Assembly: GCA_027491195.1 (NCBI GenBank)
Contig: JAIXWQ010000009.1
Coordinates: 372,001 to 436,000 of the forward strand
Length of the DNA: 64,000 bases
Origin: Cytophagaceae bacterium
GTDB lineage: Bacteria > Bacteroidota > Bacteroidia > Cytophagales > Spirosomataceae
Direction of reading: 5' to 3'
Position 1 is the stretch's first letter. Each line of letters opens with the position of its first letter. Shown piece after piece: positions 1 through 64,000 of the stretch. Both the position numbers and the translations under genes were made by a program. The notes beneath the pieces are model-generated. The model was not told the origin of the DNA, searched no databases, and worked only from the letters and a program-made list of their open reading frames with translations.

Positions 1-1
1 A

Positions 2-586
2 TATGGATATAATCAGACCTTGTTCCCGATTGTACAGGGAAGCGTTTACTCCGATTTGCGTAAAGTATCAGCGGAATATATTGCCTCCAAAGGCGCTTTC
101 GGTAACGCCATCGGTGGTTTATCCGTGGGCGAGCCAGTCGAAGATATGTATGCAATGGCGGATGAGGTGACGGATATTTTGCCCAAAGACAAGCCTCGCT
201 ACCTGATGGGCGTGGGAACGCCTGCAAATATTTTGGAAGGTATAGCGCTCGGAATTGATATGTTCGATTGCGTGATGCCTACTAGAAATGCGCGGAATGG
301 GATGATTTTTACGACGCAGGGAATTATCAATATCAAGAATAAGAAATGGGAGTCGGACTTTTCGGTTATCGATCCACATTTTGTGAATGACGTTCACGGT
401 CAATATACTAAATCCTACCTACGCCATCTCGTTCGTTGCGAGGAGATGCTAGGCGCGATGATCGCGAGTGTGTGTAATCTTCGTTTCTATCTGTGGATGG
501 TGGGCGAAGCACGCAAAGAGATTCAAGCGGGCACATTTACGGCTTGGAAGAATCGTATGATTCCACAATTCATGCATCGCCTGTAA
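2..586 (+). CDS. tgt: queuine tRNA-ribosyltransferase, 3' part
   Basis: Tgt exchanges guanine 34 for a queuine precursor in tRNAs with GUN anticodons. The reading frame is open to the left edge (codons from position 2 read YGYNQTLFPIVQG), so only the C-terminal half is present; the TTG at 20 is not a real start. Visible family motifs are the base-binding MGVGTP segment and FDCVMPTR, which carries the nucleophilic Asp. The usual zinc site (CxCxxC plus a downstream His) is absent: the region reads DPHFVNDVHGQYTKSYL, and the usual IHNL is VCNL. From memory, Bacteroides Tgt also lacks the Cys motif, so this is probably a clade trait rather than decay. Convergent with the Lrp-type gene. Confidence 0.95.
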   Translation, partial: YGYNQTLFPIVQGSVYSDLRKVSAEYIASKGAFGNAIGGLSVGEPVEDMYAMADEVTDILPKDKPRYLMGVGTPANILEGIALGIDMFDCVMPTRNARNGMIFTTQGIINIKNKKWESDFSVIDPHFVNDVHGQYTKSYLRHLVRCEEMLGAMIASVCNLRFYLWMVGEARKEIQAGTFTAWKNRMIPQFMHRL

Positions 587-597
587 TTTTTAGGTAT

Positions 598-626
598 TTC
601 GCGCGACGAGGAAAACGCCGCGCGAA
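598..626. terminator. hairpin between convergent tgt and Lrp-type gene
   Basis: An 8-bp GC-rich inverted repeat, TTCGCGCG (598-605) and CGCGCGAA (619-626), with a 13-nt loop lies between the two convergent stop codons. There is no long T tract, so its role as a bidirectional terminator is inferred from position only. Confidence 0.4.
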
Positions 627-632
627 TCAGTA

Positions 633-1103
633 TCAAGGAATAGGCAATACCTTACTTTCTTTGAAAGAAGACAAGATCACCATCGTCGAAGTGGCAGCCA
701 CTTCTTCGATTTCGTTAATTTTTTCGAGCATTAATTTCTGGTAAGTCGAAATATCTTTCGAAATAATTTTCAACATAAAATCGCCAGAACCCGTTACGTG
801 GTGGCACTCGATTACCTCTGGAATTTGATTGATTTGCTTCACAAAAGACTCCGTCACTTGCTTCTTGTGACCCGTTAAAGTGACCGTCACAAAAGTACTC
901 ACACCAAGACCTACTTTTTCTCTATTCACCTGAGCGTGATAGCTTTGGATAATCCCTAAGGTTTCTAATTTCTTTACGCGTTCCAAAGTAGGAGCGGGAG
1001 AAAGACCAATTTCTTTCGATAATTGGGCGTTCGTGATCTTCGCGTTTTGCTGAAGTATCTCTAGTAATTTGTGATCAGTTTGGTCGAGTTTATTGATGCT
1101 CAT
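633..1103 (-). CDS. Lrp/AsnC family transcriptional regulator
   Basis: A 156-residue protein of usual Lrp/AsnC length. The N-terminal 60 or so residues form the winged helix-turn-helix (LDQTDHKLLEILQQNAKIT, then LSKEIGLSPAPTLERVKKLE). Residues about 70-145 are the RAM ligand-binding fold, with the typical GSGDFMLKI strand and a TSTMVILSS end. Family members bind DNA as dimers or octamers and respond to amino acids; the ligand cannot be told from sequence. It is transcribed alone, toward tgt, and its promoter region faces the tRNA pair. No target gene is suggested by the immediate context. Confidence 0.93.
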   Translation of the reverse strand: MSINKLDQTDHKLLEILQQNAKITNAQLSKEIGLSPAPTLERVKKLETLGIIQSYHAQVNREKVGLGVSTFVTVTLTGHKKQVTESFVKQINQIPEVIECHHVTGSGDFMLKIISKDISTYQKLMLEKINEIEEVAATSTMVILSSFKESKVLPIP

Positions 1104-1158
1104 ATTTTTTTCGAAAGCATAAATTTAGAGAATATTTTTACTAAAATTTGATTTCGAC

Positions 1159-1189
1159 TTGCATAATTCAATAGGAGGGCTTATTTTTG
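1159..1189 (+). promoter_or_regulatory. candidate promoter of the tRNA pair
   Basis: TTG at 1159-1161 and TATTTTTG at 1182-1189, separated by 20 nt, fit the Bacteroidota housekeeping promoter (-33 TTG, -7 TAnnTTTG). The -7 element ends 12 nt before the mature 5' end of tRNA-Gly, which suits a tRNA gene. Confidence 0.65.
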
Positions 1190-1201
1190 CATCCACAAAA
1201 C

Positions 1202-1274
1202 GCGAAAGTAGCTCAGCTGGTAGAGCGCGACCTTGCCAAGGTCGAGGTCGCGGGTTCGAACCCCGTCTTTCGCT
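1202..1274 (+). tRNA. tRNA-Gly (anticodon GCC)
   Basis: A complete cloverleaf can be folded: acceptor GCGAAAG/CTTTCGC, D stem GCTC/GAGC, anticodon stem CGACC/GGTCG with loop TTGCCAA (anticodon at 1235-1237), and T stem GCGGG/CCCGT with loop TTCGAAC. The discriminator is T, as expected for tRNA-Gly. CCA is not encoded. Confidence 0.97.
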
Positions 1275-1282
1275 CAAAACGA

Positions 1283-1303
1283 AAAAGCACCATCGGTGCT
1301 TTT
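1283..1303 (+). terminator. hairpin between the two tRNAs
   Basis: A perfect 9-bp stem, AAAAGCACC (1283-1291) and GGTGCTTTT (1295-1303), with a 3-nt loop. The T-rich right arm makes it look like an intrinsic terminator. It could also mark the processing point between the two tRNAs if they are co-transcribed. Confidence 0.55.
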
Positions 1304-1317
1304 AGTTTTACTAGGAC

Positions 1318-1403
1318 GCTTGGGTGGTGGAACTGGTAGACACGCGGGACTTAAAATCCCGTGAGCCGTAACGCTCGTGTGGGTTCGATTCCCATCCCAA
1401 GTA
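1318..1403 (+). tRNA. tRNA-Leu (anticodon TAA)
   Basis: A class II tRNA with a long variable arm. Acceptor GCTTGGG pairs with CCCAAGT, the anticodon stem is CGGGA/TCCCG with loop CTTAAAA (anticodon TAA at 1352-1354), and the T stem is GTGGG/CCCAT with loop TTCGATT. The discriminator is A, as expected for tRNA-Leu. It lies 43 bp after tRNA-Gly. Confidence 0.97.
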
Positions 1404-1419
1404 CAATTCAAGCGTCTGA

Positions 1420-1448
1420 AAAAGCCTTCCTTCTGGAAGGCTTTTTTG
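1420..1448 (+). terminator. intrinsic terminator after tRNA-Leu
   Basis: Stem AAAAGCCTTCC (1420-1430) with GGAAGGCTTTT (1435-1445), a 4-nt loop and a following T run. This is a classic intrinsic terminator 17 nt after the tRNA. Confidence 0.85.
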
Positions 1449-1511
1449 TTATCCACCGGATAGCTAGTTTAGGATTTTTCGTTAACTTTCCGCTAACTAA
1501 CTGTTCTAATT

Positions 1512-2672
1512 GTGATTCCGGCTATTTGTCTTATCGGTTTTTTAAGCTCCTTGTTGCTATTAAACTATGCAGACAAGGTGAACCCAGCAAATCGCTATCT
1601 AGCCTATCACTTTTTCTTAAATGCACTCTTTGGGATTGCCCATTGGGCCTCTGTAGTCTCTGATTCTGATACACTTAGAGCGATCTTCACGGTTCACTAT
1701 TTTCCCATTTATTTATTAAATACACCGTTTTTGTATTTTTATGTGAGAGCAGTGTTGACAGATCGAATCCATATTAATGGCTGGGATTACATTCACTTTT
1801 TGCCTTCCGTGCTCATCTTATTCAATATCGTTCCTTACTCCCTATTATCTTGGCCCGAAAAGTTGCAATTTGCGGTACGCTTACATTTTGATTCTGGATT
1901 GATCCACCAAGTGTATTTCCCTTTTGTTTCGTTTAATTTTTATTTTTTCTTTCGGTCTGTTCTGTCTTTGGCCTATATCATTTATGCAGCGAAAATTCTT
2001 CAAGCTGCCATTCAAAAAGGACAGCTAAAACAAGCGAAAGAATTAGAAAAGTGGTTGTGGGTTAACCTAGGGTTAGGGGCATTGTTTAATCTTTCATTGA
2101 TAATTTTTAGTATCCGGTCCTTCTATTTACATGATTTTTTATTGATCCTGGATGAAGAAGGCAAAGGCCGTGTTTTAGCCACAGTTATTATGGCCGCCTT
2201 AATGGTTTCAGTTTATTTTTTCCCCAAAATCTTATATGGACTTCAGTTTCAATCAGGAGGCTCTATTTCTGATTTAATTGAATTAAATGAGAAGATTTCC
2301 CAAGCCGCTAAATCGCAAGAGTTTTCTCGAGAAAGATTAAATCAAGTGGGAGATAAACTTCATCAATACTTACATAAAAAAAAGTTCTTAGTTCCCGGAT
2401 TCTCCTTGTCTGATTTAGTGAAAGATTTAGAGACACCAGAACATGTTTTAACGTATTATTTTAATAATCACAAAGGGATCACATTTCTCAAATGGAAAAA
2501 TCAACTCAGAATTGAGGAGGCTATTCTGCTTTTGAAGGCGGGCGAGGCGGAGACGAATACCTTAGAGAGTGTGGGTAAAGCTTGTGGGTACAAGTCGCGA
2601 TCTAATTTCATTCAGGCCTTTAAAGCTCAAACAGGGGAATCGCCATCCGCCTATCTGAAAAAATTGTCATAA
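1512..2672 (+). CDS. AraC family regulator with membrane N-terminus
   Basis: A 386-residue protein with a two-part layout. Residues 1 to about 240 hold six or seven hydrophobic segments, for example the starts LLLLNYADK, YIHFLPSVLILF and VIMAALMVSVYFF. Residues about 285-386 are an AraC-type double helix-turn-helix containing VGKACGYKSRSNFIQAFKAQTGESPSAYLKK. Membrane-anchored AraC proteins of this type are common in Bacteroidota and are assumed to sense an extracellular or membrane signal. The start is GTG 1512; an in-frame TAA lies at 1494-1496, so little N-terminal extension is possible. The following secreted-protein genes could be its targets, but nothing in the sequence proves it. Confidence 0.88.
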   Translation: MIPAICLIGFLSSLLLLNYADKVNPANRYLAYHFFLNALFGIAHWASVVSDSDTLRAIFTVHYFPIYLLNTPFLYFYVRAVLTDRIHINGWDYIHFLPSVLILFNIVPYSLLSWPEKLQFAVRLHFDSGLIHQVYFPFVSFNFYFFFRSVLSLAYIIYAAKILQAAIQKGQLKQAKELEKWLWVNLGLGALFNLSLIIFSIRSFYLHDFLLILDEEGKGRVLATVIMAALMVSVYFFPKILYGLQFQSGGSISDLIELNEKISQAAKSQEFSRERLNQVGDKLHQYLHKKKFLVPGFSLSDLVKDLETPEHVLTYYFNNHKGITFLKWKNQLRIEEAILLLKAGEAETNTLESVGKACGYKSRSNFIQAFKAQTGESPSAYLKKLS

Positions 2673-2776
2673 GCATTTTGTCTCTTTTAGGGGAATAAGA
2701 ACAAGCTAGTTGTCCGATTAATTTTTTTCTGAACAACATTGCCTTAATATTGATTTCTAGATTCAAAATCCTTTCT

Positions 2777-3379
2777 ATGAAATCAATTTTTACTCTTCTT
2801 ATTGTCGTATTTTTTACGTCAACGATCAATGCTCAATCCTGGAATTTCGAAGTTGGTAATAATAGCACCCGCTATGTTTTCACTAATTCTGCAGGTAATA
2901 ATCCAGATTTTTTAAAGGCAAGTTCCGGGCTTCATTTAGCGCTATCTCGGGAGAACAAATTATCAAAGGTGTTTTTCTATGACCTAGGGTTAACTTACAA
3001 TCAATACAATTCTGTAGGGGATGTTCAGAATATTCCTTTTTCTTATCAGGCGGATTTTATGGGATTGACAGGAGGAATCGGGCCATCCTACACAGGTCTA
3101 CATGGTTTGACTGTTTCTGCCAAAGCTTCAGCAGCGGTTCAAACTCTGATGAATGGCACGCAATTTTTGCAGAATCGTTACGTCGATTTAGCTGAGGATG
3201 ATCAATTCTCAGGGTTAAAGTTGTCTGTCGGTTTTACGCTTTCTATTACGAAAAAAGTAAATGATCAAATGTCCGTTTACACAAGTTTTCAACATTTAGA
3301 TACGAATACCTTCGGTACTTCCACGCTAAATTTCATTCCATCTACCTTTAGTTTTGGCCTAAAAATAGCCACTAAATAA
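2777..3379 (+). CDS. secreted or outer-membrane beta-barrel protein
   Basis: A 200-residue protein of unrecognised family. The ATG at 2777 is preferred to an upstream in-frame TTG (2750) because it begins a clean signal peptide (MKSIFTLLIVVFF, cleavage after NAQ). The mature part alternates polar and hydrophobic residues in strand-like stretches, with many Gly and aromatic residues (YDLGLTYNQYN, GLKLSVGFTLSI, TFSFGLKI at the end), which fits a small outer-membrane beta barrel. It lies 25 bp before the next gene and may be co-transcribed with the adhesin genes. Confidence 0.7.
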   Translation: MKSIFTLLIVVFFTSTINAQSWNFEVGNNSTRYVFTNSAGNNPDFLKASSGLHLALSRENKLSKVFFYDLGLTYNQYNSVGDVQNIPFSYQADFMGLTGGIGPSYTGLHGLTVSAKASAAVQTLMNGTQFLQNRYVDLAEDDQFSGLKLSVGFTLSITKKVNDQMSVYTSFQHLDTNTFGTSTLNFIPSTFSFGLKIATK

Positions 3380-3404
3380 TTCCTCATTCATCTGTTCTAT
3401 TCCC

Positions 3405-5972
3405 ATGAAAAAATTATTACTCTTTGTTCTATTATTTATTTCAGTTGTGGCAAATGCCCAAAAAGGCATTTCCTATCAAGCAGTCATCTTAGATCCAGCA
3501 AAAATTGAAATCCCAGGTTCGGATATTTCAGGCCAACCATTAGCAAATGGAAATGTGTGGGTGAAATTTGCGATTGTATCTGGATCGACATTGCAATTCG
3601 AAGAAATCCAACAGACGAAAACGGACGCCTATGGTTTAGTTAATTTAACCATTGGATCCGTGGCAAGTACAGCTTTCAATGCGATCACTTGGGATGCAGT
3701 TCAAAAATCATTACAAGTATACGTGAGCTTTGATAATGGATCTTCCTATACAAAAGTGTCAGATCAGAAATTAACCTATTCGCCCTATGCTCTTTTTGCG
3801 GAGACTGCGGGTAAATTAGGAAGTACTTTAGGGATTGCGGGTGGAGGAACTGGTGCTACAACGGCGGTAGGTGCGCGGGCTAATTTAGGTTTAGGAAACG
3901 TGGATAATACAGCGGATGTTGATAAACCAATCTCAACTGCGACAAAAGCAGCATTGGATTTAAAGGCAAACATCTCAGATGTGAATTCAGCTTTAGCCCT
4001 AAAGGCGACGGTAGCTGCTTTAGAAGCACATATGGCTATCACAGCGGATACATCCATGTTAGCAACAAAGGCAGCACTAACAGATTTGAACGATTATGCC
4101 CCTATTAATTCGCCTACCTTCACGGGTACCGTTTCAGGAATCGATAAATCGATGGTGGGTTTAGGTTCTGTGGATAACACTTCGGATGTAGCAAAACCTA
4201 TTTCGACAGCGACTCAGGAAGCTTTAGCTTTGAAAGCTTCAAAAACTTCCCCAGCCTTTACGGGAATTCCTACTGCTCCTACGGCTTCTCCTCGCACAAA
4301 TTCAACACAAATTGCGACTACAGCCTACACGGACGCAGCCGTTTCTGCAGCATTAGCTTCCTCAGGTGTGGCGGATAATTCAATTACTTCTGTGAAAATT
4401 GTCGATGGTACAATTGCCACAGTTGATTTAGCCAACAGCTCTGTGACAGATGCGAAAATAGCAAATGTGTCAAGCTCAAAAATGACAGGTGTACTTTCAT
4501 TGGCAAATGGTGGAACCGGCCAAACTTCATTAGCGAATTTCAAAGGAGAATTGGGATTAACTAGTAATAATGTAGCCATCGGTTCGCAAGCAGGAACACC
4601 TAATCAAGGTGTCAACGCGAATACTGTTGCCATAGGAGGTGGAGCAGGAAATTCCGGTCAAGGTCAAAGCGCTATCGGTATTGGTTATGTCGCAGGTTAT
4701 GCGAATCAGGGAGCTAACGGAATTGCGATAGGAAGTAATACCGCTCAATCAAACCAAGCAAGTCAAGCAGTTGCTTTGGGCTATGCTGCAGGTCAGTATG
4801 GTCAAGGTCAAAATGCGGTAGCCATTGGATCATTTGCTGGCAATAATGCACAAGTAGCAAACAGTATTGCCTTAAATGCAACTGGAGCGAGTTTAAATCC
4901 GACAAACGCAGGTTTTTATGTGAATCCTGTACGTTCAACTACGGCAACCTCTAATTTATTGTATTATAATACTTCAACTAAAGAGATAACAACAGGTACA
5001 GGTAGTTTTGTCGATTTAACAACCAATCAAACGATTGCAGGGGTAAAAACATTTAGTTCTAATATCTCTGTAAATGGGGTGACTGTAGGTCGTGGTAATG
5101 GTAATAATGATGAAAGTGTGGCAATCGGACAAGGGGCAATGGGTTCATCAAATGTAAACGGAAAAAGAAATACAGCCGTTGGTGCCGGCGCAATGCGCAG
5201 TTATAATGGCACATATTGGGATAATAATACAAGTGTTGGTTATTGGAATATGCCAAGTTTAACATCTGGAAATGGGAATACATCTGTCGGAGCTGAATCA
5301 ATGTTGAATTTATTGACTGGGACGCAAAACACCTCAATAGGTAATCAATCCTTAATAAACGTATTAGGAAATAATAACGTAGGAGTGGGAAAAAGAGCAG
5401 GACAAACAATCACGACAGGATCACAAAATACTATAATTGGAACAGATGCAGATGTTTCATCCGCCACATTATCGAATGCGACAGCTCTAGGTTATGGTGC
5501 AAACGTTGCGGCGAGTAATACTATTCAATTAGGTAATTCGAATGTCACCAATGTGAAGACGAGTGGAACTATAACAGCAGGTGCAGTTACTTATCCCAAT
5601 GTAGACGGAACGGCAGGTCAAGTGTTAACAGCAAATGCAAATGGGGTTCCTACTTGGCAAACTATAACAACAAAAACATATGATGATTGGCCATTTATTT
5701 CAGCAGCTAATCTATATCGTTATTCTGGTTACATAATTGCTACCCAACATGGAAGTATGCCTGATTTTCCTGAAAATTTGCCTGATGGGTTTACGTTGAC
5801 AATATGTAATTACAGCAATTTTACATGGACTTCTAATACTTTAACAAGTACTAAGTTTTATACAAGTTCAAGTGGAAATGGTGGTGTCACATCCTTTTCT
5901 ATTGATCCTGGTGCAGCAGTTAATGTGTATGTAATTACAACTAGTGGTCAAAAAAGGTATTACATTAAATAA
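3405..5972 (+). CDS. secreted fibre-like protein with tail-fibre and YadA-head repeats
   Basis: An 855-residue secreted protein built from modules. It has a signal peptide (cleavage near ANAQ, residue 19) and an N-terminal domain (about 20-130) shared with the next gene. Next come phage tail-fibre-type repeats (ARANLGLGNVDNTADVDKPIS and a second LGSVDNTSDVAKPIS copy). Two stretches of YadA-head-like repeats follow, about residues 387-490 (VAIGSQAG, AIGIGYVAG, VALGYAAG) and 570-735 (TAVGAGAM, TSVGAESM, TSIGNQSL, NVGVGKRAG). The C-terminus looks like a small beta domain. Such repeats form trimeric left-handed beta rolls in adhesins. No YadA anchor barrel or clear T9SS sorting domain is seen, so surface attachment is unexplained. 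Confidence 0.85.
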   Translation: MKKLLLFVLLFISVVANAQKGISYQAVILDPAKIEIPGSDISGQPLANGNVWVKFAIVSGSTLQFEEIQQTKTDAYGLVNLTIGSVASTAFNAITWDAVQKSLQVYVSFDNGSSYTKVSDQKLTYSPYALFAETAGKLGSTLGIAGGGTGATTAVGARANLGLGNVDNTADVDKPISTATKAALDLKANISDVNSALALKATVAALEAHMAITADTSMLATKAALTDLNDYAPINSPTFTGTVSGIDKSMVGLGSVDNTSDVAKPISTATQEALALKASKTSPAFTGIPTAPTASPRTNSTQIATTAYTDAAVSAALASSGVADNSITSVKIVDGTIATVDLANSSVTDAKIANVSSSKMTGVLSLANGGTGQTSLANFKGELGLTSNNVAIGSQAGTPNQGVNANTVAIGGGAGNSGQGQSAIGIGYVAGYANQGANGIAIGSNTAQSNQASQAVALGYAAGQYGQGQNAVAIGSFAGNNAQVANSIALNATGASLNPTNAGFYVNPVRSTTATSNLLYYNTSTKEITTGTGSFVDLTTNQTIAGVKTFSSNISVNGVTVGRGNGNNDESVAIGQGAMGSSNVNGKRNTAVGAGAMRSYNGTYWDNNTSVGYWNMPSLTSGNGNTSVGAESMLNLLTGTQNTSIGNQSLINVLGNNNVGVGKRAGQTITTGSQNTIIGTDADVSSATLSNATALGYGANVAASNTIQLGNSNVTNVKTSGTITAGAVTYPNVDGTAGQVLTANANGVPTWQTITTKTYDDWPFISAANLYRYSGYIIATQHGSMPDFPENLPDGFTLTICNYSNFTWTSNTLTSTKFYTSSSGNGGVTSFSIDPGAAVNVYVITTSGQKRYYIK

Positions 5973-5989
5973 CCTCTTCTTGATTTAAT

Positions 5990-6022
5990 AAAAAAGCCTT
6001 CTCTAACGGGAAGGCTTTTTTT
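5990..6022 (+). terminator. intrinsic terminator after the first fibre gene
   Basis: A perfect 12-bp stem, AAAAAAGCCTTC (5990-6001) and GAAGGCTTTTTT (6010-6021), with an 8-nt loop and a T run. It separates the 3405-5972 gene from the next transcription unit. Confidence 0.88.
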
Positions 6023-6037
6023 ATTTTCGCCACTTTC

Positions 6038-6067
6038 TTTGCACTACGCAAATTCCTACTACCTTTG
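6038..6067 (+). promoter_or_regulatory. candidate promoter for the second adhesin operon
   Basis: TTTG at 6038-6041, 18 nt, then TACCTTTG at 6060-6067 matches the Bacteroidota -33/-7 consensus. It sits just after the terminator and about 80 bp before the ATG at 6149, so it would drive the 6149-12065 pair. Confidence 0.65.
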
Positions 6068-6148
6068 TTATCAACACAATACCATCAATTTATAATCGTA
6101 TTGCTTCTTAACCACTAATAAGCAATCTGTTCTGTTTAAAGATTGCTT

Positions 6149-8320
6149 ATGAAAAATTATTTCATACTCGCAGCCCTGCTGTGTGTTTTCCATGCTGCGT
6201 ACGCGCAAACTCCCCTTAAGACGATTAATTACCAGGCCCTGATTGTGGATCCTGCGGCCATTGAATTGCCCGGAAATGCGGTGCAGGCACAGCTGTATTT
6301 GAATAAGGAGGTGTGGGTGAAGTTTGGGATTTATGCGGGGACGACCTTGCAGTTTGAGGAAGTGCACAAGACAAAGACGGATGGCTATGGGCTGATAAAT
6401 TTGGAGATCGGGGCGGGGGAGAATACCGTTGCGGCGGGGACTTTTGGGTCGATCAACTGGGGTACTTCCCTAATGAAGTTAATGACGCAGGTGAGTTTTG
6501 ATTTGGGTGGCAAATACACCGAGGTCAGCAATCGCGGCCTAAATTACTTACCCTATGCGCATTTTTCGGAGGAGGCAGGGAGGCTGAGTAAAACATTATT
6601 ACTTACCTCAGGGGGAACTGGGGCAACGAGTGCACCAGCCGCCCGTGCGAATTTAGGCCTTGGAAATGTAGACAATACGGCGGATATGGACAAGCCAGTG
6701 TCGGGCTTGGTTTTGGCAGAATTAAACAACAAAGAATCTCTTTTTAATAAATCTACTTCCATTCTTGCGGACTCCGCATCCTCTATAAAATACCCCACAG
6801 TAAAGGCAATTAAGCAATATGTGGACGATCGTTTGCCAAAAGAAACAGTCTCTAGTCAAGCAAACTCAGCAAACTTAGCAGCGAAGGCCACGACTCTGGA
6901 AACACCTCGCACCATCAATGGGGTGCCTTTTGATGGATCCGCTAATATTTCCATTCCGATCGACGCGGGGGTATTGACAGGAATTATTCCGATTGCGAAA
7001 GGAGGAACGGGAGCAATAAGTGCACCGGAGGCTCGAACAAATTTGGGGCTGAAAATTGGAGTCGATGTCCAAGCGCCTTTAGTGGCGGGGATTGATTATT
7101 CACGTCCTTTGATTGCCGGTATAGATTACCAACGACCGTTGTTAGCAGGCGTCGATTTTCAAATCCCATTGCGGCCTGGTATTGATGTACAAGCACCGTT
7201 AGTTGCAGGAACTGACTATCAGTCACCTCTGATTGCGGGAACGGATTATCAAGTTCCGTTAGTTGCCGGTACTGATTACCAAGTTCCATTACTAGCAGGA
7301 ACTGACTATCAAGCTCCTCTAATAGCTGGATCAGGAATCGTTCTCTCTGGAAATTCAATTGGAGTCTCGGGATTAACAACAGCTAATTTATCTGCAACAG
7401 CGAGTATTACAAATGGGCAATTAGCGAATTCTCAGTTGACATTAGGATCAACGATAGCCAGCTTGGGTGGAACTTACACTAATTTAACTGGCTTTGCTTC
7501 TATCACTTCTTCGAACTTTGTGGGGGATCTAACTGGAAACGCAAGCACGGCCGCAACTGCCCTAACAGCAAATACGGCGAGCACGGCTATTAGTGCAACT
7601 TTTGCAACGACAGCCACTACAGCCACAACAGCCCTAACCGCAAACACCGCCACCACCCTCACCACACCCCAAACGATCTTTGGCTTCCCCTTCGATGGAA
7701 GTGCCTCCATCTCAGGAATTTTATCACCGACTTACGGAGGAACCGGCGTAAACAATGGCAATAAATCCATCACCTTGGGCGGCGATTTAATCACCTCTGG
7801 GAACTATTCCACCACGATAATCACCACAGGTAATACGACGATTAGTTTGCCTACTTCCGGAACTTTGGCAACTTTAGCTGGGACTGAAACCTTAACGAAC
7901 AAGACCTTTGTGAATTCAAGTTTAACCGGCGCCTTAACGCTTGGCGGAACGACATTTCCATCCAGCTCGGGTGCCACGGGTCAGGTCCTGAGTTTAACAT
8001 CGGCTGGTGTGGCAAGTTGGACAAGTATATTGAAGGATGGTTTTGACGAGACGGCTTCGAATGGTTCTGCTGGAACGATGACGACAACCACCGCTGGCCA
8101 AACCAATTTTACCTTGACCCAAGCCCCTCATTCGACGTCTAGTCTTAAGATGTACATTAATGGGATTTTGATTAGTCAAAATGCCTATGCATACAAGACA
8201 TCCAGTTCTTTTGCGTCAGATGCGACGGTGCCTACTCCTTATTTGGCCTATATCAATGCAAAAAATGGCACCTACTTAATTGCGGTAGGTGATCGAGTTC
8301 AATTCGTTTATTCGTACTAG
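6149..8320 (+). CDS. secreted fibre-like protein with decapeptide repeats
   Basis: A 723-residue protein and paralogue of the 3405-5972 product. Both have a signal peptide followed by the same N-terminal domain (INYQALIVDPAAIELPG here, ISYQAVILDPAKIEIPG there; both keep VWVKFxI and TLQFEE) and then an ARANLGLGNVDNTAD segment. It then diverges into nine decapeptide repeats (7067-7336), an Ala/Thr-rich stretch (about 7530-7660) and a C-terminal domain ending DRVQFVYSY. ATG 6149 is chosen over an in-frame TTG at 6143 because it begins the signal peptide MKNYFILAALLCVFH. It is probably an extracellular fibre or adhesin. The next gene starts 1 bp after its stop, so they are an operon. Confidence 0.85.
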   Translation: MKNYFILAALLCVFHAAYAQTPLKTINYQALIVDPAAIELPGNAVQAQLYLNKEVWVKFGIYAGTTLQFEEVHKTKTDGYGLINLEIGAGENTVAAGTFGSINWGTSLMKLMTQVSFDLGGKYTEVSNRGLNYLPYAHFSEEAGRLSKTLLLTSGGTGATSAPAARANLGLGNVDNTADMDKPVSGLVLAELNNKESLFNKSTSILADSASSIKYPTVKAIKQYVDDRLPKETVSSQANSANLAAKATTLETPRTINGVPFDGSANISIPIDAGVLTGIIPIAKGGTGAISAPEARTNLGLKIGVDVQAPLVAGIDYSRPLIAGIDYQRPLLAGVDFQIPLRPGIDVQAPLVAGTDYQSPLIAGTDYQVPLVAGTDYQVPLLAGTDYQAPLIAGSGIVLSGNSIGVSGLTTANLSATASITNGQLANSQLTLGSTIASLGGTYTNLTGFASITSSNFVGDLTGNASTAATALTANTASTAISATFATTATTATTALTANTATTLTTPQTIFGFPFDGSASISGILSPTYGGTGVNNGNKSITLGGDLITSGNYSTTIITTGNTTISLPTSGTLATLAGTETLTNKTFVNSSLTGALTLGGTTFPSSSGATGQVLSLTSAGVASWTSILKDGFDETASNGSAGTMTTTTAGQTNFTLTQAPHSTSSLKMYINGILISQNAYAYKTSSSFASDATVPTPYLAYINAKNGTYLIAVGDRVQFVYSY
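7067..7336 (+). repeat. nine 30-bp tandem repeats encoding decapeptides
   Basis: Nine consecutive in-frame 30-bp units encode a decapeptide of consensus YQxPLxAGTD (for example YQVPLVAGTD, YQSPLIAGTD, FQIPLRPGID). The central copies are most alike and the outer ones most diverged, as expected if units were added in the middle. The period is exact over 270 bp. Confidence 0.95.
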
Positions 8321-8321
8321 G

Positions 8322-11300
8322 ATGAAGAAACTACTCATCCTATTTGCATTCATAACGCTAGAATTGAATGCCCAAAACAGCAATCTCTCCATCGTTTCAG
8401 GTGCCACGAGTGGAGGAACCTGGTCGCCTCTACTATCCTCTAACACGACTCAATCGACCTATACCTTCACTCCAAATGCAGACAATGCGACCGTCAGCAA
8501 AACGGAATTAGACGATTTATTGCGAGTAAAAAATAGCCATGTCATTATCAACACAGCCTGTGCATCCTGCACCCAAGCGGGGCAAATCGACTTAAGCGTC
8601 ACATTTAGCACATATAATCAAAATGGGCCAGCGAGTAGTCGAACGCTTACAATGAATGCGGGCTCTGATGTGAACATCGCTAATACGATGGCTATGCGAA
8701 GTACCACATCGTCTGATAATAATTTGGGATCGTTGAAATTAGTGATTAATGCAGTGGGTAATATTAGCGTGACAGGGGCGATCAATATGAATAATCCCAC
8801 GTCAGCTTACGCTTATATAAATGCTACAGAAGGAGGATCCGTCACGTTGAATTCGACGGCGGGTTCGGTCAAAGTAACTCAGCCTATTAATTGCAGTGGC
8901 ACGACGAATATAACTCTAGGGACCTATTCAGGGAGTGGAGGATCCATTACGATCAAAAGTGCAAATGGCGTAAGTGTTTTAAGTACTTTAACTTCTACGG
9001 GTCGTTTATATAACGCTGGGCCTATTACAATTTTAGATGGCAATTCCACAGTGACTGTAGGGGGCGAAAATGATGGAATCACGGGACAAATAATTGGTGG
9101 AGCTTTCACTAAAAGCGGGACAGGAACGCTTTTACTTTCAGGTACGAATAATGGCGTATCCTCTTCTGAGATTATCGATGGGATTTTGCAGTTAAAGGGA
9201 GGCACTGCCTTACCAGACTATAATACGCTAACTTTCACAGGGGCGAATGCTGTGTTGGATTTGAATGGAGTATCAGAATCGATCGGCTCGATTGCGAGTA
9301 TAAACGGGATTGGTAAAATTACGAGTACAGTGGCGGGAGCGGTGACGCTAACCATAGGTTCGAGTAATTTGAACACAACGTATACGGGTTTGATTGAGGA
9401 TGGGCTGGGAGTTTTGTCTTTGGCCAAATACGGAGAAACATCTTCCCTGGGAAATGCCACCCACAGCACAGCTAACACCTATACCGGGGTAACCACTATT
9501 TATGCCGGGACCTTAGCCATCTATAACGCTGCTTCCTTAGGTAGCATAAGTGCGGGAACCATCGTCAGGGGCTCCGGGAAATTAGCTTTGTATAATAATA
9601 TCAACGTAGGTTCAGAGGAATTAGCCTTAAATAAAGGAACGGTTTCGCTCTCTAATGAGAGCGGAAATAATAGTTGGGGAGGTCCGATAACGATAGGCCA
9701 AACCACCACAATCAACAGCACGGCCGGAAGTCTCTATTTGAATCAATCGGTCACTGGAACAAATGTATCGTTAGCAGCGACAGGACTAGGTTCTATGACG
9801 ATCAGCGGCACATTGACTTTAGGAACAGGAAATCTGACGACGAGTATGGGGGCCTTAACTTTAGCATCCGCGAATAACTATAGTGGAACCACCACGGCAA
9901 CGAATGGCATTTTGACGATTCGAAATAACACTAGTTTAGGTTCGGGGGCCGTGACCATCGGGATGAATTCGAGCTTGGTATTAGATGGAGGAATTTCAGT
10001 ATCTAATCCCTTAACCTTAAGCGGTACTGGGGTAGCTAATACAGGGGCTTTGCGAAGTGTAAACGGGAATAATGTGTATAATTCCGCCATTAATTTGACT
10101 ACGAGTAACGTTCGAATTAACCCAGAATTAGCAAGTACCCTGACCATTAACGGAGCCTTGAATGCGAGTGCCCTAGCGCTAGTAGTCGGTGATGTAGGGG
10201 ATTTGATTTTAAATGGGGGCTTGAGTGGTACGGGGAGTTTGGCCTATACGTGGGGAAATAGCCCCATTGCATTAAATGTGGCCACTAGTTTGATCAAGGA
10301 TGGTTCTGGAAAGCTGACTTTGAATAGTGTTAATTCCTATTCGGGAGCCACGGTACTGAGTGCGGGGACGATTGAATTAGGGGCTTCGGACGTAATTGCC
10401 AATACGTCAAACCTCTATTTTAACGGCGGGAAGCTAAGCACGGGAGGTTTTTCTGAGACATTGGGCCCGATTTCGATTTTATCTGAAGGATCTTCAATCG
10501 AATTAGGATCAGGACCACACGCCATTCGTTTTGGGCCAAAAAACACCTGGGATTTCAGGACTTTACGCATCACGGGCTGGCAAGGAACGGCAGGAAATAG
10601 TGGAACCGATGGCCAAATTTATGTAGAAAACAGTCTCGTTTTGGGTCTAACTGAATTAGAGCAACTTCAATTCAGTGCCTCGAACGCCATTCAATTGAAT
10701 ACGGGCGAGCTCGTTCCTAACGCGACAGCTGTCAGTGGGTATGCAAACCTTCGCTTTACCACGGGACCCACCATCAATGGAACATGGTCGCCATCGCTGA
10801 CGAGTAATGCCACGAATACGACCTATGTATTTACCCCATCGGGGAATCACGCGAATATTAATGTGTCGGACTTAAACTTGATTTTAGGAACTAATTACAG
10901 TCATGCCACCATTAATACGGCTTGCGTTTCTTGTACTCAATCTGGTCTCATTAATGTCAATGCACCCATCGAAACCTGGAATTCGCATGGCCCTAATTAC
11001 AATAAGTTTTTAGTGATGAATGGAAATTCAGATGTGAACATTTTAGCCCCTATTTCGCTTCGTTATGCAAGTGCGGGGTATGGTGATAGGGGGAATTTAA
11101 CCTTGTACATGAATACAGCAGGAAATATGTATGTGAATGCGGCCATCAGTACGAACATTCCTGTTTCAACTAGTTCGACGATTCCGTTGACGGATGGGGG
11201 GAGTATAAATTTGAATTCGACGGCTGGCTCTGTCTACGTGAATGCCACAATTAATGCGAGTGGCGCTGTGAGTACAAATAATGCCTCGTCCTATTCTGGC

Positions 11301-12065
11301 AGAGGAGGTACCATTTCACTAACGGGGGGAGGTGGTATAACGGTGAATAATACCTTGACTTCTTTAGGAAGAACGGGTGGAAATCTGACATTTAGCACGG
11401 GTAATAATGTGATTACGACCGGCAATGGCGCGAATGATGGGATTAAGCAGTTAATGAAAGGAGGTAATTTTTCCAAATTAGGAACGGGCACATTACAACT
11501 AAGTGCCGCTAACCAAATAGCTGATATATATATTTACAGTGGAACCTTACAGGCCGGGTCTGCGACGGCAATCCCGAGCTATAGTAATCTCTATTTTTCA
11601 GGTGGAAATTTCCACGATGGGGGATTAACGGCGACTTATTATGCTTTTCATATGTATGAAAATACGACCATCACCTTAGGAAATACGGCCCATAACCTAA
11701 CCTTCACTACGTATGGAGGATTTACAAATAATAAGATGTTGACCATTTCTACGAGTGAGGGTTCCTCTGTGGATGCCGCCTTGAATACTTTTGGGGCGCT
11801 CACGACAACTTCCACTTCCTTTGTTAACTTATTTGGGAAAAAGCAAAGTATAATGGAGGGTGGAATGGGTCGTTTTGGAGCTGTTTTGAATTCGAAATTA
11901 GGCTCAGCGGGTGCCCCAGTTCGGTTTTTTGTAAAATACCTGCTATCCGATTCCCATAGAGCTCAAGTTCAATTCTATAACGCGAGTCAAAATAAATACT
12001 ATACAGTTTCCCAAAATCCGGTGGCCGTTACCAATGGGGAATTTTTGCCATTGCGGGTGAAATAA
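8322..12065 (+). CDS. large beta-helix adhesin with autotransporter-type repeats
   Basis: A 1247-residue secreted protein. ATG 8322 starts a signal peptide (MKKLLILFAFITLELNAQ); in-frame codons further upstream overlap the previous gene. It contains two copies of a module of about 220 residues (near residues 15-240 and 815-1060), each with GTWSP, TYxFTP, INTACxSCTQ and SDVNI. Between and after them lie autotransporter-associated beta-strand repeats such as NTYTGVTTIYAGTL, NNYSGTTTATNGIL and NSYSGATVLSAGTI. These predict a long right-handed beta helix at the cell surface. No autotransporter barrel and no canonical T9SS tail are seen; the end reads NGEFLPLRVK. Each INTACxSCTQ motif has two Cys that could form a disulphide. 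Confidence 0.87.
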   Translation: MKKLLILFAFITLELNAQNSNLSIVSGATSGGTWSPLLSSNTTQSTYTFTPNADNATVSKTELDDLLRVKNSHVIINTACASCTQAGQIDLSVTFSTYNQNGPASSRTLTMNAGSDVNIANTMAMRSTTSSDNNLGSLKLVINAVGNISVTGAINMNNPTSAYAYINATEGGSVTLNSTAGSVKVTQPINCSGTTNITLGTYSGSGGSITIKSANGVSVLSTLTSTGRLYNAGPITILDGNSTVTVGGENDGITGQIIGGAFTKSGTGTLLLSGTNNGVSSSEIIDGILQLKGGTALPDYNTLTFTGANAVLDLNGVSESIGSIASINGIGKITSTVAGAVTLTIGSSNLNTTYTGLIEDGLGVLSLAKYGETSSLGNATHSTANTYTGVTTIYAGTLAIYNAASLGSISAGTIVRGSGKLALYNNINVGSEELALNKGTVSLSNESGNNSWGGPITIGQTTTINSTAGSLYLNQSVTGTNVSLAATGLGSMTISGTLTLGTGNLTTSMGALTLASANNYSGTTTATNGILTIRNNTSLGSGAVTIGMNSSLVLDGGISVSNPLTLSGTGVANTGALRSVNGNNVYNSAINLTTSNVRINPELASTLTINGALNASALALVVGDVGDLILNGGLSGTGSLAYTWGNSPIALNVATSLIKDGSGKLTLNSVNSYSGATVLSAGTIELGASDVIANTSNLYFNGGKLSTGGFSETLGPISILSEGSSIELGSGPHAIRFGPKNTWDFRTLRITGWQGTAGNSGTDGQIYVENSLVLGLTELEQLQFSASNAIQLNTGELVPNATAVSGYANLRFTTGPTINGTWSPSLTSNATNTTYVFTPSGNHANINVSDLNLILGTNYSHATINTACVSCTQSGLINVNAPIETWNSHGPNYNKFLVMNGNSDVNILAPISLRYASAGYGDRGNLTLYMNTAGNMYVNAAISTNIPVSTSSTIPLTDGGSINLNSTAGSVYVNATINASGAVSTNNASSYSGRGGTISLTGGGGITVNNTLTSLGRTGGNLTFSTGNNVITTGNGANDGIKQLMKGGNFSKLGTGTLQLSAANQIADIYIYSGTLQAGSATAIPSYSNLYFSGGNFHDGGLTATYYAFHMYENTTITLGNTAHNLTFTTYGGFTNNKMLTISTSEGSSVDAALNTFGALTTTSTSFVNLFGKKQSIMEGGMGRFGAVLNSKLGSAGAPVRFFVKYLLSDSHRAQVQFYNASQNKYYTVSQNPVAVTNGEFLPLRVK

Positions 12066-13055
12066 TTACTTCGACCCAATCAACAATCCCAAGCCCACCA
12101 CATACAATAGCAACATAATGTTCAGCAGTTTATGGGTTTCAGCGGAAGCATTCTTGAATTCCTTCCAAATATAAATCCCCCAAACCGCCGCCACCACAGT
12201 TGCCCCCTGGCCTAAGCCATAAGAGACCGCGGCGCCTGCTTTTTCAGAGGCCAAAATAGAGAGGGCCATTCCCACAAACCAGATGGCACCGCCTAATATT
12301 CCCACTAAATGGTCTTTAACAGATCCCACTAAATAATGCGCTAAATTCAAAGGAGAGCCAGAGAAAGGCTTCTTCATTTGGAAGGTATTGAAGACAAAAG
12401 AGCTCACAAATACGCCGACTGCAAAAACCACTAAGGCCGTATAAGGAGTTAATTTGCCTACTTCAGGTGCTGCAAAATTAACCGCCATCGAAGCAGCCAC
12501 ATATTTATAAAACAGACCCATCAAGCAACCTGCCAGCACAGAAAGGACTAATCCTTTATTGGAAGCGGAAGCAGAGGAAATAGATTTATAAGCTCTCGCA
12601 TTTAAAATGATAGCGATGGCAATAAGAGCAACTCCGCCAAAAATCAAGAACGGATTCCCCTGTGGATCGGCTAAATAATTCACTAAAACCCCTAGAACCA
12701 GGGCGATTCCGATACCTACCGGAAAAGCGACCGACATCCCAGCTATCCCGATTGCTGCGACTAATAAAATATTCGCGGCATTGAATAAAACCCCACCTAT
12801 CAAGGCTGATTGCAGGTTATCGCCGCTGGCTTGTGCATAATCTGCTACGAATCCACGGCCTTGCGTGCCGCTGGAACCTAAGGTAAACGCAAGAATTAGA
12901 GACGCTAAAACGATCCCGATGGCGTAGTCCCAATAGAATAATTCGAAGCGCCAGGTGGAGGATGAGAGCTTTTGGGTGTTTGCCCAAGATCCCCAACAAA
13001 GCATCGTGACGATGCACAATAGAACAGCAGATGAATAACTTTCAATGATAAACAT
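12066..13055 (-). CDS. GRP/RhaT-like sugar transporter (DMT superfamily)
   Basis: A 329-residue inner-membrane protein with about ten transmembrane helices, fitting the glucose/ribose or rhamnose porter branch of the drug/metabolite transporter superfamily (CWGSWANTQKL near the N-terminus, GIGIALVLGVLVNYL, GLGQGATVVAAVWGIYIWKEF). It is the last gene of a four-gene minus-strand operon with ADP-ribosylglycohydrolase, nucleoside hydrolase and ribokinase, so ribose or a nucleoside-derived sugar is the likely substrate (inference). Its stop codon directly abuts the stop of the convergent adhesin gene, with no intervening base. Confidence 0.85.
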   Translation of the reverse strand: MFIIESYSSAVLLCIVTMLCWGSWANTQKLSSSTWRFELFYWDYAIGIVLASLILAFTLGSSGTQGRGFVADYAQASGDNLQSALIGGVLFNAANILLVAAIGIAGMSVAFPVGIGIALVLGVLVNYLADPQGNPFLIFGGVALIAIAIILNARAYKSISSASASNKGLVLSVLAGCLMGLFYKYVAASMAVNFAAPEVGKLTPYTALVVFAVGVFVSSFVFNTFQMKKPFSGSPLNLAHYLVGSVKDHLVGILGGAIWFVGMALSILASEKAGAAVSYGLGQGATVVAAVWGIYIWKEFKNASAETHKLLNIMLLLYVVGLGLLIGSK

Positions 13056-13060
13056 GGCGC

Positions 13061-14596
13061 TTATTTTAGGTTGCCTAATCGGTAATATTTTGAATTAGTA
13101 GCGGTGAATGGCTTTTCCGCGTAGACAATCGCATCGAATAATTTGCAGTCATAACCATCCACTTTATTCAATACTTTTAGTTTCACATGGTGTTTCCCCG
13201 TCGCTAATTTATACTTCCACGTAATCTCGTGACGACGGGTAGTGAAGGCTACCGGTAGTTTTACCTTCTCGAAAAGCTTACCATCCACAAATACTTCTAG
13301 ATCAAAAGTGCCCGGATCTAGCGAAGCCCATTTCGCCGTTTCGCCTCTCACAACGAACCCGTTTCCTTCGAAATCGAAGTCGTATTCGTCAGTTAAGTTT
13401 TTTCCAATGTTGATTTTCTCCGTCGGGAAAGAATGGTCGAAGCTTTGTTCGAATGCAACGGCTTTAGGTGCGCTATAAGGGATGCTTACGGCATTTTCTG
13501 AAACACTTCCACCGTTATTCTTTATGTTTTGTAAAGCGTGTTTAAAACCGATTTCATAGACATCGTTTAATGAAGTAGATGTGTATTTGAAGTCGATGTC
13601 TTCTGCCTCTTTCAAGCCTAGCTTCCAATAAGCTGGTATTTTGTCGTAGCCGATCATCGCGCCTAAAATTCCTCCAGCTGAGGATGGGTTGCAGTCTGCA
13701 TCCTGTCCACAGCGGGTGGAGATTTCTAGCGTTTTCGTGAAATCGCCATTCCCGTACAATAATCCCATCACGACATAAGCGGAATTCACTGTGGCATCGA
13801 TGTTAAACGGAGCGAAAACGCCGTCAGGACAACCGATGTCGTTTGCCCATTTATTTTGGACTTCTAACCACGTTTTTGTCCAGTCGTTCGGGTATTGCTT
13901 ATGCCATTTAATGACATCAGCGATGCATTTGTAGTATTGGCTGTTCGCTGGAATGGTTTTTAATGCCTCTGAAACCACTTTGTTGATATCATTGTGGATG
14001 AAGGCCAAAGTATAGCAAGCCCCTAAATAAACTCCACCATAATAGCCATCACCGTAGTTCATGATGTGACCGATTTTGTCGGAGATTTTAGAGGCGGCAT
14101 TCGGCATTCCGGGTGACATTAAGCCGGCGAAGTCGCACTCGATTTGGTAATCAATACAATCCGCATGCGGATTATTTTCCCAGTATCCAGACGCTGGGGG
14201 CATCATTCCATTCAAGATATTATAGCGACCTGCTTGATTCGCATGCCAAAGTGCGTATCCCGCCTTAGCATAAGCCTTCGCGTGTGATTCGATGGGTGCA
14301 TTCAATCCCTCTTTTTCAAAAACCTCGACAAAAGTCAAATCCATGTACAAGTCATCGTACAAGCCCGGGTTATTGATCATCGTGTTTTTTAAGTAACCAT
14401 CATACCAGGGAATAGGGTGGTAGGAATTGATCATCGTGCCATTGTAACGGAATTCGACAGGGCCGCCAAAGGTCACACCGATCGTCTGGCCAGCCCAGCC
14501 ACCCTTGATTTTGTCTTTCAAAACCGCTTTGCTCATCGAGATATTCTGAGCTTGTGCAGCTAGCGCAATGAAACAGAAAAAGAGTATTTTTTTCAT
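13061..14596 (-). CDS. secreted ADP-ribosylglycohydrolase family protein
   Basis: A 511-residue enzyme with a signal peptide (MKKILFFCFIALAAQAQ), so it acts in the periplasm or outside. ADP-ribosylglycohydrolases cleave ADP-ribose from proteins or small molecules using two Mg ions. Visible motifs are GGWAGQTIGVTFGG near the N-terminus, DDLYMDLTF, and GQDADCNPSSAGGILGAM, which supplies metal-binding Asp residues. The last 130 or so residues lie beyond the core fold and look like a beta-sandwich domain. The start of this gene and the stop of the upstream nucleoside hydrolase share one base (14596). The export signal and sugar-salvage neighbours suggest nutrient scavenging rather than signalling. 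Confidence 0.88.
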   Translation of the reverse strand: MKKILFFCFIALAAQAQNISMSKAVLKDKIKGGWAGQTIGVTFGGPVEFRYNGTMINSYHPIPWYDGYLKNTMINNPGLYDDLYMDLTFVEVFEKEGLNAPIESHAKAYAKAGYALWHANQAGRYNILNGMMPPASGYWENNPHADCIDYQIECDFAGLMSPGMPNAASKISDKIGHIMNYGDGYYGGVYLGACYTLAFIHNDINKVVSEALKTIPANSQYYKCIADVIKWHKQYPNDWTKTWLEVQNKWANDIGCPDGVFAPFNIDATVNSAYVVMGLLYGNGDFTKTLEISTRCGQDADCNPSSAGGILGAMIGYDKIPAYWKLGLKEAEDIDFKYTSTSLNDVYEIGFKHALQNIKNNGGSVSENAVSIPYSAPKAVAFEQSFDHSFPTEKINIGKNLTDEYDFDFEGNGFVVRGETAKWASLDPGTFDLEVFVDGKLFEKVKLPVAFTTRRHEITWKYKLATGKHHVKLKVLNKVDGYDCKLFDAIVYAEKPFTATNSKYYRLGNLK

Positions 14597-15573
14597 TAGT
14601 TTAAGTTTTGATACACGTAGTTGTGCATCAGTTTTTGGATGAATTCTGTGTGTTTAATGCTCGTGCCTATCGTGGCATTCGCTGGTTTAGATGGGTCGAT
14701 TCGGGTGAAACCTTTGTCGTCCACAAAGACGTGAACTTTCTCAGTGGTGAATAATTCCGGATGGGCCTCCATTCCGATGGCTACGGGGTCAAAAAGGGTA
14801 GGCGTCTCTTGCCCCCATAACACATACAATCCCTGCATCGCACTCGTCAAAGGCGACTGGCGCATCAATAATTTCAATCGATTTTCCGCCGATAACTTGA
14901 CCATCGCCGTCACATCTAGTCCGGCATAAATGATGTTTGCCCCCGACTGAACGAAGCTTTTTGCGGCCGGAATATCACAGGTCACGTTCCACTCCGCATC
15001 GATTTTCGTACTGCCATCGTAGCCTATTTTAAAGGAACCAAACATCGCATAGATGGCCTTTGCTTTCTGTAATTCTGCACCTAATGGTGCCAAATTTGTG
15101 ACAGGTCCCACGGAGAAAATGATGACTTCTCCTGGATATTTCTTCAGTTGCGAACGAATGAATTCGGTGGCGTCCGGGGCTTTTGTTTTCAAAGGAGGTA
15201 GCCCGATCGCCTGGCGGTATTGGTTATTGGATTCTGGGCGTTCTTTGGGCTTAAAACCTTTCGCCCAATAAAACTGATCTGCATACCAATTCGCTCTCTC
15301 CGAACTATTCGAGGTGTTTTTTCCCACATAAACGGGGATTCGCGTTTCCCCTGTGACAGCTAGAAATTTATTGGCTAAGATAGCTCGATCGTCCGTTCGT
15401 CCATAGCAGGTAGTGATTCCTAAAATCTCATAGCGATCCTGTAGCGTTAATAAATATCCCAAGGCGTACGCATCGTCAATATCATCGCCGAGGTCACAAT
15501 CAAAAATGACTTTTTGGCGATGCTGTGCTGCTAGTGAAAAACTGACAAGAAGGAATAGAATCAATTTCTTCAT
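14596..15573 (-). CDS. secreted nucleoside hydrolase
   Basis: A 325-residue inosine-uridine-preferring nucleoside hydrolase family enzyme, which splits nucleosides into base and ribose. The N-terminal signal peptide (MKKLILFLLVSFSLAAQ) is followed by the diagnostic calcium-binding run DCDLGDDIDDAYA. Other visible elements are GDRAI-region equivalents such as TDDRAILANKFL and the C-terminal LFDPVAIGMEAHPELF segment, which carries the second Asp of the metal site. It overlaps ribokinase by 4 bp at its start, so translation is probably coupled. Exported nucleoside hydrolases are common in Bacteroidota salvage operons. Confidence 0.93.
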   Translation of the reverse strand: MKKLILFLLVSFSLAAQHRQKVIFDCDLGDDIDDAYALGYLLTLQDRYEILGITTCYGRTDDRAILANKFLAVTGETRIPVYVGKNTSNSSERANWYADQFYWAKGFKPKERPESNNQYRQAIGLPPLKTKAPDATEFIRSQLKKYPGEVIIFSVGPVTNLAPLGAELQKAKAIYAMFGSFKIGYDGSTKIDAEWNVTCDIPAAKSFVQSGANIIYAGLDVTAMVKLSAENRLKLLMRQSPLTSAMQGLYVLWGQETPTLFDPVAIGMEAHPELFTTEKVHVFVDDKGFTRIDPSKPANATIGTSIKHTEFIQKLMHNYVYQNLN

Positions 15574-16466
15574 AGCTCTTCTAGTTTTGGCATCGAAGCT
15601 TGTGCTCCCAGGCGAGTAACTGATATGGAGGCTGCTTTACAAGCAAATCTGATCGCTTCAGGAAAGTCCATTCCTTCCGACAATCCTACTACTAAGGCCC
15701 CATTAAAGCAATCCCCTGCGGCGGTAGTGTCTTGAGCGACCACTTTCGAGACAGGAATGTGCTCCGTTTCGTAGGCTGTTTTGTAGAGGGCTCCTTCTGC
15801 TCCTAAAGTAATAATCACGTGTTGAACGCCTTTGTTCAAGAGTATATTCGCTGCATTTTCCGCAGAAATGAGATCCTTCACATGAATACAGGTCAGCAAT
15901 TCTGCTTCGGTCTCATTGGGCGTGATGGCGTATAAATGTGGGAATAATTCTGCTGGTAAATCAGCCGCTGGTGCCGGATTTAATATGACTTTCAGGCCTT
16001 TTTTTGCGGCTTTCTCTGCTGCATAGGCCACCGTTTCGAGTGGCGTTTCCAGTTGAATTAATACGAAATCTCCCGGCTCGAATATTTCAGACGCCGCATC
16101 GATGTCTGCTATCGAGAGGCAATTATTCGCCCCTGAAGCTACGGTGATGCAGTTTTCGCCTTGGGCATCCACATTAATTAAAGCCACACCAGACGGCGCA
16201 AATGGATCTTGCGTCACGAAACGCGTGTGAATTCCCTCGTTTTTGAATTGTTGTAGGGCCGTCTCCCCAAACACATCCTTCCCCACCTTGCACACAAAAT
16301 GCACCTCGCCTCCTAGGCGCGCCGCAGCCACTGCCTGATTCGCCCCTTTGCCCCCCGGATTCATAAAGAAGTCCCCGCCTAAAACGGTTTCGCCCGGTGC
16401 GGGTAAATGCCCTGATTTGATCACCATGTCGGTGTTTGAACTACCGATAATTGTGATTTTCGTCAT
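15570..16466 (-). CDS. rbsK: ribokinase
   Basis: A 298-residue PfkB-family sugar kinase. The N-terminal signature MNPGGKGANQAVAAARLGG and the C-terminal DTTAAGDCFNGAL with its catalytic Asp fit ribokinase well, as does TIIGSSNTDMV at the start. It phosphorylates ribose to ribose-5-phosphate in the cytoplasm. It is the first gene of the operon with nucleoside hydrolase, ADP-ribosylglycohydrolase and the transporter, giving a logical route from extracellular nucleosides or ADP-ribose to the pentose phosphate pathway. Confidence 0.94.
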   Translation of the reverse strand: MTKITIIGSSNTDMVIKSGHLPAPGETVLGGDFFMNPGGKGANQAVAAARLGGEVHFVCKVGKDVFGETALQQFKNEGIHTRFVTQDPFAPSGVALINVDAQGENCITVASGANNCLSIADIDAASEIFEPGDFVLIQLETPLETVAYAAEKAAKKGLKVILNPAPAADLPAELFPHLYAITPNETEAELLTCIHVKDLISAENAANILLNKGVQHVIITLGAEGALYKTAYETEHIPVSKVVAQDTTAAGDCFNGALVVGLSEGMDFPEAIRFACKAASISVTRLGAQASMPKLEEL

Positions 16467-16529
16467 TTTTGCTTGGTTTTATCGTATTTATTCTCTGTAA
16501 ATTAATAATTATTTTTCAAAATCCTGTCC

Positions 16530-16537
16530 TACCTTTG
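16530..16537 (+). promoter_or_regulatory. candidate -7 element TACCTTTG
   Basis: An exact TAnnTTTG match in the divergent gap between rbsK and the 16542 gene. Transcription would start close to the proposed GTG start at 16542, implying a leaderless mRNA or a start codon further downstream. No convincing -33 partner was seen. Confidence 0.5.
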
Positions 16538-16541
16538 CATC

Positions 16542-16919
16542 GTGAAACGCATCGTCGCCCTTTTGCTGTTCTTAGCTATGCAGGTTCCCTTGATGAATCA
16601 ATGGGGTGCCGTGGCATACTACCGCATTAATCGCGACTATATTGCTGAAAATCTTTGTGTGAACCGCGATAAACCGATGTTGAACTGTAATGGTCAATGT
16701 TATTTAGCAAAGAAACTCAAAGCAGCAGAAGAGAAGGAGCAGAAATCGAATTCGGAGCGTTTAGAAAAGATGCCTGAAGTCGTATTAAGCTTTCAAGCGA
16801 TTCAACCGGTCTTTACAGCGCGTTTCTCCTCTTCAGAACTCGTTGAAAACCATTTTTCTACGCAGGAATTCTTTCCTAACGCAGCCGCTAAAGGCTTTTT
16901 CCACCCACCCCAGGTTTAA
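16542..16919 (+). CDS. small Cys-containing protein of the metal-uptake run
   Basis: A 125-residue protein with a GTG start and a hydrophobic N-terminus (IVALLLFLAMQVPL). A conserved-looking segment, YYRINRDYIAENLCVNRDKP then NCNGQCYLAKKL, is followed by a Lys/Glu-rich helix and a low-complexity tail. Similar small proteins occur beside copper- and iron-related genes in Bacteroidota (recalled, not searched). The Cys residues (one in LCVN, two in NCNGQC) could bind metal. It is the first gene of the plus-strand run leading into the MbnP/MbnH pair, 66 bp before the next gene. Function unknown. Confidence 0.7.
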   Translation: MKRIVALLLFLAMQVPLMNQWGAVAYYRINRDYIAENLCVNRDKPMLNCNGQCYLAKKLKAAEEKEQKSNSERLEKMPEVVLSFQAIQPVFTARFSSSELVENHFSTQEFFPNAAAKGFFHPPQV

Positions 16920-16985
16920 TTAATTTTCTTGGACTATTTACCTACGATCTTCATCGCGGGCATTACTCATTTTAATTAATTATAC

Positions 16986-17777
16986 ATGAAAAAGTTATTT
17001 CTATTTGCAAGCATTGCCGCTGTATTTTCAGCCTGTTCCACTGAATCGCTAGAGCCTATCGGCGCGACGGATAAAAACAATATTACCCTTGAATTTGAAA
17101 ATCGCGTAGCGGCTCAGTCTTTGGTCCTAAACGATACGAAGTATACGAATACTTCTGGTGAGGATTTTACCATCACGACATTGAATTATTTTATCTCAAA
17201 TGTGGCCTTTAAAAAGACGAATGGCACGGTAGTGAAGATGCCTGATCAGTATTTTTTAGTTCGTCAGGCGGATAAAACGTCTTTGATGCCGGTTATTAAA
17301 GACGTGCCTGCTGCTGATTATACAGAGATGACTTTCACGATCGGCGTAGATAGTGTGAAAAGTATATCTGCGGTAGATCAAAGAACAGGTGTTTTAGATG
17401 TCGCCTCTTATGGAACGGATAATATGTATTGGTCTTGGAATTCGGGTTATATTTTCTTTAAAATGGAAGGAATTTCATCTGTTGCCCCTACAAATGCAGC
17501 TGGATTGAAAAAATACCAATATCACGTAGGAGGGTTTGGGGGAAGAACGGCCGCTACGGCAAATAATTTGCGTTCGGTGACCTTGAGTTTACCTGCTGTG
17601 GCTGCTGTTCGTAAAAGTAAGTCGCCTACAATTCATTTAATCGCGGATATTTCCAAAGTTTTCTCCGGTGTTTCCCCTCTGAAAATTGCGAATGGAGCTG
17701 TGGTCATGTCTCCAGCGGCAGCTGGCCCTATTGCGAATAATTATGCGAAAGTATTCACGGTAGATCATATCCATTAA
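16986..17777 (+). CDS. MbnP-like copper-binding lipoprotein
   Basis: A 263-residue lipoprotein (lipobox FSAC, Cys 17). It fits the MbnP family, whose best-known member is encoded beside methanobactin genes and binds copper after a Trp is oxidised to kynurenine by MbnH. The segment NMYWSWNSGYIFFKMEG (residues about 147-163) is the family hallmark, and its Trp149 and Trp151 are the only tryptophans in the protein. The C-terminus ends VDHIH, with two more potential metal ligands. The MbnH-like gene begins 1 bp after its stop. No methanobactin precursor gene is seen nearby, so copper binding without methanobactin is inferred. Confidence 0.8.
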   Translation: MKKLFLFASIAAVFSACSTESLEPIGATDKNNITLEFENRVAAQSLVLNDTKYTNTSGEDFTITTLNYFISNVAFKKTNGTVVKMPDQYFLVRQADKTSLMPVIKDVPAADYTEMTFTIGVDSVKSISAVDQRTGVLDVASYGTDNMYWSWNSGYIFFKMEGISSVAPTNAAGLKKYQYHVGGFGGRTAATANNLRSVTLSLPAVAAVRKSKSPTIHLIADISKVFSGVSPLKIANGAVVMSPAAAGPIANNYAKVFTVDHIH

Positions 17778-17778
17778 G

Positions 17779-18801
17779 ATGCGGAAACTACTCCTTTTGC
17801 CTTTTTTGATTTTGGCTTGTTCGGCGCCTGAGAAGGAGCCTGAGCCAGTTGCGCCTGTAGCGGAAGGGCTCTTTAATCCACCTGCTAATTTTCCTGCTCC
17901 TGCCTATGCCTTAGCTGGAAATCCAGTAACAGCGGATGGTTTTGAGTTAGGGAAGGCCTTGTTTAATGAACCTATGTTATCTCGGGATAATTCGATTGCC
18001 TGTGCAGAATGCCATAACCAAAGTTATGCTTTCACGCACCATGGCCACGATGTGAGCCACGGAGTAGATAATCGGGTGGGAACACGGAATGCACAACCTA
18101 TCCAAAATATGGCTTGGCAAAAGGAGTTTTTCTGGGATGGCGGTGTGGGCGATTTGGACTTATTTTCCGTCGCCCCCATCGAAAATCCACTAGAAATGGA
18201 TGAAAATTTAGGTAATGTACTGACAAAACTTCGGTCGAGTTCTAAGTACCCCGCCTTATTTAAAAAGGCCTACGGTTCTACGGAGATTACGTCTCAGAAA
18301 TTTCTAAAAGCCTTATCCCAGTTTATGATTTCACTCATTTCAGCGAACTCCCGCTACGATAAATTTATCCGAAAAGAGGGGGGTATATTAACGGCAGACG
18401 AACAGGAGGGTTTAAACCTTTTTAAGCAGAAATGTAGTTCTTGTCATGCGGGGGATTTGTTTACAGACCAAAGCTACCGCAATAATGGATTGAATATACA
18501 GGGCTCTAAAGACGAGGGACGTTTTCGAATTACAGAGAATCCGAGTGATCGATATAAGTTCAAAGTGCCTAGTTTGCGCAATGTGGAAATGACAGCACCT
18601 TATATGCATGATGGCCGGTTCTATACCTTAGAAGAAGTGCTGCGTCATTATACTACGGGTGTTCAGCAAAGTCAAAATGTCGACCCTCTAGTTAAGAATG
18701 GGATTGCCTTGTCCGAGGATGAACAAGCGAAAATAGTGGCTTTCTTAAAAACATTGACTGATCGAGAATTTCTAACTAATCCAAAATTTGCGGGGAATTG
18801 A
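17779..18801 (+). CDS. MbnH-like di-haem peroxidase (MauG/CcpA type)
   Basis: A 340-residue di-haem protein with a lipobox (LILAC, Cys 14). Two c-type haem motifs are visible: CAECH at residues 75-79 and CSSCH at 219-223. The DGRFYTLEEVLRHY region near the C-terminus is typical of the bacterial cytochrome c peroxidase/MauG family. Coupling to an MbnP-like gene 1 bp upstream makes MbnH the best reading, an enzyme that oxidises a Trp of MbnP. A plain cytochrome c peroxidase is the alternative. The next gene starts 1 bp after its stop, so the three genes are probably one transcript. Confidence 0.85.
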   Translation: MRKLLLLPFLILACSAPEKEPEPVAPVAEGLFNPPANFPAPAYALAGNPVTADGFELGKALFNEPMLSRDNSIACAECHNQSYAFTHHGHDVSHGVDNRVGTRNAQPIQNMAWQKEFFWDGGVGDLDLFSVAPIENPLEMDENLGNVLTKLRSSSKYPALFKKAYGSTEITSQKFLKALSQFMISLISANSRYDKFIRKEGGILTADEQEGLNLFKQKCSSCHAGDLFTDQSYRNNGLNIQGSKDEGRFRITENPSDRYKFKVPSLRNVEMTAPYMHDGRFYTLEEVLRHYTTGVQQSQNVDPLVKNGIALSEDEQAKIVAFLKTLTDREFLTNPKFAGN

Positions 18802-18802
18802 T

Positions 18803-19705
18803 ATGAAAAAAATAGTCCTATTGCTCCTTTTCGCTTTTCCTTCCGTTGGTTGTGACCTTTGTGGTTGCGCAAATAGCAATTCCTTTTTAGGGCTGATGCC
18901 TGCCTCTAACCGGGGTTTTATAGGGGTTCGTTACCGACTACAATCTTTTGAATCTCACCTAAACAGCCCGGTTTTGAAGACGCGTGAATCGTTCCAAAGT
19001 ACTGAAGTTTGGGGACGTTTTTATCCCTTCAATAAGGTGCAAGTGATGGCGATTTTACCCTATTCGACGCACACCCAAAATCAAATCGCGCAACAAAATA
19101 CGGTACAAATAGCTGGGCTTTCAGATCCCACGTTATTAGTTCACTATAACCTCTTAAACACCTTATTGGATTCCACCATGCACGAGGTGAATCAATCTCT
19201 ATTAGTGGGAATGGGAGTGAAGCCACCACTTGGAAAATTTCGCTATGAAGAAGCCAATCCATCTCAAGTGGCTAATGCTAATTTCCAATTAGGAACTGGT
19301 AGTACGGACGTATTGTGGAATGCACTCTATAATGTCCGCTATAATGAATGGGGTGTGAATGCAGATGCCCAATTTCGTTTACCAGGAAAAAATCCGGATT
19401 CCTACCGTTTTGGGGCCCGTTCTAGTTTAGCAAGCACCTTTTTCTATGCCTATGGTCGTGGGCATAAAGTAACGTTAATGCCCTATGTAAGTAGCACACT
19501 TGAATATGCGGCAAAGGACGTTCGGTCTGGACTTGTTCAAGAAAATACAGGTGGATCAGTTCACTGGCTTGGAATCGGTTTAGAAGCTTTTTCGAAGCGA
19601 TTTGTGATGGGAGCAAATTATGCTAAACCCGCGACTCAACATCTTTCTGGAGGGGAGCTAAAAGCCATCGATAGATTTTCAATTCATTTCAGCTATTTGT
19701 TATAA
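18803..19705 (+). CDS. outer-membrane beta-barrel protein with CDLCGC motif
   Basis: A 300-residue protein. The in-frame ATG at 18803 follows the MbnH stop by 1 bp and begins a signal sequence (MKKIVLLLLFAFPSVG), so the longer 18788 start is not used. The mature N-terminus carries CDLCGC, a striking three-Cys cluster that could hold copper or a lipid anchor. The rest shows alternating strands and ends in an aromatic-rich strand (RFSIHFSYLL), typical of an outer-membrane barrel. It may be the outer-membrane channel of the MbnP/MbnH locus. The family is not named with certainty. Confidence 0.78.
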   Translation: MKKIVLLLLFAFPSVGCDLCGCANSNSFLGLMPASNRGFIGVRYRLQSFESHLNSPVLKTRESFQSTEVWGRFYPFNKVQVMAILPYSTHTQNQIAQQNTVQIAGLSDPTLLVHYNLLNTLLDSTMHEVNQSLLVGMGVKPPLGKFRYEEANPSQVANANFQLGTGSTDVLWNALYNVRYNEWGVNADAQFRLPGKNPDSYRFGARSSLASTFFYAYGRGHKVTLMPYVSSTLEYAAKDVRSGLVQENTGGSVHWLGIGLEAFSKRFVMGANYAKPATQHLSGGELKAIDRFSIHFSYLL

Positions 19706-19721
19706 GTCCCTTCTTATCTTT

Positions 19722-21653
19722 ATGGCGATGAGAAAAATCAGGCTGTTCTGGGCACTTTGTTTCGTCGCTTTCTACACGAATGCGCAGCAAATCTCCTTTC
19801 AGCAAATCACGAATCTCCCCGTCACTGGTTTGAAAAATCCTTGGGCAGGCGGATTTAATTCGGTGCAATTTTTTCCCTTGGATTTAGATGGAGACTCGCG
19901 AGAGGACTTGGTGGTTTTCGATCGCAGCGCTCAGCATGTGAAGACATTTTTGCGAAATGCATCTGGCGGATTTGCATATGCGCCTGAATTTCAGACGCGT
20001 TTTCCGTTGATTGAAAACTGGATGAATCTGGTGGACTATGATGGAGATGGGGATAAAGATCTTTTTACCTCTAGCTCTGGGGGAATTCAAGTGCATCCTA
20101 ATCTGAATAATAATTTCCCCAAATCCCTAGGGAACTTGAAATCGACAGGCCTGAATGGCCTGCTCAATATATATGTCAGCGCTACGGATATTCCGGCGAT
20201 TACAGATGTGGATGGTGATGGGGATATGGATGTGTTAGCCTTCGAACCGGCTGGGCACTACATTAGTTTTTATGAAAACACGGGTGATCTGAAGTTCAAT
20301 ACGAAGGCCTTGAATTGGGGGAATTTCTATTTGAATGAATGCGACGATATCAGTTTTAATCTGGTTCCGGAATCTGTTTTACGTACGCAATCTACCTCGT
20401 CAGTTCAACATTTGGGAAATACCTTAGCGCTTTGGGATCCAGATAAAAATGGAGTTTCTGACCTGATTATCGGTCATGTGGGCTGTCCTACCTTTCTTTA
20501 TATGCGTAATTTGGGCACGCGTGCGAAACCCTTGTTCCGCTCCGTGGAGACGAATTTTCCTGCGGGTGCACCGCATTTGGTTCCATCGCTGGCGAGTGCT
20601 TCGCCGTTGGATTTGGATGGAGATGGAGCTTTGGATGTAATTACCTCGTCGAATTTACCGGATGTGAATTCTTCCTTAACTACGGCATCTTATTATCGGT
20701 CGGAGAATGGCCAGCTAGTTCTAAAAACCAAAGCCTTTCTCCAAGAAGAGATGATCGATGTGGGGGATTTTGCCTCACCCGTTTTCTATGATGTGGAAGG
20801 TGATGGCGATCTGGATTTATTGATTGGGAGCAATACGGTCACTTTATATGAGAACGCGAATGGGACGCTGACTTTGAAATCACGTGATTTTCTACCTATT
20901 TCCGGAGCCGCTTCGATTCAATTACAGGCTTTGAATGGCCGCTTGATGCTATATTATTCCGTGGGATCGTTGAGTAAATACCGGGAATATGTGTCTGGCC
21001 TGTTAGGTGAAGAGAAAGCCTTGCCAGTGGTCACATTGCGCGAAACGCCTCGACTGTTTGATGTAAATCAGGATGGTTCACTGGAGCTCGTGGTGTTAGA
21101 TTATTTAGGCGGGACTCGGGTGTATGATTGGTCGGATTTGTCCAAATCATATCAGCGTTTAGAAACCCTCTTTAGAGGTATCGCGTATGCGGATATCACG
21201 GGGGATGGGAATTTTGAGCAGATTACCTTAGACGCATCCGGGAATTTATACGTTTCTGGTTTGGGTTTAGAGGTGTCGCGTTTACCGTTTAATTTTGGCC
21301 AAAACGCCTCCGTAACTACCACCGATTTCAATAAAGACGGCAAAATGGATATCGTCATCGGATTAGCTTCCGGTGGGGTTCAATTACTGCAAAACACAAG
21401 CGAAATCAGTATTCCTTCGGAAGAATTGTATGTTTGGCCTAATCCAGCTACTTCGCTGGTTAATATTCGCGTGAAATCTGCCGGGAATCTGCAATGGTTT
21501 GATTTATCAGGGCGTGCTTTAGGGTCTTCCTTAGCCGTAACCGCGGGTGAAACGCTGCGGATACCGGCACCACTACCAGGTGCGGGAAGCTATATTTTGC
21601 ACTACCAGACCGCAACAGGATTCGTGTCCAAAAAGGTGCTGATACTGCCTTAA
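19722..21653 (+). CDS. FG-GAP/VCBS repeat protein with T9SS sorting domain
   Basis: A 643-residue secreted protein. The start is ATG 19722 or 19728, both giving a signal peptide that ends FYTNAQ. The body carries many calcium-binding-like FG-GAP blades (LDLDGDSREDL, VDYDGDGDKDLF, VDGDGDMDVL, LDLDGDGALDVI, VEGDGDLDLLIG, FNKDGKMDIVIG), predicting a beta propeller. The last 75 residues (from LYVWPNPATSLVNI to a basic SKKVLILP end) are a type A sorting domain for the type IX secretion system. It starts 16 bp after the barrel gene and ends 36 bp before a TonB receptor start, so it is probably a surface partner in that uptake locus. Confidence 0.88.
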   Translation: MAMRKIRLFWALCFVAFYTNAQQISFQQITNLPVTGLKNPWAGGFNSVQFFPLDLDGDSREDLVVFDRSAQHVKTFLRNASGGFAYAPEFQTRFPLIENWMNLVDYDGDGDKDLFTSSSGGIQVHPNLNNNFPKSLGNLKSTGLNGLLNIYVSATDIPAITDVDGDGDMDVLAFEPAGHYISFYENTGDLKFNTKALNWGNFYLNECDDISFNLVPESVLRTQSTSSVQHLGNTLALWDPDKNGVSDLIIGHVGCPTFLYMRNLGTRAKPLFRSVETNFPAGAPHLVPSLASASPLDLDGDGALDVITSSNLPDVNSSLTTASYYRSENGQLVLKTKAFLQEEMIDVGDFASPVFYDVEGDGDLDLLIGSNTVTLYENANGTLTLKSRDFLPISGAASIQLQALNGRLMLYYSVGSLSKYREYVSGLLGEEKALPVVTLRETPRLFDVNQDGSLELVVLDYLGGTRVYDWSDLSKSYQRLETLFRGIAYADITGDGNFEQITLDASGNLYVSGLGLEVSRLPFNFGQNASVTTTDFNKDGKMDIVIGLASGGVQLLQNTSEISIPSEELYVWPNPATSLVNIRVKSAGNLQWFDLSGRALGSSLAVTAGETLRIPAPLPGAGSYILHYQTATGFVSKKVLILP

Positions 21654-21689
21654 ATGAAACAATTATCGCCTTTTCGGTGTTTAGCAAAA

Positions 21690-24167
21690 ATGAAACAAGC
21701 CCTCCTACTTCTCCTATTCTCCTTTTCTGTTTTTGCCCAAAACTCAGGTCGAATTTCCGGAAAGATTGTCGATCAGCTAACCCAAAAGCCCATCTCTGGC
21801 GTTTCAGTTACGCTAGATGGATCTACTAAAGGAGTGAATGCAGATGAAAAGGGAGCCTTCCGATTAACGGGTTTGGCCCTAAAAACATACAACATTTCGT
21901 TCTCAGCGGTCGGTTATGAGAAGTTTACCGCCTTCAACGTGATCATCAACGCGGGTAATGAGAACTACCTGAATATCGAATTAGTCCCATCGAACCAGGA
22001 ATTAACCGAGGTCGTAGTGACCCAAAACCGCCGCACCGCCAAAGCCGCAACCTTAGAATCCCCGCTCAGCGTTCAACGCCTAACATCAGAAGAAATCAAA
22101 AGTAATCCAGGTGGAAATTTCGACGTCAGCAAAGTGATCCAAACCCTACCCGGCGTAGGCGGAGGCCCACAAGGCGGCGGCTTCAGAAACGACATCATCA
22201 TCCGCGGTGGTGGCCCGAACGAAAACGTCTACTACCTAGACGGCATCGAAATTCCGGTTCTAAACCACTTCCAAACCCAAGGATCCAGCGGAGGCCCGCA
22301 AGGCATTCTGAATGTGTCCTTTATTGAAGACGTTAAGTTGAGTTCCTCTGCTTTCGATGCGCGTTACGATAATGCCTTGAGCTCTGTTTTCCAGTTCAAG
22401 CAACGCACCGGAAACCCCAATAAATTCCAGGGTAATGCCCGCTTAAGTGCCACAGAGTTCGCTTTAACGACAGAAGGCCCGCTTTCTAAATCTGGCAAAA
22501 CCACCTTCCTAGCTTCGGTTCGCCGCTCGTATTTGCAATTTTTATTCCAAGCCTTAGATCTACCTATTCGGCCTAATTTTTGGGATGCGCAGTTTAAAAT
22601 CACGAAGCAAATTAACTCGACTACAACCCTTTCTATGATGGGATTGGGGGCGATTGATGACTTCTCTTTTGGGACACTTAAAAAAGCCACGCCGGAGAAA
22701 TTATACATCTATAATTCGAATCCGTTGATCAATCAGTGGAACTATACGCTCGGGTTGTCGTTAAAGAAATTAGTGGATAATGGCTATGTGAATATCGCGC
22801 TATCTAGAAACGTATTTGATAATAATTTCCTTCGTTATGAGGATAATTTGAAGAAGGATCCGTCGCAATTGAACTTCGATTATTCTTCGCGTGAAACGGA
22901 AAATAAGTTGCGTCTTGATGTGAATAAAAACACGAATGGTTGGAAAATAAATTACGGTCTATCCACTCAATTCGTGGAATATGCAAACAGCACGTACCAG
23001 GTTTTATATAATACGACACCTAATCCGGCGATTCGTTTAGCTAATCCGGTTACCACTTTTGCTTACACGAGTCCATTTAATTCGATGTGGAAATACGGTG
23101 CTTTTGCACAGGTTTCGAAGACGTTTTTGGACTCCAAATTAGGTCTAAGTGCCGGCCTTCGCACTGATATGAACAGCTTTACGGACACGGGAATGGACCC
23201 TTTAGAAACGCTTTCACCTCGCGTGTCTTTGAGTTATGTGCTCTCGGATAAACTAACCGCCAATGCTTCGGTGGGGCGCTATTTCAAGCTAGCGCCTTAT
23301 ACCATTTTGGGTTATGCATCGTCCGCATTCCCGTTCCCAACTTATTCGAGTTTTGCCCCAGTTTCGCCTGTACTAGTTAATCAAGACGCGAAATACCAAC
23401 AAAGTGATCACTATGTTGCCGGTTTAGAATACTTGCAGGATGAATCCTTGCGATTCACTTTGGAAGGTTTTGTAAAGGAATATGCGAACGTACCGATCTC
23501 GAATCGCAATGGGATCTCATTAGCGAATTTAGGAGGGGATTTCAACATTCTCGGAAATGAGGATGTGACCACGACAGGTAAAGGTCGCGCGTATGGTTTG
23601 GAATTTTTCGCCCAAAAGAAACTAACGGACAAGTTCTTTGGCATCCTATCCTACACCTTTTACCGCAGTATGTACAGCGGATTTGATGAGAAGCTGATTG
23701 CCTCTAGCTGGGATAACCAACACCTATTAAGTATCACTTGGGGCTATAAATTTCCACGCAATTGGGAACTCGGACTCCGTTTCCGTTACCAAGGAGGTGC
23801 CCCTTATTCGCCCTATGATGAGACAACTTCCAAAGCGACTTACCTAACCTTAGGCCAAGGTACCTTCGATTATTCTCGTTTGAATTCGCAACGCCTACCT
23901 AATTTCCATTCGAGTGACGTGCGTATCGATAAGAAGTACAACTTAAAGAAAACGACCATCGATCTTTTCCTAGATGTGACGAACTGGTACATCGCCGTGA
24001 ACCCTGGAATTCCGACCTATACATTTAAGCGCGTAGAGGATAATTCAGGCTTCGCCACCACAGATGGTTTGCCTATTATGAAAAATGGTGCGAACGCCAT
24101 TCCAACCCAATTATTGAATGATCGGGCACAAGTTACGCCGACGATTGGATTTATTGTGGAGTTTTAA
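21690..24167 (+). CDS. TonB-dependent receptor with CarboxypepD-like domain
   Basis: An 825-residue outer-membrane receptor. ATG 21690 begins the signal peptide MKQALLLLLFSFSVFAQ; the in-frame ATG at 21654 just after the previous stop would add a poor leader. Residues about 20-105 are a carboxypeptidase-regulatory-like beta sandwich (GRISGKIVDQLTQKPISGV). The plug follows, with SNPGGNFDVSKVIQTLPGVG, IIIRGGGPNENVYYLDGIEIP and a Gly-rich stretch. The rest is the 22-strand barrel, ending IGFIVEF. It closes a gene run that includes the MbnP/MbnH pair, so a metal or metal chelate is a reasonable substrate guess; the sequence itself does not name one. Confidence 0.9.
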   Translation: MKQALLLLLFSFSVFAQNSGRISGKIVDQLTQKPISGVSVTLDGSTKGVNADEKGAFRLTGLALKTYNISFSAVGYEKFTAFNVIINAGNENYLNIELVPSNQELTEVVVTQNRRTAKAATLESPLSVQRLTSEEIKSNPGGNFDVSKVIQTLPGVGGGPQGGGFRNDIIIRGGGPNENVYYLDGIEIPVLNHFQTQGSSGGPQGILNVSFIEDVKLSSSAFDARYDNALSSVFQFKQRTGNPNKFQGNARLSATEFALTTEGPLSKSGKTTFLASVRRSYLQFLFQALDLPIRPNFWDAQFKITKQINSTTTLSMMGLGAIDDFSFGTLKKATPEKLYIYNSNPLINQWNYTLGLSLKKLVDNGYVNIALSRNVFDNNFLRYEDNLKKDPSQLNFDYSSRETENKLRLDVNKNTNGWKINYGLSTQFVEYANSTYQVLYNTTPNPAIRLANPVTTFAYTSPFNSMWKYGAFAQVSKTFLDSKLGLSAGLRTDMNSFTDTGMDPLETLSPRVSLSYVLSDKLTANASVGRYFKLAPYTILGYASSAFPFPTYSSFAPVSPVLVNQDAKYQQSDHYVAGLEYLQDESLRFTLEGFVKEYANVPISNRNGISLANLGGDFNILGNEDVTTTGKGRAYGLEFFAQKKLTDKFFGILSYTFYRSMYSGFDEKLIASSWDNQHLLSITWGYKFPRNWELGLRFRYQGGAPYSPYDETTSKATYLTLGQGTFDYSRLNSQRLPNFHSSDVRIDKKYNLKKTTIDLFLDVTNWYIAVNPGIPTYTFKRVEDNSGFATTDGLPIMKNGANAIPTQLLNDRAQVTPTIGFIVEF

Positions 24168-24173
24168 AGGTTT

Positions 24174-24827
24174 TTAGCGCTTTGCTTTCAGTGCTTTTGC
24201 GAAGGCTAACGCATGGGGGCCGTCACCGTGGATACACCAGGTGTCGGCCTTTATTTTTTCTACCTGATCTAGGACATCCTGAATTTCAGTGAAGCAAGCT
24301 CCCGGCTTGCATCGCGGAGTTAAAGTTCCGTCGCTTTCATATCTGCGATCTGCGAAAGCTTCTTCTGCTGTTTTTAAGCCTTCGGCTTTTCCTGCGGAAA
24401 TGGAATGACTATTTATTAGGCCAAATAAAATCAAGCCAGTATCGACATCCTTCACCGCTTTCGCGATGGCTTTGGCCACTTCAGGATTTTTAGCTGAAGT
24501 GTTGTAAAGCGCCCCATGTGGTTTCACGTGGTTTAAATTCCCGCCTGCAGTTTTTACAATTTGATTGAGTATTTCGATCTGCTTTTTCACCAGCAAATAG
24601 ATCTCTTCTGGGCTCATTTCAATCTCTTTTCTCCCAAAATTCTCTCGATCCAAGTAGGAGGGATGTGCCCCTATTTTTACCCCATTTCGAATACATAAAG
24701 CCACCGTTTCGCGCATAGTAAAAGCATCACCCGCATGAAATCCACAGGCGATGTTTGCTTCATCGATGTAAGGCATGAGTTCGGCATCGTTTCCGATTCC
24801 TTCGCCAAGGTCGCAGTTAAGAGTCAT
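24174..24827 (-). CDS. pxpA: 5-oxoprolinase subunit A (LamB/YcsF family)
   Basis: A 217-residue LamB/YcsF protein. PxpA acts with PxpB and PxpC in ATP-dependent cleavage of 5-oxoproline to glutamate. Family motifs are present: LNCDLGEG at the start, ANIACGFHAGD, GAHPSYLDRENFGR, HVKPHGALYN and the C-terminal CIHGDGPHALAFAKAL. It is about 25-30 residues shorter than the E. coli protein, mainly through a deletion before the last motif. No pxpB or pxpC lies in the window. A hairpin array begins 2 bp upstream of its start codon, replacing the usual promoter region, so its expression signals are unclear. Confidence 0.92.
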   Translation of the reverse strand: MTLNCDLGEGIGNDAELMPYIDEANIACGFHAGDAFTMRETVALCIRNGVKIGAHPSYLDRENFGRKEIEMSPEEIYLLVKKQIEILNQIVKTAGGNLNHVKPHGALYNTSAKNPEVAKAIAKAVKDVDTGLILFGLINSHSISAGKAEGLKTAEEAFADRRYESDGTLTPRCKPGACFTEIQDVLDQVEKIKADTWCIHGDGPHALAFAKALKAKR

Positions 24828-24829
24828 AG

Positions 24830-24943
24830 TAGTCGCTGCTTCGCAGCTTAGTCGTCCTTCGGACTTAGTCGCTGCTTCGCAGCTTAGTCGTCGCTTTGCG
24901 ACTTAGTCGTGACTTCGTCACTTAGTCGCCTTCGGCTTAGTCG
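24830..24943 (+). repeat. TTAGTC hairpin array, left arm of the four-helix-bundle locus
   Basis: Six short perfect hairpins separated by the constant hexamer TTAGTC. The stems in order are GCTGC, GTCC, GCTGC, GTCGC, GTGAC and GCC, with 3-nt loops TTC or TTT. Stem sequences differ between units, yet both arms always match. A seventh TTAGTC ends the array. It starts 2 bp beyond the pxpA start codon and points toward the gene at 25000. Confidence 0.95.
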
Positions 24944-24999
24944 CTATTATCAATTTACTGTTACAATAATAGCTAAAAATCGTGTAATCTTGATGAACT

Positions 25000-25368
25000 A
25001 TGAGAATATACCATTTTGAGGAAATTGAGGCATGGAAAAAATCACAGCTTATCGCTGTTCGGATTTATACGTTATTTCAAACAAATGTAGATTTTGGATT
25101 TAAAAACCAAATACAACGAGCGGCCATTTCTATTTCAAATAACATTGCAGAGGGATTTGAAAGAGGATCAGATGCTGATTTTCGAAGGTTTTTATTTATC
25201 TCTTTAGGTTCTTGTAGTGAAGTAAAGTCGATGATCTATATAGCTCATCATTTACATTATTTGACTTACGAAGATTCTATTCAAATGAGAAAGGACTTGA
25301 CCGAAATTTCTAGAATGATTAAGGGTTTTATTCGAATTCTAGATAAAAGTGGATATCGACTGAATTGA
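25000..25368 (+). CDS. four-helix-bundle protein (S23/IVP, Avd-like family)
   Basis: A 122-residue protein of the TIGR02436-type four-helix-bundle family, related to proteins encoded in 23S rRNA intervening sequences and to the Avd accessory protein of diversity-generating retroelements. Conserved features are FEEIEAWKKS at the start, FKNQIQRAAISISNNIAEGFERGS, RRFLFISLGSCSEVKSM and the YLTYEDS helix. Family members form positively charged pentamers that bind nucleic acid; cellular roles are mostly unknown. Here the gene stands alone, flanked by hairpin arrays in opposite orientations. Its TGA stop overlaps the ATTGAC boundary motif of the right array. No rRNA, reverse transcriptase or variable repeat is nearby. 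Confidence 0.9.
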   Translation: MRIYHFEEIEAWKKSQLIAVRIYTLFQTNVDFGFKNQIQRAAISISNNIAEGFERGSDADFRRFLFISLGSCSEVKSMIYIAHHLHYLTYEDSIQMRKDLTEISRMIKGFIRILDKSGYRLN

Positions 25369-25440
25369 CAAAGTCACGAAGTCACGACTAAGCCGTAGGC
25401 GACTAAATCGCGTAGCGATGACTAAGTCCGAAGGGCGACT
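25364..25440 (-). repeat. GACTAA hairpin array, right arm (first part)
   Basis: The array starts with ATTGAC, which supplies the TGA stop of the four-helix-bundle gene. Units separated by GACTAA follow: an imperfect GTCAC unit, GCC-GTA-GGC, ATCGC-GTA-GCGAT and an imperfect GTCC-GAA-GGGC. Orientation is opposite to the left arm (GACTAA is the complement of TTAGTC). The last unit decays into unrelated sequence. Confidence 0.9.
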
Positions 25441-25458
25441 TTCGTGTAGCGTCATAAA

Positions 25459-25489
25459 AAAAGCTCACCCGACTTGCGAATGAGCTTTT
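25459..25489. terminator. bidirectional terminator within the array region
   Basis: Stem AAAAGCTCA (25459-25467) and TGAGCTTTT (25481-25489) with a 13-nt loop. A/T runs on both sides suit termination on either strand: for the four-helix-bundle gene rightward and for pdhA leftward. Confidence 0.7.
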
Positions 25490-25494
25490 GATAT

Positions 25495-25610
25495 ATTGAC
25501 TAAGCTGCGAAGCAGCGACTAAATCGCGAAGCGATGACTAAGACGAAGTCGACTAGGTGACGAAGTCACGACTAAGTCACGCAGTGACGACTGCTGCTAC
25601 GCAGCGACTA
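25495..25610 (-). repeat. GACTAA hairpin array, right arm (second part)
   Basis: The array begins with ATTGAC at 25495-25500. Hairpins GCTGC-GAA-GCAGC, ATCGC-GAA-GCGAT, GAC-GAA-GTC, GTGAC-GAA-GTCAC, GTCAC-GCA-GTGAC and GCTGC-TAC-GCAGC follow, separated mostly by GACTAA or GACTAG. The final GACTA provides the CTA that is the TAG stop codon of pdhA on the minus strand. Confidence 0.95.
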
Positions 25611-26618
25611 CTCCTCGATAAAAGGATAATTCTCTTCGACATACACATCTTTGTAGGCCTCAGATTTATCTGGGAATGGAGATGTTTCAGCAAAGTCAAC
25701 TGATTCTTGAACTTGAACCTTGATTTTTGCGTCGATCTCGTCTAATTCTGCTTGAGTTAAGATGTTGTGCTCTAAAATCGTTGCTTTCACTTGCTCGATA
25801 GGGTCACGGTCTTTGTACGCCTCAACCTCTTCTTTAGAACGGTATTTTTGAGGATCGGACATCGAGTGACCTCTGTAACGGTACGTTCTGAATTCTAGGA
25901 AAGTAGGACCTTCACCTGCACGAGCACGAGCTGCTGCACGAGAAACCGCCTCATGGACCGCTTCTACATTCATCGCATCTACTGGCTCTGAAGGCATATC
26001 GTATGCTTCACCAATTTTGTATAATTCAGTCACGTTAGACGTACGAGCTACGGACGTACCCATCGCGTAACCATTGTTTTCTACTACGAAAATCGCAGGT
26101 AATTTCCATGTCATCGCCATGTTAAATGCCTCGTGTAGAGCACCTTGACGTGTGGCGCCATCACCAAAATACGTGATAGAAACGTTACCCGTTTTCTTGT
26201 ATTTCTCGGCGAAGGCAAGGCCAGCTCCCATTGGGATTTGGGCCCCTACGATACCATGACCTCCTACGAAACCTACTTCTTTATCGAAGATGTGCATAGA
26301 GCCACCTTTTCCTTTTGAAGCACCAGTAATTTTACCGTATAATTCCGCCATAATTGCGTTAGGAGAGGTTCCTAATGCTAATGGGATACCGTGGTCACGG
26401 TAAGCGGTGATGTATTTATCGCCTTCAATTAAGGCTGATCTTGATCCAGAAGAACAAGCTTCTTGTCCGATATATAAGTGACAAAAGCCTTTTATTTTTT
26501 GCATTCCGTACAATTGACCGCATTTCTCTTCGAATTTGCGTTGTAATTGCATGGATTCGTACCAATACTTGTAAGTCTCTTTAGAATACTTGGGCGCGTC
26601 TGCGTTTTTCTTTGCCAT
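25608..26618 (-). CDS. pdhA: pyruvate dehydrogenase E1 component, alpha subunit
   Basis: A 336-residue E1-alpha subunit of the thiamine-diphosphate-dependent 2-oxoacid dehydrogenase family; with E1-beta it decarboxylates pyruvate and acetylates the lipoyl domain of E2. The thiamine-binding motif spans GDGATRQGALHEAFNMAMTW to VENNGYAM. The phosphorylation-loop region YRYRGHSMSDP and the substrate region YRDHGIPLALG are also present. The Pyr-type E1-alpha reading is favoured over branched-chain because of length and IKGFCHLYIGQEA. The beta subunit is not adjacent. The TAG stop is formed by the first hexamer of a hairpin array. Confidence 0.93.
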   Translation of the reverse strand: MAKKNADAPKYSKETYKYWYESMQLQRKFEEKCGQLYGMQKIKGFCHLYIGQEACSSGSRSALIEGDKYITAYRDHGIPLALGTSPNAIMAELYGKITGASKGKGGSMHIFDKEVGFVGGHGIVGAQIPMGAGLAFAEKYKKTGNVSITYFGDGATRQGALHEAFNMAMTWKLPAIFVVENNGYAMGTSVARTSNVTELYKIGEAYDMPSEPVDAMNVEAVHEAVSRAAARARAGEGPTFLEFRTYRYRGHSMSDPQKYRSKEEVEAYKDRDPIEQVKATILEHNILTQAELDEIDAKIKVQVQESVDFAETSPFPDKSEAYKDVYVEENYPFIEE

Positions 26619-26731
26619 CTTCTTGATAGAATATTTTTAAAGCGGTAAACCGGTTTAATTCCGGGTCTAATCCCTGCAAAATTAGTACAAAATCTTTATT
26701 TTTACACGCTTTTAATCGCATTCCTACATCC

Positions 26732-27814
26732 ATGCATCTCAAATCTCTTCAGGTGAATCAGTTTAAATCCTATGAGGAGGCTAGATTTAGCTTTATTTCA
26801 GAGATTAATTGTATCGTGGGGGAGAATGGGATTGGGAAGACGAACCTGCTGGATGCGATTCACTTTCTGTCCATGACGAAAAGTTCGCGCGGGATTTCGG
26901 ATCAGCTTTGCGTGAAGCACACCCAGGATTTCTTTCGAGTTCAAGGAGATTTTGTCGATACTCAGGACCGGGAAACGCAGATTACTTGTGTTTTTCAGAA
27001 GGGGGCCAAAAAGCAATTTCTCCGCGACGACAAACCTTATCCCCGCCTAGCAGACCACATTGGCCACTTCCCAGTTGTTTTGATGGATCCCCATGACACG
27101 GACTTAGTCCGGGAAGGCAGTGAAGAGCGCCGCCGTTTCTTTGACGGGATGATGTCACAGCTCGACCGCAATTTCTTAGATCAATTACTGCGCTATAACC
27201 GAATCGTCCAGCAACGTAATGTCTTGTTAAAGCAATTCGCAGAACGCGGCCAGGTCGATCGCCTGCATTTGGACAGTTACCATGCCCCCCTAGTTGAACT
27301 GGGAGAATCCCTCGCAAAATCCCGCCGGGAATTTTTAGAGGTCTTTTTGCCTAGTTTTAAATTTCATTATGCCAAACTCTCCGACGACCGCGAGGACGTC
27401 GATATTCAGCTCGAATCTACCTTCGAAGCTAGGGGCTTTGACGCGGCGCTTCGCGCCGCGGAACCGCTGGATTTGTCCGCGCAGCGGACATCCATCGGAA
27501 TTCATCGAGATGAATTTGATTTTAAAATCAATGACTACTCCTTGCGTAAATTTGGCTCCCAAGGTCAGCAAAAATCCTTCGTCGTCGCCCTCAAACTAGC
27601 CCAATTCGACTCCCTGGTAGCCGCAAAACCCCGCAAACCCCTCTTGCTCCTCGACGACATCTTCGACAAACTTGACGATCGCCGCATACAGCGTTTGGTC
27701 CAAATGATGGCAGAAGAACACTTCGGCCAAGTCTTCATCACCGACGCCAGACCCGAGAGGACGAAGAAGTTGCTGAAGGATTTGAAGGGGGAGATACATT
27801 ATATCACTTTGTAG
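26732..27814 (+). CDS. recF: DNA replication and repair protein RecF
   Basis: A 360-residue SMC-like ATPase that helps load RecA at gapped DNA. Walker A is GENGIGKTNLLDAI (near residue 30). The LREGSEERRRFFDG-type region appears as VREGSEERRRFFDGMM, the signature motif as GSQGQQKS and Walker B as LLLLDDIFDKLD. Length is usual for Bacteroidota RecF. It is divergent from pdhA with a 113-bp gap. The TAG stop at 27812-27814 is the first TAG of the following TTAGTC array, so the array starts exactly at the gene end. Confidence 0.97.
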   Translation: MHLKSLQVNQFKSYEEARFSFISEINCIVGENGIGKTNLLDAIHFLSMTKSSRGISDQLCVKHTQDFFRVQGDFVDTQDRETQITCVFQKGAKKQFLRDDKPYPRLADHIGHFPVVLMDPHDTDLVREGSEERRRFFDGMMSQLDRNFLDQLLRYNRIVQQRNVLLKQFAERGQVDRLHLDSYHAPLVELGESLAKSRREFLEVFLPSFKFHYAKLSDDREDVDIQLESTFEARGFDAALRAAEPLDLSAQRTSIGIHRDEFDFKINDYSLRKFGSQGQQKSFVVALKLAQFDSLVAAKPRKPLLLLDDIFDKLDDRRIQRLVQMMAEEHFGQVFITDARPERTKKLLKDLKGEIHYITL

Positions 27815-27996
27815 TCGCCGCTTTGCGGCTTAGTCGTCCTGCGGACTTAGTCGCGGCGAAGCCGCTTAGTCATCGCTTCGCGATTTAGTCGTCCTGCGGA
27901 CTTAGTCGCGGCGAAGCCGCTTAGTCATCGCTTCGCGATTTAGTCACGACTGCGTCGTTTAGTCGCCGCTTCGCGGCTGAGTGATTGCTTGGCGAT
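27812..27996 (+). repeat. TTAGTC hairpin array, left arm after recF
   Basis: Ten hairpins separated by TTAGTC. The stems in order are GCCGC, GTCC, GCGGC, ATCGC, GTCC, GCGGC, ATCGC, ACGAC, GCCGC and a decayed ATTGC unit; loops are TTT, TGC, GAA or TTC. Units 2-4 (27830-27884) are repeated exactly as units 5-7 (27885-27939), a recent 55-bp tandem duplication. A short A/T-rich centre (27997-28017) separates it from the right arm. This arm, the centre and the right arm fill the whole recF-ligase gap. Confidence 0.96.
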
Positions 27997-28017
27997 TTTT
28001 TACTCTAGTTTCGACTC

Positions 28018-28149
28018 ATTGACCAAGTCACGAAGTGACGACTAAGTCCGCAGGACGACTAAATCGCGTAGCGATGACTAAGACGAAGTCGACTAAGTCA
28101 CGAAGTGACGACTAAGTCCGCAGGACGACTAAGCGACAAAGTCGCGACT
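28018..28149 (-). repeat. GACTAA hairpin array, right arm before the malonate module
   Basis: The array begins with ATTGAC (28018-28023). Hairpins with stems GTCAC, GTCC, ATCGC, GAC, GTCAC, GTCC and GCGAC follow, with loops GAA, GCA, GTA or AAA, separated by GACTAA. Orientation is opposite to the left arm, repeating the layout seen around the four-helix-bundle gene but with no gene in the centre. Confidence 0.96.
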
Positions 28150-28184
28150 TATTTCCTATATTTACTGAAACCTATTATTAACCT

Positions 28185-29672
28185 ATGATCTCGATTTTTG
28201 CCCAGGCCGAAAAGCACCTGGAAAAAACAGCCATTATTTCAGATGGTGTTGAATATAAATACTCCCAGCTACTAGATGCCTCTCAGGCCTTTGCCTGTAC
28301 ACTTTTAGATGGTAAAAATGACTTAAATGAAGCCCGCGTCGCCTACATGGTGAACCCTGGTTTTGATTATGTGCGGGTGCAGTGGGGAATTTGGCGGGCA
28401 GGTGGTGTGGCCGTTCCCTTGTGTTTGACGTATCCACTGCCTTCCTTGCGCTACACGATTGAGAATTCAGGCTCGAGCATCGTGGTCGTTTCCCCAGAAT
28501 TTGAGGACCTTTTGAAGCCCCTTTGCGAAGAGCTCGGGATACGCATTCTGACCACTGATGACTCTCGACTAGCGACTAGTGACTCTCGACTCCCGACTTT
28601 CCCCTCTTCCCGCCGCGCCATGATGCTCTACACCTCTGGCACGACGAATTTGCCCAAAGGAGTGGTCTCCACCCACGCGAATTTGAATGCCCAAATTTCG
28701 ACTTTGATCGATGCCTGGCGCTGGAGTTCTGCGGATTATTCGATTTGCATTTTGCCCCTCCACCATATCCACGGGGTGATTAATATCGTTTCTTGCTCGC
28801 TTTGGTCGGGGGCGACTTGCCAGTTTTTGCCTAGTTTTTCCGCGGAGGCTTTGTTCGATATATTCAAAGAAGGCAAGCTGAATGTGTTTATGGCGGTGCC
28901 TACGATTTATTATAAATTGATTACGTATTGGGAGTCTTTGGCAGAGGTAGACCAAAAAGAGATGACAAGGATTATGTCCAAATTCAGACTCATGATTTCC
29001 GGTTCTGCTGCGCTTCCCGTTTCGGTGATGGAGCGCTGGAAAACGATTAGCGAGCATAGTCTTTTGGAGCGTTACGGGATGACTGAAATCGGGATGGCAC
29101 TCAGCAATCCTTACGATGGTCCTCGCGTTCCTGGCCATGTGGGATATCCACTTCCGGGCGTTCAAGTGCGTTTAGCGGATGAGCAAGATAACGTCATTCC
29201 GGGCTCGGAAATAGGGGAGATTCAGGTCAAAGGAGCGAATGTCTTCTCAGAATACTGGCAAAAACCAGAATCCACTGCGGAGTCTTTTACGAAGGATGGT
29301 TTCTTCAAAACAGGTGACATCGCGACGATGGACGAGCTGGGCGGTTACCGGATTTTGGGCCGAAACTCCGTCGACATCATCAAGTCAGGGGGCTATAAAA
29401 TTTCTGCTTTGGAAATAGAAGAAGTCCTCCGTACCTACCCAGGAATCGATGATTGCTGCGTGGTAGGCGTTGAAAATGACGAATGGGGCGAACTCGTTAG
29501 CGCCGCCATCGTATGCAAAGATGACTTTGACACGAAAGCCTTAAACGCCTGGATGCGCGAACAAATGCCTGCCTATAAAACCCCACGTGCTTACCATCGT
29601 TTGGCAGAATTGCCTCGCAACGCGATGGGAAAAGTGACGAAAAAAGAGGTCGTTAACCTAATCAAAAACTAA
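28185..29672 (+). CDS. AMP-forming acyl-CoA ligase, probably malonyl-CoA synthetase
   Basis: A 495-residue class I adenylate-forming enzyme. Motifs are the P-loop YTSGTTNLPKG (about residue 148), YGMTEIGMALSNP, the TGD hinge region (FKTGDIATMDE), LGRNSVDIIKSGGYKISALEIEE and the catalytic Lys near the end (PRNAMGKVTKKEV). RYGMTEIGMALSNPYDGPRVPG resembles MatB/ACSF3 malonyl-CoA synthetases. The malonate transporter genes madL and madM start 1 bp downstream, so malonate to malonyl-CoA is the likely reaction. Just before the P-loop, codons 126-139 are six tandem heptanucleotides (see repeat entry), an unusual in-frame insertion. Confidence 0.85.
   Translation: MISIFAQAEKHLEKTAIISDGVEYKYSQLLDASQAFACTLLDGKNDLNEARVAYMVNPGFDYVRVQWGIWRAGGVAVPLCLTYPLPSLRYTIENSGSSIVVVSPEFEDLLKPLCEELGIRILTTDDSRLATSDSRLPTFPSSRRAMMLYTSGTTNLPKGVVSTHANLNAQISTLIDAWRWSSADYSICILPLHHIHGVINIVSCSLWSGATCQFLPSFSAEALFDIFKEGKLNVFMAVPTIYYKLITYWESLAEVDQKEMTRIMSKFRLMISGSAALPVSVMERWKTISEHSLLERYGMTEIGMALSNPYDGPRVPGHVGYPLPGVQVRLADEQDNVIPGSEIGEIQVKGANVFSEYWQKPESTAESFTKDGFFKTGDIATMDELGGYRILGRNSVDIIKSGGYKISALEIEEVLRTYPGIDDCCVVGVENDEWGELVSAAIVCKDDFDTKALNAWMREQMPAYKTPRAYHRLAELPRNAMGKVTKKEVVNLIKN
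28560..28601 (+). repeat. six in-frame GACTnnn heptanucleotides inside the ligase gene
   Basis: Six consecutive 7-bp units, GACT followed by CTC, AGC, AGT, CTC, CCC and TTC. The total of 42 bp equals 14 codons and encodes DSRLATSDSRLPTF, so the frame is kept. The shared GACT links it to the GACTAA arrays that end about 410 bp upstream. Confidence 0.93.
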
Positions 29673-29673
29673 T

Positions 29674-30033
29674 ATGCTTTTACGCGGAGTTGCCTTATTA
29701 GCCGCCTGTTTCGTTGCAGGCCAAATCCTAGGGGAAACCCTCGGTCGTCTCTTAGGAATCCAAGCGAACGTAGGAGGCGTCGGATTTGCGATGCTTTTCC
29801 TTATTTTATCCCAAAACGAGCTCGAAAAACGCGGCCTCTTCCACCTCGAAATGGGCGAAGGAATTACCTTTTGGTCTAAAATGTACATTCCCATCATCGT
29901 GGCCATGTCCTCCGTCCAAAACGTTCGCGTCGCCTTCTCTAACGGCCTACTCGCCCTTTTAGCAGGTATCATTCCCGTCATCGCCTGCCTCGCCTTGATG
30001 CCCTTATTATCTAAACTAGCGCCCAAAGACTAA
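29674..30033 (+). CDS. madL: malonate transporter subunit MadL
   Basis: A 119-residue membrane protein with about four transmembrane helices. It matches the MadL family in length and in the segment NVGGVGFAMLFLILSQNELEKRG, followed by ITFWSKMYIPIIVAMSSVQNV. MadL and MadM together import malonate with sodium. It begins 1 bp after the ligase stop, and its stop overlaps the first base of madM, showing a tight operon. Confidence 0.92.
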   Translation: MLLRGVALLAACFVAGQILGETLGRLLGIQANVGGVGFAMLFLILSQNELEKRGLFHLEMGEGITFWSKMYIPIIVAMSSVQNVRVAFSNGLLALLAGIIPVIACLALMPLLSKLAPKD

Positions 30034-30791
30034 TGGAATACATCATCACCTTTCTCGACAAAAACGGCCTAGTCTTCGCCTTCCTCGTTACAGGAATCAT
30101 CATGTATTTCTCCGAAGGCCTCTCCAAAACCCTCACCCGCGGCAAAATCCCCGGCTCCGCTATCTCCATCTTTATGGGTTTGGTTTTAGCCTACTTTGCC
30201 GGCCTACAAACCCTGGGCAAAAAAGGCATTGCCGACATTCCCGGATTCTCCGGTTTTGACCAAATGGGCGGCCCCGTTTTCCGCGACTTCGCCATCGTCT
30301 CGACTGCGATGGGTGCTAGCTTTGCCATCATCAAGAAAACAGGTCCCATCGGAGTTTTATCCTTATTTCTAGGCGTCATCATCTCCTTTTTATCTGGTGT
30401 AATCATAGCCTATGCCCTAGGAATCACGGACGCCGAAAGCCTCACCACCATCGGCGCCGGCGCCTGCACCTTCGTAGTGGGCCCCGTAACCGGAACTGCC
30501 CTAGGTGCGAGCTCAGATATCATCGCGATTAGCATCGCAGCTGGAGTCGTAAAATCCATTTTAGTTACCATCGGAACCCCTTTAATCGCCCCTTATATCG
30601 GCTTAAAGACGCCGCAATCTGCGATGATTTTTGGCGGATTAATGGGAACTACCAGCGGAACCGCTGCAGGTCTCGCTGCCACAGATCCTAAACTCGTTCC
30701 TTACGGAGCAATGACCGCTACGTTTTACACGGGGCTGGGTTGCTTACTATGTCCTTCGGTGCTTTATTTCATCATGCGCGCAATTATTTAA
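30033..30791 (+). CDS. madM: malonate transporter subunit MadM
   Basis: A 252-residue membrane protein with about eight or nine hydrophobic helices. MadM-type features are GLSKTLTRGKIPGSAISIFMG, FRDFAIVSTAMGASFAIIKK and GPVTGTALGASSDIIAISIAAG. It is the large partner of MadL for malonate import. No malonyl-CoA decarboxylase or malonate decarboxylase genes follow, so imported malonate may be fed straight into fatty-acid synthesis as malonyl-CoA, or decarboxylated by an enzyme encoded elsewhere. Its stop codon is also the first base of a repeat block at 30791. Confidence 0.93.
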   Translation: MEYIITFLDKNGLVFAFLVTGIIMYFSEGLSKTLTRGKIPGSAISIFMGLVLAYFAGLQTLGKKGIADIPGFSGFDQMGGPVFRDFAIVSTAMGASFAIIKKTGPIGVLSLFLGVIISFLSGVIIAYALGITDAESLTTIGAGACTFVVGPVTGTALGASSDIIAISIAAGVVKSILVTIGTPLIAPYIGLKTPQSAMIFGGLMGTTSGTAAGLAATDPKLVPYGAMTATFYTGLGCLLCPSVLYFIMRAII

Positions 30792-30928
30792 AAGCACAAA
30801 GCATAAAGCACAAAGAATAAAGATGGATTCCCCTGCGGGGATTAGTATGAGTTATTTCTCCTGTAGACAAGCCGGTCAAATCAAATTTTTTTCAAACTTT
30901 ATTCTTTGTGCTTTTTGCTTTGCTCTTT
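30791..30928. repeat. inverted repeat after madM
   Basis: The 32-bp block at 30791-30822 (AAAGCACAAAG-type, purine-rich) is an inverted copy of 30897-30928, with 29 of 32 positions matching. The left copy begins at the last base of the madM stop codon. The 74 bp between them include a small CCCCTGCGGGG hairpin and no ORF with coding signs. Confidence 0.85.
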
Positions 30929-31126
30929 GGAGCTGCGCAGCAGCGACTCTTGACAAATTCTGTCAATACCTGAAAACTTACTTTTATACTTCTCGCTTAT
31001 TTACACAAAAGTGCTTTAATTCGATCTATTGACTGAATCGAAAAGCGATGACATCATAAAAAATCGAAATCAAACTTTTCTCTTTGTGCTTTTTGCTTTG
31101 TTCTTTGGAGCTGCGCAGCAGCGACT
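30903..31126 (+). repeat. 46-bp direct repeat pair
   Basis: Positions 30903-30948 and 31081-31126 are 46-bp direct copies differing at one base. Each ends with a GCTGC-GCA-GCAGC hairpin followed by GACT, the same hairpin-plus-hexamer logic as the arrays. Between them lie an ATTGAC motif at 31028-31033 and a decayed ATCG unit. No credible gene lies in 30792-31269; short ORFs here are chance. Confidence 0.88.
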
Positions 31127-31179
31127 AACACAAAAAATGGGCGACAGAACCTGCCACCCACTTTTATTTAAAACCTCCG

Positions 31180-31269
31180 GACTAAATCGCAAAGCGATGA
31201 CTAAGACGAAGTCGACTAGGTCACCTAGTGACGACTACGGCGCTTCGCGCCGACTAGCGACTTCGTCGC
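31180..31269 (-). repeat. GACTAA hairpin array after the GMC oxidoreductase
   Basis: Five hairpins with stems ATCGC, GAC, GTCAC, GGCGC and GCGAC and loops AAA, GAA, CTA, TTC and TTC, separated by GACTAA, GACTAG or GACTAC. The last hairpin ends at 31269, directly next to the TAA stop (31270-31272) of the minus-strand GMC oxidoreductase gene. Confidence 0.94.
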
Positions 31270-32985
31270 TTACAAATTTCTCTTCTTCAACTCACTAACC
31301 GCAAAGTCAGCTGCACGAGCTGTCATCGCCATGTACGTTAATGATGGATTCACGCAAGAAGCTGATGCCATAACTGCACCGTCTGTCATGAATACGTTTT
31401 TCACCTCGTGTACTTGGTTGTGCTTGTTTACGATCGAGTTCTTCACGGAAGTACCCATACGAGCAGTACCCATTTCGTGGATACCCAAACCGATGTGCGT
31501 ATCTTGCTTGTTGTATGCGTTGATATTTTTGAAACCAGCCGCCTCTAACATAGTAGCTGCCTCGTTCATCATGTCTTCACGCATTCTTAATTCGTTTTGG
31601 CCAAATTCTGCAGAGAATTCCAATACTGGTAAACCCCACTTATCTTTTTGTGCACCTAAAACGAAACGGTTCTCTGGGTTTGGAAGAATTTCTCCAAAAC
31701 CACCAAAACCTACCGTCCATTGTCCTGGGTGTGTTAAGCTCTCTTTGAACTCAGCACCAAAGCCATCTGCTCCCACGCCACGGCCCCAACCCTCGCGGCT
31801 TGCGCCACCTTGGTATCCGAAACCACGTGAATAAGAACGCTTGTCTTTGCCCCAGTTTTGGAAACGAGGAATGTATAGACCATTCGGACGATTTCCGAAC
31901 ATATAATCTTTTTCAAAACCTTCGATCGTTGCACTTGCACCCGCACCTAAGTGGTGGTCCATGATGTTACGGCCTAATTGATCTGAATCATTACCTAAAC
32001 CTGTTTGGTAACGGTTAGACTTCGAGTTCATTAAGATCGATGTAGAACCGATTGCACCAGCGTTTACGAAGATGATTTTTGCGAAATACTCTTTCGACTC
32101 CATGGTGTTTTGGTCGATGACACGAACACCTTTGGCCTTCTGCGTAGCCTCATCATAAATGATTTCAGCGGCGATTGCATTGTGAACCATCGTTAAACGA
32201 CCTGTACGCATCGCTGCAGGTAAAGTCGCAGAAAGTGACGAGAAGTAAGCACCGTAAGGGCAACCACGCATACACTTGTTACGGTAGTTACAAGAAGAAC
32301 GACCTAAATCTGTGTGTTGCTTGCCTGGCTTAGTCAAGTGAGCTACACGACCTACCGTCACTGGACGACCTAATTTCTTGTTTACGGCATTTTTGAAGTG
32401 AACCTCAGGAGCAGTCATCTGCATCGCAGGTAAGAAATCAGAATCCGGTAATACGTCTAAGCCTTCCGCTTGACCTGAAATACCAGCGAATTTCTCTACA
32501 TACGAATACCAAGGAGCTAAATCATCATAGCCAATAGGCCAAGGAGTTCCAATGCCCTCTTTTTCATTTGCTAAGAAATCCTCACGGTTCCAACGGTAGG
32601 TTTGGCGACCCCATAATAAGGACTTTCCACCTGTGTGGTAAGCACGGATCCAATCGAATCCACCCTTTTTCTCGATATAAGGATTTTGTTTATCGTTTTC
32701 GAACAAATACCGGTGCTCTTCAGCCGGCGTATAGCCTGTACGCATACCTGCCCAATATTCTTCTGCCGCCATATTCGTAGGACGACCGCGGTGATCAAAC
32801 TCCCAAGGGTTTTTCATCGCTGTTTCGTAACCTTCGATGTGCTTGATCTCGCGACCACGCTCTAAAACGGCTACTTTTAAGCCTTTTTCTGTTAATTCTT
32901 TTGCAGCCCAACCTCCGGAGATACCTGATCCGATGACGATTGCGTCAAATGTTTGGCCTTTAATTGCATCTATATTCAGATTCAT
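31270..32985 (-). CDS. GMC family oxidoreductase
   Basis: A 571-residue FAD enzyme of the glucose-methanol-choline family. The N-terminal FAD motif is IVIGSGISGGWAAKEL, then VLERG. The central region carries CMRGCPYGAYFSS (Cys-rich, typical of the gluconate/sorbose dehydrogenase branch). The C-terminus has HEMGTARMG and CVNPSLTYMAMTARAA, holding the active-site His/Asn. It forms a pair with the downstream-named gluconate 2-dehydrogenase subunit 3-like gene (33006-33611), which is upstream in transcription, 20 bp away. Such complexes oxidise sugars or polyols in the periplasm and pass electrons to a cytochrome, which is not encoded here. Substrate unknown. Confidence 0.92.
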   Translation of the reverse strand: MNLNIDAIKGQTFDAIVIGSGISGGWAAKELTEKGLKVAVLERGREIKHIEGYETAMKNPWEFDHRGRPTNMAAEEYWAGMRTGYTPAEEHRYLFENDKQNPYIEKKGGFDWIRAYHTGGKSLLWGRQTYRWNREDFLANEKEGIGTPWPIGYDDLAPWYSYVEKFAGISGQAEGLDVLPDSDFLPAMQMTAPEVHFKNAVNKKLGRPVTVGRVAHLTKPGKQHTDLGRSSCNYRNKCMRGCPYGAYFSSLSATLPAAMRTGRLTMVHNAIAAEIIYDEATQKAKGVRVIDQNTMESKEYFAKIIFVNAGAIGSTSILMNSKSNRYQTGLGNDSDQLGRNIMDHHLGAGASATIEGFEKDYMFGNRPNGLYIPRFQNWGKDKRSYSRGFGYQGGASREGWGRGVGADGFGAEFKESLTHPGQWTVGFGGFGEILPNPENRFVLGAQKDKWGLPVLEFSAEFGQNELRMREDMMNEAATMLEAAGFKNINAYNKQDTHIGLGIHEMGTARMGTSVKNSIVNKHNQVHEVKNVFMTDGAVMASASCVNPSLTYMAMTARAADFAVSELKKRNL

Positions 32986-33005
32986 TTCTTTTCTAATTTA
33001 TCAGA

Positions 33006-33611
33006 TTAATACACGAAAGATTTTTGAGTCGGCTTCATGTCCGTAATCAACTCAAATTTGCCAGGAACTGGCTCGTAAACGAAGGAAGCTTGAATTCCTT
33101 TTTCCGAAGTATAGTAGCCTAAAAGCGTTAATTCTTTCATTAATCTCCAGAATGGAACGCCATTAGCACCCTCTAACGTGTCTTTGTCGATGTTATCACC
33201 CACTTTAATCTTCTTCTGAGAATAGCTTCTCATTAAATCTTTTGTGTTTGATTCTAATAAAGTCAACATCGCCACTTGACTAGCCGCTGGTTGTGCTAAG
33301 AAATTAGCTTTCGCTAAGTCGTTCACACCCTTTAAGAAGCTGTTGCGTTCTGGTTTTTTGTAGCAATCTTTTAACATCAGCTCGATGAAAGCGGGAACAC
33401 CTGCATCGATTGCACCTGGCGTAGACGTTCTTGGAATAATATGTTCAGCGACAGCTGAGACGATTTGACGTTGCGCATCAGTTAAACTGAAATCGGCTGC
33501 AACGATGGAGCTATTGCCTTTTCTCACATCCATGGCCATTAGTGTAGGAGCTGTGAAAGCACCCCCTACTAACAACGCGATTTGAGAGATGGCATCTCTT
33601 CTTTTCATCAT
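33006..33611 (-). CDS. gluconate 2-dehydrogenase subunit 3-like protein
   Basis: A 201-residue protein with a Tat-like leader (MKRRDAISQIALLVGGAF) and the subunit 3 fold (LTDAQRQIVSAVAEHIIPRTSTPGA near residue 45). Two adjacent ATGs (33611 and 33608) are both possible; a longer frame to 33683 would put 24 odd residues before the leader and is rejected. The twin Arg suggests export as a folded complex with the GMC subunit, which lacks its own leader. The gene lies 20 bp upstream of the GMC gene and is probably co-transcribed. Confidence 0.88.
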   Translation of the reverse strand: MMKRRDAISQIALLVGGAFTAPTLMAMDVRKGNSSIVAADFSLTDAQRQIVSAVAEHIIPRTSTPGAIDAGVPAFIELMLKDCYKKPERNSFLKGVNDLAKANFLAQPAASQVAMLTLLESNTKDLMRSYSQKKIKVGDNIDKDTLEGANGVPFWRLMKELTLLGYYTSEKGIQASFVYEPVPGKFELITDMKPTQKSFVY

Positions 33612-33724
33612 GAGTTTTATGTTAAATTGTTCTAGGTAATCGCCTAAAATGAGGCAGAAAACAAATTTAAACACAATCTTCATTATTCAAGGGCAAAATG
33701 TGATTTTTTTGCTAATTTTCTCAC

Positions 33725-34963
33725 ATGAATAAACGCACTTTCCTTAAAGCCTGCACACTTTTAGGGGTTTCGGCTCCTTGGTTTTCGTATGCCAAAACCC
33801 AAACCTCCACCTCACTCGCTTCAGACGAAGATTATTGGGAGGGCATTCGGGGTGGCTATCGCCTGAAGCCAGACTTTATTAATCTGGAAAATGGCTACTA
33901 TAATATTACGCCGCAGGCCACTTTGGAAAAGTACATTCAGCACATCAGAGAAGTAAATTTGCAGGGCGCCTATTATATGCGCACCGTGCAGTTTGAAAAT
34001 AAGAAACGCATCGCTGCGCGCGTTGCTCGTTTGGTGGGTTGTCCAGAGGATACCCTCGTTCTGACCCGAAATACCACCGAATCATTAGACACCATCATCA
34101 GCGGTTTTCCGTGGAAAGCAGGCGATGAGGCCATCTTTGCAATCCAGGATTATGGGGCCATGCAGGACATGTTCAAGCAGGTGGCCCGCCGTCAGGGGAT
34201 CGTTTTGAAAGTTATTTCCCTGCCTACTAACCCGGCCTCAGATGAGGAGATTGTGGATTTATATGCCAAAGCCATCACTGACAAAACCAAGCTCATCATG
34301 GTGTGTCATATGGTGAATGTGACCGGCCAAATCAATCCCATTCGTCAAATCTGCGACATGGCACATGCCCGTGGGGTGGAAGTGATGGTGGACGGAGCCC
34401 ATGCGGTCGCACAAATCGAGTTCAAAATTTCTGACCTGAATTGCGATTACTATGGAGCCAGTTTGCACAAGTGGCTGGCTGTACCTCTCGGTGTAGGAAT
34501 CTTGCATGTTCGCAAGGAAAAGATTGCCCAAATCTGGCCGCTGATTGCGGAGGAGGGTGTTCCTTTGACGGATATTCGGCATCTGAATCACGTGGGTACG
34601 ATACCAGTTCACACGGATTTAGCGGTTGATGATGCGATTGATTTCCATGAAAAATTAGGCCCCGCTCGGAAGGAAGCACGATTGCGTTTCTTGCAAAATT
34701 ATTGGACGACAAAGGTTCGCTCCATTCCCCGCGTTCGATTGCACCATCCAGCGGATCCCACGAAATCTTGTGCGATTGCAAACGTGGGAATCGAAGGAAT
34801 TAAACCGTCAGTTTTAGCCGAGCGCTTGTTGAAAGAATACAAAATCTACACCGTCGCGATCGATGGAGGAAATGTACACGGCTGCAGAATCACGCCTAAT
34901 GTCTTCACTACGCTGAAAGAGCTCGACGTTTTAGTCAAAGCGATTAGCGAATTAGCAAGCTAA
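33725..34963 (+). CDS. class V aminotransferase-fold PLP enzyme
   Basis: A 412-residue PLP-dependent enzyme of the isopenicillin-N epimerase/cysteine desulphurase-like class V group. The N-terminus NKRTFLKACTLLGVSAPW looks like a Tat-type leader with KR instead of RR, suggesting export, which is unusual for the fold but seen in Bacteroidota. Motifs are TRNTTESLDTIISGF, MVDGAHAVAQIEF (Asp for the pyridine nitrogen) and YGASLHKWLAVPLGVG (the Lys that binds PLP). It is convergent with the lactonase gene, and the two coding ends overlap by 20 bp. Substrate unknown. Confidence 0.88.
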   Translation: MNKRTFLKACTLLGVSAPWFSYAKTQTSTSLASDEDYWEGIRGGYRLKPDFINLENGYYNITPQATLEKYIQHIREVNLQGAYYMRTVQFENKKRIAARVARLVGCPEDTLVLTRNTTESLDTIISGFPWKAGDEAIFAIQDYGAMQDMFKQVARRQGIVLKVISLPTNPASDEEIVDLYAKAITDKTKLIMVCHMVNVTGQINPIRQICDMAHARGVEVMVDGAHAVAQIEFKISDLNCDYYGASLHKWLAVPLGVGILHVRKEKIAQIWPLIAEEGVPLTDIRHLNHVGTIPVHTDLAVDDAIDFHEKLGPARKEARLRFLQNYWTTKVRSIPRVRLHHPADPTKSCAIANVGIEGIKPSVLAERLLKEYKIYTVAIDGGNVHGCRITPNVFTTLKELDVLVKAISELAS

Positions 34964-35984
34964 CAGGGGATTTAACAGCAATGTCTTGATGCAAATCTTG
35001 CATCGAACCCGTCGCGTCATCGAAGGAGAATACCTGTACGCGGTCCTCTTCCTGGCTTGCCACCAAGATCAGGTTGCCTGAAGGATCGAAAGTGAAATTG
35101 CGGGGGATTTTGGCTACGTTTTGGTGAAATACACGAGATAATTTCCCGTCTGATTCGATTTTAAAAACGACTACCTGGTTACTCGAAATGCGGTTAGACG
35201 CTAAAAGCCATTTGCCGTTTGGAGATAAGTGGATGTCTGCAGAACCTTTCACGCGCGCGGCCGAAGTATCAGCCGGGATGCTTTGAATCTTTTCTAGTGC
35301 CGAGCCGGCGACCTTAAACACATCCACATCAGAGCTTAATTCATTTAATAAATAAGCACGATCTCCTGCGGCGTTGAAGCGAATGTGGCGGGGGCCATTG
35401 CCGGGAGTGATGGCTATTTCAGTGTATTTTTCTGCGAGTAATCCATTCGCTAAAATAGCGTGCGCATAGATCTTATCCGAACCTAAATCAGTCACGAATA
35501 AAGTGTTTTGATCTGGTGAAAGAGCGACCATGTGAGCGTGGGCACTGTTTTGGCGGTCTTTATTGATGCTGGATCCAGTGTATGAAATGTATTGCGCTAA
35601 TGGTTTCAATCGACCTGCTGTGGTCTGAAATACACTGACGCTACCTCCCGTATAGTTTGCCGTGTAAACGGTCTTCGATTTCTCGCGGTACAAGACGAAA
35701 CAAGGATGATCGCCTCGGCTTAATTCCGTGTTGATAGGTACGTATTTCCCGTCCTTTAATTCAAAAGATGAAACGCCTGCTTTCCCGTCGCCCTCTTCTG
35801 AAACGGAGAACAGGTAGTTTCCTGAAATCGCCTGATAAGAGGCTCCTGGCGTTGTAAGCGCATAGCTTTTCGTCGCCTTACCGGTTTTTGCATCCCAGTT
35901 GAAGACCTCGATGCCGGAGTTACCTTTGGACGTATACGATCCAATAATCAGTTGCGGAAGAAGTAAAATCGTGCTCAGAGTCAT
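34944..35984 (-). CDS. lactonase family protein (7-bladed propeller)
   Basis: A 346-residue protein of the 6-phosphogluconolactonase (YbhE)/carboxymuconate cyclase-like beta-propeller family. The short hydrophobic start LSTILLLPQLII may be a signal peptide. Blade-like motifs include IGSYTSKGNSGIEVFNWD, HAHMVALSPDQNTLFVTDLGSDKIYAH, GPRHIRFNAAGDRAYLLNE and SADIHLSPNGKWLLASNR. The gene overlaps the RND permease start by 4 bp, which may only reflect compact packing. It is likely a secreted or periplasmic lactone hydrolase; substrate not known. Confidence 0.88.
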   Translation of the reverse strand: MTLSTILLLPQLIIGSYTSKGNSGIEVFNWDAKTGKATKSYALTTPGASYQAISGNYLFSVSEEGDGKAGVSSFELKDGKYVPINTELSRGDHPCFVLYREKSKTVYTANYTGGSVSVFQTTAGRLKPLAQYISYTGSSINKDRQNSAHAHMVALSPDQNTLFVTDLGSDKIYAHAILANGLLAEKYTEIAITPGNGPRHIRFNAAGDRAYLLNELSSDVDVFKVAGSALEKIQSIPADTSAARVKGSADIHLSPNGKWLLASNRISSNQVVVFKIESDGKLSRVFHQNVAKIPRNFTFDPSGNLILVASQEEDRVQVFSFDDATGSMQDLHQDIAVKSPVSLLIR

Positions 35985-38900
35985 ATGCTAGGAGGGATTA
36001 ATTTGTAAACTACCGGGGTCACGATGCGGGATAGGAGGGTAGACGAGATGAGTCCACCGATCATCACGATCGCGAGGGGTGAAATTAAAGGGTTAGTAGA
36101 AATGGCGATCGGAATTAAACCACCTATCGCGGTCAAAGTTGTCAAAATAATTGGTAAAAAGCGAACTTCTCCCGCTTCTTTAATCGCCTGCTCCATCGGC
36201 ATTCCTTCGGATCTCAATTGGTTCGTAAAGTCCACTAACAGGATGGTATTCTTCACCTCGATTCCCGCTAGCGCAATCAGACCTACCGTAGCCACGAAAG
36301 AAAGAGGTGTCCCCGTAAACCAAAGGGCTAAAAGGGCTCCCACGATGCCTAAAGGAATAACAGAAAGTACGATGAGTGTACTTTTGAAGGTTCCAAATTC
36401 GAGAATTAATACGGCTACGAAGAAGAAAATGGTCACTAAAATAATCGTCCCAAAACCACCAAAACTCTCATTCTTACTCTCCACTTCACCACCCATTTCG
36501 AAGTGGTATCCAGCTGGCAAGGCAATCTTCGCCAGACTCTTCTCCGTCTCCGCGATCACCTCATTATTCAAGTAACCTTTCTCTACGAACGAGCTCACAG
36601 AAACGGACCGATTCTTGTTCAAGTGACTGATGCTGACCGGCGAAGTTTGCAATCTGTAAGAAGCTACCTGACTTAATGGAATCGCCGTTCCTTGGACATT
36701 GTTCACATATAATTGGTCGAAAACCTCGAGGCTAGGATGTTTCGGATGCGGTTTGGAAACCACGATCGCATATTCCTTGCCTTCTTTATCGGTCAGTTTC
36801 CCCAAATCAAACCCTGCCACTACCAAGCGAATCATGCGGTCAATACTCACCGTAGGAATTCCTAGCATGCTCGCCTTCTCCTTGTTGATGTCAAATTTGA
36901 TGTCTGATTTCAGGTTTTTCAATGGGTTTTTGACGTAAATCGTCCCCTTCGTCTCCTTCAACATCGTTTCCACGCGACTCGCTATCTGGCGAAGCGTGTC
37001 AATATTGTCGCCCAAAATGCGAACCTCCACCGGAGCCACCACCGGCGGGCCTTGTTCGAAATTCTTCACCTCTACGATCGCCGCTGGATAATTCGTGTAT
37101 TTCGTGCGGAGTTTTTCGATGATATTGATTTTCTCATCAGCACTCGTTTCATCCTGCAATTGGACGAATAAGTTGCCATAATCGGTTCTGTCGTTCAACG
37201 GAATCGCATTATAGTAGATCCGCGGATTTCCTTTGCCCACGTTTGCAGAAACATATTTTACCTCGGGAAGGCTGCGTAAATCTTTTTCAATCAGCTTAGA
37301 AACCGAATCTGTGTAGGCTAAATTCGACTGCAAGGGGCTGAAAATGTTCACCATAAATTGAGGCTTTTCGGACGCCGGGAAAAGGCTGAAACCTACCACC
37401 GGGAAAAGCTGTAAGGACGCCACGAAAATGGCTAGGGCGACCAACAAAGTCGTTTTAGGCCATTGAATCGCCTTGTCCAATAGACGTGTGTACGAACCCG
37501 AAATCAATTTCTTCAACAAACGCATGAATAGATTGCCCTCTGGATTTCCCTGGTGTGATTTCAAGAGGCGGCTCGATAAAAAGGGAACCACCGTCAGCGA
37601 AACGACTAAAGACGCGACGATACAGAATATCACCGCCATCGGTAAACTGCGGATGAATTCCCCAGATGCTTCCGGTAAAAAAACCAAAGGCATAAAGGCG
37701 ATGATCAAGGTTACCGTGCAACCTAAAACGGCCATTCCGATCTGATTCGTGGCTTTTAAGGTCGCATCTAATCGACTATACCCATCCCGCATCCAGCGCT
37801 CGATGTTCTCCACTACCACAATACTATCATCCACTAAAAGACCCAGTGCCACCACTAAACCCACAATACTCAGCTGGTTCAAGCTATAGCCCATGATATT
37901 CAGTAAAATAATACCGATGGCAAGGGAAAGCGGGATTGAAATCATCACGATAGAGGCTGCGCGTAAACCGAGTGGTAAAAGCGTCAACGCCACTAACAGA
38001 ATAGCGATGATAAAGTCCTTCATCAAGCCGCTCAGACGCGTATTCACGTTTTCAGCTTGATCAAAATTCACGACTAGGTCGATGTTCTTGGGCAAGGTCT
38101 TCTTGAATTGTTCAATGACCGGCAGGTAATTGCTCTGAGTTTTCGCGATATTTTCGCCGGATTTTTGGGCGGCGGTGACGAATAAACAGCGATTTTGATT
38201 TAGTCGCGTGATGTGATTTTCAGGCGCATAATCGAAATAGACATTCGCCACATCCCTCAAAAACACGTTTTTGCCCTGGTAAGAGAACACGATGGTGTTC
38301 TTGATCTCGTCGATGTTTTGGTAATTACCGGACGTGATAATGTTATAGGATTTCGAATTCTCCACGATACTTCCGCCGGGGATGTTCGCTATTTCGCTTT
38401 GGATGGCTTGCAGCACGCGGTCAGGCGAGACTTGCATCTGAGCCATTTTTTCGATGTTCAAATCGATCTTCACCTGCGCATCGGGTAAGCCAGAAATGGT
38501 TACCTTTTTTAGAGAAGTCACCTTTTCTAAATCCTCTTGAAGGCGTTCGGCCGTGGTTTTTAAAACGTCCAAAGACGCATTATTCGAGATCAGCGCCATC
38601 TGCAACACGTTCGTGCCAGATGGGGTGGCTTTTTGGGCCTCTAATTTGATGACCTCTTTTGGCAGATCTCCTTTAATACTATTCAGCTCGCGAACGATTT
38701 CCGAATATTTCTCGTCCACATTCACGCCATACTTATAATAGACAGCGAATACCGCTAAGCCATCACTAATGCTCGTATTGATTTTGCGTACGTTCTCCAG
38801 TTCATACAGTCTTTTTTCGACCGGCTTCACCACTAATTCCTCCATATCCTCCGGACTGGTTCCCGGATAAACGGCGATGATCGGGAATTGCGGGGCATTC

Positions 38901-39019
38901 ATGTCCGGATCTTCGGCACGAGGCATCGTCATAATGGTCACGACACCCACGACCACCACCATGATGAACATGATGAGGGTAAACTGGTAATTCTTTACCG
39001 CGTAGTTAGCTATCTTCAT
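35981..39019 (-). CDS. RND efflux permease
   Basis: A 1012-residue inner-membrane pump subunit of the resistance-nodulation-division superfamily (HAE1-like), driven by proton influx. The start MKIANYAVKNYQFTLIMFIM gives the first transmembrane helix. The proton-relay Asp pair is seen in LGLLVDDSIVVVENIERW. Two large periplasmic loops and the duplicated 6+6 helix layout are evident. The substrate is not clear. It forms a tripartite system with the adaptor and TolC genes upstream in the same operon (2-bp gap to the adaptor) and the TetR-type regulator. Confidence 0.95.
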   Translation of the reverse strand: MKIANYAVKNYQFTLIMFIMVVVVGVVTIMTMPRAEDPDMNAPQFPIIAVYPGTSPEDMEELVVKPVEKRLYELENVRKINTSISDGLAVFAVYYKYGVNVDEKYSEIVRELNSIKGDLPKEVIKLEAQKATPSGTNVLQMALISNNASLDVLKTTAERLQEDLEKVTSLKKVTISGLPDAQVKIDLNIEKMAQMQVSPDRVLQAIQSEIANIPGGSIVENSKSYNIITSGNYQNIDEIKNTIVFSYQGKNVFLRDVANVYFDYAPENHITRLNQNRCLFVTAAQKSGENIAKTQSNYLPVIEQFKKTLPKNIDLVVNFDQAENVNTRLSGLMKDFIIAILLVALTLLPLGLRAASIVMISIPLSLAIGIILLNIMGYSLNQLSIVGLVVALGLLVDDSIVVVENIERWMRDGYSRLDATLKATNQIGMAVLGCTVTLIIAFMPLVFLPEASGEFIRSLPMAVIFCIVASLVVSLTVVPFLSSRLLKSHQGNPEGNLFMRLLKKLISGSYTRLLDKAIQWPKTTLLVALAIFVASLQLFPVVGFSLFPASEKPQFMVNIFSPLQSNLAYTDSVSKLIEKDLRSLPEVKYVSANVGKGNPRIYYNAIPLNDRTDYGNLFVQLQDETSADEKINIIEKLRTKYTNYPAAIVEVKNFEQGPPVVAPVEVRILGDNIDTLRQIASRVETMLKETKGTIYVKNPLKNLKSDIKFDINKEKASMLGIPTVSIDRMIRLVVAGFDLGKLTDKEGKEYAIVVSKPHPKHPSLEVFDQLYVNNVQGTAIPLSQVASYRLQTSPVSISHLNKNRSVSVSSFVEKGYLNNEVIAETEKSLAKIALPAGYHFEMGGEVESKNESFGGFGTIILVTIFFFVAVLILEFGTFKSTLIVLSVIPLGIVGALLALWFTGTPLSFVATVGLIALAGIEVKNTILLVDFTNQLRSEGMPMEQAIKEAGEVRFLPIILTTLTAIGGLIPIAISTNPLISPLAIVMIGGLISSTLLSRIVTPVVYKLIPPSI

Positions 39020-39021
39020 AA

Positions 39022-40062
39022 TTAGCGTATGATTTTAATGGCTGAACCGGCGTCTAAATAGGCGTTTCCGCTGGTGATTAGGGATTGTGCGTCCTCTAAA
39101 CCGCCAGATACGAATACCTTTCCGTGGTCGATGCTGGAAATCTGGATCTTCACTTTTTGGGCTGTTTTCCCGTCTTTTGTCACGAAAACATAGCCTTCCG
39201 TTGCGTTTCCATCTAGAATCGCATCGTAGGGAATCACCCAAGATTTGATCTTCTCACGAGGGGTTATTTTAGCTTTCCCAAAAAGCCCCGCCGCCAGCTT
39301 CGCTGTCGGCGCACCACTCACTCGCAAGCTCACCCAAAGCGTCCCCGTCACCGGATCCACTCCCTCGGATTTAGCGAGAACGGTCCCGCTAAAGGACTTA
39401 TCGGAAACGGCATCGATTATTATCTCCGCTGGATCACCAGCCCGCGTCGCCGCCCAGTCCCGATCGCTCAAACCTACTTTCAATACCCAATTCCCCTTGT
39501 TCGCCCCGTTCAATAAAACGACGGGCGTTCCAGGACCCACCACCTGACCGTCATTGGCTAATTTCTTCAACACAAAACCCGATTTCAAGGCTCTGATTTC
39601 GGCATAACTTTGATTAAAAGCCCCCGCATTATAGGCCTCCTGTGCGATCTCTAGGCCTGTTTTCGCGTTTTGGTATTGCTCTAACGTCGCCACGCTATCG
39701 CGGTATAAATTCTTCGCTCGCGCATGATCACGCTTCGCTTTCTCCAGCATAATTTGGGCTTGCTGTACCTGCGCCTTGATTTCGGTGAGATTCAAGCTCG
39801 CTAATAATTGTCCCGCTTTCACGGCATCGCCCTCTTTCACGAAAACGTGTTGGATGACGCCGCCTATTTTGAAACCCATATAGGTCTCGTCCTCCGTTGT
39901 AAATACGCCAGAGGCCTGGATAGGGCGGGAGATGGATTCCTGTTGCAAGGAAATCACGGAAACCGGAATGACGTCACTGGTCACTGCAGCGGCTTCTTTC
40001 TTCTTCGAAGAGCAAGCGGAAAATACCGCGATGAGGGAAAATAGTAGGCAGATCTTTTTCAT
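39022..40062 (-). CDS. RND periplasmic adaptor (membrane fusion protein)
   Basis: A 346-residue lipoprotein (lipobox FSAC near residue 17). It has HlyD/AcrA-type features: a lipoyl half motif (GGVIQHVFVKEGDAVKAGQLLASL), an alpha-helical hairpin (about residues 90-150) and a second lipoyl half with AEIRALKSGFVLKKLANDGQVVGPG. It bridges the RND permease and the TolC channel. It is co-transcribed with them: it overlaps the TolC gene by 1 bp and lies 2 bp before the permease gene. Confidence 0.94.
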   Translation of the reverse strand: MKKICLLFSLIAVFSACSSKKKEAAAVTSDVIPVSVISLQQESISRPIQASGVFTTEDETYMGFKIGGVIQHVFVKEGDAVKAGQLLASLNLTEIKAQVQQAQIMLEKAKRDHARAKNLYRDSVATLEQYQNAKTGLEIAQEAYNAGAFNQSYAEIRALKSGFVLKKLANDGQVVGPGTPVVLLNGANKGNWVLKVGLSDRDWAATRAGDPAEIIIDAVSDKSFSGTVLAKSEGVDPVTGTLWVSLRVSGAPTAKLAAGLFGKAKITPREKIKSWVIPYDAILDGNATEGYVFVTKDGKTAQKVKIQISSIDHGKVFVSGGLEDAQSLITSGNAYLDAGSAIKIIR

Positions 40063-41384
40063 TAGAGTGGGTAGCTAGCGGCTTCGCGCTCGTAAGCGGC
40101 TGCGGCGATTAATACGTTGAATTGTTTTAATTGGTAGTTGATGGTCGCGTTCATCCATTGATTTCTGGCGTCCACCGTTTCTAAATAGGTGCTCACGCCT
40201 TCCTTATAGCCTTTTTCAATCAGACGTAGGTAAGCGGAGGCCGCCTCGTAGGATTTCGTGGAGGCTTGAAAACTCACTAAAGAAGATTGTACATTTTTCT
40301 GAGCGATTTCGGCCGCCATATTGAATTGCTTCGAGCTTAGATCGTAGGCATTTTTCGCGGAGGCAATATCGAGTTGCGTCTGCTTTATTTTGTACAGGTT
40401 ACGTTTCCCGGTGAAGATGGGAATGTCCATTTGCAGGCCTAGAAAATAATAGGCGCTTTTTGAATTGATGTTTGCTAACGTCGCCTGCGAACCCAGATTC
40501 ACAAAGCCATTCAACTTAGGTAAGTAGAAGGCTTCGTTCATCTTTAAGACGGTCTCTTGAAGCCCAATGGATTTCGATAATAAGGCTAATTCCTCGCGAA
40601 CACCAGGAGTCACCGCGTAAACGGCCGTCAGTGCTTTTTCCACTTCGAAATCGATGCGGATCTCGGCGCGCAATTCACGGTTCAACAAGAAATTAAAGTA
40701 CATCTGCGCCGCTTGACTTTGTTTCGCTGCATCGGCCATTTGAGCTTGGATGTTAGCGATTTCACTATCCGAACGCAATAAATAGGCCGGTAGCCCTTTG
40801 CCATTGGCGAGTAATTTCTCGTTCACCTTTTTGCCTTCTACCGCTAGATTGAGGGCATTATCATACACTTTTTGAAGGCCTAGACTCAATAAATATTGGA
40901 AGTAAGCCGTCTTGATCTGCTTCACTAGCTCACGCTTGTACAGGGAAACATCCTCGCGTTGCAGGCTGATGGACTGCTCCTGAATTTGCTTGTTGTAGCT
41001 GATGTCCTTGTTATAAAGCGGCATCGTGGTTTGAACTTTCACATCGTAGAAATCGCGGGGAAAGAAATTCGTTTCCACGTTAGCGATCTGCGGGAAAGCC
41101 GTGCTTTTTGTCAATGCATTCAGCGTAGAATAGACCGGATTCAACAAGTCGCCCACGGGGAATGCGATGCTCCGACCACCTTGACCACTTTGATAACCTC
41201 CTTGGAAGGCTACGGTGGGTTGATAAAGGCTTTGTGCGGTTTTCAAGGCGATCATCGCCTTCTCCACCTGAATCGTTTTTTGCTGCAGCGTGATGTTCTG
41301 TTGGAAGGCCGTGGCGACGTATTCGTCGAGGACGGACTTTTGGCCAAAAACCGGCAAGGCAAATAAAAGTAATAAGTATCTCAT
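40062..41384 (-). CDS. TolC family outer-membrane efflux protein
   Basis: A 440-residue outer-membrane factor with a short signal peptide (MRYLLLLFALPVFGQ). Two outer membrane efflux repeats consisting of long amphipathic helices are visible, for example DEYVATAFQQNITLQQKTIQVEKAMIAL near the N-terminus and LRLIEKGYKEGVSTYLETVDARNQW in the second half. It is the first structural gene after the TetR-type regulator (1-bp gap), followed by adaptor and permease. Confidence 0.94.
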   Translation of the reverse strand: MRYLLLLFALPVFGQKSVLDEYVATAFQQNITLQQKTIQVEKAMIALKTAQSLYQPTVAFQGGYQSGQGGRSIAFPVGDLLNPVYSTLNALTKSTAFPQIANVETNFFPRDFYDVKVQTTMPLYNKDISYNKQIQEQSISLQREDVSLYKRELVKQIKTAYFQYLLSLGLQKVYDNALNLAVEGKKVNEKLLANGKGLPAYLLRSDSEIANIQAQMADAAKQSQAAQMYFNFLLNRELRAEIRIDFEVEKALTAVYAVTPGVREELALLSKSIGLQETVLKMNEAFYLPKLNGFVNLGSQATLANINSKSAYYFLGLQMDIPIFTGKRNLYKIKQTQLDIASAKNAYDLSSKQFNMAAEIAQKNVQSSLVSFQASTKSYEAASAYLRLIEKGYKEGVSTYLETVDARNQWMNATINYQLKQFNVLIAAAAYEREAASYPL

Positions 41385-41385
41385 C

Positions 41386-42003
41386 TTAGGCTTTTTTCAT
41401 CGTTTTTAATAACCAATCTAGCGAATCGTGCATCGTCTGCTCCATATCTTCCGCTGGAACTAATTTATCTAATCGTTGTCTAATGGCCAGCGAAACTAAG
41501 CCATGCACCATTCCCCAAACCGCCATGGCTACCGTCTCTACTTTTGTAGAAACTAATAGCCCTTTTTGCATCGCCTCATGAACCACCATTTTTAGGGCTT
41601 CCAAAGCCTGATCGCCACTGGACCAGCCTTTTCCCATGTCATGCAAAGCACACATAGGCGCATCTTGGATAAACATTAAATCATAATATTCCGGATTTTC
41701 TAGGCCAAAATTCAAGTAATTCACCCCCATCTGGTGTAGTCTTTCGATGGGATCATTGATTAAGGTTAACGCAATATTTTGCGAAAGCATTTTCTCAAAT
41801 CCTGACTCGCAGCAATGAAAAAGAATCTCATTTTTATCCTTAAAATACAGATAGAGTGTCGTAGGGCTATATTGTATCCGTTCTGCGATCTTGCGAACAG
41901 ATACTTTGCTGAAGCCCTCCTCCACGAATAATTTCATCGATGCCTCTAGGATCAAGGACCGAATCTCCTGCTTCTGTTTCTCTTTTCTGGCGACTATACC
42001 CAT
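41386..42003 (-). CDS. TetR/AcrR family regulator of the efflux operon
   Basis: A 205-residue TetR-type repressor. The N-terminal DNA-binding domain reads RSLILEASMKLFVEEGFSKVSVRKIAERIQYSPTTLYLYFKDK (residues about 14-56) and is very typical. The C-terminal ligand pocket is helical. It heads the TolC-adaptor-permease operon. A perfect 8-1-8 palindrome 25 bp upstream of its start (42029-42045) is a strong candidate autoregulatory operator, which would also control the divergent VOC-dehydrogenase-MFS operon. Confidence 0.93.
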   Translation of the reverse strand: MGIVARKEKQKQEIRSLILEASMKLFVEEGFSKVSVRKIAERIQYSPTTLYLYFKDKNEILFHCCESGFEKMLSQNIALTLINDPIERLHQMGVNYLNFGLENPEYYDLMFIQDAPMCALHDMGKGWSSGDQALEALKMVVHEAMQKGLLVSTKVETVAMAVWGMVHGLVSLAIRQRLDKLVPAEDMEQTMHDSLDWLLKTMKKA

Positions 42004-42028
42004 GTTTTTTGAATTACAGCGTAAATAT

Positions 42029-42045
42029 ACTTAACAGTGTTAAGT
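42029..42045. promoter_or_regulatory. palindromic operator candidate, ACTTAACA-G-TGTTAAGT
   Basis: A perfect 17-bp palindrome in the 80-bp gap between the divergent TetR-type and VOC genes. TetR-family repressors bind such 15-20 bp dyads. One dyad could repress both directions. The match to the regulator is by position only. Confidence 0.7.
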
Positions 42046-42083
42046 TTTCAAAATTTAGTATTTTGCATCAAAACCAAGAAACG

Positions 42084-42497
42084 ATGAAAATCAATTTTAT
42101 CCATAAAATCCAGCACATAGGCATTCCGGTGCACAACATGGAGATATCAATCCCCTTTTACGAACGCCTCGGTTTCGAGAATGTGATGGAATCGCCCTTT
42201 GAATTTGACGGCGGTTTTGGCAATTGCGTGATGATGAAAAATCACGAGGTAATTGTCGAATTATACCAAATGCCGGAGAAGCAATTAGCCGAAATCAAGC
42301 AGCGCAAAGTAGGTCACATCGACCATTTCGCGATCGACGTAGAAGATGTTGATTATGCCTTCGAAGCCCTGAAAAAGGCGGGATTTGAGATTATTGAGCA
42401 GGAGCCCACTTTTTTAGCATTTTGGAAAAACGGCACACGTTTCTTCAATGTCAAAGGCCCTAATGGTGAAATTATCGAATTCAATCAGATACTCTAA
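42084..42497 (+). CDS. VOC (glyoxalase/dioxygenase fold) family protein
   Basis: A 137-residue VOC-superfamily protein. ATG 42084 is chosen because the longer frame overlaps the TetR-type gene and lacks homology-like sequence. It has paired beta-alpha-beta-beta-beta modules: IQHIGIPVHNMEISIPFYERLGF and VGHIDHFAIDVEDVDYAFEALKKAGF. His, Glu (VELYQ, EIIEF) positions could bind a divalent metal. Its stop overlaps the start of the zinc dehydrogenase (ATG at 42497). Substrate unknown; a sugar or sugar-acid isomerase or epimerase role is possible from context. Confidence 0.87.
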   Translation: MKINFIHKIQHIGIPVHNMEISIPFYERLGFENVMESPFEFDGGFGNCVMMKNHEVIVELYQMPEKQLAEIKQRKVGHIDHFAIDVEDVDYAFEALKKAGFEIIEQEPTFLAFWKNGTRFFNVKGPNGEIIEFNQIL

Positions 42498-43465
42498 TGA
42501 AAGCGGCAGTTCTCGTAAAACCCTTACATATCGAACTAGGTGAGCATCCTATCCCGGTTCCGGGACCCGGTCAATTGCGCATTCGGTTACAAGAAGTGGG
42601 CATTTGCGGTTCAGATGTACACTATTTTGGGGGACATCGCCCACTACCAGAACCTACCATTATCGGTCACGAAGGTTGGGGTTTTATTGACGCAGTAGGC
42701 GAAGGAGTACAACGCGATTTAGGCGAAAGAGTAGTTGTAGACCCCAATGCCCCTTGTGGAAAATGCCTGTATTGCGAACGCGGACAAGCCACGGTTTGTC
42801 CTAACAAGCGCACCATCGGCCTAAACGCCCCTGGGTGTTTCGCGGAATACGTACTGATTCCCGCAGATTTTGCTCATCGACTTCCGGATGCCATCGCCGC
42901 GAATGATGCGGTCACCATCGAACCCACTGCGGTTGCCTATCACGCTTTGAAAAAAGCGTCGCTCGCGAAAGGTGACGCCATTTACGTCCTAGGCCTAGGG
43001 GCCATCGGGATGTTGATTACACACCTCGCGGTGCAACAGGGTCTGCAGGTTTTTGCCAAAGACCTAAACCCCATCTTACAAGAAAAGGCCCAAGAATTAG
43101 GTGCCGCAAAAGGCGATTGGCAAACAGCTGACGTTCGCGTGATTTTCGAATGCACCGGTTCCGCGGCGGCAACCACGCAATTAATTGCGGAGGCACCGCG
43201 TGGCGCAGAAGTCGTATTGCTGGGCCTTTCCGAAAAACAGGCAGGATTCACTCCATTAGACCTAGTTCGCAGAGGCATTTCGATCCGAGGCTCTCTGATT
43301 TATGATCATCCGGAGGATTTCCAGGCAGTTATCAGACTCATAGAGGAAGGTAAAATTCAACCGAATAAAATCATTTCAAAATACATTCCATTAGCGGAAG
43401 TTCAAGCAGGTCTTCAAGCGGCCACAGACGGACATCCAGGAAAAATTGTCGTTCAAATCGCATGA
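42497..43465 (+). CDS. zinc-dependent alcohol/polyol dehydrogenase
   Basis: A 322-residue medium-chain dehydrogenase. The catalytic zinc site is shown by GICGSDVHYFGG and GHEGWG, and the structural zinc site by PNAPCGKCLYCERGQATVC. The nucleotide-binding fold has VLGLGAIGMLITHLA. The family includes sorbitol, threonine, L-idonate and galactonate-type dehydrogenases; the substrate cannot be fixed. It is about 20 residues shorter than typical members. Overlaps with the VOC gene (1 bp) and the MFS gene (4 bp) show an operon, likely for a sugar acid or polyol. Confidence 0.9.
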   Translation: MKAAVLVKPLHIELGEHPIPVPGPGQLRIRLQEVGICGSDVHYFGGHRPLPEPTIIGHEGWGFIDAVGEGVQRDLGERVVVDPNAPCGKCLYCERGQATVCPNKRTIGLNAPGCFAEYVLIPADFAHRLPDAIAANDAVTIEPTAVAYHALKKASLAKGDAIYVLGLGAIGMLITHLAVQQGLQVFAKDLNPILQEKAQELGAAKGDWQTADVRVIFECTGSAAATTQLIAEAPRGAEVVLLGLSEKQAGFTPLDLVRRGISIRGSLIYDHPEDFQAVIRLIEEGKIQPNKIISKYIPLAEVQAGLQAATDGHPGKIVVQIA

Positions 43466-44649
43466 AAAACTCGATGTCTTGGCTCCAAATCGGAGTCGTC
43501 TCTCTCTGTTTTCTATTGAATTTCAACGATGGCATTGATGTGTTGCTCGTTTCCTTTGCGGGGGAGCATATTATGAAGGAATGGGGTTTGAATAATACGG
43601 AACTGGGCTATGTGTTTTCCGCCGGTTTAGCGGGAATGACGGCAGGCTGTTTCTTGATAGCACCCTTAGGGGATCAGTGGGGCAGGCGCAAGGTATTTCT
43701 GGCTAGCCTGTTTCTTATTAGTGTCGGGATGTTACTCGTTTATTTTGCTCCCTCATTAACCTGGATATTAGTTTTTCGTTTTATCACTGGTCTTGGCATC
43801 GGTGGAATTTTACCCAATCTAGCCACCGTTGCCTCTGAGTTTTCGACGGACAAAACGCGGGATTTCAATGTCGGAATTGTTCAGGGCGGTTGGCCTTTGG
43901 GGGCAATTTTGACGGGATTTGTAGTGGCTTGGATTTTCCCTTTGCTGGGCTGGCGTGCGACCTTTTTAATCGCTAGCGCATTCTCTTTTGCGCTGCTTCT
44001 GTTAGTCTATTTCTTTCTGCCAGAATCCCCTGGTTTCGTACCGGAATCGCAGCAGAACAAGACGAAGATTAAAGAACTCTTCACTCCGGAATTTAAAGCG
44101 TCCACGCTCTTATTGTGGATCGCGATTTTCTTCGGATTTTTAACGCTCTATACACTGATTAGTTGGGTGCCTACACTGGCGAAGCAATCCGGCATGCCAT
44201 TTGAATTAGCTACCTATGTGGGGATGACGCTTAATTTTGGGGCTTTTTCAGGTGTGTTTGTGATGGGTTTAGCGATTAGCAAGTTTGGCATCAAGAAAAC
44301 GATGACCTTGTTCTTTATCATCGCTTTCGTGTTGATGAATTTCTATGGGAATGTGAAGCTAGATTATGTGGTGAATCTGTGCCTTGTTTTCTTCATAGGC
44401 TTTTTAGTGCAAGGCGGTTTTAATAGTTTCTATCCCGCTGCTACGCGCATTTATCCGGCGGCGATTCGGTCTACTGGTGTGGGGTTAGCGATGGGAGCGG
44501 GTCGTTTTGGGGCGATACTGGGCCCTACCGTCTTTGGCCTACTTACAGATAGTGGGATGTCTGTAGCAGGTAGATTCCTGATTTTCTCGCTTCCTATACT
44601 TGTGGCGGTATTCCTATTACATCGAATCAAAAGCAAGGAACTGACTTAA
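43462..44649 (+). CDS. MFS transporter
   Basis: A 395-residue, 12-helix major facilitator. Between helices 2 and 3 it has GDQWGRRKVFL, the standard MFS loop motif. Helix 1 has LNFNDGIDVLLVSF, reminiscent of the aromatic acid:H+ symporter group; LGIGGILPNLATVASEF and RIYPAAIRSTGVGLAMGAGRFGAILGP are also typical. It is co-transcribed with the VOC and dehydrogenase genes, so it probably imports their substrate. A terminator follows. Confidence 0.9.
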   Translation: MKNSMSWLQIGVVSLCFLLNFNDGIDVLLVSFAGEHIMKEWGLNNTELGYVFSAGLAGMTAGCFLIAPLGDQWGRRKVFLASLFLISVGMLLVYFAPSLTWILVFRFITGLGIGGILPNLATVASEFSTDKTRDFNVGIVQGGWPLGAILTGFVVAWIFPLLGWRATFLIASAFSFALLLLVYFFLPESPGFVPESQQNKTKIKELFTPEFKASTLLLWIAIFFGFLTLYTLISWVPTLAKQSGMPFELATYVGMTLNFGAFSGVFVMGLAISKFGIKKTMTLFFIIAFVLMNFYGNVKLDYVVNLCLVFFIGFLVQGGFNSFYPAATRIYPAAIRSTGVGLAMGAGRFGAILGPTVFGLLTDSGMSVAGRFLIFSLPILVAVFLLHRIKSKELT

Positions 44650-44653
44650 ATAG

Positions 44654-44682
44654 AAAAAGGCGAACCACTGGCCCGCCTTTTT
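44654..44682 (+). terminator. intrinsic terminator after the MFS gene
   Basis: Stem AAAAAGGCG (44654-44662) and CGCCTTTTT (44674-44682) with an 11-nt loop and a T run. It lies between convergent genes and may serve both. Confidence 0.85.
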
Positions 44683-44721
44683 ACCCTTAATCTTTCACTA
44701 TAATTCGTTGATGTTGGGTAA

Positions 44722-45060
44722 TTAGTTCATAGCGATGATATCACGCTTTACCTCCGTTTTAATCGTAAATGACTTAGATGATATCACATTTTTGTGAGCA
44801 TCTAATACGACCATTCGGTAGTTTCCATCAGATAATCCCGACAAGTTGAACAATTTTTGCGATGTGATTCCTTCCTTGTGAATCTCGTTATTTTCTCCAT
44901 CGTAGATAAGTACTGTAGCTCCTGCTTTGGCAGACACCATATATTTCAATTTACCTACTGATTCGATATTCACGGGAAGAGATAATTCTGCTCCATTAGC
45001 GGCAGAAACGACAAACAGGCTGGCTGCAAAAATGAACGCAGCAAATGTGTACTTTTTCAT
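44722..45060 (-). CDS. small secreted protein of unknown function
   Basis: A 112-residue protein with a signal peptide (MKKYTFAAFIFAASLFVVSAANG). The mature part is a single predicted beta-sandwich-like domain (VLIYDGENNEIHKEGIT, then LSGLSDGNYRMVVLDAHKNVISSKSFTI), similar in style to small Bacteroidota extracellular domains. No named family is claimed. It is convergent with the MFS gene and divergent from the TonB receptor with a gap of about 325 bp. Confidence 0.72.
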   Translation of the reverse strand: MKKYTFAAFIFAASLFVVSAANGAELSLPVNIESVGKLKYMVSAKAGATVLIYDGENNEIHKEGITSQKLFNLSGLSDGNYRMVVLDAHKNVISSKSFTIKTEVKRDIIAMN

Positions 45061-45290
45061 AATGCTTGATTTTTAAAATTACTTAGGCGGAATGATTTCC
45101 GTTTGTTGTCCCAAAACTAGGCGTTTCACATTACCTCCCAATTAAATCCGTGTTAATTTTCACTTTTCTAAGAAAGTTCTTCTATAAAAAATGCAAAAAC
45201 TTGAAATTGTACCATAAAACAGTGTAGAAAAGTGAAATTTTCTGTGAAAAACACCCATGTTATGGAATTGTTAAGAAACTACAATCTCAT

Positions 45291-45357
45291 TTAACATTTC
45301 CTTAACAAAAGCCTAACATACGCATAACGCTGACCCTTGTCGAAGGGTGTACTTTTG
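45291..45357 (+). promoter_or_regulatory. Pho-box-like repeats and -7 element of the TonB receptor gene
   Basis: Four units with an exact 11-bp period begin at 45291 (TTAAC), 45302 (TTAAC), 45313 (CTAAC) and 45324 (ATAAC). The -7 element TACTTTTG lies at 45350-45357, 26 nt after the start of the last unit. Direct repeats on an 11-bp period are how PhoB-type response regulators bind. The rest of the 45061-45386 gap is A/T-rich with no gene seen. Confidence 0.65.
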
Positions 45358-45386
45358 TGTCGAAAAAAAATCACCAGTATTCTTTT

Positions 45387-48194
45387 ATGAAATCAATTTA
45401 CAAGTACACCAATCTAATCATTCTATTCTTAACGCTCTCTGGAGCGGCTTTTGCACAAGAAGGTACCTTACGCGGAACCATTAAGGACGCTAAAACAAAA
45501 GAAGACATTATCGGAGCAACCATTTTAGTGCAAGGCATTAATAAAGGAGCTGCAACAGACATTAACGGTTTCTTCTCTTTCGCTAAACTTCCAGCAGGAT
45601 CTTACTCTTTAAAGATCTCTTATGTAGGTTACGATTCTAAAATTTATGAAGGAGTTAAAGTAGAGGCAGGTCAAGTAACAGAATTGAACCTTGCTATCGA
45701 AGAAACGAGCTCGACTTTAGCTGAGGTGAAAGTCGTAGCACAACGTTTAACTAACACGGAGGTTTCAGTAATCTCTGAAATCAAAGCCTCTCAATTAGTT
45801 GTTAGTGGTATCTCCGCTGCACAAATCACGAAAACCTTAGACCGTACAGCGGCAGAAGTAGTGAAGCGTGTACCAGGTGTTACCATCTTCGGCGAGCGTT
45901 TTATCAACATTCGTGGTCTTAACGAGCGTTATAACACCGTTCAATTAAATAACGCCTTCGCTCCATCAATGGAAACGGATGTGCGTTCATTCTCATTCGA
46001 TATCATTCCAGCAGGTCAAATCGACCGTATTTTGGTATTCAAATCTCCATCAGCTGAAATTCCAGGTGAATTCGCAGGTGGTGTAGTAAAGATCTTTACA
46101 AAGTCTATCCCAGAAAATAATTACTTGACCTTAGACGTTTCTAGCTCATATAGAGAAGGAACAACGGGAGAGAAGTTTTTTACAACGAAAAACTCAAGCC
46201 TAGCTTGGACTGGATTTGACCAAGGGTATTTCGATTTGCCTAAATCATTTCCTATTAACAGAACGGCTTTAATCGGTTCTTCACCAGCTGGACTTGATGC
46301 GATCGGTGCATCGTTAAAAAACAATTGGCTACCTATTCAATCATCTGCTTTGCCTGATATTCGTGCCTCTCTTTCTGGTGGCCTTAAATTGAATGCTGGT
46401 GATGTAAAAATTGGAAACGTAACAGGTATCAATTACTCAAATACACGTTCAATCTTCAGAATGGAGCGTAATGATTGGGGATATTCTCAAATTGGGTCAA
46501 CGGGTGAGCCAGACGAAATTTTCTCTTTCGTAGATAATCAATATTCAAATGCGATTCGTGTGGGTGTTTCACATAACTGGTCAGCAAAGCTTCCAGGAGG
46601 ATCTGTATTTGAGTTTAAGAATTTATTCAACCAATTATCTAATACGCAGTATATCCAGCGTTCAGGATTTGATAATGGTTCTAATTGGGATATTCGTTCA
46701 TTTGATCAAGTTTTCCGGGGTATTTATACAGGTCAATTAACAGGACGTCATGAATTTCAAGATGGTAGCTTAAAAACAGATTGGATGGTAGGTTATAATG
46801 CAGCTTACCGTAACCAGCCAGATTACAAACGTTTCCGCTATAATGTGGATGGCACTAATTCAAGTTTATTTATTCCAAATGGTGCGGCACAAACATTTAT
46901 TTTAGGTCGTACGTACATCAACATGGATGAGAGTTCTTATACAGGTGCATGGAATTTAGATAAGCGAGTTAAAGTAGGTTCAGATAAGGAATTAGACTTT
47001 AAGACAGGTTTATTCTATGAAGATAAGGTACGTAATTTCGGAGCTAGAAATATTGGTTACGTAAAATCAACCCCTACCTTCCAAACGACTTTACCAATCG
47101 ATCAATTATTCTCTCCACAGAACTTTAATTCATCTACTGGAATTAAAATTGACGAGCAAACTAACCCGAATGACTCTTACAAAGCGACGAATAATTTAAT
47201 CGCAGCTTATGCATCAGTTAATTATGCAATTGGTAAGAAATTCAACGCTATTGCGGGTGTTCGTGCAGAACAAAATAGCCAAAAATTAAACTCTGCTGAC
47301 TTAGTAGGTAAGGCAATTAATTATGACAATACGCGCTTAGATTTATTGCCTTCATTGAACTTAACCTATAACTTCTCTGAGAAATCACTTCTTCGTTTAG
47401 CGTATGGTAAGACATTGAATAGACCTGAATTTAGAGAGCTTGCTCCCTTCTCGTTCTATGATTTCGTAAATAATAGAACGGTATCAGGTAACCCAACGTT
47501 GAAAAACGCAGATATTCAAAACTTTGATTTCCGTTACGAATTCTATCCAACGCCTTCAGAGTTAATTAGTATTGCTGCCTTCTACAAGGACTTTACTAAT
47601 CCAATTGAGGTTGTGTTCGCTTCAGGTGCTAATCCAATTCTTAACTTCTCAAATGCTAAATCGGCTTATTCAACAGGTTTAGAAGCAGAATTTAGAAAGA
47701 ACTTAAACGCAGCAAATCCATCATCGTTTTTAGGTAAAACAAGTTTAGTATTTAACGGAACCTACATTATCAGCCGTGTTAAGTTAGACGATGCTGTGGC
47801 AAAAGATCAATCAGATGATCGTCCATTACAAGGTCAATCACCTTACATCATCAATGCTGGTTTGAACTACAATGATGCGAAAAAAGGCCTTCAGCTTAAT
47901 TTGAATTATAATGTTATTGGTAAGCGTATTTTCGCTGTGGGTAACAACTTTGGCTCACCTTATCCAGACTGGTTTGAAATGCCTCGTAACGTAATTGATT
48001 TCAATTTTTCGAAGCAAATTTCAAAAATGTTAATGGTCAAAGGTGGAGTTAGTGACTTATTAAATCAAGGTAATACCATCTTACAAGACGGTAACCAAGA
48101 TCAAGTTTTTGACAGAAACCAAGACCAAATCATTCAGAACTATGCACCAGGTCGTGTAGTGTCTCTAGGAATTATCGTATCACCTTTTAACTAA
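45387..48194 (+). CDS. TonB-dependent receptor
   Basis: A 935-residue outer-membrane receptor. ATG 45387 is chosen: it begins the signal peptide (MKSIYKYTNLIILFLTLSGAAFAQ) and sits 30 nt after the -7 element, whereas the GTG at 45357 overlaps that element. Residues about 25-110 are a CarboxypepD-like domain (TLRGTIKDAKTKEDIIGATILV). The plug has VVKRVPGVTIFGERFINIRGLNERYNTVQLNNAF. The barrel ends RVVSLGIIVSPF. The putative Pho-type repeats upstream and the phosphatase and phosphate-permease genes downstream suggest uptake of an organic phosphorus compound (inference). Confidence 0.9.
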   Translation: MKSIYKYTNLIILFLTLSGAAFAQEGTLRGTIKDAKTKEDIIGATILVQGINKGAATDINGFFSFAKLPAGSYSLKISYVGYDSKIYEGVKVEAGQVTELNLAIEETSSTLAEVKVVAQRLTNTEVSVISEIKASQLVVSGISAAQITKTLDRTAAEVVKRVPGVTIFGERFINIRGLNERYNTVQLNNAFAPSMETDVRSFSFDIIPAGQIDRILVFKSPSAEIPGEFAGGVVKIFTKSIPENNYLTLDVSSSYREGTTGEKFFTTKNSSLAWTGFDQGYFDLPKSFPINRTALIGSSPAGLDAIGASLKNNWLPIQSSALPDIRASLSGGLKLNAGDVKIGNVTGINYSNTRSIFRMERNDWGYSQIGSTGEPDEIFSFVDNQYSNAIRVGVSHNWSAKLPGGSVFEFKNLFNQLSNTQYIQRSGFDNGSNWDIRSFDQVFRGIYTGQLTGRHEFQDGSLKTDWMVGYNAAYRNQPDYKRFRYNVDGTNSSLFIPNGAAQTFILGRTYINMDESSYTGAWNLDKRVKVGSDKELDFKTGLFYEDKVRNFGARNIGYVKSTPTFQTTLPIDQLFSPQNFNSSTGIKIDEQTNPNDSYKATNNLIAAYASVNYAIGKKFNAIAGVRAEQNSQKLNSADLVGKAINYDNTRLDLLPSLNLTYNFSEKSLLRLAYGKTLNRPEFRELAPFSFYDFVNNRTVSGNPTLKNADIQNFDFRYEFYPTPSELISIAAFYKDFTNPIEVVFASGANPILNFSNAKSAYSTGLEAEFRKNLNAANPSSFLGKTSLVFNGTYIISRVKLDDAVAKDQSDDRPLQGQSPYIINAGLNYNDAKKGLQLNLNYNVIGKRIFAVGNNFGSPYPDWFEMPRNVIDFNFSKQISKMLMVKGGVSDLLNQGNTILQDGNQDQVFDRNQDQIIQNYAPGRVVSLGIIVSPFN

Positions 48195-48230
48195 TAAATA
48201 AATTTCAACTAAATTTTAATTAAACACACA

Positions 48231-49997
48231 ATGAAACGCTTACAAACAAACATGTTTAAAGTTTTCGCGATGTTAGCTCTAGTAGTAGTAACATTAGCGG
48301 GATGTTCAAAAGAGGACGAAGTGTTCCCTTTACCTACAGTTTCTACTTCAGGAACTTTCGCTGGAACTCCAGGTTCTACAGTTACAGTAAAAGCAACAAT
48401 TAATGCTCCTGCTGGTATTAAGTCTATTACAGTTTTGAAAAACGGTGCGGCTTTTGATTCTAAGATTTTAGCTGGTGAAAAAACGTATGAGTACGTAAAG
48501 GATTACGTTGTTGAAGGCGCTGCTGGAACAACAGTTAACTTTACTATTCAAGTAACGGATAACCAAAACCAAGTTTCTACTTTAGTAGCGATCCCTGTTG
48601 CAGTTTCTGCTATCCCTCCTAAGACTATTGTGGATGTAGAAGGTGTTATCGAAGGAAACGTAACTTGGACAGCTAACAAAATCTACCGTCTAAAAGGATA
48701 TGTTCGTGTAGGTGAGGAAGCTGTGTTTGGAACTATTTCAAAAGTAGGTGTTCTTACCATCGAAGCTGGTACAGTAATCATTGGTGACAAGGCTACAAAA
48801 GGTACTTTAATCGTTCAACGTGGTTCTAAGATCAATGCTATCGGAACAGCTGCTGCTCCTATCGTATTTACTTCTGCTGAAGGTGTAGGTTCTCGTGCTC
48901 CAGGTGATTGGGGTGGTGTTGTAATTTGCGGTAAAGCTCCGAATAACTTGACTGGTACAGTTGAATTAGAAGGTGGTTACAAAGGATTCCACGGTGGTAC
49001 AGTTTCTGATGATAATTCAGGTACTTTGAAGTATGTTCGTATTGAGTACGGTGGAATTCCATTGAATCCAAACCAAGAGATCAACTCATTAACTATGGGT
49101 TCAGTAGGTTCAGGTACTACAATTGAGTATGTTCAAGCTTCTTATGGTTTAGATGATTCATTCGAGTGGTTCGGTGGAACTGTAAACGCGAAGTATTTGA
49201 TCGCTTACAAAGGTACGGATGATGATTTCGATGTAGATAACGGTTTCTCTGGAAATGTACAATTCGGTTTAGGATACCGTGATGGTAACTTAGCGGATGC
49301 TTCTGGATCAAATGGTTTTGAGGTTGATAATAACTCAAACGGTGATGCTGCGACTCCATTTACTTCAGCGACTTTTGCAAATATGTCAATCGTAGGACCT
49401 ATTGGAACTTCTTCTGCTTATGCTGATAACAACTTCCAAAATGGTGCTCAGTTACGTCGTAACAATAAATTGAAAGTTTACAATACGTTTATCACAGGTT
49501 ACCCAACTGGTTTATACATTGATAGCCAAAAAGGTAGCGCAAAAACTAACGCAGCTAACGGTGACTTAATTGTTAAAAACGTAGTTATTGCTGGTACAAC
49601 AGGTATTACTGGTGCATTCAAGTCATTAAACGCTAACGTTTATGGATTCGGAGTAGCCGTAGCTGACGAAGAGCAAATTGCTAAGACTGGTGCTTCTGGT
49701 ACAGTAGCGACAAAGCCTATCGAAATCGGTGCAGGTGTTAAGGCATCTGATTGGTTCAAAGCAATCGCAGGAAATAAGGTATTAACTTCTACAGCTAATA
49801 CAGGTATCTCTTCAGCTTTATGGTCTTCACGTCCTACATTAACTTTAACTGCTGGTACTTCAGAGTCTTTAATCGGAACTGCTTTACCTACGTTAACTGG
49901 TATGACTGCAACGGATTATATCGGTGCATTCAAAGATACAGACTGGACTTCAGGTTGGGCTGAATATTCTCCTAACTCAGTTCTTTACATCAAGTAA
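48231..49997 (+). CDS. surface lipoprotein with beta-helix-like body
   Basis: A 588-residue lipoprotein (lipobox LAGC, about Cys 25). After an Ig-like N-terminal part (STSGTFAGTPGSTVTVKATINAP and following), the body reads TIEAGTVIIGDKATKGTLIVQRGSKINAIG and DWGGVVICGKAPNN, a repeat-rich beta-helix or beta-solenoid style found in Bacteroidota lipoproteins next to TonB receptors. It contains several acidic runs (GTDDDFDVDNGF). It lies 36 bp after the receptor and is probably its surface-exposed partner. Exact function unknown. Confidence 0.82.
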   Translation: MKRLQTNMFKVFAMLALVVVTLAGCSKEDEVFPLPTVSTSGTFAGTPGSTVTVKATINAPAGIKSITVLKNGAAFDSKILAGEKTYEYVKDYVVEGAAGTTVNFTIQVTDNQNQVSTLVAIPVAVSAIPPKTIVDVEGVIEGNVTWTANKIYRLKGYVRVGEEAVFGTISKVGVLTIEAGTVIIGDKATKGTLIVQRGSKINAIGTAAAPIVFTSAEGVGSRAPGDWGGVVICGKAPNNLTGTVELEGGYKGFHGGTVSDDNSGTLKYVRIEYGGIPLNPNQEINSLTMGSVGSGTTIEYVQASYGLDDSFEWFGGTVNAKYLIAYKGTDDDFDVDNGFSGNVQFGLGYRDGNLADASGSNGFEVDNNSNGDAATPFTSATFANMSIVGPIGTSSAYADNNFQNGAQLRRNNKLKVYNTFITGYPTGLYIDSQKGSAKTNAANGDLIVKNVVIAGTTGITGAFKSLNANVYGFGVAVADEEQIAKTGASGTVATKPIEIGAGVKASDWFKAIAGNKVLTSTANTGISSALWSSRPTLTLTAGTSESLIGTALPTLTGMTATDYIGAFKDTDWTSGWAEYSPNSVLYIK

Positions 49998-50007
49998 GAA
50001 TTAAACT

Positions 50008-50040
50008 AAAGGGCCACCTGTAACACAGGTGGCCCTTTTT
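50008..50040 (+). terminator. strong intrinsic terminator
   Basis: A perfect 14-bp stem, AAAGGGCCACCTGT (50008-50021) and ACAGGTGGCCCTTT (50025-50038), with loop AAC and a T run. It ends the receptor-lipoprotein unit; reduced read-through could still feed the next gene. Confidence 0.9.
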
Positions 50041-50049
50041 TATACACCA

Positions 50050-50598
50050 ATGAAAAAGATACTCGCGCCAATATTCATCAGTTTATTTATTTTTTCAGCC
50101 TGCCATTCGAAAGACGAGGTAGAATATTACTTCTCAGATGCTGAACGAGATACGCTATTAACCAATGTGATAACCTACGTTTCAGAAAATGCAACTTACG
50201 CAAATATAGACACGAGGTTTCAAAAGAAATTTAGAGCAGAATATGTGAGCCGTTTGCCGCTTTACCATTTTGTCAAATTGACCAAATTAGAAAACGGAGA
50301 ATGCTACTTTTTGCTTAGTCGCCCAGTGGCTAATTTGAAAGAATTACGTCGAGGCGTTGTAGGTAAGTTTACCTTGAAAGAAGGAAGCTTGCAGCCAGAA
50401 AATTTTGAGGAAGTGGTAAATACACCCCATTACTCAGAGGAATTAGTGGTAGAAAGAGGAAGTTTTCTTTTCAAAGAATTAATCAAGAAAGGAAACCTCA
50501 ATGAGTATTTAAAGATGGAGCATTATGTGGAGTGGCCTGATCAATACTTGAAATACGATAAAGAAAAGAAGACCTGGGTCCCTACCGGGGCACTTTAA
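50050..50598 (+). CDS. small lipoprotein of unknown function
   Basis: A 182-residue lipoprotein. The ATG at 50050 starts a clean leader (MKKILAPIFISLFIFSAC, lipid Cys 18), whereas the ORF opening at 50029 lies within the preceding terminator. The mature protein is hydrophilic and mostly helical with some strands (FHFVKLTKLENGECYFLLSRP is the nearest recognisable style; read as YHFVKLTKLENGECYFLLSR). No family is claimed. It sits between the receptor pair and the phosphatase gene, with terminators on both sides. Confidence 0.7.
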   Translation: MKKILAPIFISLFIFSACHSKDEVEYYFSDAERDTLLTNVITYVSENATYANIDTRFQKKFRAEYVSRLPLYHFVKLTKLENGECYFLLSRPVANLKELRRGVVGKFTLKEGSLQPENFEEVVNTPHYSEELVVERGSFLFKELIKKGNLNEYLKMEHYVEWPDQYLKYDKEKKTWVPTGAL

Positions 50599-50623
50599 GA
50601 TAATATATTGGTGTAATACAGAA

Positions 50624-50650
50624 AATGCTGAGGGGAATCCCCTTAGCATT
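50624..50650 (+). terminator. intrinsic terminator after the small lipoprotein gene
   Basis: A 12-bp stem with one G-T pair, AATGCTGAGGGG (50624-50635) and CCCCTTAGCATT (50639-50650), with loop AAT, followed by a T-rich stretch. Confidence 0.75.
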
Positions 50651-50668
50651 TCTTGTTTTATTGATATG

Positions 50669-50713
50669 ATAATCTGATGTTTACATTTAGTTTATGCTAA
50701 TAAATTAGCTTTG
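50669..50713 (+). promoter_or_regulatory. Pho-box-like pair and -7 element of the phosphatase gene
   Basis: Units ATAAT (50669) and TTTAC (50680) are 11 bp apart. TAGCTTTG at 50706-50713 is an exact -7 element, starting 26 nt after the second unit, the same spacing as at the TonB receptor and PiT promoters. The units are weaker than at those two sites. Confidence 0.45.
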
Positions 50714-50730
50714 GCTTTCTAAACAAAAAT

Positions 50731-51795
50731 ATGAACAAACTATACACTTTACTTCTAATTTTGGTTGCCGTTTCTTTCTCGGCTTTAGCACAGAAAGATT
50801 CCGATGCACGCGTCATTGTCATCACCACGGATGGTTACCGCTGGCAGGAATTATTTAATGGAATCGATACATCCATTGTTAAAATTAAGCGCTTTCACCA
50901 CGGAGATTCGGCTCGATTGATTCAGCAATATTATGCGCCTACCTTGAAGGAGAGACGGGAAAAGTTAATGCCTTTCTTCTGGGGTAAGTTAGCTGCGGCA
51001 GGACAGCTACACGGGAATAGAAACGAAGGAAGTCAAGTGGATAATGCGAATCCGTATTGGTTTTCTTATCCAGGTTATAGTGAGATCTTAACCGGTCAAG
51101 TAGATACGGCTGTCAACTCGAACGAATACAAACCTAATCCGAATACGAACTTCTTCGAATACCTGAACTCGTTGCCAGCCTACAAAGGGAAGGTGGTGGC
51201 TTTCGGTGCCTGGGATGCTTTTGATCGTATTTTGAATGAAAAAAGAGCGGGATTCCCGGTTGTGAATGCATTTGATTCTTATCCAGAATTAGAGAAGGAT
51301 CCAGAAATGAAGATGCTGGCTAACATGTTAAAAGAAACGTTCAAGCCTTTTGGTATGGCTGAATCTATTGATGTATTTACTCATTACAAGGCGATGCATT
51401 ATTTGAAAAAAAATAAGCCTAAGGCCTTATATATTTCTTATGGAGAGACAGATGAATTTGCGCATGAAGGAGCCTATAATCATTATTTAGACGCAGCGCA
51501 TCAGTTCGATGCGTGGGTAGGAGAGATTTGGGATTTTGTGAACACTGATCCAGATTACAAGGGTAAAACTACCTTGTTAATTACGACTGATCATGGTCGT
51601 GGAGATGCGATTAAAGCGCAATGGACATCGCACGGGAACAAAGTGAAAGATTGCTACCAGATCTGGTATGCGATGATTGGAGCAAATGTACCCGCTTTAG
51701 GGGAGGTTAAATCTAAGGAGCAAGTATTCCAAAAAGACTTGATTCACAAGGCTGCTAAGGCCATTGGTGTCTCATTTAAAAGTGAAGTAAAATAG
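50731..51795 (+). CDS. secreted alkaline phosphatase superfamily protein
   Basis: A 354-residue secreted enzyme (MNKLYTLLLILVAVSFSALAQ) of the alkaline phosphatase/phosphodiesterase/sulphatase superfamily. Metal-site motifs are VIVITTDGYRWQELF near the N-terminus, SYGETDEFAHEG, LLITTDHGRGD and SHGNKV. FSYPGYSEILTG holds the likely nucleophile (Ser/Thr). The exact substrate, a phosphomonoester or diester, cannot be read from sequence. Promoter, neighbours (PiT permease) and export support a role in phosphorus scavenging. Confidence 0.85.
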   Translation: MNKLYTLLLILVAVSFSALAQKDSDARVIVITTDGYRWQELFNGIDTSIVKIKRFHHGDSARLIQQYYAPTLKERREKLMPFFWGKLAAAGQLHGNRNEGSQVDNANPYWFSYPGYSEILTGQVDTAVNSNEYKPNPNTNFFEYLNSLPAYKGKVVAFGAWDAFDRILNEKRAGFPVVNAFDSYPELEKDPEMKMLANMLKETFKPFGMAESIDVFTHYKAMHYLKKNKPKALYISYGETDEFAHEGAYNHYLDAAHQFDAWVGEIWDFVNTDPDYKGKTTLLITTDHGRGDAIKAQWTSHGNKVKDCYQIWYAMIGANVPALGEVKSKEQVFQKDLIHKAAKAIGVSFKSEVK

Positions 51796-51800
51796 GGGAT

Positions 51801-51845
51801 TTAACAATTCCTTAACATGGGTAATGTAAATGCGACTTACCTTAG
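51801..51845 (+). promoter_or_regulatory. Pho-box-like pair and -7 element of the phosphate permease gene
   Basis: Units TTAACAATTCC (51801-51811) and TTAACATGGGT (51812-51822) are exact 11-bp neighbours. TACCTTAG (51838-51845) is a one-mismatch -7 element beginning 26 nt after the second unit, the same spacing as at 45324/45350. The strongest two-unit copy in the window. Confidence 0.6.
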
Positions 51846-51876
51846 TAAATTGATTTTTTATATTAAAAATATTTTT

Positions 51877-53334
51877 ATGTTCGGATTAGATCCTACGTTG
51901 TTCTTCCTACTGTGCTTCTGTTTATTAGCCGCATGTGCTTTTGAATTTGTGAATGGTTTTCACGATACGGCAAACGCAGTAGCCACTGTTATTTATACCC
52001 ACTCTTTGCGTCCTACGCAGGCAGTTGTTTGGTCTGGATTTATGAACTTTTTAGGTTTATTAACGGGAGGCGTAGGTGTGACCATGAGTATTATCGGGCT
52101 GCTCCCCACGGAATTACTCGTCGATACCAATGTGTATCATTCCATGGCCATGGCCCTTTCTTTGCTTATTTCTGCGATTATTTGGAACCTTGGAACGTGG
52201 TATTTTGGTATTCCGGCTTCTAGCTCTCATACCTTGATTGGCTCCATTATTGGTATTGGTTTAGGTCACGCATTATTGCCTGAAGCTTCAAATAAAGGTA
52301 TTTCAGCCTTGAATTGGGATAAAGTAATTGAAATCGGACAAGCCCTTTTATTGTCGCCTTTGTTTGGTTTTGCCTTGGCGATTATCTTGATGTACATCCT
52401 AAAGAAGACGGTTACGAATAAGGAGATATTTAAAGAGCCAAAGAAAAAGTCACCACCACCCTTGTGGATTCGTTCGATTTTAATCGCGACTTGTACCTTG
52501 GTTTCGTTCTTCCATGGTCGTAATGATGGCCAAAAAGGAATCGGCCTTGTGATGGTTATTTTGATTGCCTTCTTGCCAGGTTATTTCGCTATCAATACGA
52601 CCTTAGATATGCAGATGGTGAAGTCAAGTTTAGCTACGGTTCAAACGGTGACGGCTAAGATTGACACCATTCCTTTATCGGAAAAGGAGCGCGGTAATTT
52701 AGCTGATTTGAAACATTCAGCTTCAGATTTAGCGATCATCACGTCTCAAAATTTAACTCCAGCTACGCTGACAACGGATCAAAAATTTGCTATCCGTAAA
52801 GCGGCCTTGACGATTAATAAGCATTCGAAAAAATTGATTGAAAGTGAATCAGTAGCACTTTCGGAAAATGATAAATCGGCTTGGAAAAAAGCAACAGCAG
52901 GTTCAAAAGCTCCCTTCTTTACTTTTGGAGCTTCATCTAGCACTGGTATTGCTGGTGTAACTGATTTTGCTCCTAACTGGGTCATGTGGATGGTGGCATT
53001 ATCATTGGGCTTAGGTACCATGATCGGTTGGAAACGTATTGTGGTAACCATCGGAGAGAAGATCGGTAAAGACCACTTGACCTATGCGCAAGGTGCATCT
53101 GCTGAATTAATTGCTTCCTTAACGATTGGTTTAGCGACGGCTTATAAGTGGCCTGTAAGTACAACACACGTATTGAGTTCAGGTATTGCCGGAACGATGG
53201 TAGCACAACGTGGTATTAAAAACCTGCAAGGTGATACGGTTAAGAATATCGTACTAGCGTGGATTTTAACCTTGCCTGTAACGGTTGTTTTATCAGCTGG
53301 TTTGTTCTTATTCTTCCGTTGGATTACGGGATAA
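51877..53334 (+). CDS. inorganic phosphate transporter (PiT family)
   Basis: A 485-residue inner-membrane phosphate permease. ATG 51877 is preferred over 51817 because it gives the usual PiT start (MFGLDPTLFFLL) and leaves room for the upstream promoter. The two PiT halves are marked by EFVNGFHDTANAVATVIYT (first) and KWPVSTTHVLSSGIAGTMVAQRG (second); FHGRNDGQKGIGLVMV is also typical. A long hydrophilic insert (about residues 255-350) between the halves is common in Bacteroidota. Phosphate released outside by the neighbouring phosphatases would be imported here. Confidence 0.95.
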   Translation: MFGLDPTLFFLLCFCLLAACAFEFVNGFHDTANAVATVIYTHSLRPTQAVVWSGFMNFLGLLTGGVGVTMSIIGLLPTELLVDTNVYHSMAMALSLLISAIIWNLGTWYFGIPASSSHTLIGSIIGIGLGHALLPEASNKGISALNWDKVIEIGQALLLSPLFGFALAIILMYILKKTVTNKEIFKEPKKKSPPPLWIRSILIATCTLVSFFHGRNDGQKGIGLVMVILIAFLPGYFAINTTLDMQMVKSSLATVQTVTAKIDTIPLSEKERGNLADLKHSASDLAIITSQNLTPATLTTDQKFAIRKAALTINKHSKKLIESESVALSENDKSAWKKATAGSKAPFFTFGASSSTGIAGVTDFAPNWVMWMVALSLGLGTMIGWKRIVVTIGEKIGKDHLTYAQGASAELIASLTIGLATAYKWPVSTTHVLSSGIAGTMVAQRGIKNLQGDTVKNIVLAWILTLPVTVVLSAGLFLFFRWITG

Positions 53335-54570
53335 GATTCCTTTGAAATAAATCCACGATCCGGCAGACAGGGCAAGTCCTGCGAAACCGAGGATAGTGAT
53401 CCAAGAGAAAAAGAGTTGCGGCAGGTTCCAATTTGGAAAAATAGAACCTGCCGCAATTAACAATACATTGTATCCTAAGTAGCCAATCGAGTCTACGATA
53501 TACATCAAGAAACCGATATTTGCTTTGTGTCTTGTGATCGCAATCATTCGTTCGAACACAGACGTCGTTATCGTTAAATATGGCAAGTAAATGCCGAATC
53601 CGGTTAACACAATTAACCAAAAGCTATTCAAGCCTTCTCTGCCCCAAAGTCCCGCAATCACCAGTAATACATAGCCTAAAGCGATGGCGCCTAAGCTGAT
53701 AAAAAAGGCCGTATAATTTCGCTTGAATAGGACTAAACTTCCATTGATTGCCAAGATTCCCACCGTTACCCAAATCTCCGTTTGAGAATAGATAGAAGGC
53801 ACTCCTTGGTAGCCTAAATACTGCCAAATTTCAGGCGCAAAATCCGATCGAATACCGCGTAATAAAGACGCAAAAAGATACAGCAAAGCAATGGAAAGTA
53901 TGCCTGGCCATAATTGCTTGACTAATTGTACGCGGTCTTTTTGGGTCATCGGTTGACGTTCCGCGCGATCTGCTATTTCTTCCGCTGTAGGGCGCGGAAT
54001 CATCGTGAGCATCCACACGAAAAATAGAAAGGGTAAGGCATATAATAGCCCAGCTGAAAAGGGCATCCAATTTTCTGCTACGCCATAATTCAATAAAGAA
54101 ACACCCACCGATTTAGAAACGCCATCCGCTAAAATGAAACTGCTTCCTAAAGCCGCGATGAATAATTCCGTATTCCTTTTGCCCTCTAGAAAGCCTTGTA
54201 TGTAGCCGAAAATCATGCCCAGCGGGAGGCCGTTGATCAATAAAAAGAGTAGGTTGAAAGGTTTTGGCACTAATCCAAAACCGAGTAATGCGAGTTCTGC
54301 AACGACAATACTGAGAATAATGGCCCTCGCTCTTTTCTCCCAGGTGATGGAGGATACAAAAAATATGCCACACCATTTCGAGAGCATATAGCCCGCAATT
54401 TGGGAAGAGATGAGGATGGATTTCCAATGGATTCCCATGAAAAACTGTTCCTCATAGGTGCCCGCTGTAAAAGGTTTGCGAAATCCGTACACGCAGAAAT
54501 AACAGCCAAAAGCCGCGACCATCGACCAAGCCGGATGCCAAGTCCATTTATTCTGATTTGCCGCTATCAT
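53308..54570 (-). CDS. MFS-like membrane protein (DUF5690 type)
   Basis: A 420-residue polytopic protein with about 12 helices. YFCVYGFRKPFTAGTYEE near the N-terminus resembles the organophosphate:phosphate antiporter group, and the whole fits the DUF5690 family as recalled. It overlaps the HD-oxygenase gene by 4 bp and is co-transcribed after it, so import of a phosphonate or phosphorylated compound is likely (inference). It ends 27 bp inside the PiT gene end (convergent overlap). Confidence 0.82.
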   Translation of the reverse strand: MIAANQNKWTWHPAWSMVAAFGCYFCVYGFRKPFTAGTYEEQFFMGIHWKSILISSQIAGYMLSKWCGIFFVSSITWEKRARAIILSIVVAELALLGFGLVPKPFNLLFLLINGLPLGMIFGYIQGFLEGKRNTELFIAALGSSFILADGVSKSVGVSLLNYGVAENWMPFSAGLLYALPFLFFVWMLTMIPRPTAEEIADRAERQPMTQKDRVQLVKQLWPGILSIALLYLFASLLRGIRSDFAPEIWQYLGYQGVPSIYSQTEIWVTVGILAINGSLVLFKRNYTAFFISLGAIALGYVLLVIAGLWGREGLNSFWLIVLTGFGIYLPYLTITTSVFERMIAITRHKANIGFLMYIVDSIGYLGYNVLLIAAGSIFPNWNLPQLFFSWITILGFAGLALSAGSWIYFKGILSRNPTEE

Positions 54571-55112
54571 TTCAAATTTTCCCTCAGTAGCTCAGCATAA
54601 AATTCGACAGGCTCTACCTGAAGATTCGGGATCTTAGCTAGGTCATCAAAGCGACGTAATCGCACCGCATCTTGATAGAATGGATTCGATTCAAATGCCT
54701 TGCATTCGATAGGGGACATGGGTCCACCCTGTAATTCCAAACTGATAACCGAAGGCTCACTTAACAAGGCAAAATAATCTTCCTCTACCGCACACAAATA
54801 GCGCTTAGCTGCCACATGTAAATGCACAGGCTCTGACACCGCTGGTACGAAATATTTTTGTAGAAAACGATAGCCTAATTCCTCGTGCAAATCATCAATT
54901 CCCTGATCCGGCGCATCATCTGGAAGCGCATGTAATAAGTGCCCTACATCGTGAAGTAGAGAGGCAACCACTAAACTGCTCGGCGCTCCTTCTGCCATCG
55001 CTAAATGGGCGGATTGCAAAGCATGTTCCCCTTGAGTAACAGGTTCTCCTCCATATTCCGAGTCACCTTGCTCATTAAACAGTTGAATGATTTTTAAAAC
55101 GGGATCTTTCAT
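54567..55112 (-). CDS. PhnZ-like HD-domain phosphonate oxygenase
   Basis: A 181-residue HD-superfamily protein matching the phosphonate-degradation oxygenase type. PhnZ uses a mixed-valence di-iron site to split (R)-1-hydroxy-2-aminoethylphosphonate into glycine and phosphate. Candidate metal ligands are His30, His54-Asp55 (LLHDVGH), His76, His97 or His99 and Asp156 or Asp157. Tyr20 and Glu23 (EYGGEPVTQGEHALQ) sit where PhnZ has its substrate-gating Tyr and Glu, keeping a constant offset of four residues. The usual partner PhnY, a 2-oxoglutarate dioxygenase, is not in the window. It forms an operon with the DUF5690-type gene. Confidence 0.82.
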   Translation of the reverse strand: MKDPVLKIIQLFNEQGDSEYGGEPVTQGEHALQSAHLAMAEGAPSSLVVASLLHDVGHLLHALPDDAPDQGIDDLHEELGYRFLQKYFVPAVSEPVHLHVAAKRYLCAVEEDYFALLSEPSVISLELQGGPMSPIECKAFESNPFYQDAVRLRRFDDLAKIPNLQVEPVEFYAELLRENLK

Positions 55113-55156
55113 GACGTATTTCTTTCAAATATTCTGTAAATTAGACCTATTAAATA

Positions 55157-55178
55157 GCCCAAAAAAGCCATTTTGGGC
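55157..55178. promoter_or_regulatory. 8-bp inverted repeat in the HD/GNAT divergent gap
   Basis: GCCCAAAA (55157-55164) and TTTTGGGC (55171-55178) form a perfect dyad with a 6-nt centre in the 107-bp gap between two divergent genes. Possible operator; nothing else supports it. Confidence 0.35.
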
Positions 55179-55219
55179 GATTTAAAAGAGATTTCACACG
55201 CGATTAATGATTCCGTAAT

Positions 55220-55660
55220 ATGACTGCAATCCCCTTTATTCGTCCCGCTATTTCCACGGATGAAAATTCCATTTTAGCTCTTTTAGAGGAGCTTGAAAAT
55301 CGGGTATTTGATGCGGCAATTTTTACGCAAATTTTCCAAAACTATCTAGCGGATTCTTTGACCTTCCTGAAAGTGGCCGTTGCAGCAGACGAGCGCATTT
55401 GCGGTTTTATCTCTTGCAAAGGACAGCCCCTCCTGCACCACGAAGGGCTCGTATTTGAAATTCAAGAATTGATCGTGACCGCGTCACATCAGGGCAGGGG
55501 AGTGGGTCGTCAATTAATTGCTTCACTGAAGCCTGAACTTACTCAACTAGGAGCGAAATCATTAGAAGTTACCTCAAACAAAAGACGCAAAAATGCCCAC
55601 GCATTTTACCAATCCGTGGGCTTTCTAAATTCGCATGAAAAGTTTACGATTTACTTTTGA
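55220..55660 (+). CDS. GNAT family N-acetyltransferase
   Basis: A 146-residue acetyltransferase of usual GNAT length. The acetyl-CoA pyrophosphate loop is ELIVTASHQGRGVGRQLI, and the C-terminal AHAFYQSVGF strand-helix is diagnostic. In phosphonate clusters some GNAT enzymes acetylate aminophosphonates (as PhnO does); this one could do so, but nothing in the sequence shows its substrate. It overlaps the convergent alkaline phosphatase gene by 10 bp. Confidence 0.87.
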   Translation: MTAIPFIRPAISTDENSILALLEELENRVFDAAIFTQIFQNYLADSLTFLKVAVAADERICGFISCKGQPLLHHEGLVFEIQELIVTASHQGRGVGRQLIASLKPELTQLGAKSLEVTSNKRRKNAHAFYQSVGFLNSHEKFTIYF

Positions 55661-56703
55661 CCTAGCTGCAAAGCCTGCTTGATTTTCGTAAATATATCGT
55701 AGTTATTGTAGATGCCTGCGAAAGCCTCTGATCCAGGCCCGAAGGCAAAAACGGGGATCATTTGACCCGTATGCCCTTTCGTTGTGAAGGCACCTTTTAC
55801 CTCGCCCGTTTTCATATTACCGCCCATCAAGGCAAATCCTCCTGTCTCGTGATCAGCTGTAATCACCACTAAGGTTTCTTTGTTTTTAGCGGCAAAATCG
55901 AGTGCATAACCAATGCTTTTATCGAAGTCCACCATCTCGGTAACTATGTAATCAGCGTCATTTGCATGTCCACCCCAATCGATCTGTGAACCCTCAATCA
56001 TCACGAAGAATCCTTTCTTGTTTTGGCCTAAAATCTCGAGTGATTTTTTTGCCGAATACAAAAGCGCATCCCCTCTGCCTTCCATTACTTTAATCGGATT
56101 TTCTTCTGCGTACAAGGCCACTAATTTGCCTTTGTTCACGCCATCTAAAGTTAAATCTGAGTGAACTTGGTAGCCTTTTTTACGCAAGCTGTCTAACAGA
56201 TTTAAACCATCTTTTCGCTTCTCGAAATACTTTCTGCCACCTCCTATCACCACATCGATATCCGTCTTTAAAAAGTCCCCTGCGATTTCTTCGTGCATGG
56301 AACGCGTACGTTGATGCGCGATGAAAGAGGAAGGAGTGGCATCGGTAATATCACAAGTGCTTACTAGACCCGTTGCGAGACCTTTCTTCTCCGCCAGTTC
56401 GAGCAAAGTCGTCGAAGGAACTTTCAAGGAATCCAATCCAATGGCTCCATTATAGGTTTGTTTCCCGGTGGCAAAGGCCGTTGCTCCCGCAGCTGAATCC
56501 GTCACATAATTATCAGATGCCTGGTTTTTGTGAAACCCTATTACCTTGATGCGCTCTAGGTTTAGGTGACCTCGGTTCGCCGTTAGGCCCGCATAAATTT
56601 GGCTGACACCCATGCCATCTCCGATTAAGAAAATGACATTTTTAGGGGCTTTTTGGGCCATGATTTGTGTGCTGATGAAGCACAAAAGGAAAAGTTTTTT
56701 CAT
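55651..56703 (-). CDS. secreted alkaline phosphatase
   Basis: A 350-residue PhoA-type alkaline phosphatase with a signal peptide (MKKLFLLCFISTQIMA). The nucleophile Ser is in NYVTDSAAGATAFATGKQTYNG. Metal ligands lie in IFLIGDGMG, IEGSQIDWGGHANDAD, VITADHETGG and KGHTGQMIPVFAFGPGSEAF. It releases phosphate from monoesters in the periplasm or outside. It overlaps the flavoenzyme gene by 4 bp as the last gene of a three-gene operon, so phosphatase and phosphonate enzymes are expressed together. Confidence 0.95.
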   Translation of the reverse strand: MKKLFLLCFISTQIMAQKAPKNVIFLIGDGMGVSQIYAGLTANRGHLNLERIKVIGFHKNQASDNYVTDSAAGATAFATGKQTYNGAIGLDSLKVPSTTLLELAEKKGLATGLVSTCDITDATPSSFIAHQRTRSMHEEIAGDFLKTDIDVVIGGGRKYFEKRKDGLNLLDSLRKKGYQVHSDLTLDGVNKGKLVALYAEENPIKVMEGRGDALLYSAKKSLEILGQNKKGFFVMIEGSQIDWGGHANDADYIVTEMVDFDKSIGYALDFAAKNKETLVVITADHETGGFALMGGNMKTGEVKGAFTTKGHTGQMIPVFAFGPGSEAFAGIYNNYDIFTKIKQALQLGQK

Positions 56704-57857
56704 GAGTATAATTTCGAAATGTATTCTGCTGTAAAACCAGGGGAGGTTGTCATGCCTTTTCCACCTATGCCGTTAATGATGTGAATGATATCGTCCACTA
56801 CTTTCGTGTAGACCTCTGATTGCGTGCCTTGTAAATAAAAGCCAGCCCAGGTAGAATCCACAGTCCAATTATCTAGGTTTGTAATTCGTTTCGCCTCCTG
56901 TAGCATCATATCATTGATCTCTGAGGATACTTCAAACCCAAAATTCGCTTGCTCATTCGCCGGCACATATTCATGGGAATCCCCTAAAATGATGGAGCCG
57001 TCATCTGCTTGTTTGAACAAAATGTGGATGCCTTTTGCCTGTAATAATTTCTGCTCTGAGGAGGTGTAGATTTTTTTAAATGAAGGGCAAGAATGAAAGC
57101 TTTCATATCTTCTAATCGTCAAGCCCGTTAAAATATTCGATTTCAAAATCTTCTTTTGCGGGGCTAATCGCATCATCTGCAATTTGCTAATTTTTAATTC
57201 CGAAGCTGGATAGTGTTCAGGTAGTAAAAATTGGGTATCGCGGCCGTTAGCAAGGATTACTTGATCTCCCCAAAACGTTTGTTTTTTCGCCGTACTAATC
57301 ATCGCAATACCGCGTTTTTTCTCCACGGCCACGACTGGGCATAAATTATGGTAATGTAATCCAAGGTGCTTAATCATAAATTCCCGCACACGGTGCACCA
57401 TCACTAGGGGATTTAAAGAAGCTTCTTCTGGGATGAATAAGCCGCCTTTTACGTAGTCTTTTTTAAAATGGGGATTGATCTCTAGCGTTTCAGAGGCCGT
57501 GTACAAACGGGAGGTATAATCCCGGTCTTTGAACAGTTGAAACATCTCCTCTAACAAGGTCAATTCTTGGTCATCAGACGCGAGATACCAAGATCCATTC
57601 TTTACCACTGAAATATCCGTCTCTTCTTGAAGCTCTTTGTAAATTTTCAGCGATTTTCTGCCGTAATTAAACCAGGTATCTAGGGCTTGACCAGAGGGAA
57701 CCGCCTGTCCAAAATTCCGGAAACTCGCCTCGTAAGGTTGTACATCCTTTTCTAAAAGCAAGACACTTTTTCCTTTTCTCAGCGCATGGTAGGCACAAAA
57801 AGTACCAATAATACCACCACCTACGATCACTAAATCGTACTTTCGATTCTTATACAT
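56700..57857 (-). CDS. FAD-dependent amine oxidase-like enzyme (TIGR03364 type)
   Basis: A 385-residue flavoprotein of the DAAO superfamily. The dinucleotide fold is LVIVGGGIIGTFCAYHAL, then LLLEKD. ASFRNFGQAVPSGQ near residue 48 is typical of the TIGR03364 group found beside phosphonatase-like genes. The C-terminal part is HIINGIGGKGMTTSPGFTAEYIS. Family members are associated with oxidative deamination of 2-aminoethylphosphonate or its N-alkyl forms to phosphonoacetaldehyde (recalled). It overlaps the PhnX-like hydrolase by 8 bp, the enzyme that would act next. The protein starts MYKNRKYD with no leader, so it is cytoplasmic. Confidence 0.85.
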   Translation of the reverse strand: MYKNRKYDLVIVGGGIIGTFCAYHALRKGKSVLLLEKDVQPYEASFRNFGQAVPSGQALDTWFNYGRKSLKIYKELQEETDISVVKNGSWYLASDDQELTLLEEMFQLFKDRDYTSRLYTASETLEINPHFKKDYVKGGLFIPEEASLNPLVMVHRVREFMIKHLGLHYHNLCPVVAVEKKRGIAMISTAKKQTFWGDQVILANGRDTQFLLPEHYPASELKISKLQMMRLAPQKKILKSNILTGLTIRRYESFHSCPSFKKIYTSSEQKLLQAKGIHILFKQADDGSIILGDSHEYVPANEQANFGFEVSSEINDMMLQEAKRITNLDNWTVDSTWAGFYLQGTQSEVYTKVVDDIIHIINGIGGKGMTTSPGFTAEYISKLYS

Positions 57858-58545
57858 AAGTTAAAACATCGGATATTTTCTCGATCAGTCCATCATTTGG
57901 ATGTCCTTCTAATTGTTCACGTGTATGAGTGCCATTGCACACACCTAAAGCAATGCCTACGCCAGCATTTTTGCCGAAAGCTAAATCCACCGGAGTGTCT
58001 CCCACGTTCAATACTTCTGAAAGATCTGCGATGCCTAATTTTTCCATCGCATAGTAAATCATCGCAGGGGAAGGGCGACCTTCGCCGTTCACTTCATCCG
58101 GAGTAACGGAAAGGTGAATACCTGAAGACGCATCTAGGGAGGGAACCCAGCCTAAACGGCCTAAAATGATATCGGCTACCTCGCGGTAAAATCCAGTGGT
58201 CAGCGCGATTTTAATTCCTTTCGCATGCAAGGCCTCAAACAATACCAAGCAACCCTCCGTAGGATAGACGGGTTGCGTGCGGTAATGGTTTTCTAGAATC
58301 TCCTTAAAATCGGCATAGGACTTGGCAGCCAGTTCTGTAATTCGCGGATCACCTTCGCCTACTTGTTCCGTCCACAATAGGGTAAAAACATAGAGTTTAG
58401 CATAGCCCTGCAAGGCTAAAATACGCTCATCGCTCGAGTGCAATCCATTCTTCTGAGCGGCTAATTTGAAGCAATGTTCGACTTCGTGCTGGTCTTGGAC
58501 GGTGGTGCCCGCCATGTCTAAAACGACTAATTTGATTTGATTCAT
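57850..58545 (-). CDS. phosphonatase-like hydrolase (PhnX-like, HAD superfamily)
   Basis: A 231-residue HAD-fold enzyme. The nucleophile Asp10 lies in LVVLDMAGTTVQD. Lys50 (LQGYAKLYV) aligns, by eye and within one residue offset, with the Schiff-base Lys of true phosphonoacetaldehyde hydrolase. ALTTGF, EGRPSPAMIYYAMEKLG and NVGDTPVDLAFG complete the HAD motifs. The expected reaction is phosphonoacetaldehyde to acetaldehyde and phosphate. It is the first gene of the operon with the flavoenzyme and alkaline phosphatase, divergent from susC. Confidence 0.87.
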   Translation of the reverse strand: MNQIKLVVLDMAGTTVQDQHEVEHCFKLAAQKNGLHSSDERILALQGYAKLYVFTLLWTEQVGEGDPRITELAAKSYADFKEILENHYRTQPVYPTEGCLVLFEALHAKGIKIALTTGFYREVADIILGRLGWVPSLDASSGIHLSVTPDEVNGEGRPSPAMIYYAMEKLGIADLSEVLNVGDTPVDLAFGKNAGVGIALGVCNGTHTREQLEGHPNDGLIEKISDVLTYV

Positions 58546-58560
58546 GGACGAAGTTAGTCA

Positions 58561-58615
58561 GTCAAGATTACAAGGGTATTAAGCCCAAGTAACGAAATTG
58601 TTACGAATTTTAAAT
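58561..58615 (-). promoter_or_regulatory. weak Pho-box-like and -7 candidate of the phosphonate operon
   Basis: Reading the minus strand, GTAAC begins at 58604 and a one-mismatch -7 element TACCCTTG spans 58578-58571, again 26 nt apart. Further KTAAY-like units continue on an 11-bp period at 58593, 58582 and 58571. Weaker than the plus-strand sites; suggestive only. Confidence 0.35.
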
Positions 58616-58695
58616 GGTATTTTTTAAAGATTTTCTGCGTCTAATTTTGGTTTAAAACGAAGCCTTAACACAGGCGTAATACTCGGCTGTTTTTC

Positions 58696-58751
58696 TTAAC
58701 GATTTCTTATTTTTTTCGTCGAATCGCGTTTATATCGTTCATCTACTTTTG
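58696..58751 (+). promoter_or_regulatory. susC promoter: -7 TACTTTTG with weak Pho-like unit
   Basis: TACTTTTG (58744-58751) is an exact -7 element. The units TTAAC at 58696 and TTATT at 58707 keep the 11-bp phase used at the other promoters, but the nearest position (58718) does not match. Another TTAAC lies at 58665, out of phase. Confidence 0.5.
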
Positions 58752-58778
58752 TGGCAAATATTAAATAAACAAACTCAT

Positions 58779-61700
58779 ATGAAAAACAATCTACAAATGG
58801 TTTTTGCTAAAATGAGCCCTAAATCGTTGATTTGGCTGGTTTTTGCAATGATTACTACGGTAAGTATGACCTCTTTTGGTCAATCTCGTAGTGTGAAGGG
58901 GACGGTTACTTCTTTAGAAGAGAAGGCGGGCATCCCGGGTGTCACTATCCGAGTTAAAGGAAGCACGAAAGGCTCCATGACGGATGCAAATGGTCAATAT
59001 TCGATTGCCGTTTCAGGAAATGAAGTTTTACAATTTTCCATGATTGGCTACGCTGCGAAAGAAGTAGCCGTAGGAAATGTTTCGGAATTAAATGTCGTTC
59101 TAGCACAAGATCAAAAGCAATTACAAGAAGTAGTTGTGACGGCCTTAGGTATCAAGAAAGACGTTCGTAAAATAGGTGTGGCTATCCAAACAGTGGACGG
59201 AGCTAACACAATCAAAGCACGCGAGCCAAACGCAATCAACGCATTATCAGGTCGAGTAGCTGGTTTAACGATCGGTGCTCAGCCAGAATTATTACGTAAG
59301 CCGAATATCTCGTTACGTGGTAGCTCTACTGTTTTATATGTAGTAGATGGTGTGCCTATTAACTCTGATACTTGGAATATCTCCGCAGATGATATCGAAA
59401 CTTACTCGGTTTTAAAAGGAGCTTCCGCTTCAGCATTATATGGTTTCCGCGGAAAGAATGGTGCGATCTTAATCACGACTAAACGTGGTTCAGCTGACAA
59501 GCGTGGTTTCTCTGTAGAAGTAAACTCATCTACTCAATTACAATCAGGTTTCTACGCGATCCCAGAAGTACAAGACGAATATGGTCCTGGTGATCACGGT
59601 TCTTATGCTTTCGGTGATGGTAAAGGGGGTGGCTTGAACGATGGTGACTACGATGGTGGTTGGGGTCCACGCTTTAACGGACAATTAATTCCCCAGTACG
59701 ATTCTCCAGTGGATCCTATCACAGGTAAGCGTGCAGGTACTCCTTGGATTGCTCGTGGTAAAGACAACTTGAAGCGTTTCTTAGAGACGGGTATCTTGTC
59801 TACGAACAACGTTTCAGTAGCTGCAACGGGTGAGAAATACAACTTGCGTTTCTCTACTTCTCATATCTACCAAAAAGGTATTGTTCCTAATACCCAATTG
59901 AATATGACGAACTTCAACATTACGGCTGATTACAAGTTCTCAAACAAATTAAAGTTTGAGTCGAACTTACAATACAACCGTCAATACACGCCTAACATTC
60001 CAGATGTTAACTACGGTCCTAACTCGATCATTTATAACATTATCTATTGGGCAGGAGCTGACTGGAATATCGATGACATGCGTAATTACTGGCAAAAAGG
60101 GAAGGAAGGCGTTCAGCAGATTTATGCAGAATACCAACGTTACAATAACCCATATTTCATGTCATACGAGTGGTTACGTTCTCACTACAAGACAGATATC
60201 GTAGGTCAAGCTTCTTTACGTTACACATTTAACGAGAACTTGAATTTATTAGCACGTACACAAGTAACGACTTGGGACATGTTACGCACAGAGAAATTCC
60301 CTTATTCTGCAGGAACCTACGGTCGTGATGAGCGTCGTGGTGATTACCGCGAAGATCGCCGTTCTTTATTCGAGAACAACACGGAATTATTATTAACATT
60401 CGACAAGGATTTATTACCAGGCTTCAATACAAAAATCAACGCAGGTGCATCACAACGTATTTTCCAATACAAGTCGATGTTTGCTACGACGAACTACTTG
60501 AACGTTCCAGGTTTGTATAACTTCTCTAACTCTGCATTACCTGTACAAGTGGCGAACTTTGGTTCTGACATGCAAGTGCTTTCTGCTTACTACTCTGCAG
60601 ACTTTTCTTACAAGAAATTCTTGACGGTATTTGCAACTGGACGTTTGGATAAATTATCTACGTTACCAGCTGGAAAGAACTCGTTCTTCTACCCATCATT
60701 CGGTGCGGTTTCAGTCGTGTCTGACTACGTGAATTTACCAGAAGTTGTTTCTTTCTTGAAATTCCGTGGTTCGTATGCAAACGTGAAAGATGGTTTAACA
60801 TCATCTACTATTGATAACCGTATGGGAACGTATTCTGGAGAAAACTATAACTCTCCATATGATGGTCCTTCTTACCAAAACAACACGGTTTACTCAACTG
60901 GTTTCTACTACAATAACCAAACGGGTGCTACATACGGTAACGAATTAAGCAATCCAAACTTGAATCCATCAGAGACATCTCAGACGGAATTCGGTATGGA
61001 CTTACGTTTATTCAAAAACCGTATCGGAATTGATGCTGCTTACTTCATCTCGAATGATGGTCCTTCGATCTTCTCTTTACCTATCTCTTCTACTTCAGGT
61101 TATACCTCTGCTTTAGTGAATGGTATCAAGACTCAGAAGAAAGGGTATGAAATCTCTGTAACAGGTACACCTATTCAAACAGCAGACTTTAGCTGGGATG
61201 TATTAGCTAACTACTCTACTTTCGAGCAAAGGTTAACAGAAATTTACCCAGGTATCACGAACTTGAACACCTTCTTAAAAGTAGGCGATCGCACAGACAA
61301 AATTTACGGTTCTGCATTCGTTCGTACACCAGATGGTCAAATCATTAATACTTCAGGTGGAATTCCAGAAAGATTAACGGGAGCGCAATCACAGTACTTA
61401 GGTAACGCAAATCCTGATTTTGTGTTTGGTTTAAATAACAAGTTTACTTACAAGAATGTAAGCTTAAGCATCTTATTTGATGGCCGTATCGGTGGTAAAA
61501 TCATTAACTACACACAACAACAAGCGTACCGTGGTGGTCGCCACATCGGAACGACACAAGGTATTTTCGCAGCTGCTCGTCCACAAGACGCTTTAGGTGT
61601 GAAGGCTTTTGTAGGTCAAGGTGTAGTAGTTTCAAATGGCGTTGCGATCAAGTATGATGCAAATGGTAAAGTAACGAACTTCTCTGAATTACAATTCGCT

Positions 61701-62000
61701 CCTAACACGGTTAAGACGTATGTACAAGATTACGTAGGACGTTATTACAACACGAACGAAGGTAACTTAATGGATCGCTCTTTCGGAATGTTGAAAGAAG
61801 TGGTATTTGGTGTTAAGCTTCCTACTAAGTGGTTTGGGAAAGCAGTATCTGGCGCGAACGTTTCTTTCGTAGGTCGTAACTTATTGTACTTCGCTGAGAA
61901 GAAAGATATTGACTTGTCTCAGTATATCACGGATGGAGTATCTGGTTCACAAACTCCTTCTGTTAGAAGCTACGGAGTTAACTTAAACTTCACATTCTAA
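58779..62000 (+). CDS. SusC/RagA family TonB-linked outer-membrane protein
   Basis: A 1073-residue SusC-type transporter. ATG 58779 is chosen; it follows the -7 element by 27 nt, whereas the TTG at 58749 overlaps it. It has a signal peptide (cleavage near SFGQ), a CarboxypepD-like domain (SVKGTVTSLEEKAGIPGVTIRV), then a TonB-box-like segment and plug (VVVTALGIKKDVRKIG, NALSGRVAGLTIG, KGASASALYGFRGKNGAILITTKRG), and the barrel ending YGVNLNFTF. It works with the SusD-like lipoprotein 29 bp downstream. Divergence from a phosphonate operon suggests an organophosphorus ligand rather than a glycan; no glycoside hydrolase is nearby. Confidence 0.93.
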   Translation: MKNNLQMVFAKMSPKSLIWLVFAMITTVSMTSFGQSRSVKGTVTSLEEKAGIPGVTIRVKGSTKGSMTDANGQYSIAVSGNEVLQFSMIGYAAKEVAVGNVSELNVVLAQDQKQLQEVVVTALGIKKDVRKIGVAIQTVDGANTIKAREPNAINALSGRVAGLTIGAQPELLRKPNISLRGSSTVLYVVDGVPINSDTWNISADDIETYSVLKGASASALYGFRGKNGAILITTKRGSADKRGFSVEVNSSTQLQSGFYAIPEVQDEYGPGDHGSYAFGDGKGGGLNDGDYDGGWGPRFNGQLIPQYDSPVDPITGKRAGTPWIARGKDNLKRFLETGILSTNNVSVAATGEKYNLRFSTSHIYQKGIVPNTQLNMTNFNITADYKFSNKLKFESNLQYNRQYTPNIPDVNYGPNSIIYNIIYWAGADWNIDDMRNYWQKGKEGVQQIYAEYQRYNNPYFMSYEWLRSHYKTDIVGQASLRYTFNENLNLLARTQVTTWDMLRTEKFPYSAGTYGRDERRGDYREDRRSLFENNTELLLTFDKDLLPGFNTKINAGASQRIFQYKSMFATTNYLNVPGLYNFSNSALPVQVANFGSDMQVLSAYYSADFSYKKFLTVFATGRLDKLSTLPAGKNSFFYPSFGAVSVVSDYVNLPEVVSFLKFRGSYANVKDGLTSSTIDNRMGTYSGENYNSPYDGPSYQNNTVYSTGFYYNNQTGATYGNELSNPNLNPSETSQTEFGMDLRLFKNRIGIDAAYFISNDGPSIFSLPISSTSGYTSALVNGIKTQKKGYEISVTGTPIQTADFSWDVLANYSTFEQRLTEIYPGITNLNTFLKVGDRTDKIYGSAFVRTPDGQIINTSGGIPERLTGAQSQYLGNANPDFVFGLNNKFTYKNVSLSILFDGRIGGKIINYTQQQAYRGGRHIGTTQGIFAAARPQDALGVKAFVGQGVVVSNGVAIKYDANGKVTNFSELQFAPNTVKTYVQDYVGRYYNTNEGNLMDRSFGMLKEVVFGVKLPTKWFGKAVSGANVSFVGRNLLYFAEKKDIDLSQYITDGVSGSQTPSVRSYGVNLNFTF

Positions 62001-62029
62001 TATTTTCATTTCTATAAATGTCACAAACA

Positions 62030-63616
62030 ATGAAAGTTAAAAATATCATTTTAGGATTGTTAGGGTTCTCCTTACTTGCTTTAAGCAGTTGCGAGAAGAC
62101 CTTCGATCAGTTAGAGAAAGACTCTAACCGTGCGGTACAAGTCCCTGCTTCTTTAGTGTTGCAGTCGATTGAATACAACGTAATGAACGATAATGGTCGT
62201 CCATTCTCAGCAGAGATGCGTTGGAATCAGTTCTATTGCTCTAACTATAATTATTATGCAAATAATGAATATAATTTAGGCCAAATGCCCAACCAATATA
62301 CTACGTTGAAAAACGTAGTAAAGATGGAAGAAGAAGCGAAGAAATTGGGCTTAGCCGATGTGAATGGTTACTCTGCCTTAGGCAAGTTCTTCCGTGCTTA
62401 TTTCTTCGATCAAATGTCGAAGCGTGTGGGTGATTTACCTATGACGGATGCGTTAAAAGGAATTGCTAACACAGCTCCGAAGTACGATTCACAGAAAGTA
62501 ATCTACGTTCAAATCTTAAAGTGGTTAGATGATGCAAATGCAGATTTGACTACCTTGATCGCGAAGGGTGAAACAGTTTCAGGAGATTTCTATTTCGGTG
62601 GAGATTTGAAGAAATGGCAAAAAGTAGTGAACGCCTACCGTTTACGTGTATTGATCACGTTGTCTAAAAAAGATACAGATGCAGAATTAGGTGTTAAAGC
62701 GAAGTTTGCTGAAATGGTAACGAACGCTACTAAATACCCAATAATGGCGTCTAACGCGGAGTCTTTACAATTTGTTTGGAACTCATTCAATAAGTATCCA
62801 TCTAACCCGGATAACTTTGGTTTCGATGCGACACGTCAAAACATGGCTTCTACTTATGTAGGGTTCTTAACTTCTATTCAAGATCCACGTGTGATGGTGA
62901 CTTGTGAGCCAGCAGGTTCGGATTTGAAAGCAGGAAAATTGCCATCTGATTACACCGCTTACCGTGGTGCTGGTTCAGGTGATAATATTGATGACATGGC
63001 GAAGAATGCAGGTCTTTCGAATGGGGCAGGTTTTGCTCCTGGGATCTATTCTTTCCAAAGTCGTTCACGTTACTACCAAAACTACACAGGTGAAAATACA
63101 TTCATCGTGGGATATCCTGAATTATGTTTCAACATCGCTGAAGGATATGCACGTGGTTGGGCTACAGGTTCTGCCGAGGATTGGTACAAGAAAGGTATCA
63201 AAGCTTCTCATGCATTCTATGGTATCGTAGAAGGAGCAAATACATTCACGTATTCTAAAACGGGTACAAGAGATGCAGCTGACCAAACGAAGTATTCAGT
63301 TAATTTTAACTTCGATACGTATTATGCACAGTCAGCTGTTGCTTATGATGCAACGAATGCTATCCAGAAAATCGTTTCTCAGAAATACGCTGCTTTCTTC
63401 ATGAACTCAGGTATGGAAGCATATTTCAACTGGAGAAGAACAGGTTTCCCAGCATTCTCTTCAGGAGTAGGTAACGGAAACTCAAATCGTATCGCGCAAC
63501 GTTGGATTTATCCAACCACTGAGCGTACGGCAAATGCGACAAACTACACAGCAGCTATTACTAGCCAATACGCTGGGAAAGATGATATCAACGATATCAT
63601 GTGGTTGAACAAATAA
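62030..63616 (+). CDS. SusD/RagB-like nutrient-binding lipoprotein
   Basis: A 528-residue lipoprotein of the SusD-like_2 group. ATG 62030 starts a clean leader (MKVKNIILGLLGFSLLALSSC); the ATG at 62018 would add four residues and is also possible. The helical TPR-like body is seen in YSALGKFFRAYFFDQMSKRVGDLPMTDALKG and YPELCFNIAEGYARGWA. It caps the SusC barrel and binds the ligand at the surface. A strong terminator follows. Confidence 0.92.
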   Translation: MKVKNIILGLLGFSLLALSSCEKTFDQLEKDSNRAVQVPASLVLQSIEYNVMNDNGRPFSAEMRWNQFYCSNYNYYANNEYNLGQMPNQYTTLKNVVKMEEEAKKLGLADVNGYSALGKFFRAYFFDQMSKRVGDLPMTDALKGIANTAPKYDSQKVIYVQILKWLDDANADLTTLIAKGETVSGDFYFGGDLKKWQKVVNAYRLRVLITLSKKDTDAELGVKAKFAEMVTNATKYPIMASNAESLQFVWNSFNKYPSNPDNFGFDATRQNMASTYVGFLTSIQDPRVMVTCEPAGSDLKAGKLPSDYTAYRGAGSGDNIDDMAKNAGLSNGAGFAPGIYSFQSRSRYYQNYTGENTFIVGYPELCFNIAEGYARGWATGSAEDWYKKGIKASHAFYGIVEGANTFTYSKTGTRDAADQTKYSVNFNFDTYYAQSAVAYDATNAIQKIVSQKYAAFFMNSGMEAYFNWRRTGFPAFSSGVGNGNSNRIAQRWIYPTTERTANATNYTAAITSQYAGKDDINDIMWLNK

Positions 63617-63637
63617 TTGATGAAGGAGAAACAAAAA

Positions 63638-63668
63638 AAGGGGAGACAATGTCTCCCCTTTTTTTTAT
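63638..63668. terminator. bidirectional intrinsic terminator after susD-like gene
   Basis: A perfect stem, AAGGGGAGAC (63638-63647) and GTCTCCCCTT (63651-63660), with loop AAT, flanked by A and T runs. It suits termination of the susCD-like unit and of the convergent Lys/Ala-rich gene. Confidence 0.9.
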
Positions 63669-63679
63669 GTTATCTCAAT

Positions 63680-64000
63680 TTATTTCTTAGCTTTCGGTGC
63701 GCGAGCCTTCGGTTTTGCCGGAGCCTTTGCAGCAGGAGCTTTTGATGCTGTTGTCTTTTTTGCTGCAGCTGGAGCAGCTGGCTTTTCTTTAGCGATCAAG
63801 GAAGCAAGTAATTTAGCTTTAGCTACTTTTTTGCTCTCTTTTGACTTCTTTTTAGCATCTTTTTCTGCTTTTTTTGCGGCTGCTTTTGCTGCTTTTTCTT
63901 TCGATTTAGCCGCTTCTTTCTCTTGTTCAGCGATTAACTTGCTGTATTTTTTTACGATTGAAGAAACAGATTTTGTCGTTTCGTTAAGTACTTTCTTCGC
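63680..64000 (-). CDS. Lys/Ala-rich basic protein, C-terminal part
   Basis: The minus-strand frame is open from the right edge for 106 codons to a TAA at 63680-63682. No start codon is inside the window, so the N-terminus is missing. The visible part is almost entirely Lys, Ala, Glu and Pro (EKAAKAAAKKAEKDAKKKS, ending APKAKK), like histone H1-type tails of bacterial DNA-binding proteins. A long charged coiled coil is the alternative. Function not assigned. Confidence 0.75.
   Translation of the reverse strand, partial: AKKVLNETTKSVSSIVKKYSKLIAEQEKEAAKSKEKAAKAAAKKAEKDAKKKSKESKKVAKAKLLASLIAKEKPAAPAAAKKTTASKAPAAKAPAKPKARAPKAKK

Follow-up and report, generated by a model that had tools for sequence, protein, structure and literature searches.

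A phosphonate-linked SusC/SusD pair and a DUF5690 membrane protein in a probable phosphorus-scavenging island of a freshwater Bacteroidota bacterium

Results

Gene content of the island

The window, which here means the whole stretch of 64,000 nucleotides that was analysed, comes from a freshwater Bacteroidota bacterium and holds the probable phosphonate-scavenging island listed in Table 1. The genes that an earlier note had named between 45387 and 63616 were all confirmed as long frames in the ORF list, most of them with family matches; the PhnO-like gene had been missed. A module of TonB receptor, lipoprotein, phosphatase and PitA makes up the left half (45387-53334). The module for aminophosphonates lies to the right (53308-63616) and has the SusC-like and SusD-like genes side by side (58779-63616). 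Overlaps of 4-8 bases in phnX-pbfD-phoA and in hd-DUF5690 are operon-like. For SusC, the first ATG of the frame is given, and the family scan was started one codon upstream at 58776. A second MFS protein (PF07690) is encoded at 43462-44649.

Table 1. Features of the island, with positions in the window
Feature	Position	Strand	Family match
Four TTAACA-like units, 11-bp period (Pho-box-like direct-repeat array), upstream of TonB receptor	45291..45329	+	
TonB-dependent receptor	45387..48194	+	PF00593, PF07715, PF13715
588-aa putative surface lipoprotein	48231..49997	+	Pfam/NCBIfam: no match
183-aa putative lipoprotein	50047..50598	+	Pfam/NCBIfam: no match
W9, alkaline-phosphatase-superfamily enzyme, signal-like start	50731..51795	+	PF01676, 31 bits
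Two exact TTAACA units, 11-bp period, directly before pitA	51801..51817	+	
PitA-like inorganic phosphate transporter	51817..53334	+	PF01384, 292 bits
DUF5690 membrane protein, MFS fold	53308..54570	-	PF18943, 403 bits
PhnZ/TmpB-type HD-domain oxygenase (Phn-HD)	54567..55112	-	TIGR03276, 215.0 vs cut-off 214.6
PhnO-like GNAT acetyltransferase	55220..55660	+	best NCBIfam model 78.9 bits
Alkaline phosphatase, signal-like start	55651..56703	-	PF00245
PbfD-type FAD oxidoreductase	56700..57857	-	TIGR03364, 343.6 vs cut-off 285.1
PhnX-like HAD hydrolase	57850..58545	-	TIGR03351, 174.3, below cut-off 218.9
SusC/RagA-type TonB-linked porin	58779..62000	+	TIGR04056, 469.6 vs cut-off 368.25
SusD-like surface lipoprotein	62030..63616	+	PF12771, 206 bits

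The putative aminophosphonate enzymes

The PhnX-like protein scored 88.1 bits against the phosphonatase model TIGR01422, far below the cut-off of 220. Asp10 was kept in 48 and Lys50 in all of 49 sequences, and in the alignment with solved phosphonatases Lys50 falls on the position of the phosphonatase lysine. We take Asp10 to be the catalytic aspartate and Lys50 the Schiff-base lysine of phosphonatases. For the PbfD-type enzyme the sequence allows us to propose an oxidase of AEP or N-methyl-AEP. As described in the available text of PMC10590968, PbfD enzymes convert N-methyl-AEP to phosphonoacetaldehyde and PbfD2 also forms it from AEP, replacing PhnW; no PhnW over the cut-off was found in this genome. 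The route that the earlier note had drawn, from the flavoenzyme through phosphonoacetaldehyde to PhnX, agrees with this published chemistry.

The HD oxygenase matched only TmpB and PhnZ in the PDB, with TmpB as the best match, and ten His, Asp, Tyr, Glu and Lys positions were identical in 51/51 sequences. A PhnY/TmpA hydroxylase partner was found neither near the HD gene nor over the cut-off in the genome. Three PhyH proteins are encoded in the genome, one scoring 32.5 of 500 bits for a PhnY model and the other two matching none, and among the matches listed, G185:C191 and G264:C363 are the only two with PhyH next to HD. For the PhnO-like protein the best model was aminoalkylphosphonate N-acetyltransferase, below its cut-off of 142 and followed by the next model at 35.9 bits; its identity to E. 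coli PhnO was 36% over 137 aa.

The SusD protein belongs to a clade linked to phosphonate genes

When 395 genomes were searched and the best three candidates per genome were scored with the SusD model A2, 19 of the 21 top matches had HD, PbfD or DUF5690 at a distance of 10 kb or less, the model being seeded with 17 phosphonate-linked rows among those 21. Two of the four matches outside the seed set stood beside an HD gene, and the other two (G035 and G380:C8) beside no phosphonate gene. The phosphonate cluster of G380 sits on another contig (C1) than this SusD copy. No lower-scoring SusD locus was beside phosphonate genes (0/20, with up to six genes inspected on each side; these were 20 of the next 21 matches, one of two in G073:C2 being left out). 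Among the top SusD matches, loci with the right-hand module come from six families of the class. The tie of the SusCD pair to phosphonate catabolism and the conservation of the neighbourhood, both raised in the earlier note, were thus borne out.

In a tree from which the duplicates L143 and L245 and SusD proteins under 440 aa were dropped, the phosphonate-linked SusD proteins formed one clade with a support of 100/100. It holds 31 rows, 29 of them from loci with phosphonate genes. A neighbour group of seven rows has a weak support of its own (90/49) and lies inside a 38-row clade of 100/100. A phosphoesterase gene was directly downstream of SusD in 20/32 phosphonate-linked rows (in 11/32 a relative of W9), in 5/7 rows of the neighbour group (Exo_endo_phos, PLC-type, GDPD, metallophosphatase and type I phosphodiesterase) and in 7/21 second-tier rows, of which two come from L275 and three (L265, L273 and L275_2) were left out of the Pfam scan of downstream genes. 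The downstream genes of L265 and L273 are on the other strand, and that of L275_2 is a SusC. Since the sister group is found beside phosphoesterases, the phosphonate SusCDs probably arose from organophosphate SusCDs.

The same observation supports a different reading, in which SusCD and the phosphatases form an ordinary PUS locus for general organophosphate scavenging (phospholipid head groups, phosphodiesters) and the phosphonate enzymes hitch-hike in the same low-phosphate regulon. G035 has SusC, SusD and W9 without a phosphonate enzyme in the stretch fetched, and in F. johnsoniae PusCD loci beside diesterases respond to phosphate depletion, according to the available text of PMC8115612. Against this stand the 29 of 31 clade rows from loci with phosphonate genes, the SusCD genes of G114 and G242, which adjoin the HD oxygenase though different contigs carry PbfD and PhnX, and the SusDs of L042, L043 and L228, which do not belong to the clade and lie beside the same enzymes. 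We regard this alternative as unlikely, though it is the strongest of the rivals.

DUF5690 as a candidate phosphonate importer

DUF5690 was present in 36/36 genomes with PbfD over the cut-off, where 5.1 were expected, a comparison in which related genomes are not independent; the weak TIGR03364 matches in G346 and G284, under the cut-off and without DUF5690, were left out. The grouping of the phosphonate genes is far beyond chance. PbfD, PhnX, PhnW or HD was found within 10 kb at 42/61 DUF5690 loci of the draw and at 46/72 named loci, and loci beside phosphonate enzymes occur in Bacteroidota, Planctomycetota, Verrucomicrobiota and Acidobacteriota. For these counts one DUF5690 per locus was taken, fragments were removed, and L060 and L065, which overlap L143 and L144, were dropped; the draw had 64 match rows and 61 counted loci, and a DUF5690 ORF was recognised in 72 of 80 named loci. 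None of the four enzymes was within 10 kb at the other 19/61 and 26/72 loci, some of which are cut by contig ends, and DUF5690 may therefore carry other organophosphates.

The structure was modelled with a pLDDT of 93 and has an MFS fold. The top match was SLC37A2 with Foldseek and SLC37A4 with VIA (Z 34.5, rmsd 3.2, 361 aligned), and DgoT, sialin and others followed in VIA with Z 30-32. With hhalign, E values of 0.0055 for UhpT, 0.014 for UhpC, 0.027 for DgoT and 0.033 for GlpT were obtained, and 0.16-0.62 for five other MFS proteins; TM1 ends in an R-K motif that aligns with UhpT. A profile search against PDB sequences gave no significant OPA match, its sole match being one of chance, and the term DUF5690 was not found in the literature searched. 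On the grounds of the co-occurrence with PbfD, the adjacency in four phyla and the SLC37-like predicted fold, DUF5690 is likely an inner-membrane phosphonate importer.

The fold, which is closest to SLC37 sugar-phosphate transporters, would also suit a general organophosphate:phosphate exchanger or an exporter that relieves the phosphate released by the pathway, and 7 of the 19 enzyme-less loci of the draw are beside a HisJ-type PHP phosphatase. Such a role is rather improbable, given the 36/36 co-occurrence, the repeated adjacency to the four enzymes across phyla and the scan of 17 window proteins around DUF5690, which found no ABC phosphonate-binding protein.

The left module

The TonB receptor is not of the SusC type by its score (TIGR04056, 56.7 bits vs 368). 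The 588-aa lipoprotein has a conserved Cys25 after a signal-like start, and its model was beta-rich and of low confidence (pLDDT 68), with small beta-sandwich modules as the best fold matches and a poorly aligned pectate lyase at rank 4. It is a possible FI/ElpS-type low-phosphate lipoprotein. The W9 phosphatase gave no PDB match under 0.05.

The receptor and the lipoprotein adjoin phosphonate genes in nine close relatives whose loci reach them (L149-L155, L157 and L158). Outside these relatives, only two loci, L129 and L203, had a lipoprotein homologue close to DUF5690, and neither has a phosphonate enzyme; a receptor that falls in the same cluster was seen in L129 and L140. The reading of the earlier note is supported in part, and the island is less clear as a single unit.

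For the array that precedes the TonB receptor, the exact three-unit TAAC pattern has one other occurrence in the genome, and the reversed-pattern control gave 1. With up to one mismatch, the window had two overlapping matches against a mean of 0.32, and 3/100 shuffles had as many. Three-unit arrays precede the TonB receptor in three of the nine relatives scanned (L149, L150 and L151) and are absent in the other six. L155 and L157 have a weak array before the PhnO-like gene, not before the receptor, and the L129 array precedes an unrelated gene. A Pho box over the phosphonate genes was rejected: arrays of three units with at most four mismatches were upstream of SusC in 11/32 cases vs 38/578 for other genes, yet also in 4/18 control SusCs (p 0.52), and no array above the control level was found before phnX or susC.

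Discussion

Proposed route

We consider it quite probable that the island consists of two neighbouring phosphorus-scavenging modules, A a set of TonB receptor, lipoprotein, phosphatase and PitA and B for aminophosphonate use. What the sequences show are the gene families, the catalytic residues and neighbourhoods that are conserved, the co-occurrence, a predicted fold and the repeat array; the transport and enzymatic steps, the cargo of SusCD and the way the genes are regulated are all inferred from these. In module B, SusC and SusD would capture the substrate at the surface and pass it to the periplasm, secreted phosphoesterases would remove esters, and DUF5690, as an organophosphate-antiporter-like MFS protein, would move the small phosphonate into the cytoplasm. 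PbfD would oxidise 2-aminoethylphosphonate or its N-methyl form to phosphonoacetaldehyde, which the PhnX-like enzyme would cleave to acetaldehyde and phosphate. Separately, the HD oxygenase may cleave phosphonates that are already hydroxylated, and the PhnO-like protein may acetylate aminophosphonates. Module A is probably switched on by low phosphate via the 11-bp repeat array.

SusC and SusD families serve mostly glycan systems and this genome holds nine SusC proteins over the TIGR04056 cut-off, but an ordinary glycan locus lying by chance beside a phosphonate cluster is already disfavoured and very improbable, as none of the 13 island proteins covered by the family search was identified as a glycoside hydrolase and the counts of linked SusD loci (19/21) and of downstream phosphoesterases (20/32) speak against it. 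The SusCD clade likely carries organophosphorus compounds and not glycans. Ordinary porins should admit a molecule as small as free AEP, which leaves no obvious need for a SusCD to take it up. Tentatively, at somewhat less than even odds, we suggest that a dedicated clade, derived from organophosphate SusCDs, imports esterified phosphonates such as phosphonolipid or phosphonoglycan fragments, that the aminophosphonate is released in the periplasm by a secreted phosphoesterase, which is exchangeable, and that DUF5690 represents a new family of phosphonate permeases, antiporter-like and spread across phyla, that feeds PbfD/PhnX or the HD oxygenase.

In some environments phosphonates contribute importantly to the phosphorus supply (available text of PMC10590968), and few bacteria have known phosphonate transporters (available text of PMC10574752). 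The DUF5690 assignment and the phosphonate-tied SusD clade seem to be new. DUF5690 is a concrete and testable permease candidate, and together with the SusCD clade it would make phosphonate use easier to spot where a genome encodes no known transporter for phosphonates. If the reading is true, Bacteroidota have a complete surface-to-cytoplasm phosphonate route, with a permease common to Planctomycetota, Verrucomicrobiota and Acidobacteriota.

Comparison with known systems

The literature search returned no title describing a SusCD, PbfD-transporter or Bacteroidota outer-membrane AEP system like that of the island. A phosphonate SusCD, put forward as a notable variation in the earlier note, is less new than claimed, since SusCD loci with phosphonate enzymes are already mentioned for Flavobacterium in PMC8115612, the available text of which names neither the enzymes, nor a transporter family, nor a SusD clade for them. 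As in the PusCD/PUS loci described there, the SusCD-like pair is accompanied by phosphatases (here PF00245 and PF01676) and not by CAZymes, and PUSIII, like the island, pairs a TonB receptor with a lipoprotein, in PUSIII a low-phosphate one; unlike PusD1 and PusD2 (PF07980/PF14322), the SusD is of PF12771.

The hydrolytic PbfD/PhnX pathway, as far as the available text of PMC10590968 describes it, is matched by the TIGR03364 flavoenzyme beside a PhnX-type enzyme without PhnW. The island differs from it in adding SusCD, DUF5690, a PhnZ-like oxygenase without PhnY and the PhnO-like protein, and its PhnX-like member scores below the phosphonatase model. The TIGR03276 HD oxygenase, with TmpB as the best structure match, is like the oxidative PhnY/PhnZ and TmpA/TmpB pathways, but lacks their hydroxylase partner nearby or over the PhnY/TmpA cut-off in the genome. 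Unlike the solved OPA proteins, DUF5690 forms a separate Pfam family with no significant profile match to them. It is alike to the AepP permease and GlpT antiporters (PMC8316502), where a single-component MFS permease is proposed for AEP, and has the R-K motif that aligns with UhpT.

Gene content of the island

The island was annotated with Pfam and NCBIfam scans. All open reading frames named in the earlier note were present, and its gene list had left out a PhnO-like GNAT acetyltransferase between the oxygenase and the alkaline phosphatase. The source genome has 2.49 Mb and a completeness of 98%. By DUF5690 identity (90-72%), the closest named records were uncultured Cytophagaceae, MAGs labelled Spirosoma fluviale, and Aquirufa. 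The small cluster to the left of the island is probably unrelated to it.

Genes of the island from left to right (Pfam and NCBIfam scans), followed by further features
Feature	Position	Strand	Remark
TonB receptor			
Two lipoprotein-like proteins			no family
W9, alkaline-phosphatase superfamily	50731-51795	+	
PitA			
DUF5690			
HD oxygenase, TIGR03276			PhnZ/TmpB type
PhnO-like GNAT acetyltransferase	55220-55660	+	NCBIfam scan, identity to E. coli PhnO
Alkaline phosphatase			
TIGR03364 flavoenzyme (PbfD)			
PhnX-like HAD hydrolase			
SusC			
SusD			
Cluster left of the island	41386-44649		TetR regulator, glyoxalase-like protein, zinc alcohol dehydrogenase, MFS transporter
Second triple TAAC array	G000:C3:454710-454735		11-bp period, about 19 kb past the window
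Lipoprotein homologue, locus L129	2969-4690		
Lipoprotein homologue, locus L203	4834-5883		Verrucomicrobium MAG
XRE-cupin regulator, locus L045	12016-12600		weakly PuuR-like

Phosphonate enzymes

In the PDB the HD protein matched TmpB with 132 bits and PhnZ with 97, and Tyr20, Glu23, His30, His54, Asp55, His58, His76, His99, Lys103 and Asp156 were invariant in 51 of 51 sequences. PhnZ is described in PMC10574752 as highly specific for (R)-alpha-hydroxyphosphonates. No PhnY or TmpA was found in the source genome, where the three PhyH proteins were all far from the cut-off, and among the matches listed from the 40 genomes with an HD match PhyH adjoined HD in two (G185, G264). Because PhnZ is hydroxyphosphonate-specific and a PhnY/TmpA partner was not found, the oxygenase probably uses hydroxyphosphonates that are imported as such.

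The label TIGR03364 is carried by PbfD1 of A. baumannii; according to PMC10590968, PbfD enzymes convert N-methyl-AEP (AEP, 2-aminoethylphosphonate) to phosphonoacetaldehyde and replace PhnW, and PbfD2 oxidises AEP as well. PhnW was not detected above the cut-off in the source genome. The PhnX-like protein scored below the cut-offs of both the phosphonatase and the PhnX-like models. Of 49 relatives, all had Lys50 and 48 had the Asp; Lys50 aligned with a lysine of solved phosphonatases, their Schiff-base residue.

With the aminoalkylphosphonate N-acetyltransferase model the GNAT protein reached 78.9 bits (cut-off 142; second-best model 35.9), and it was 36% identical to E. coli PhnO. The gene was present in eight of the ten close relatives (L149, L151, L152 and L154-L158); the loci of L150 and L153 start past its position. 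PhnO acetylates AEP and other aminoalkylphosphonates (PMC3463581) and detoxifies 1-aminoalkylphosphonates (PMC10574752).

Probable origin of the SusCD pair

A profile built from 17 SusD proteins linked to phosphonate genes was run over 395 genomes, drawn evenly from the class. The top 21 matches all scored 527 bits or more, and a gap separated them from the next one at 373. Nineteen of the 21, in six families, had HD, PbfD or DUF5690 within 10 kb. Seventeen of the matches were profile seeds. The remaining four comprised G114:C4 and G242:C14, which adjoined HD, and G035 and G380:C8, which had none of the three alongside. Among the neighbouring genes listed for 20 of the next 21 matches, these enzymes were found at none. 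In a tree of 55 rows, 29 linked SusDs and the two exceptions formed one clade (100/100) that contained no lower-scoring, second-tier row. Since the linked SusDs of L042, L043 and L228 were placed outside it, the tree suggests that SusDs were recruited to phosphonate loci separately.

A phosphoesterase was encoded directly 3' of SusD in 20 of the 32 linked rows, and it belonged to several unrelated families (W9 11, PF04185 type 6, PF00149 type 2, PF01663 1). The same was seen in 7 of 21 second-tier rows, namely in five of the seven neighbouring the phosphonate clade and in two of the 14 others. This neighbour group had a support of 90/49 and lies inside a clade of 38 rows (100/100). Within the window's own lineage, none of the six loci covered had such a gene directly 3' of SusD (the window itself stops at this point), and W9 and PhoA are located elsewhere within the island. 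Taken together, the tree and the downstream phosphoesterases make it likely that the phosphonate SusCDs descended from phosphoesterase-linked, organophosphate SusCDs, and they may carry esterified phosphonates. The second-tier SusCD loci L266-L271 and L281, with a phosphoesterase directly downstream, are probably further organophosphate loci.

DUF5690 as a candidate permease

TIGR03364 was above the cut-off in 36 of the 395 genomes, and DUF5690 was present in 56. All 36 PbfD genomes had DUF5690, where 5.1 were expected, as had 37 of the 40 genomes with an HD match. For PbfD the hypergeometric value was 5e-37 when genomes were counted and 2e-26 for the 27 genera, both uncorrected for kinship. 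PbfD, PhnX, PhnW or HD was found within 10 kb of DUF5690 at 42 of the 61 loci of the draw and, in a separate collection of 80 named loci, at 46 of the 72 usable ones, which came from Planctomycetota, Verrucomicrobiota, Acidobacteriota and Bacteroidota. In the control list, Caulobacter vibrioides also had a DUF5690 protein above the cut-off.

A HisJ-type PHP phosphatase was present at 7 of the remaining 19 loci of the draw. It accompanied DUF5690, with the four phosphonate enzymes absent within 10 kb, at L107, L110, L113, L115, L120, L128 and L141. Because it also occurs inside the phosphonate clusters of L108 and L111, it may take part in organophosphate or phosphonate use. An XRE-cupin regulator adjoined phosphonate genes at L045 and 12 further loci and is a possible substrate-sensing repressor.

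The AlphaFold model of DUF5690 (pLDDT 93) is mainly helical. Its top Foldseek match was the glucose-6-phosphate transporter SLC37A2, and the top VIA-align match was SLC37A4 (Z 34.5); DgoT, sialin and further proteins followed at Z 30-32. The predicted MFS fold is thus firm, and a place in the organophosphate:phosphate antiporter (OPA) branch is likely. When DUF5690 was compared with nine E. coli MFS proteins by hhalign, UhpT (0.0055) and UhpC (0.014) led, followed by DgoT (0.027) and GlpT (0.033), all weak E-values. In this weak alignment the invariant Arg31 fell on the R-K motif of UhpT; the matching arginine binds phosphate in GlpT and UhpT.

Left part of the island

Four TTAACA-like units with a period of 11 bp precede the TonB receptor, and two exact units precede pitA. 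Such direct repeats resemble PhoB/PhoP boxes. The exact three-unit pattern had one further site in the genome, as had the reversed control pattern. A second triple TAAC array was noted outside the window (table). Arrays were found 5' of the same receptor gene in three of nine relatives (L149, L150, L151).

Eleven of 156 other loci, nine of them from close relatives, encoded a homologue of the 588-aa lipoprotein. In the distant L129, at a distance of about 4.6 kb from DUF5690, the homologue is accompanied by a receptor of the window receptor's cluster; in L203, also distant, it directly adjoins DUF5690. Both cases hint that this family is also part of phosphonate or organophosphate uptake. With a looser receptor model, 19 of 157 loci, the window among them, had TonB receptors near DUF5690.

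Comparison with known systems

A SusCD pair next to phosphonate-degrading enzymes has a precedent in Flavobacterium (PMC8115612). As far as our searches reach, what is new is the SusD clade with its likely descent from a phosphoesterase-linked lineage, an HD oxygenase that has no PhnY, the presence of a PhnO-like gene, and the candidate permease DUF5690; the word DUF5690 did not occur in the literature searched. The known AEP permease AepP is a GlpT relative (PMC8316502), whereas DUF5690 had no comparable similarity in the PDB profile search and hhalign. The left module is like the Flavobacterium phosphate utilisation system PUSIII, for which PMC8115612 describes a TonB receptor and a low-Pi lipoprotein, and the 588-aa lipoprotein is only a candidate member of the FI type.
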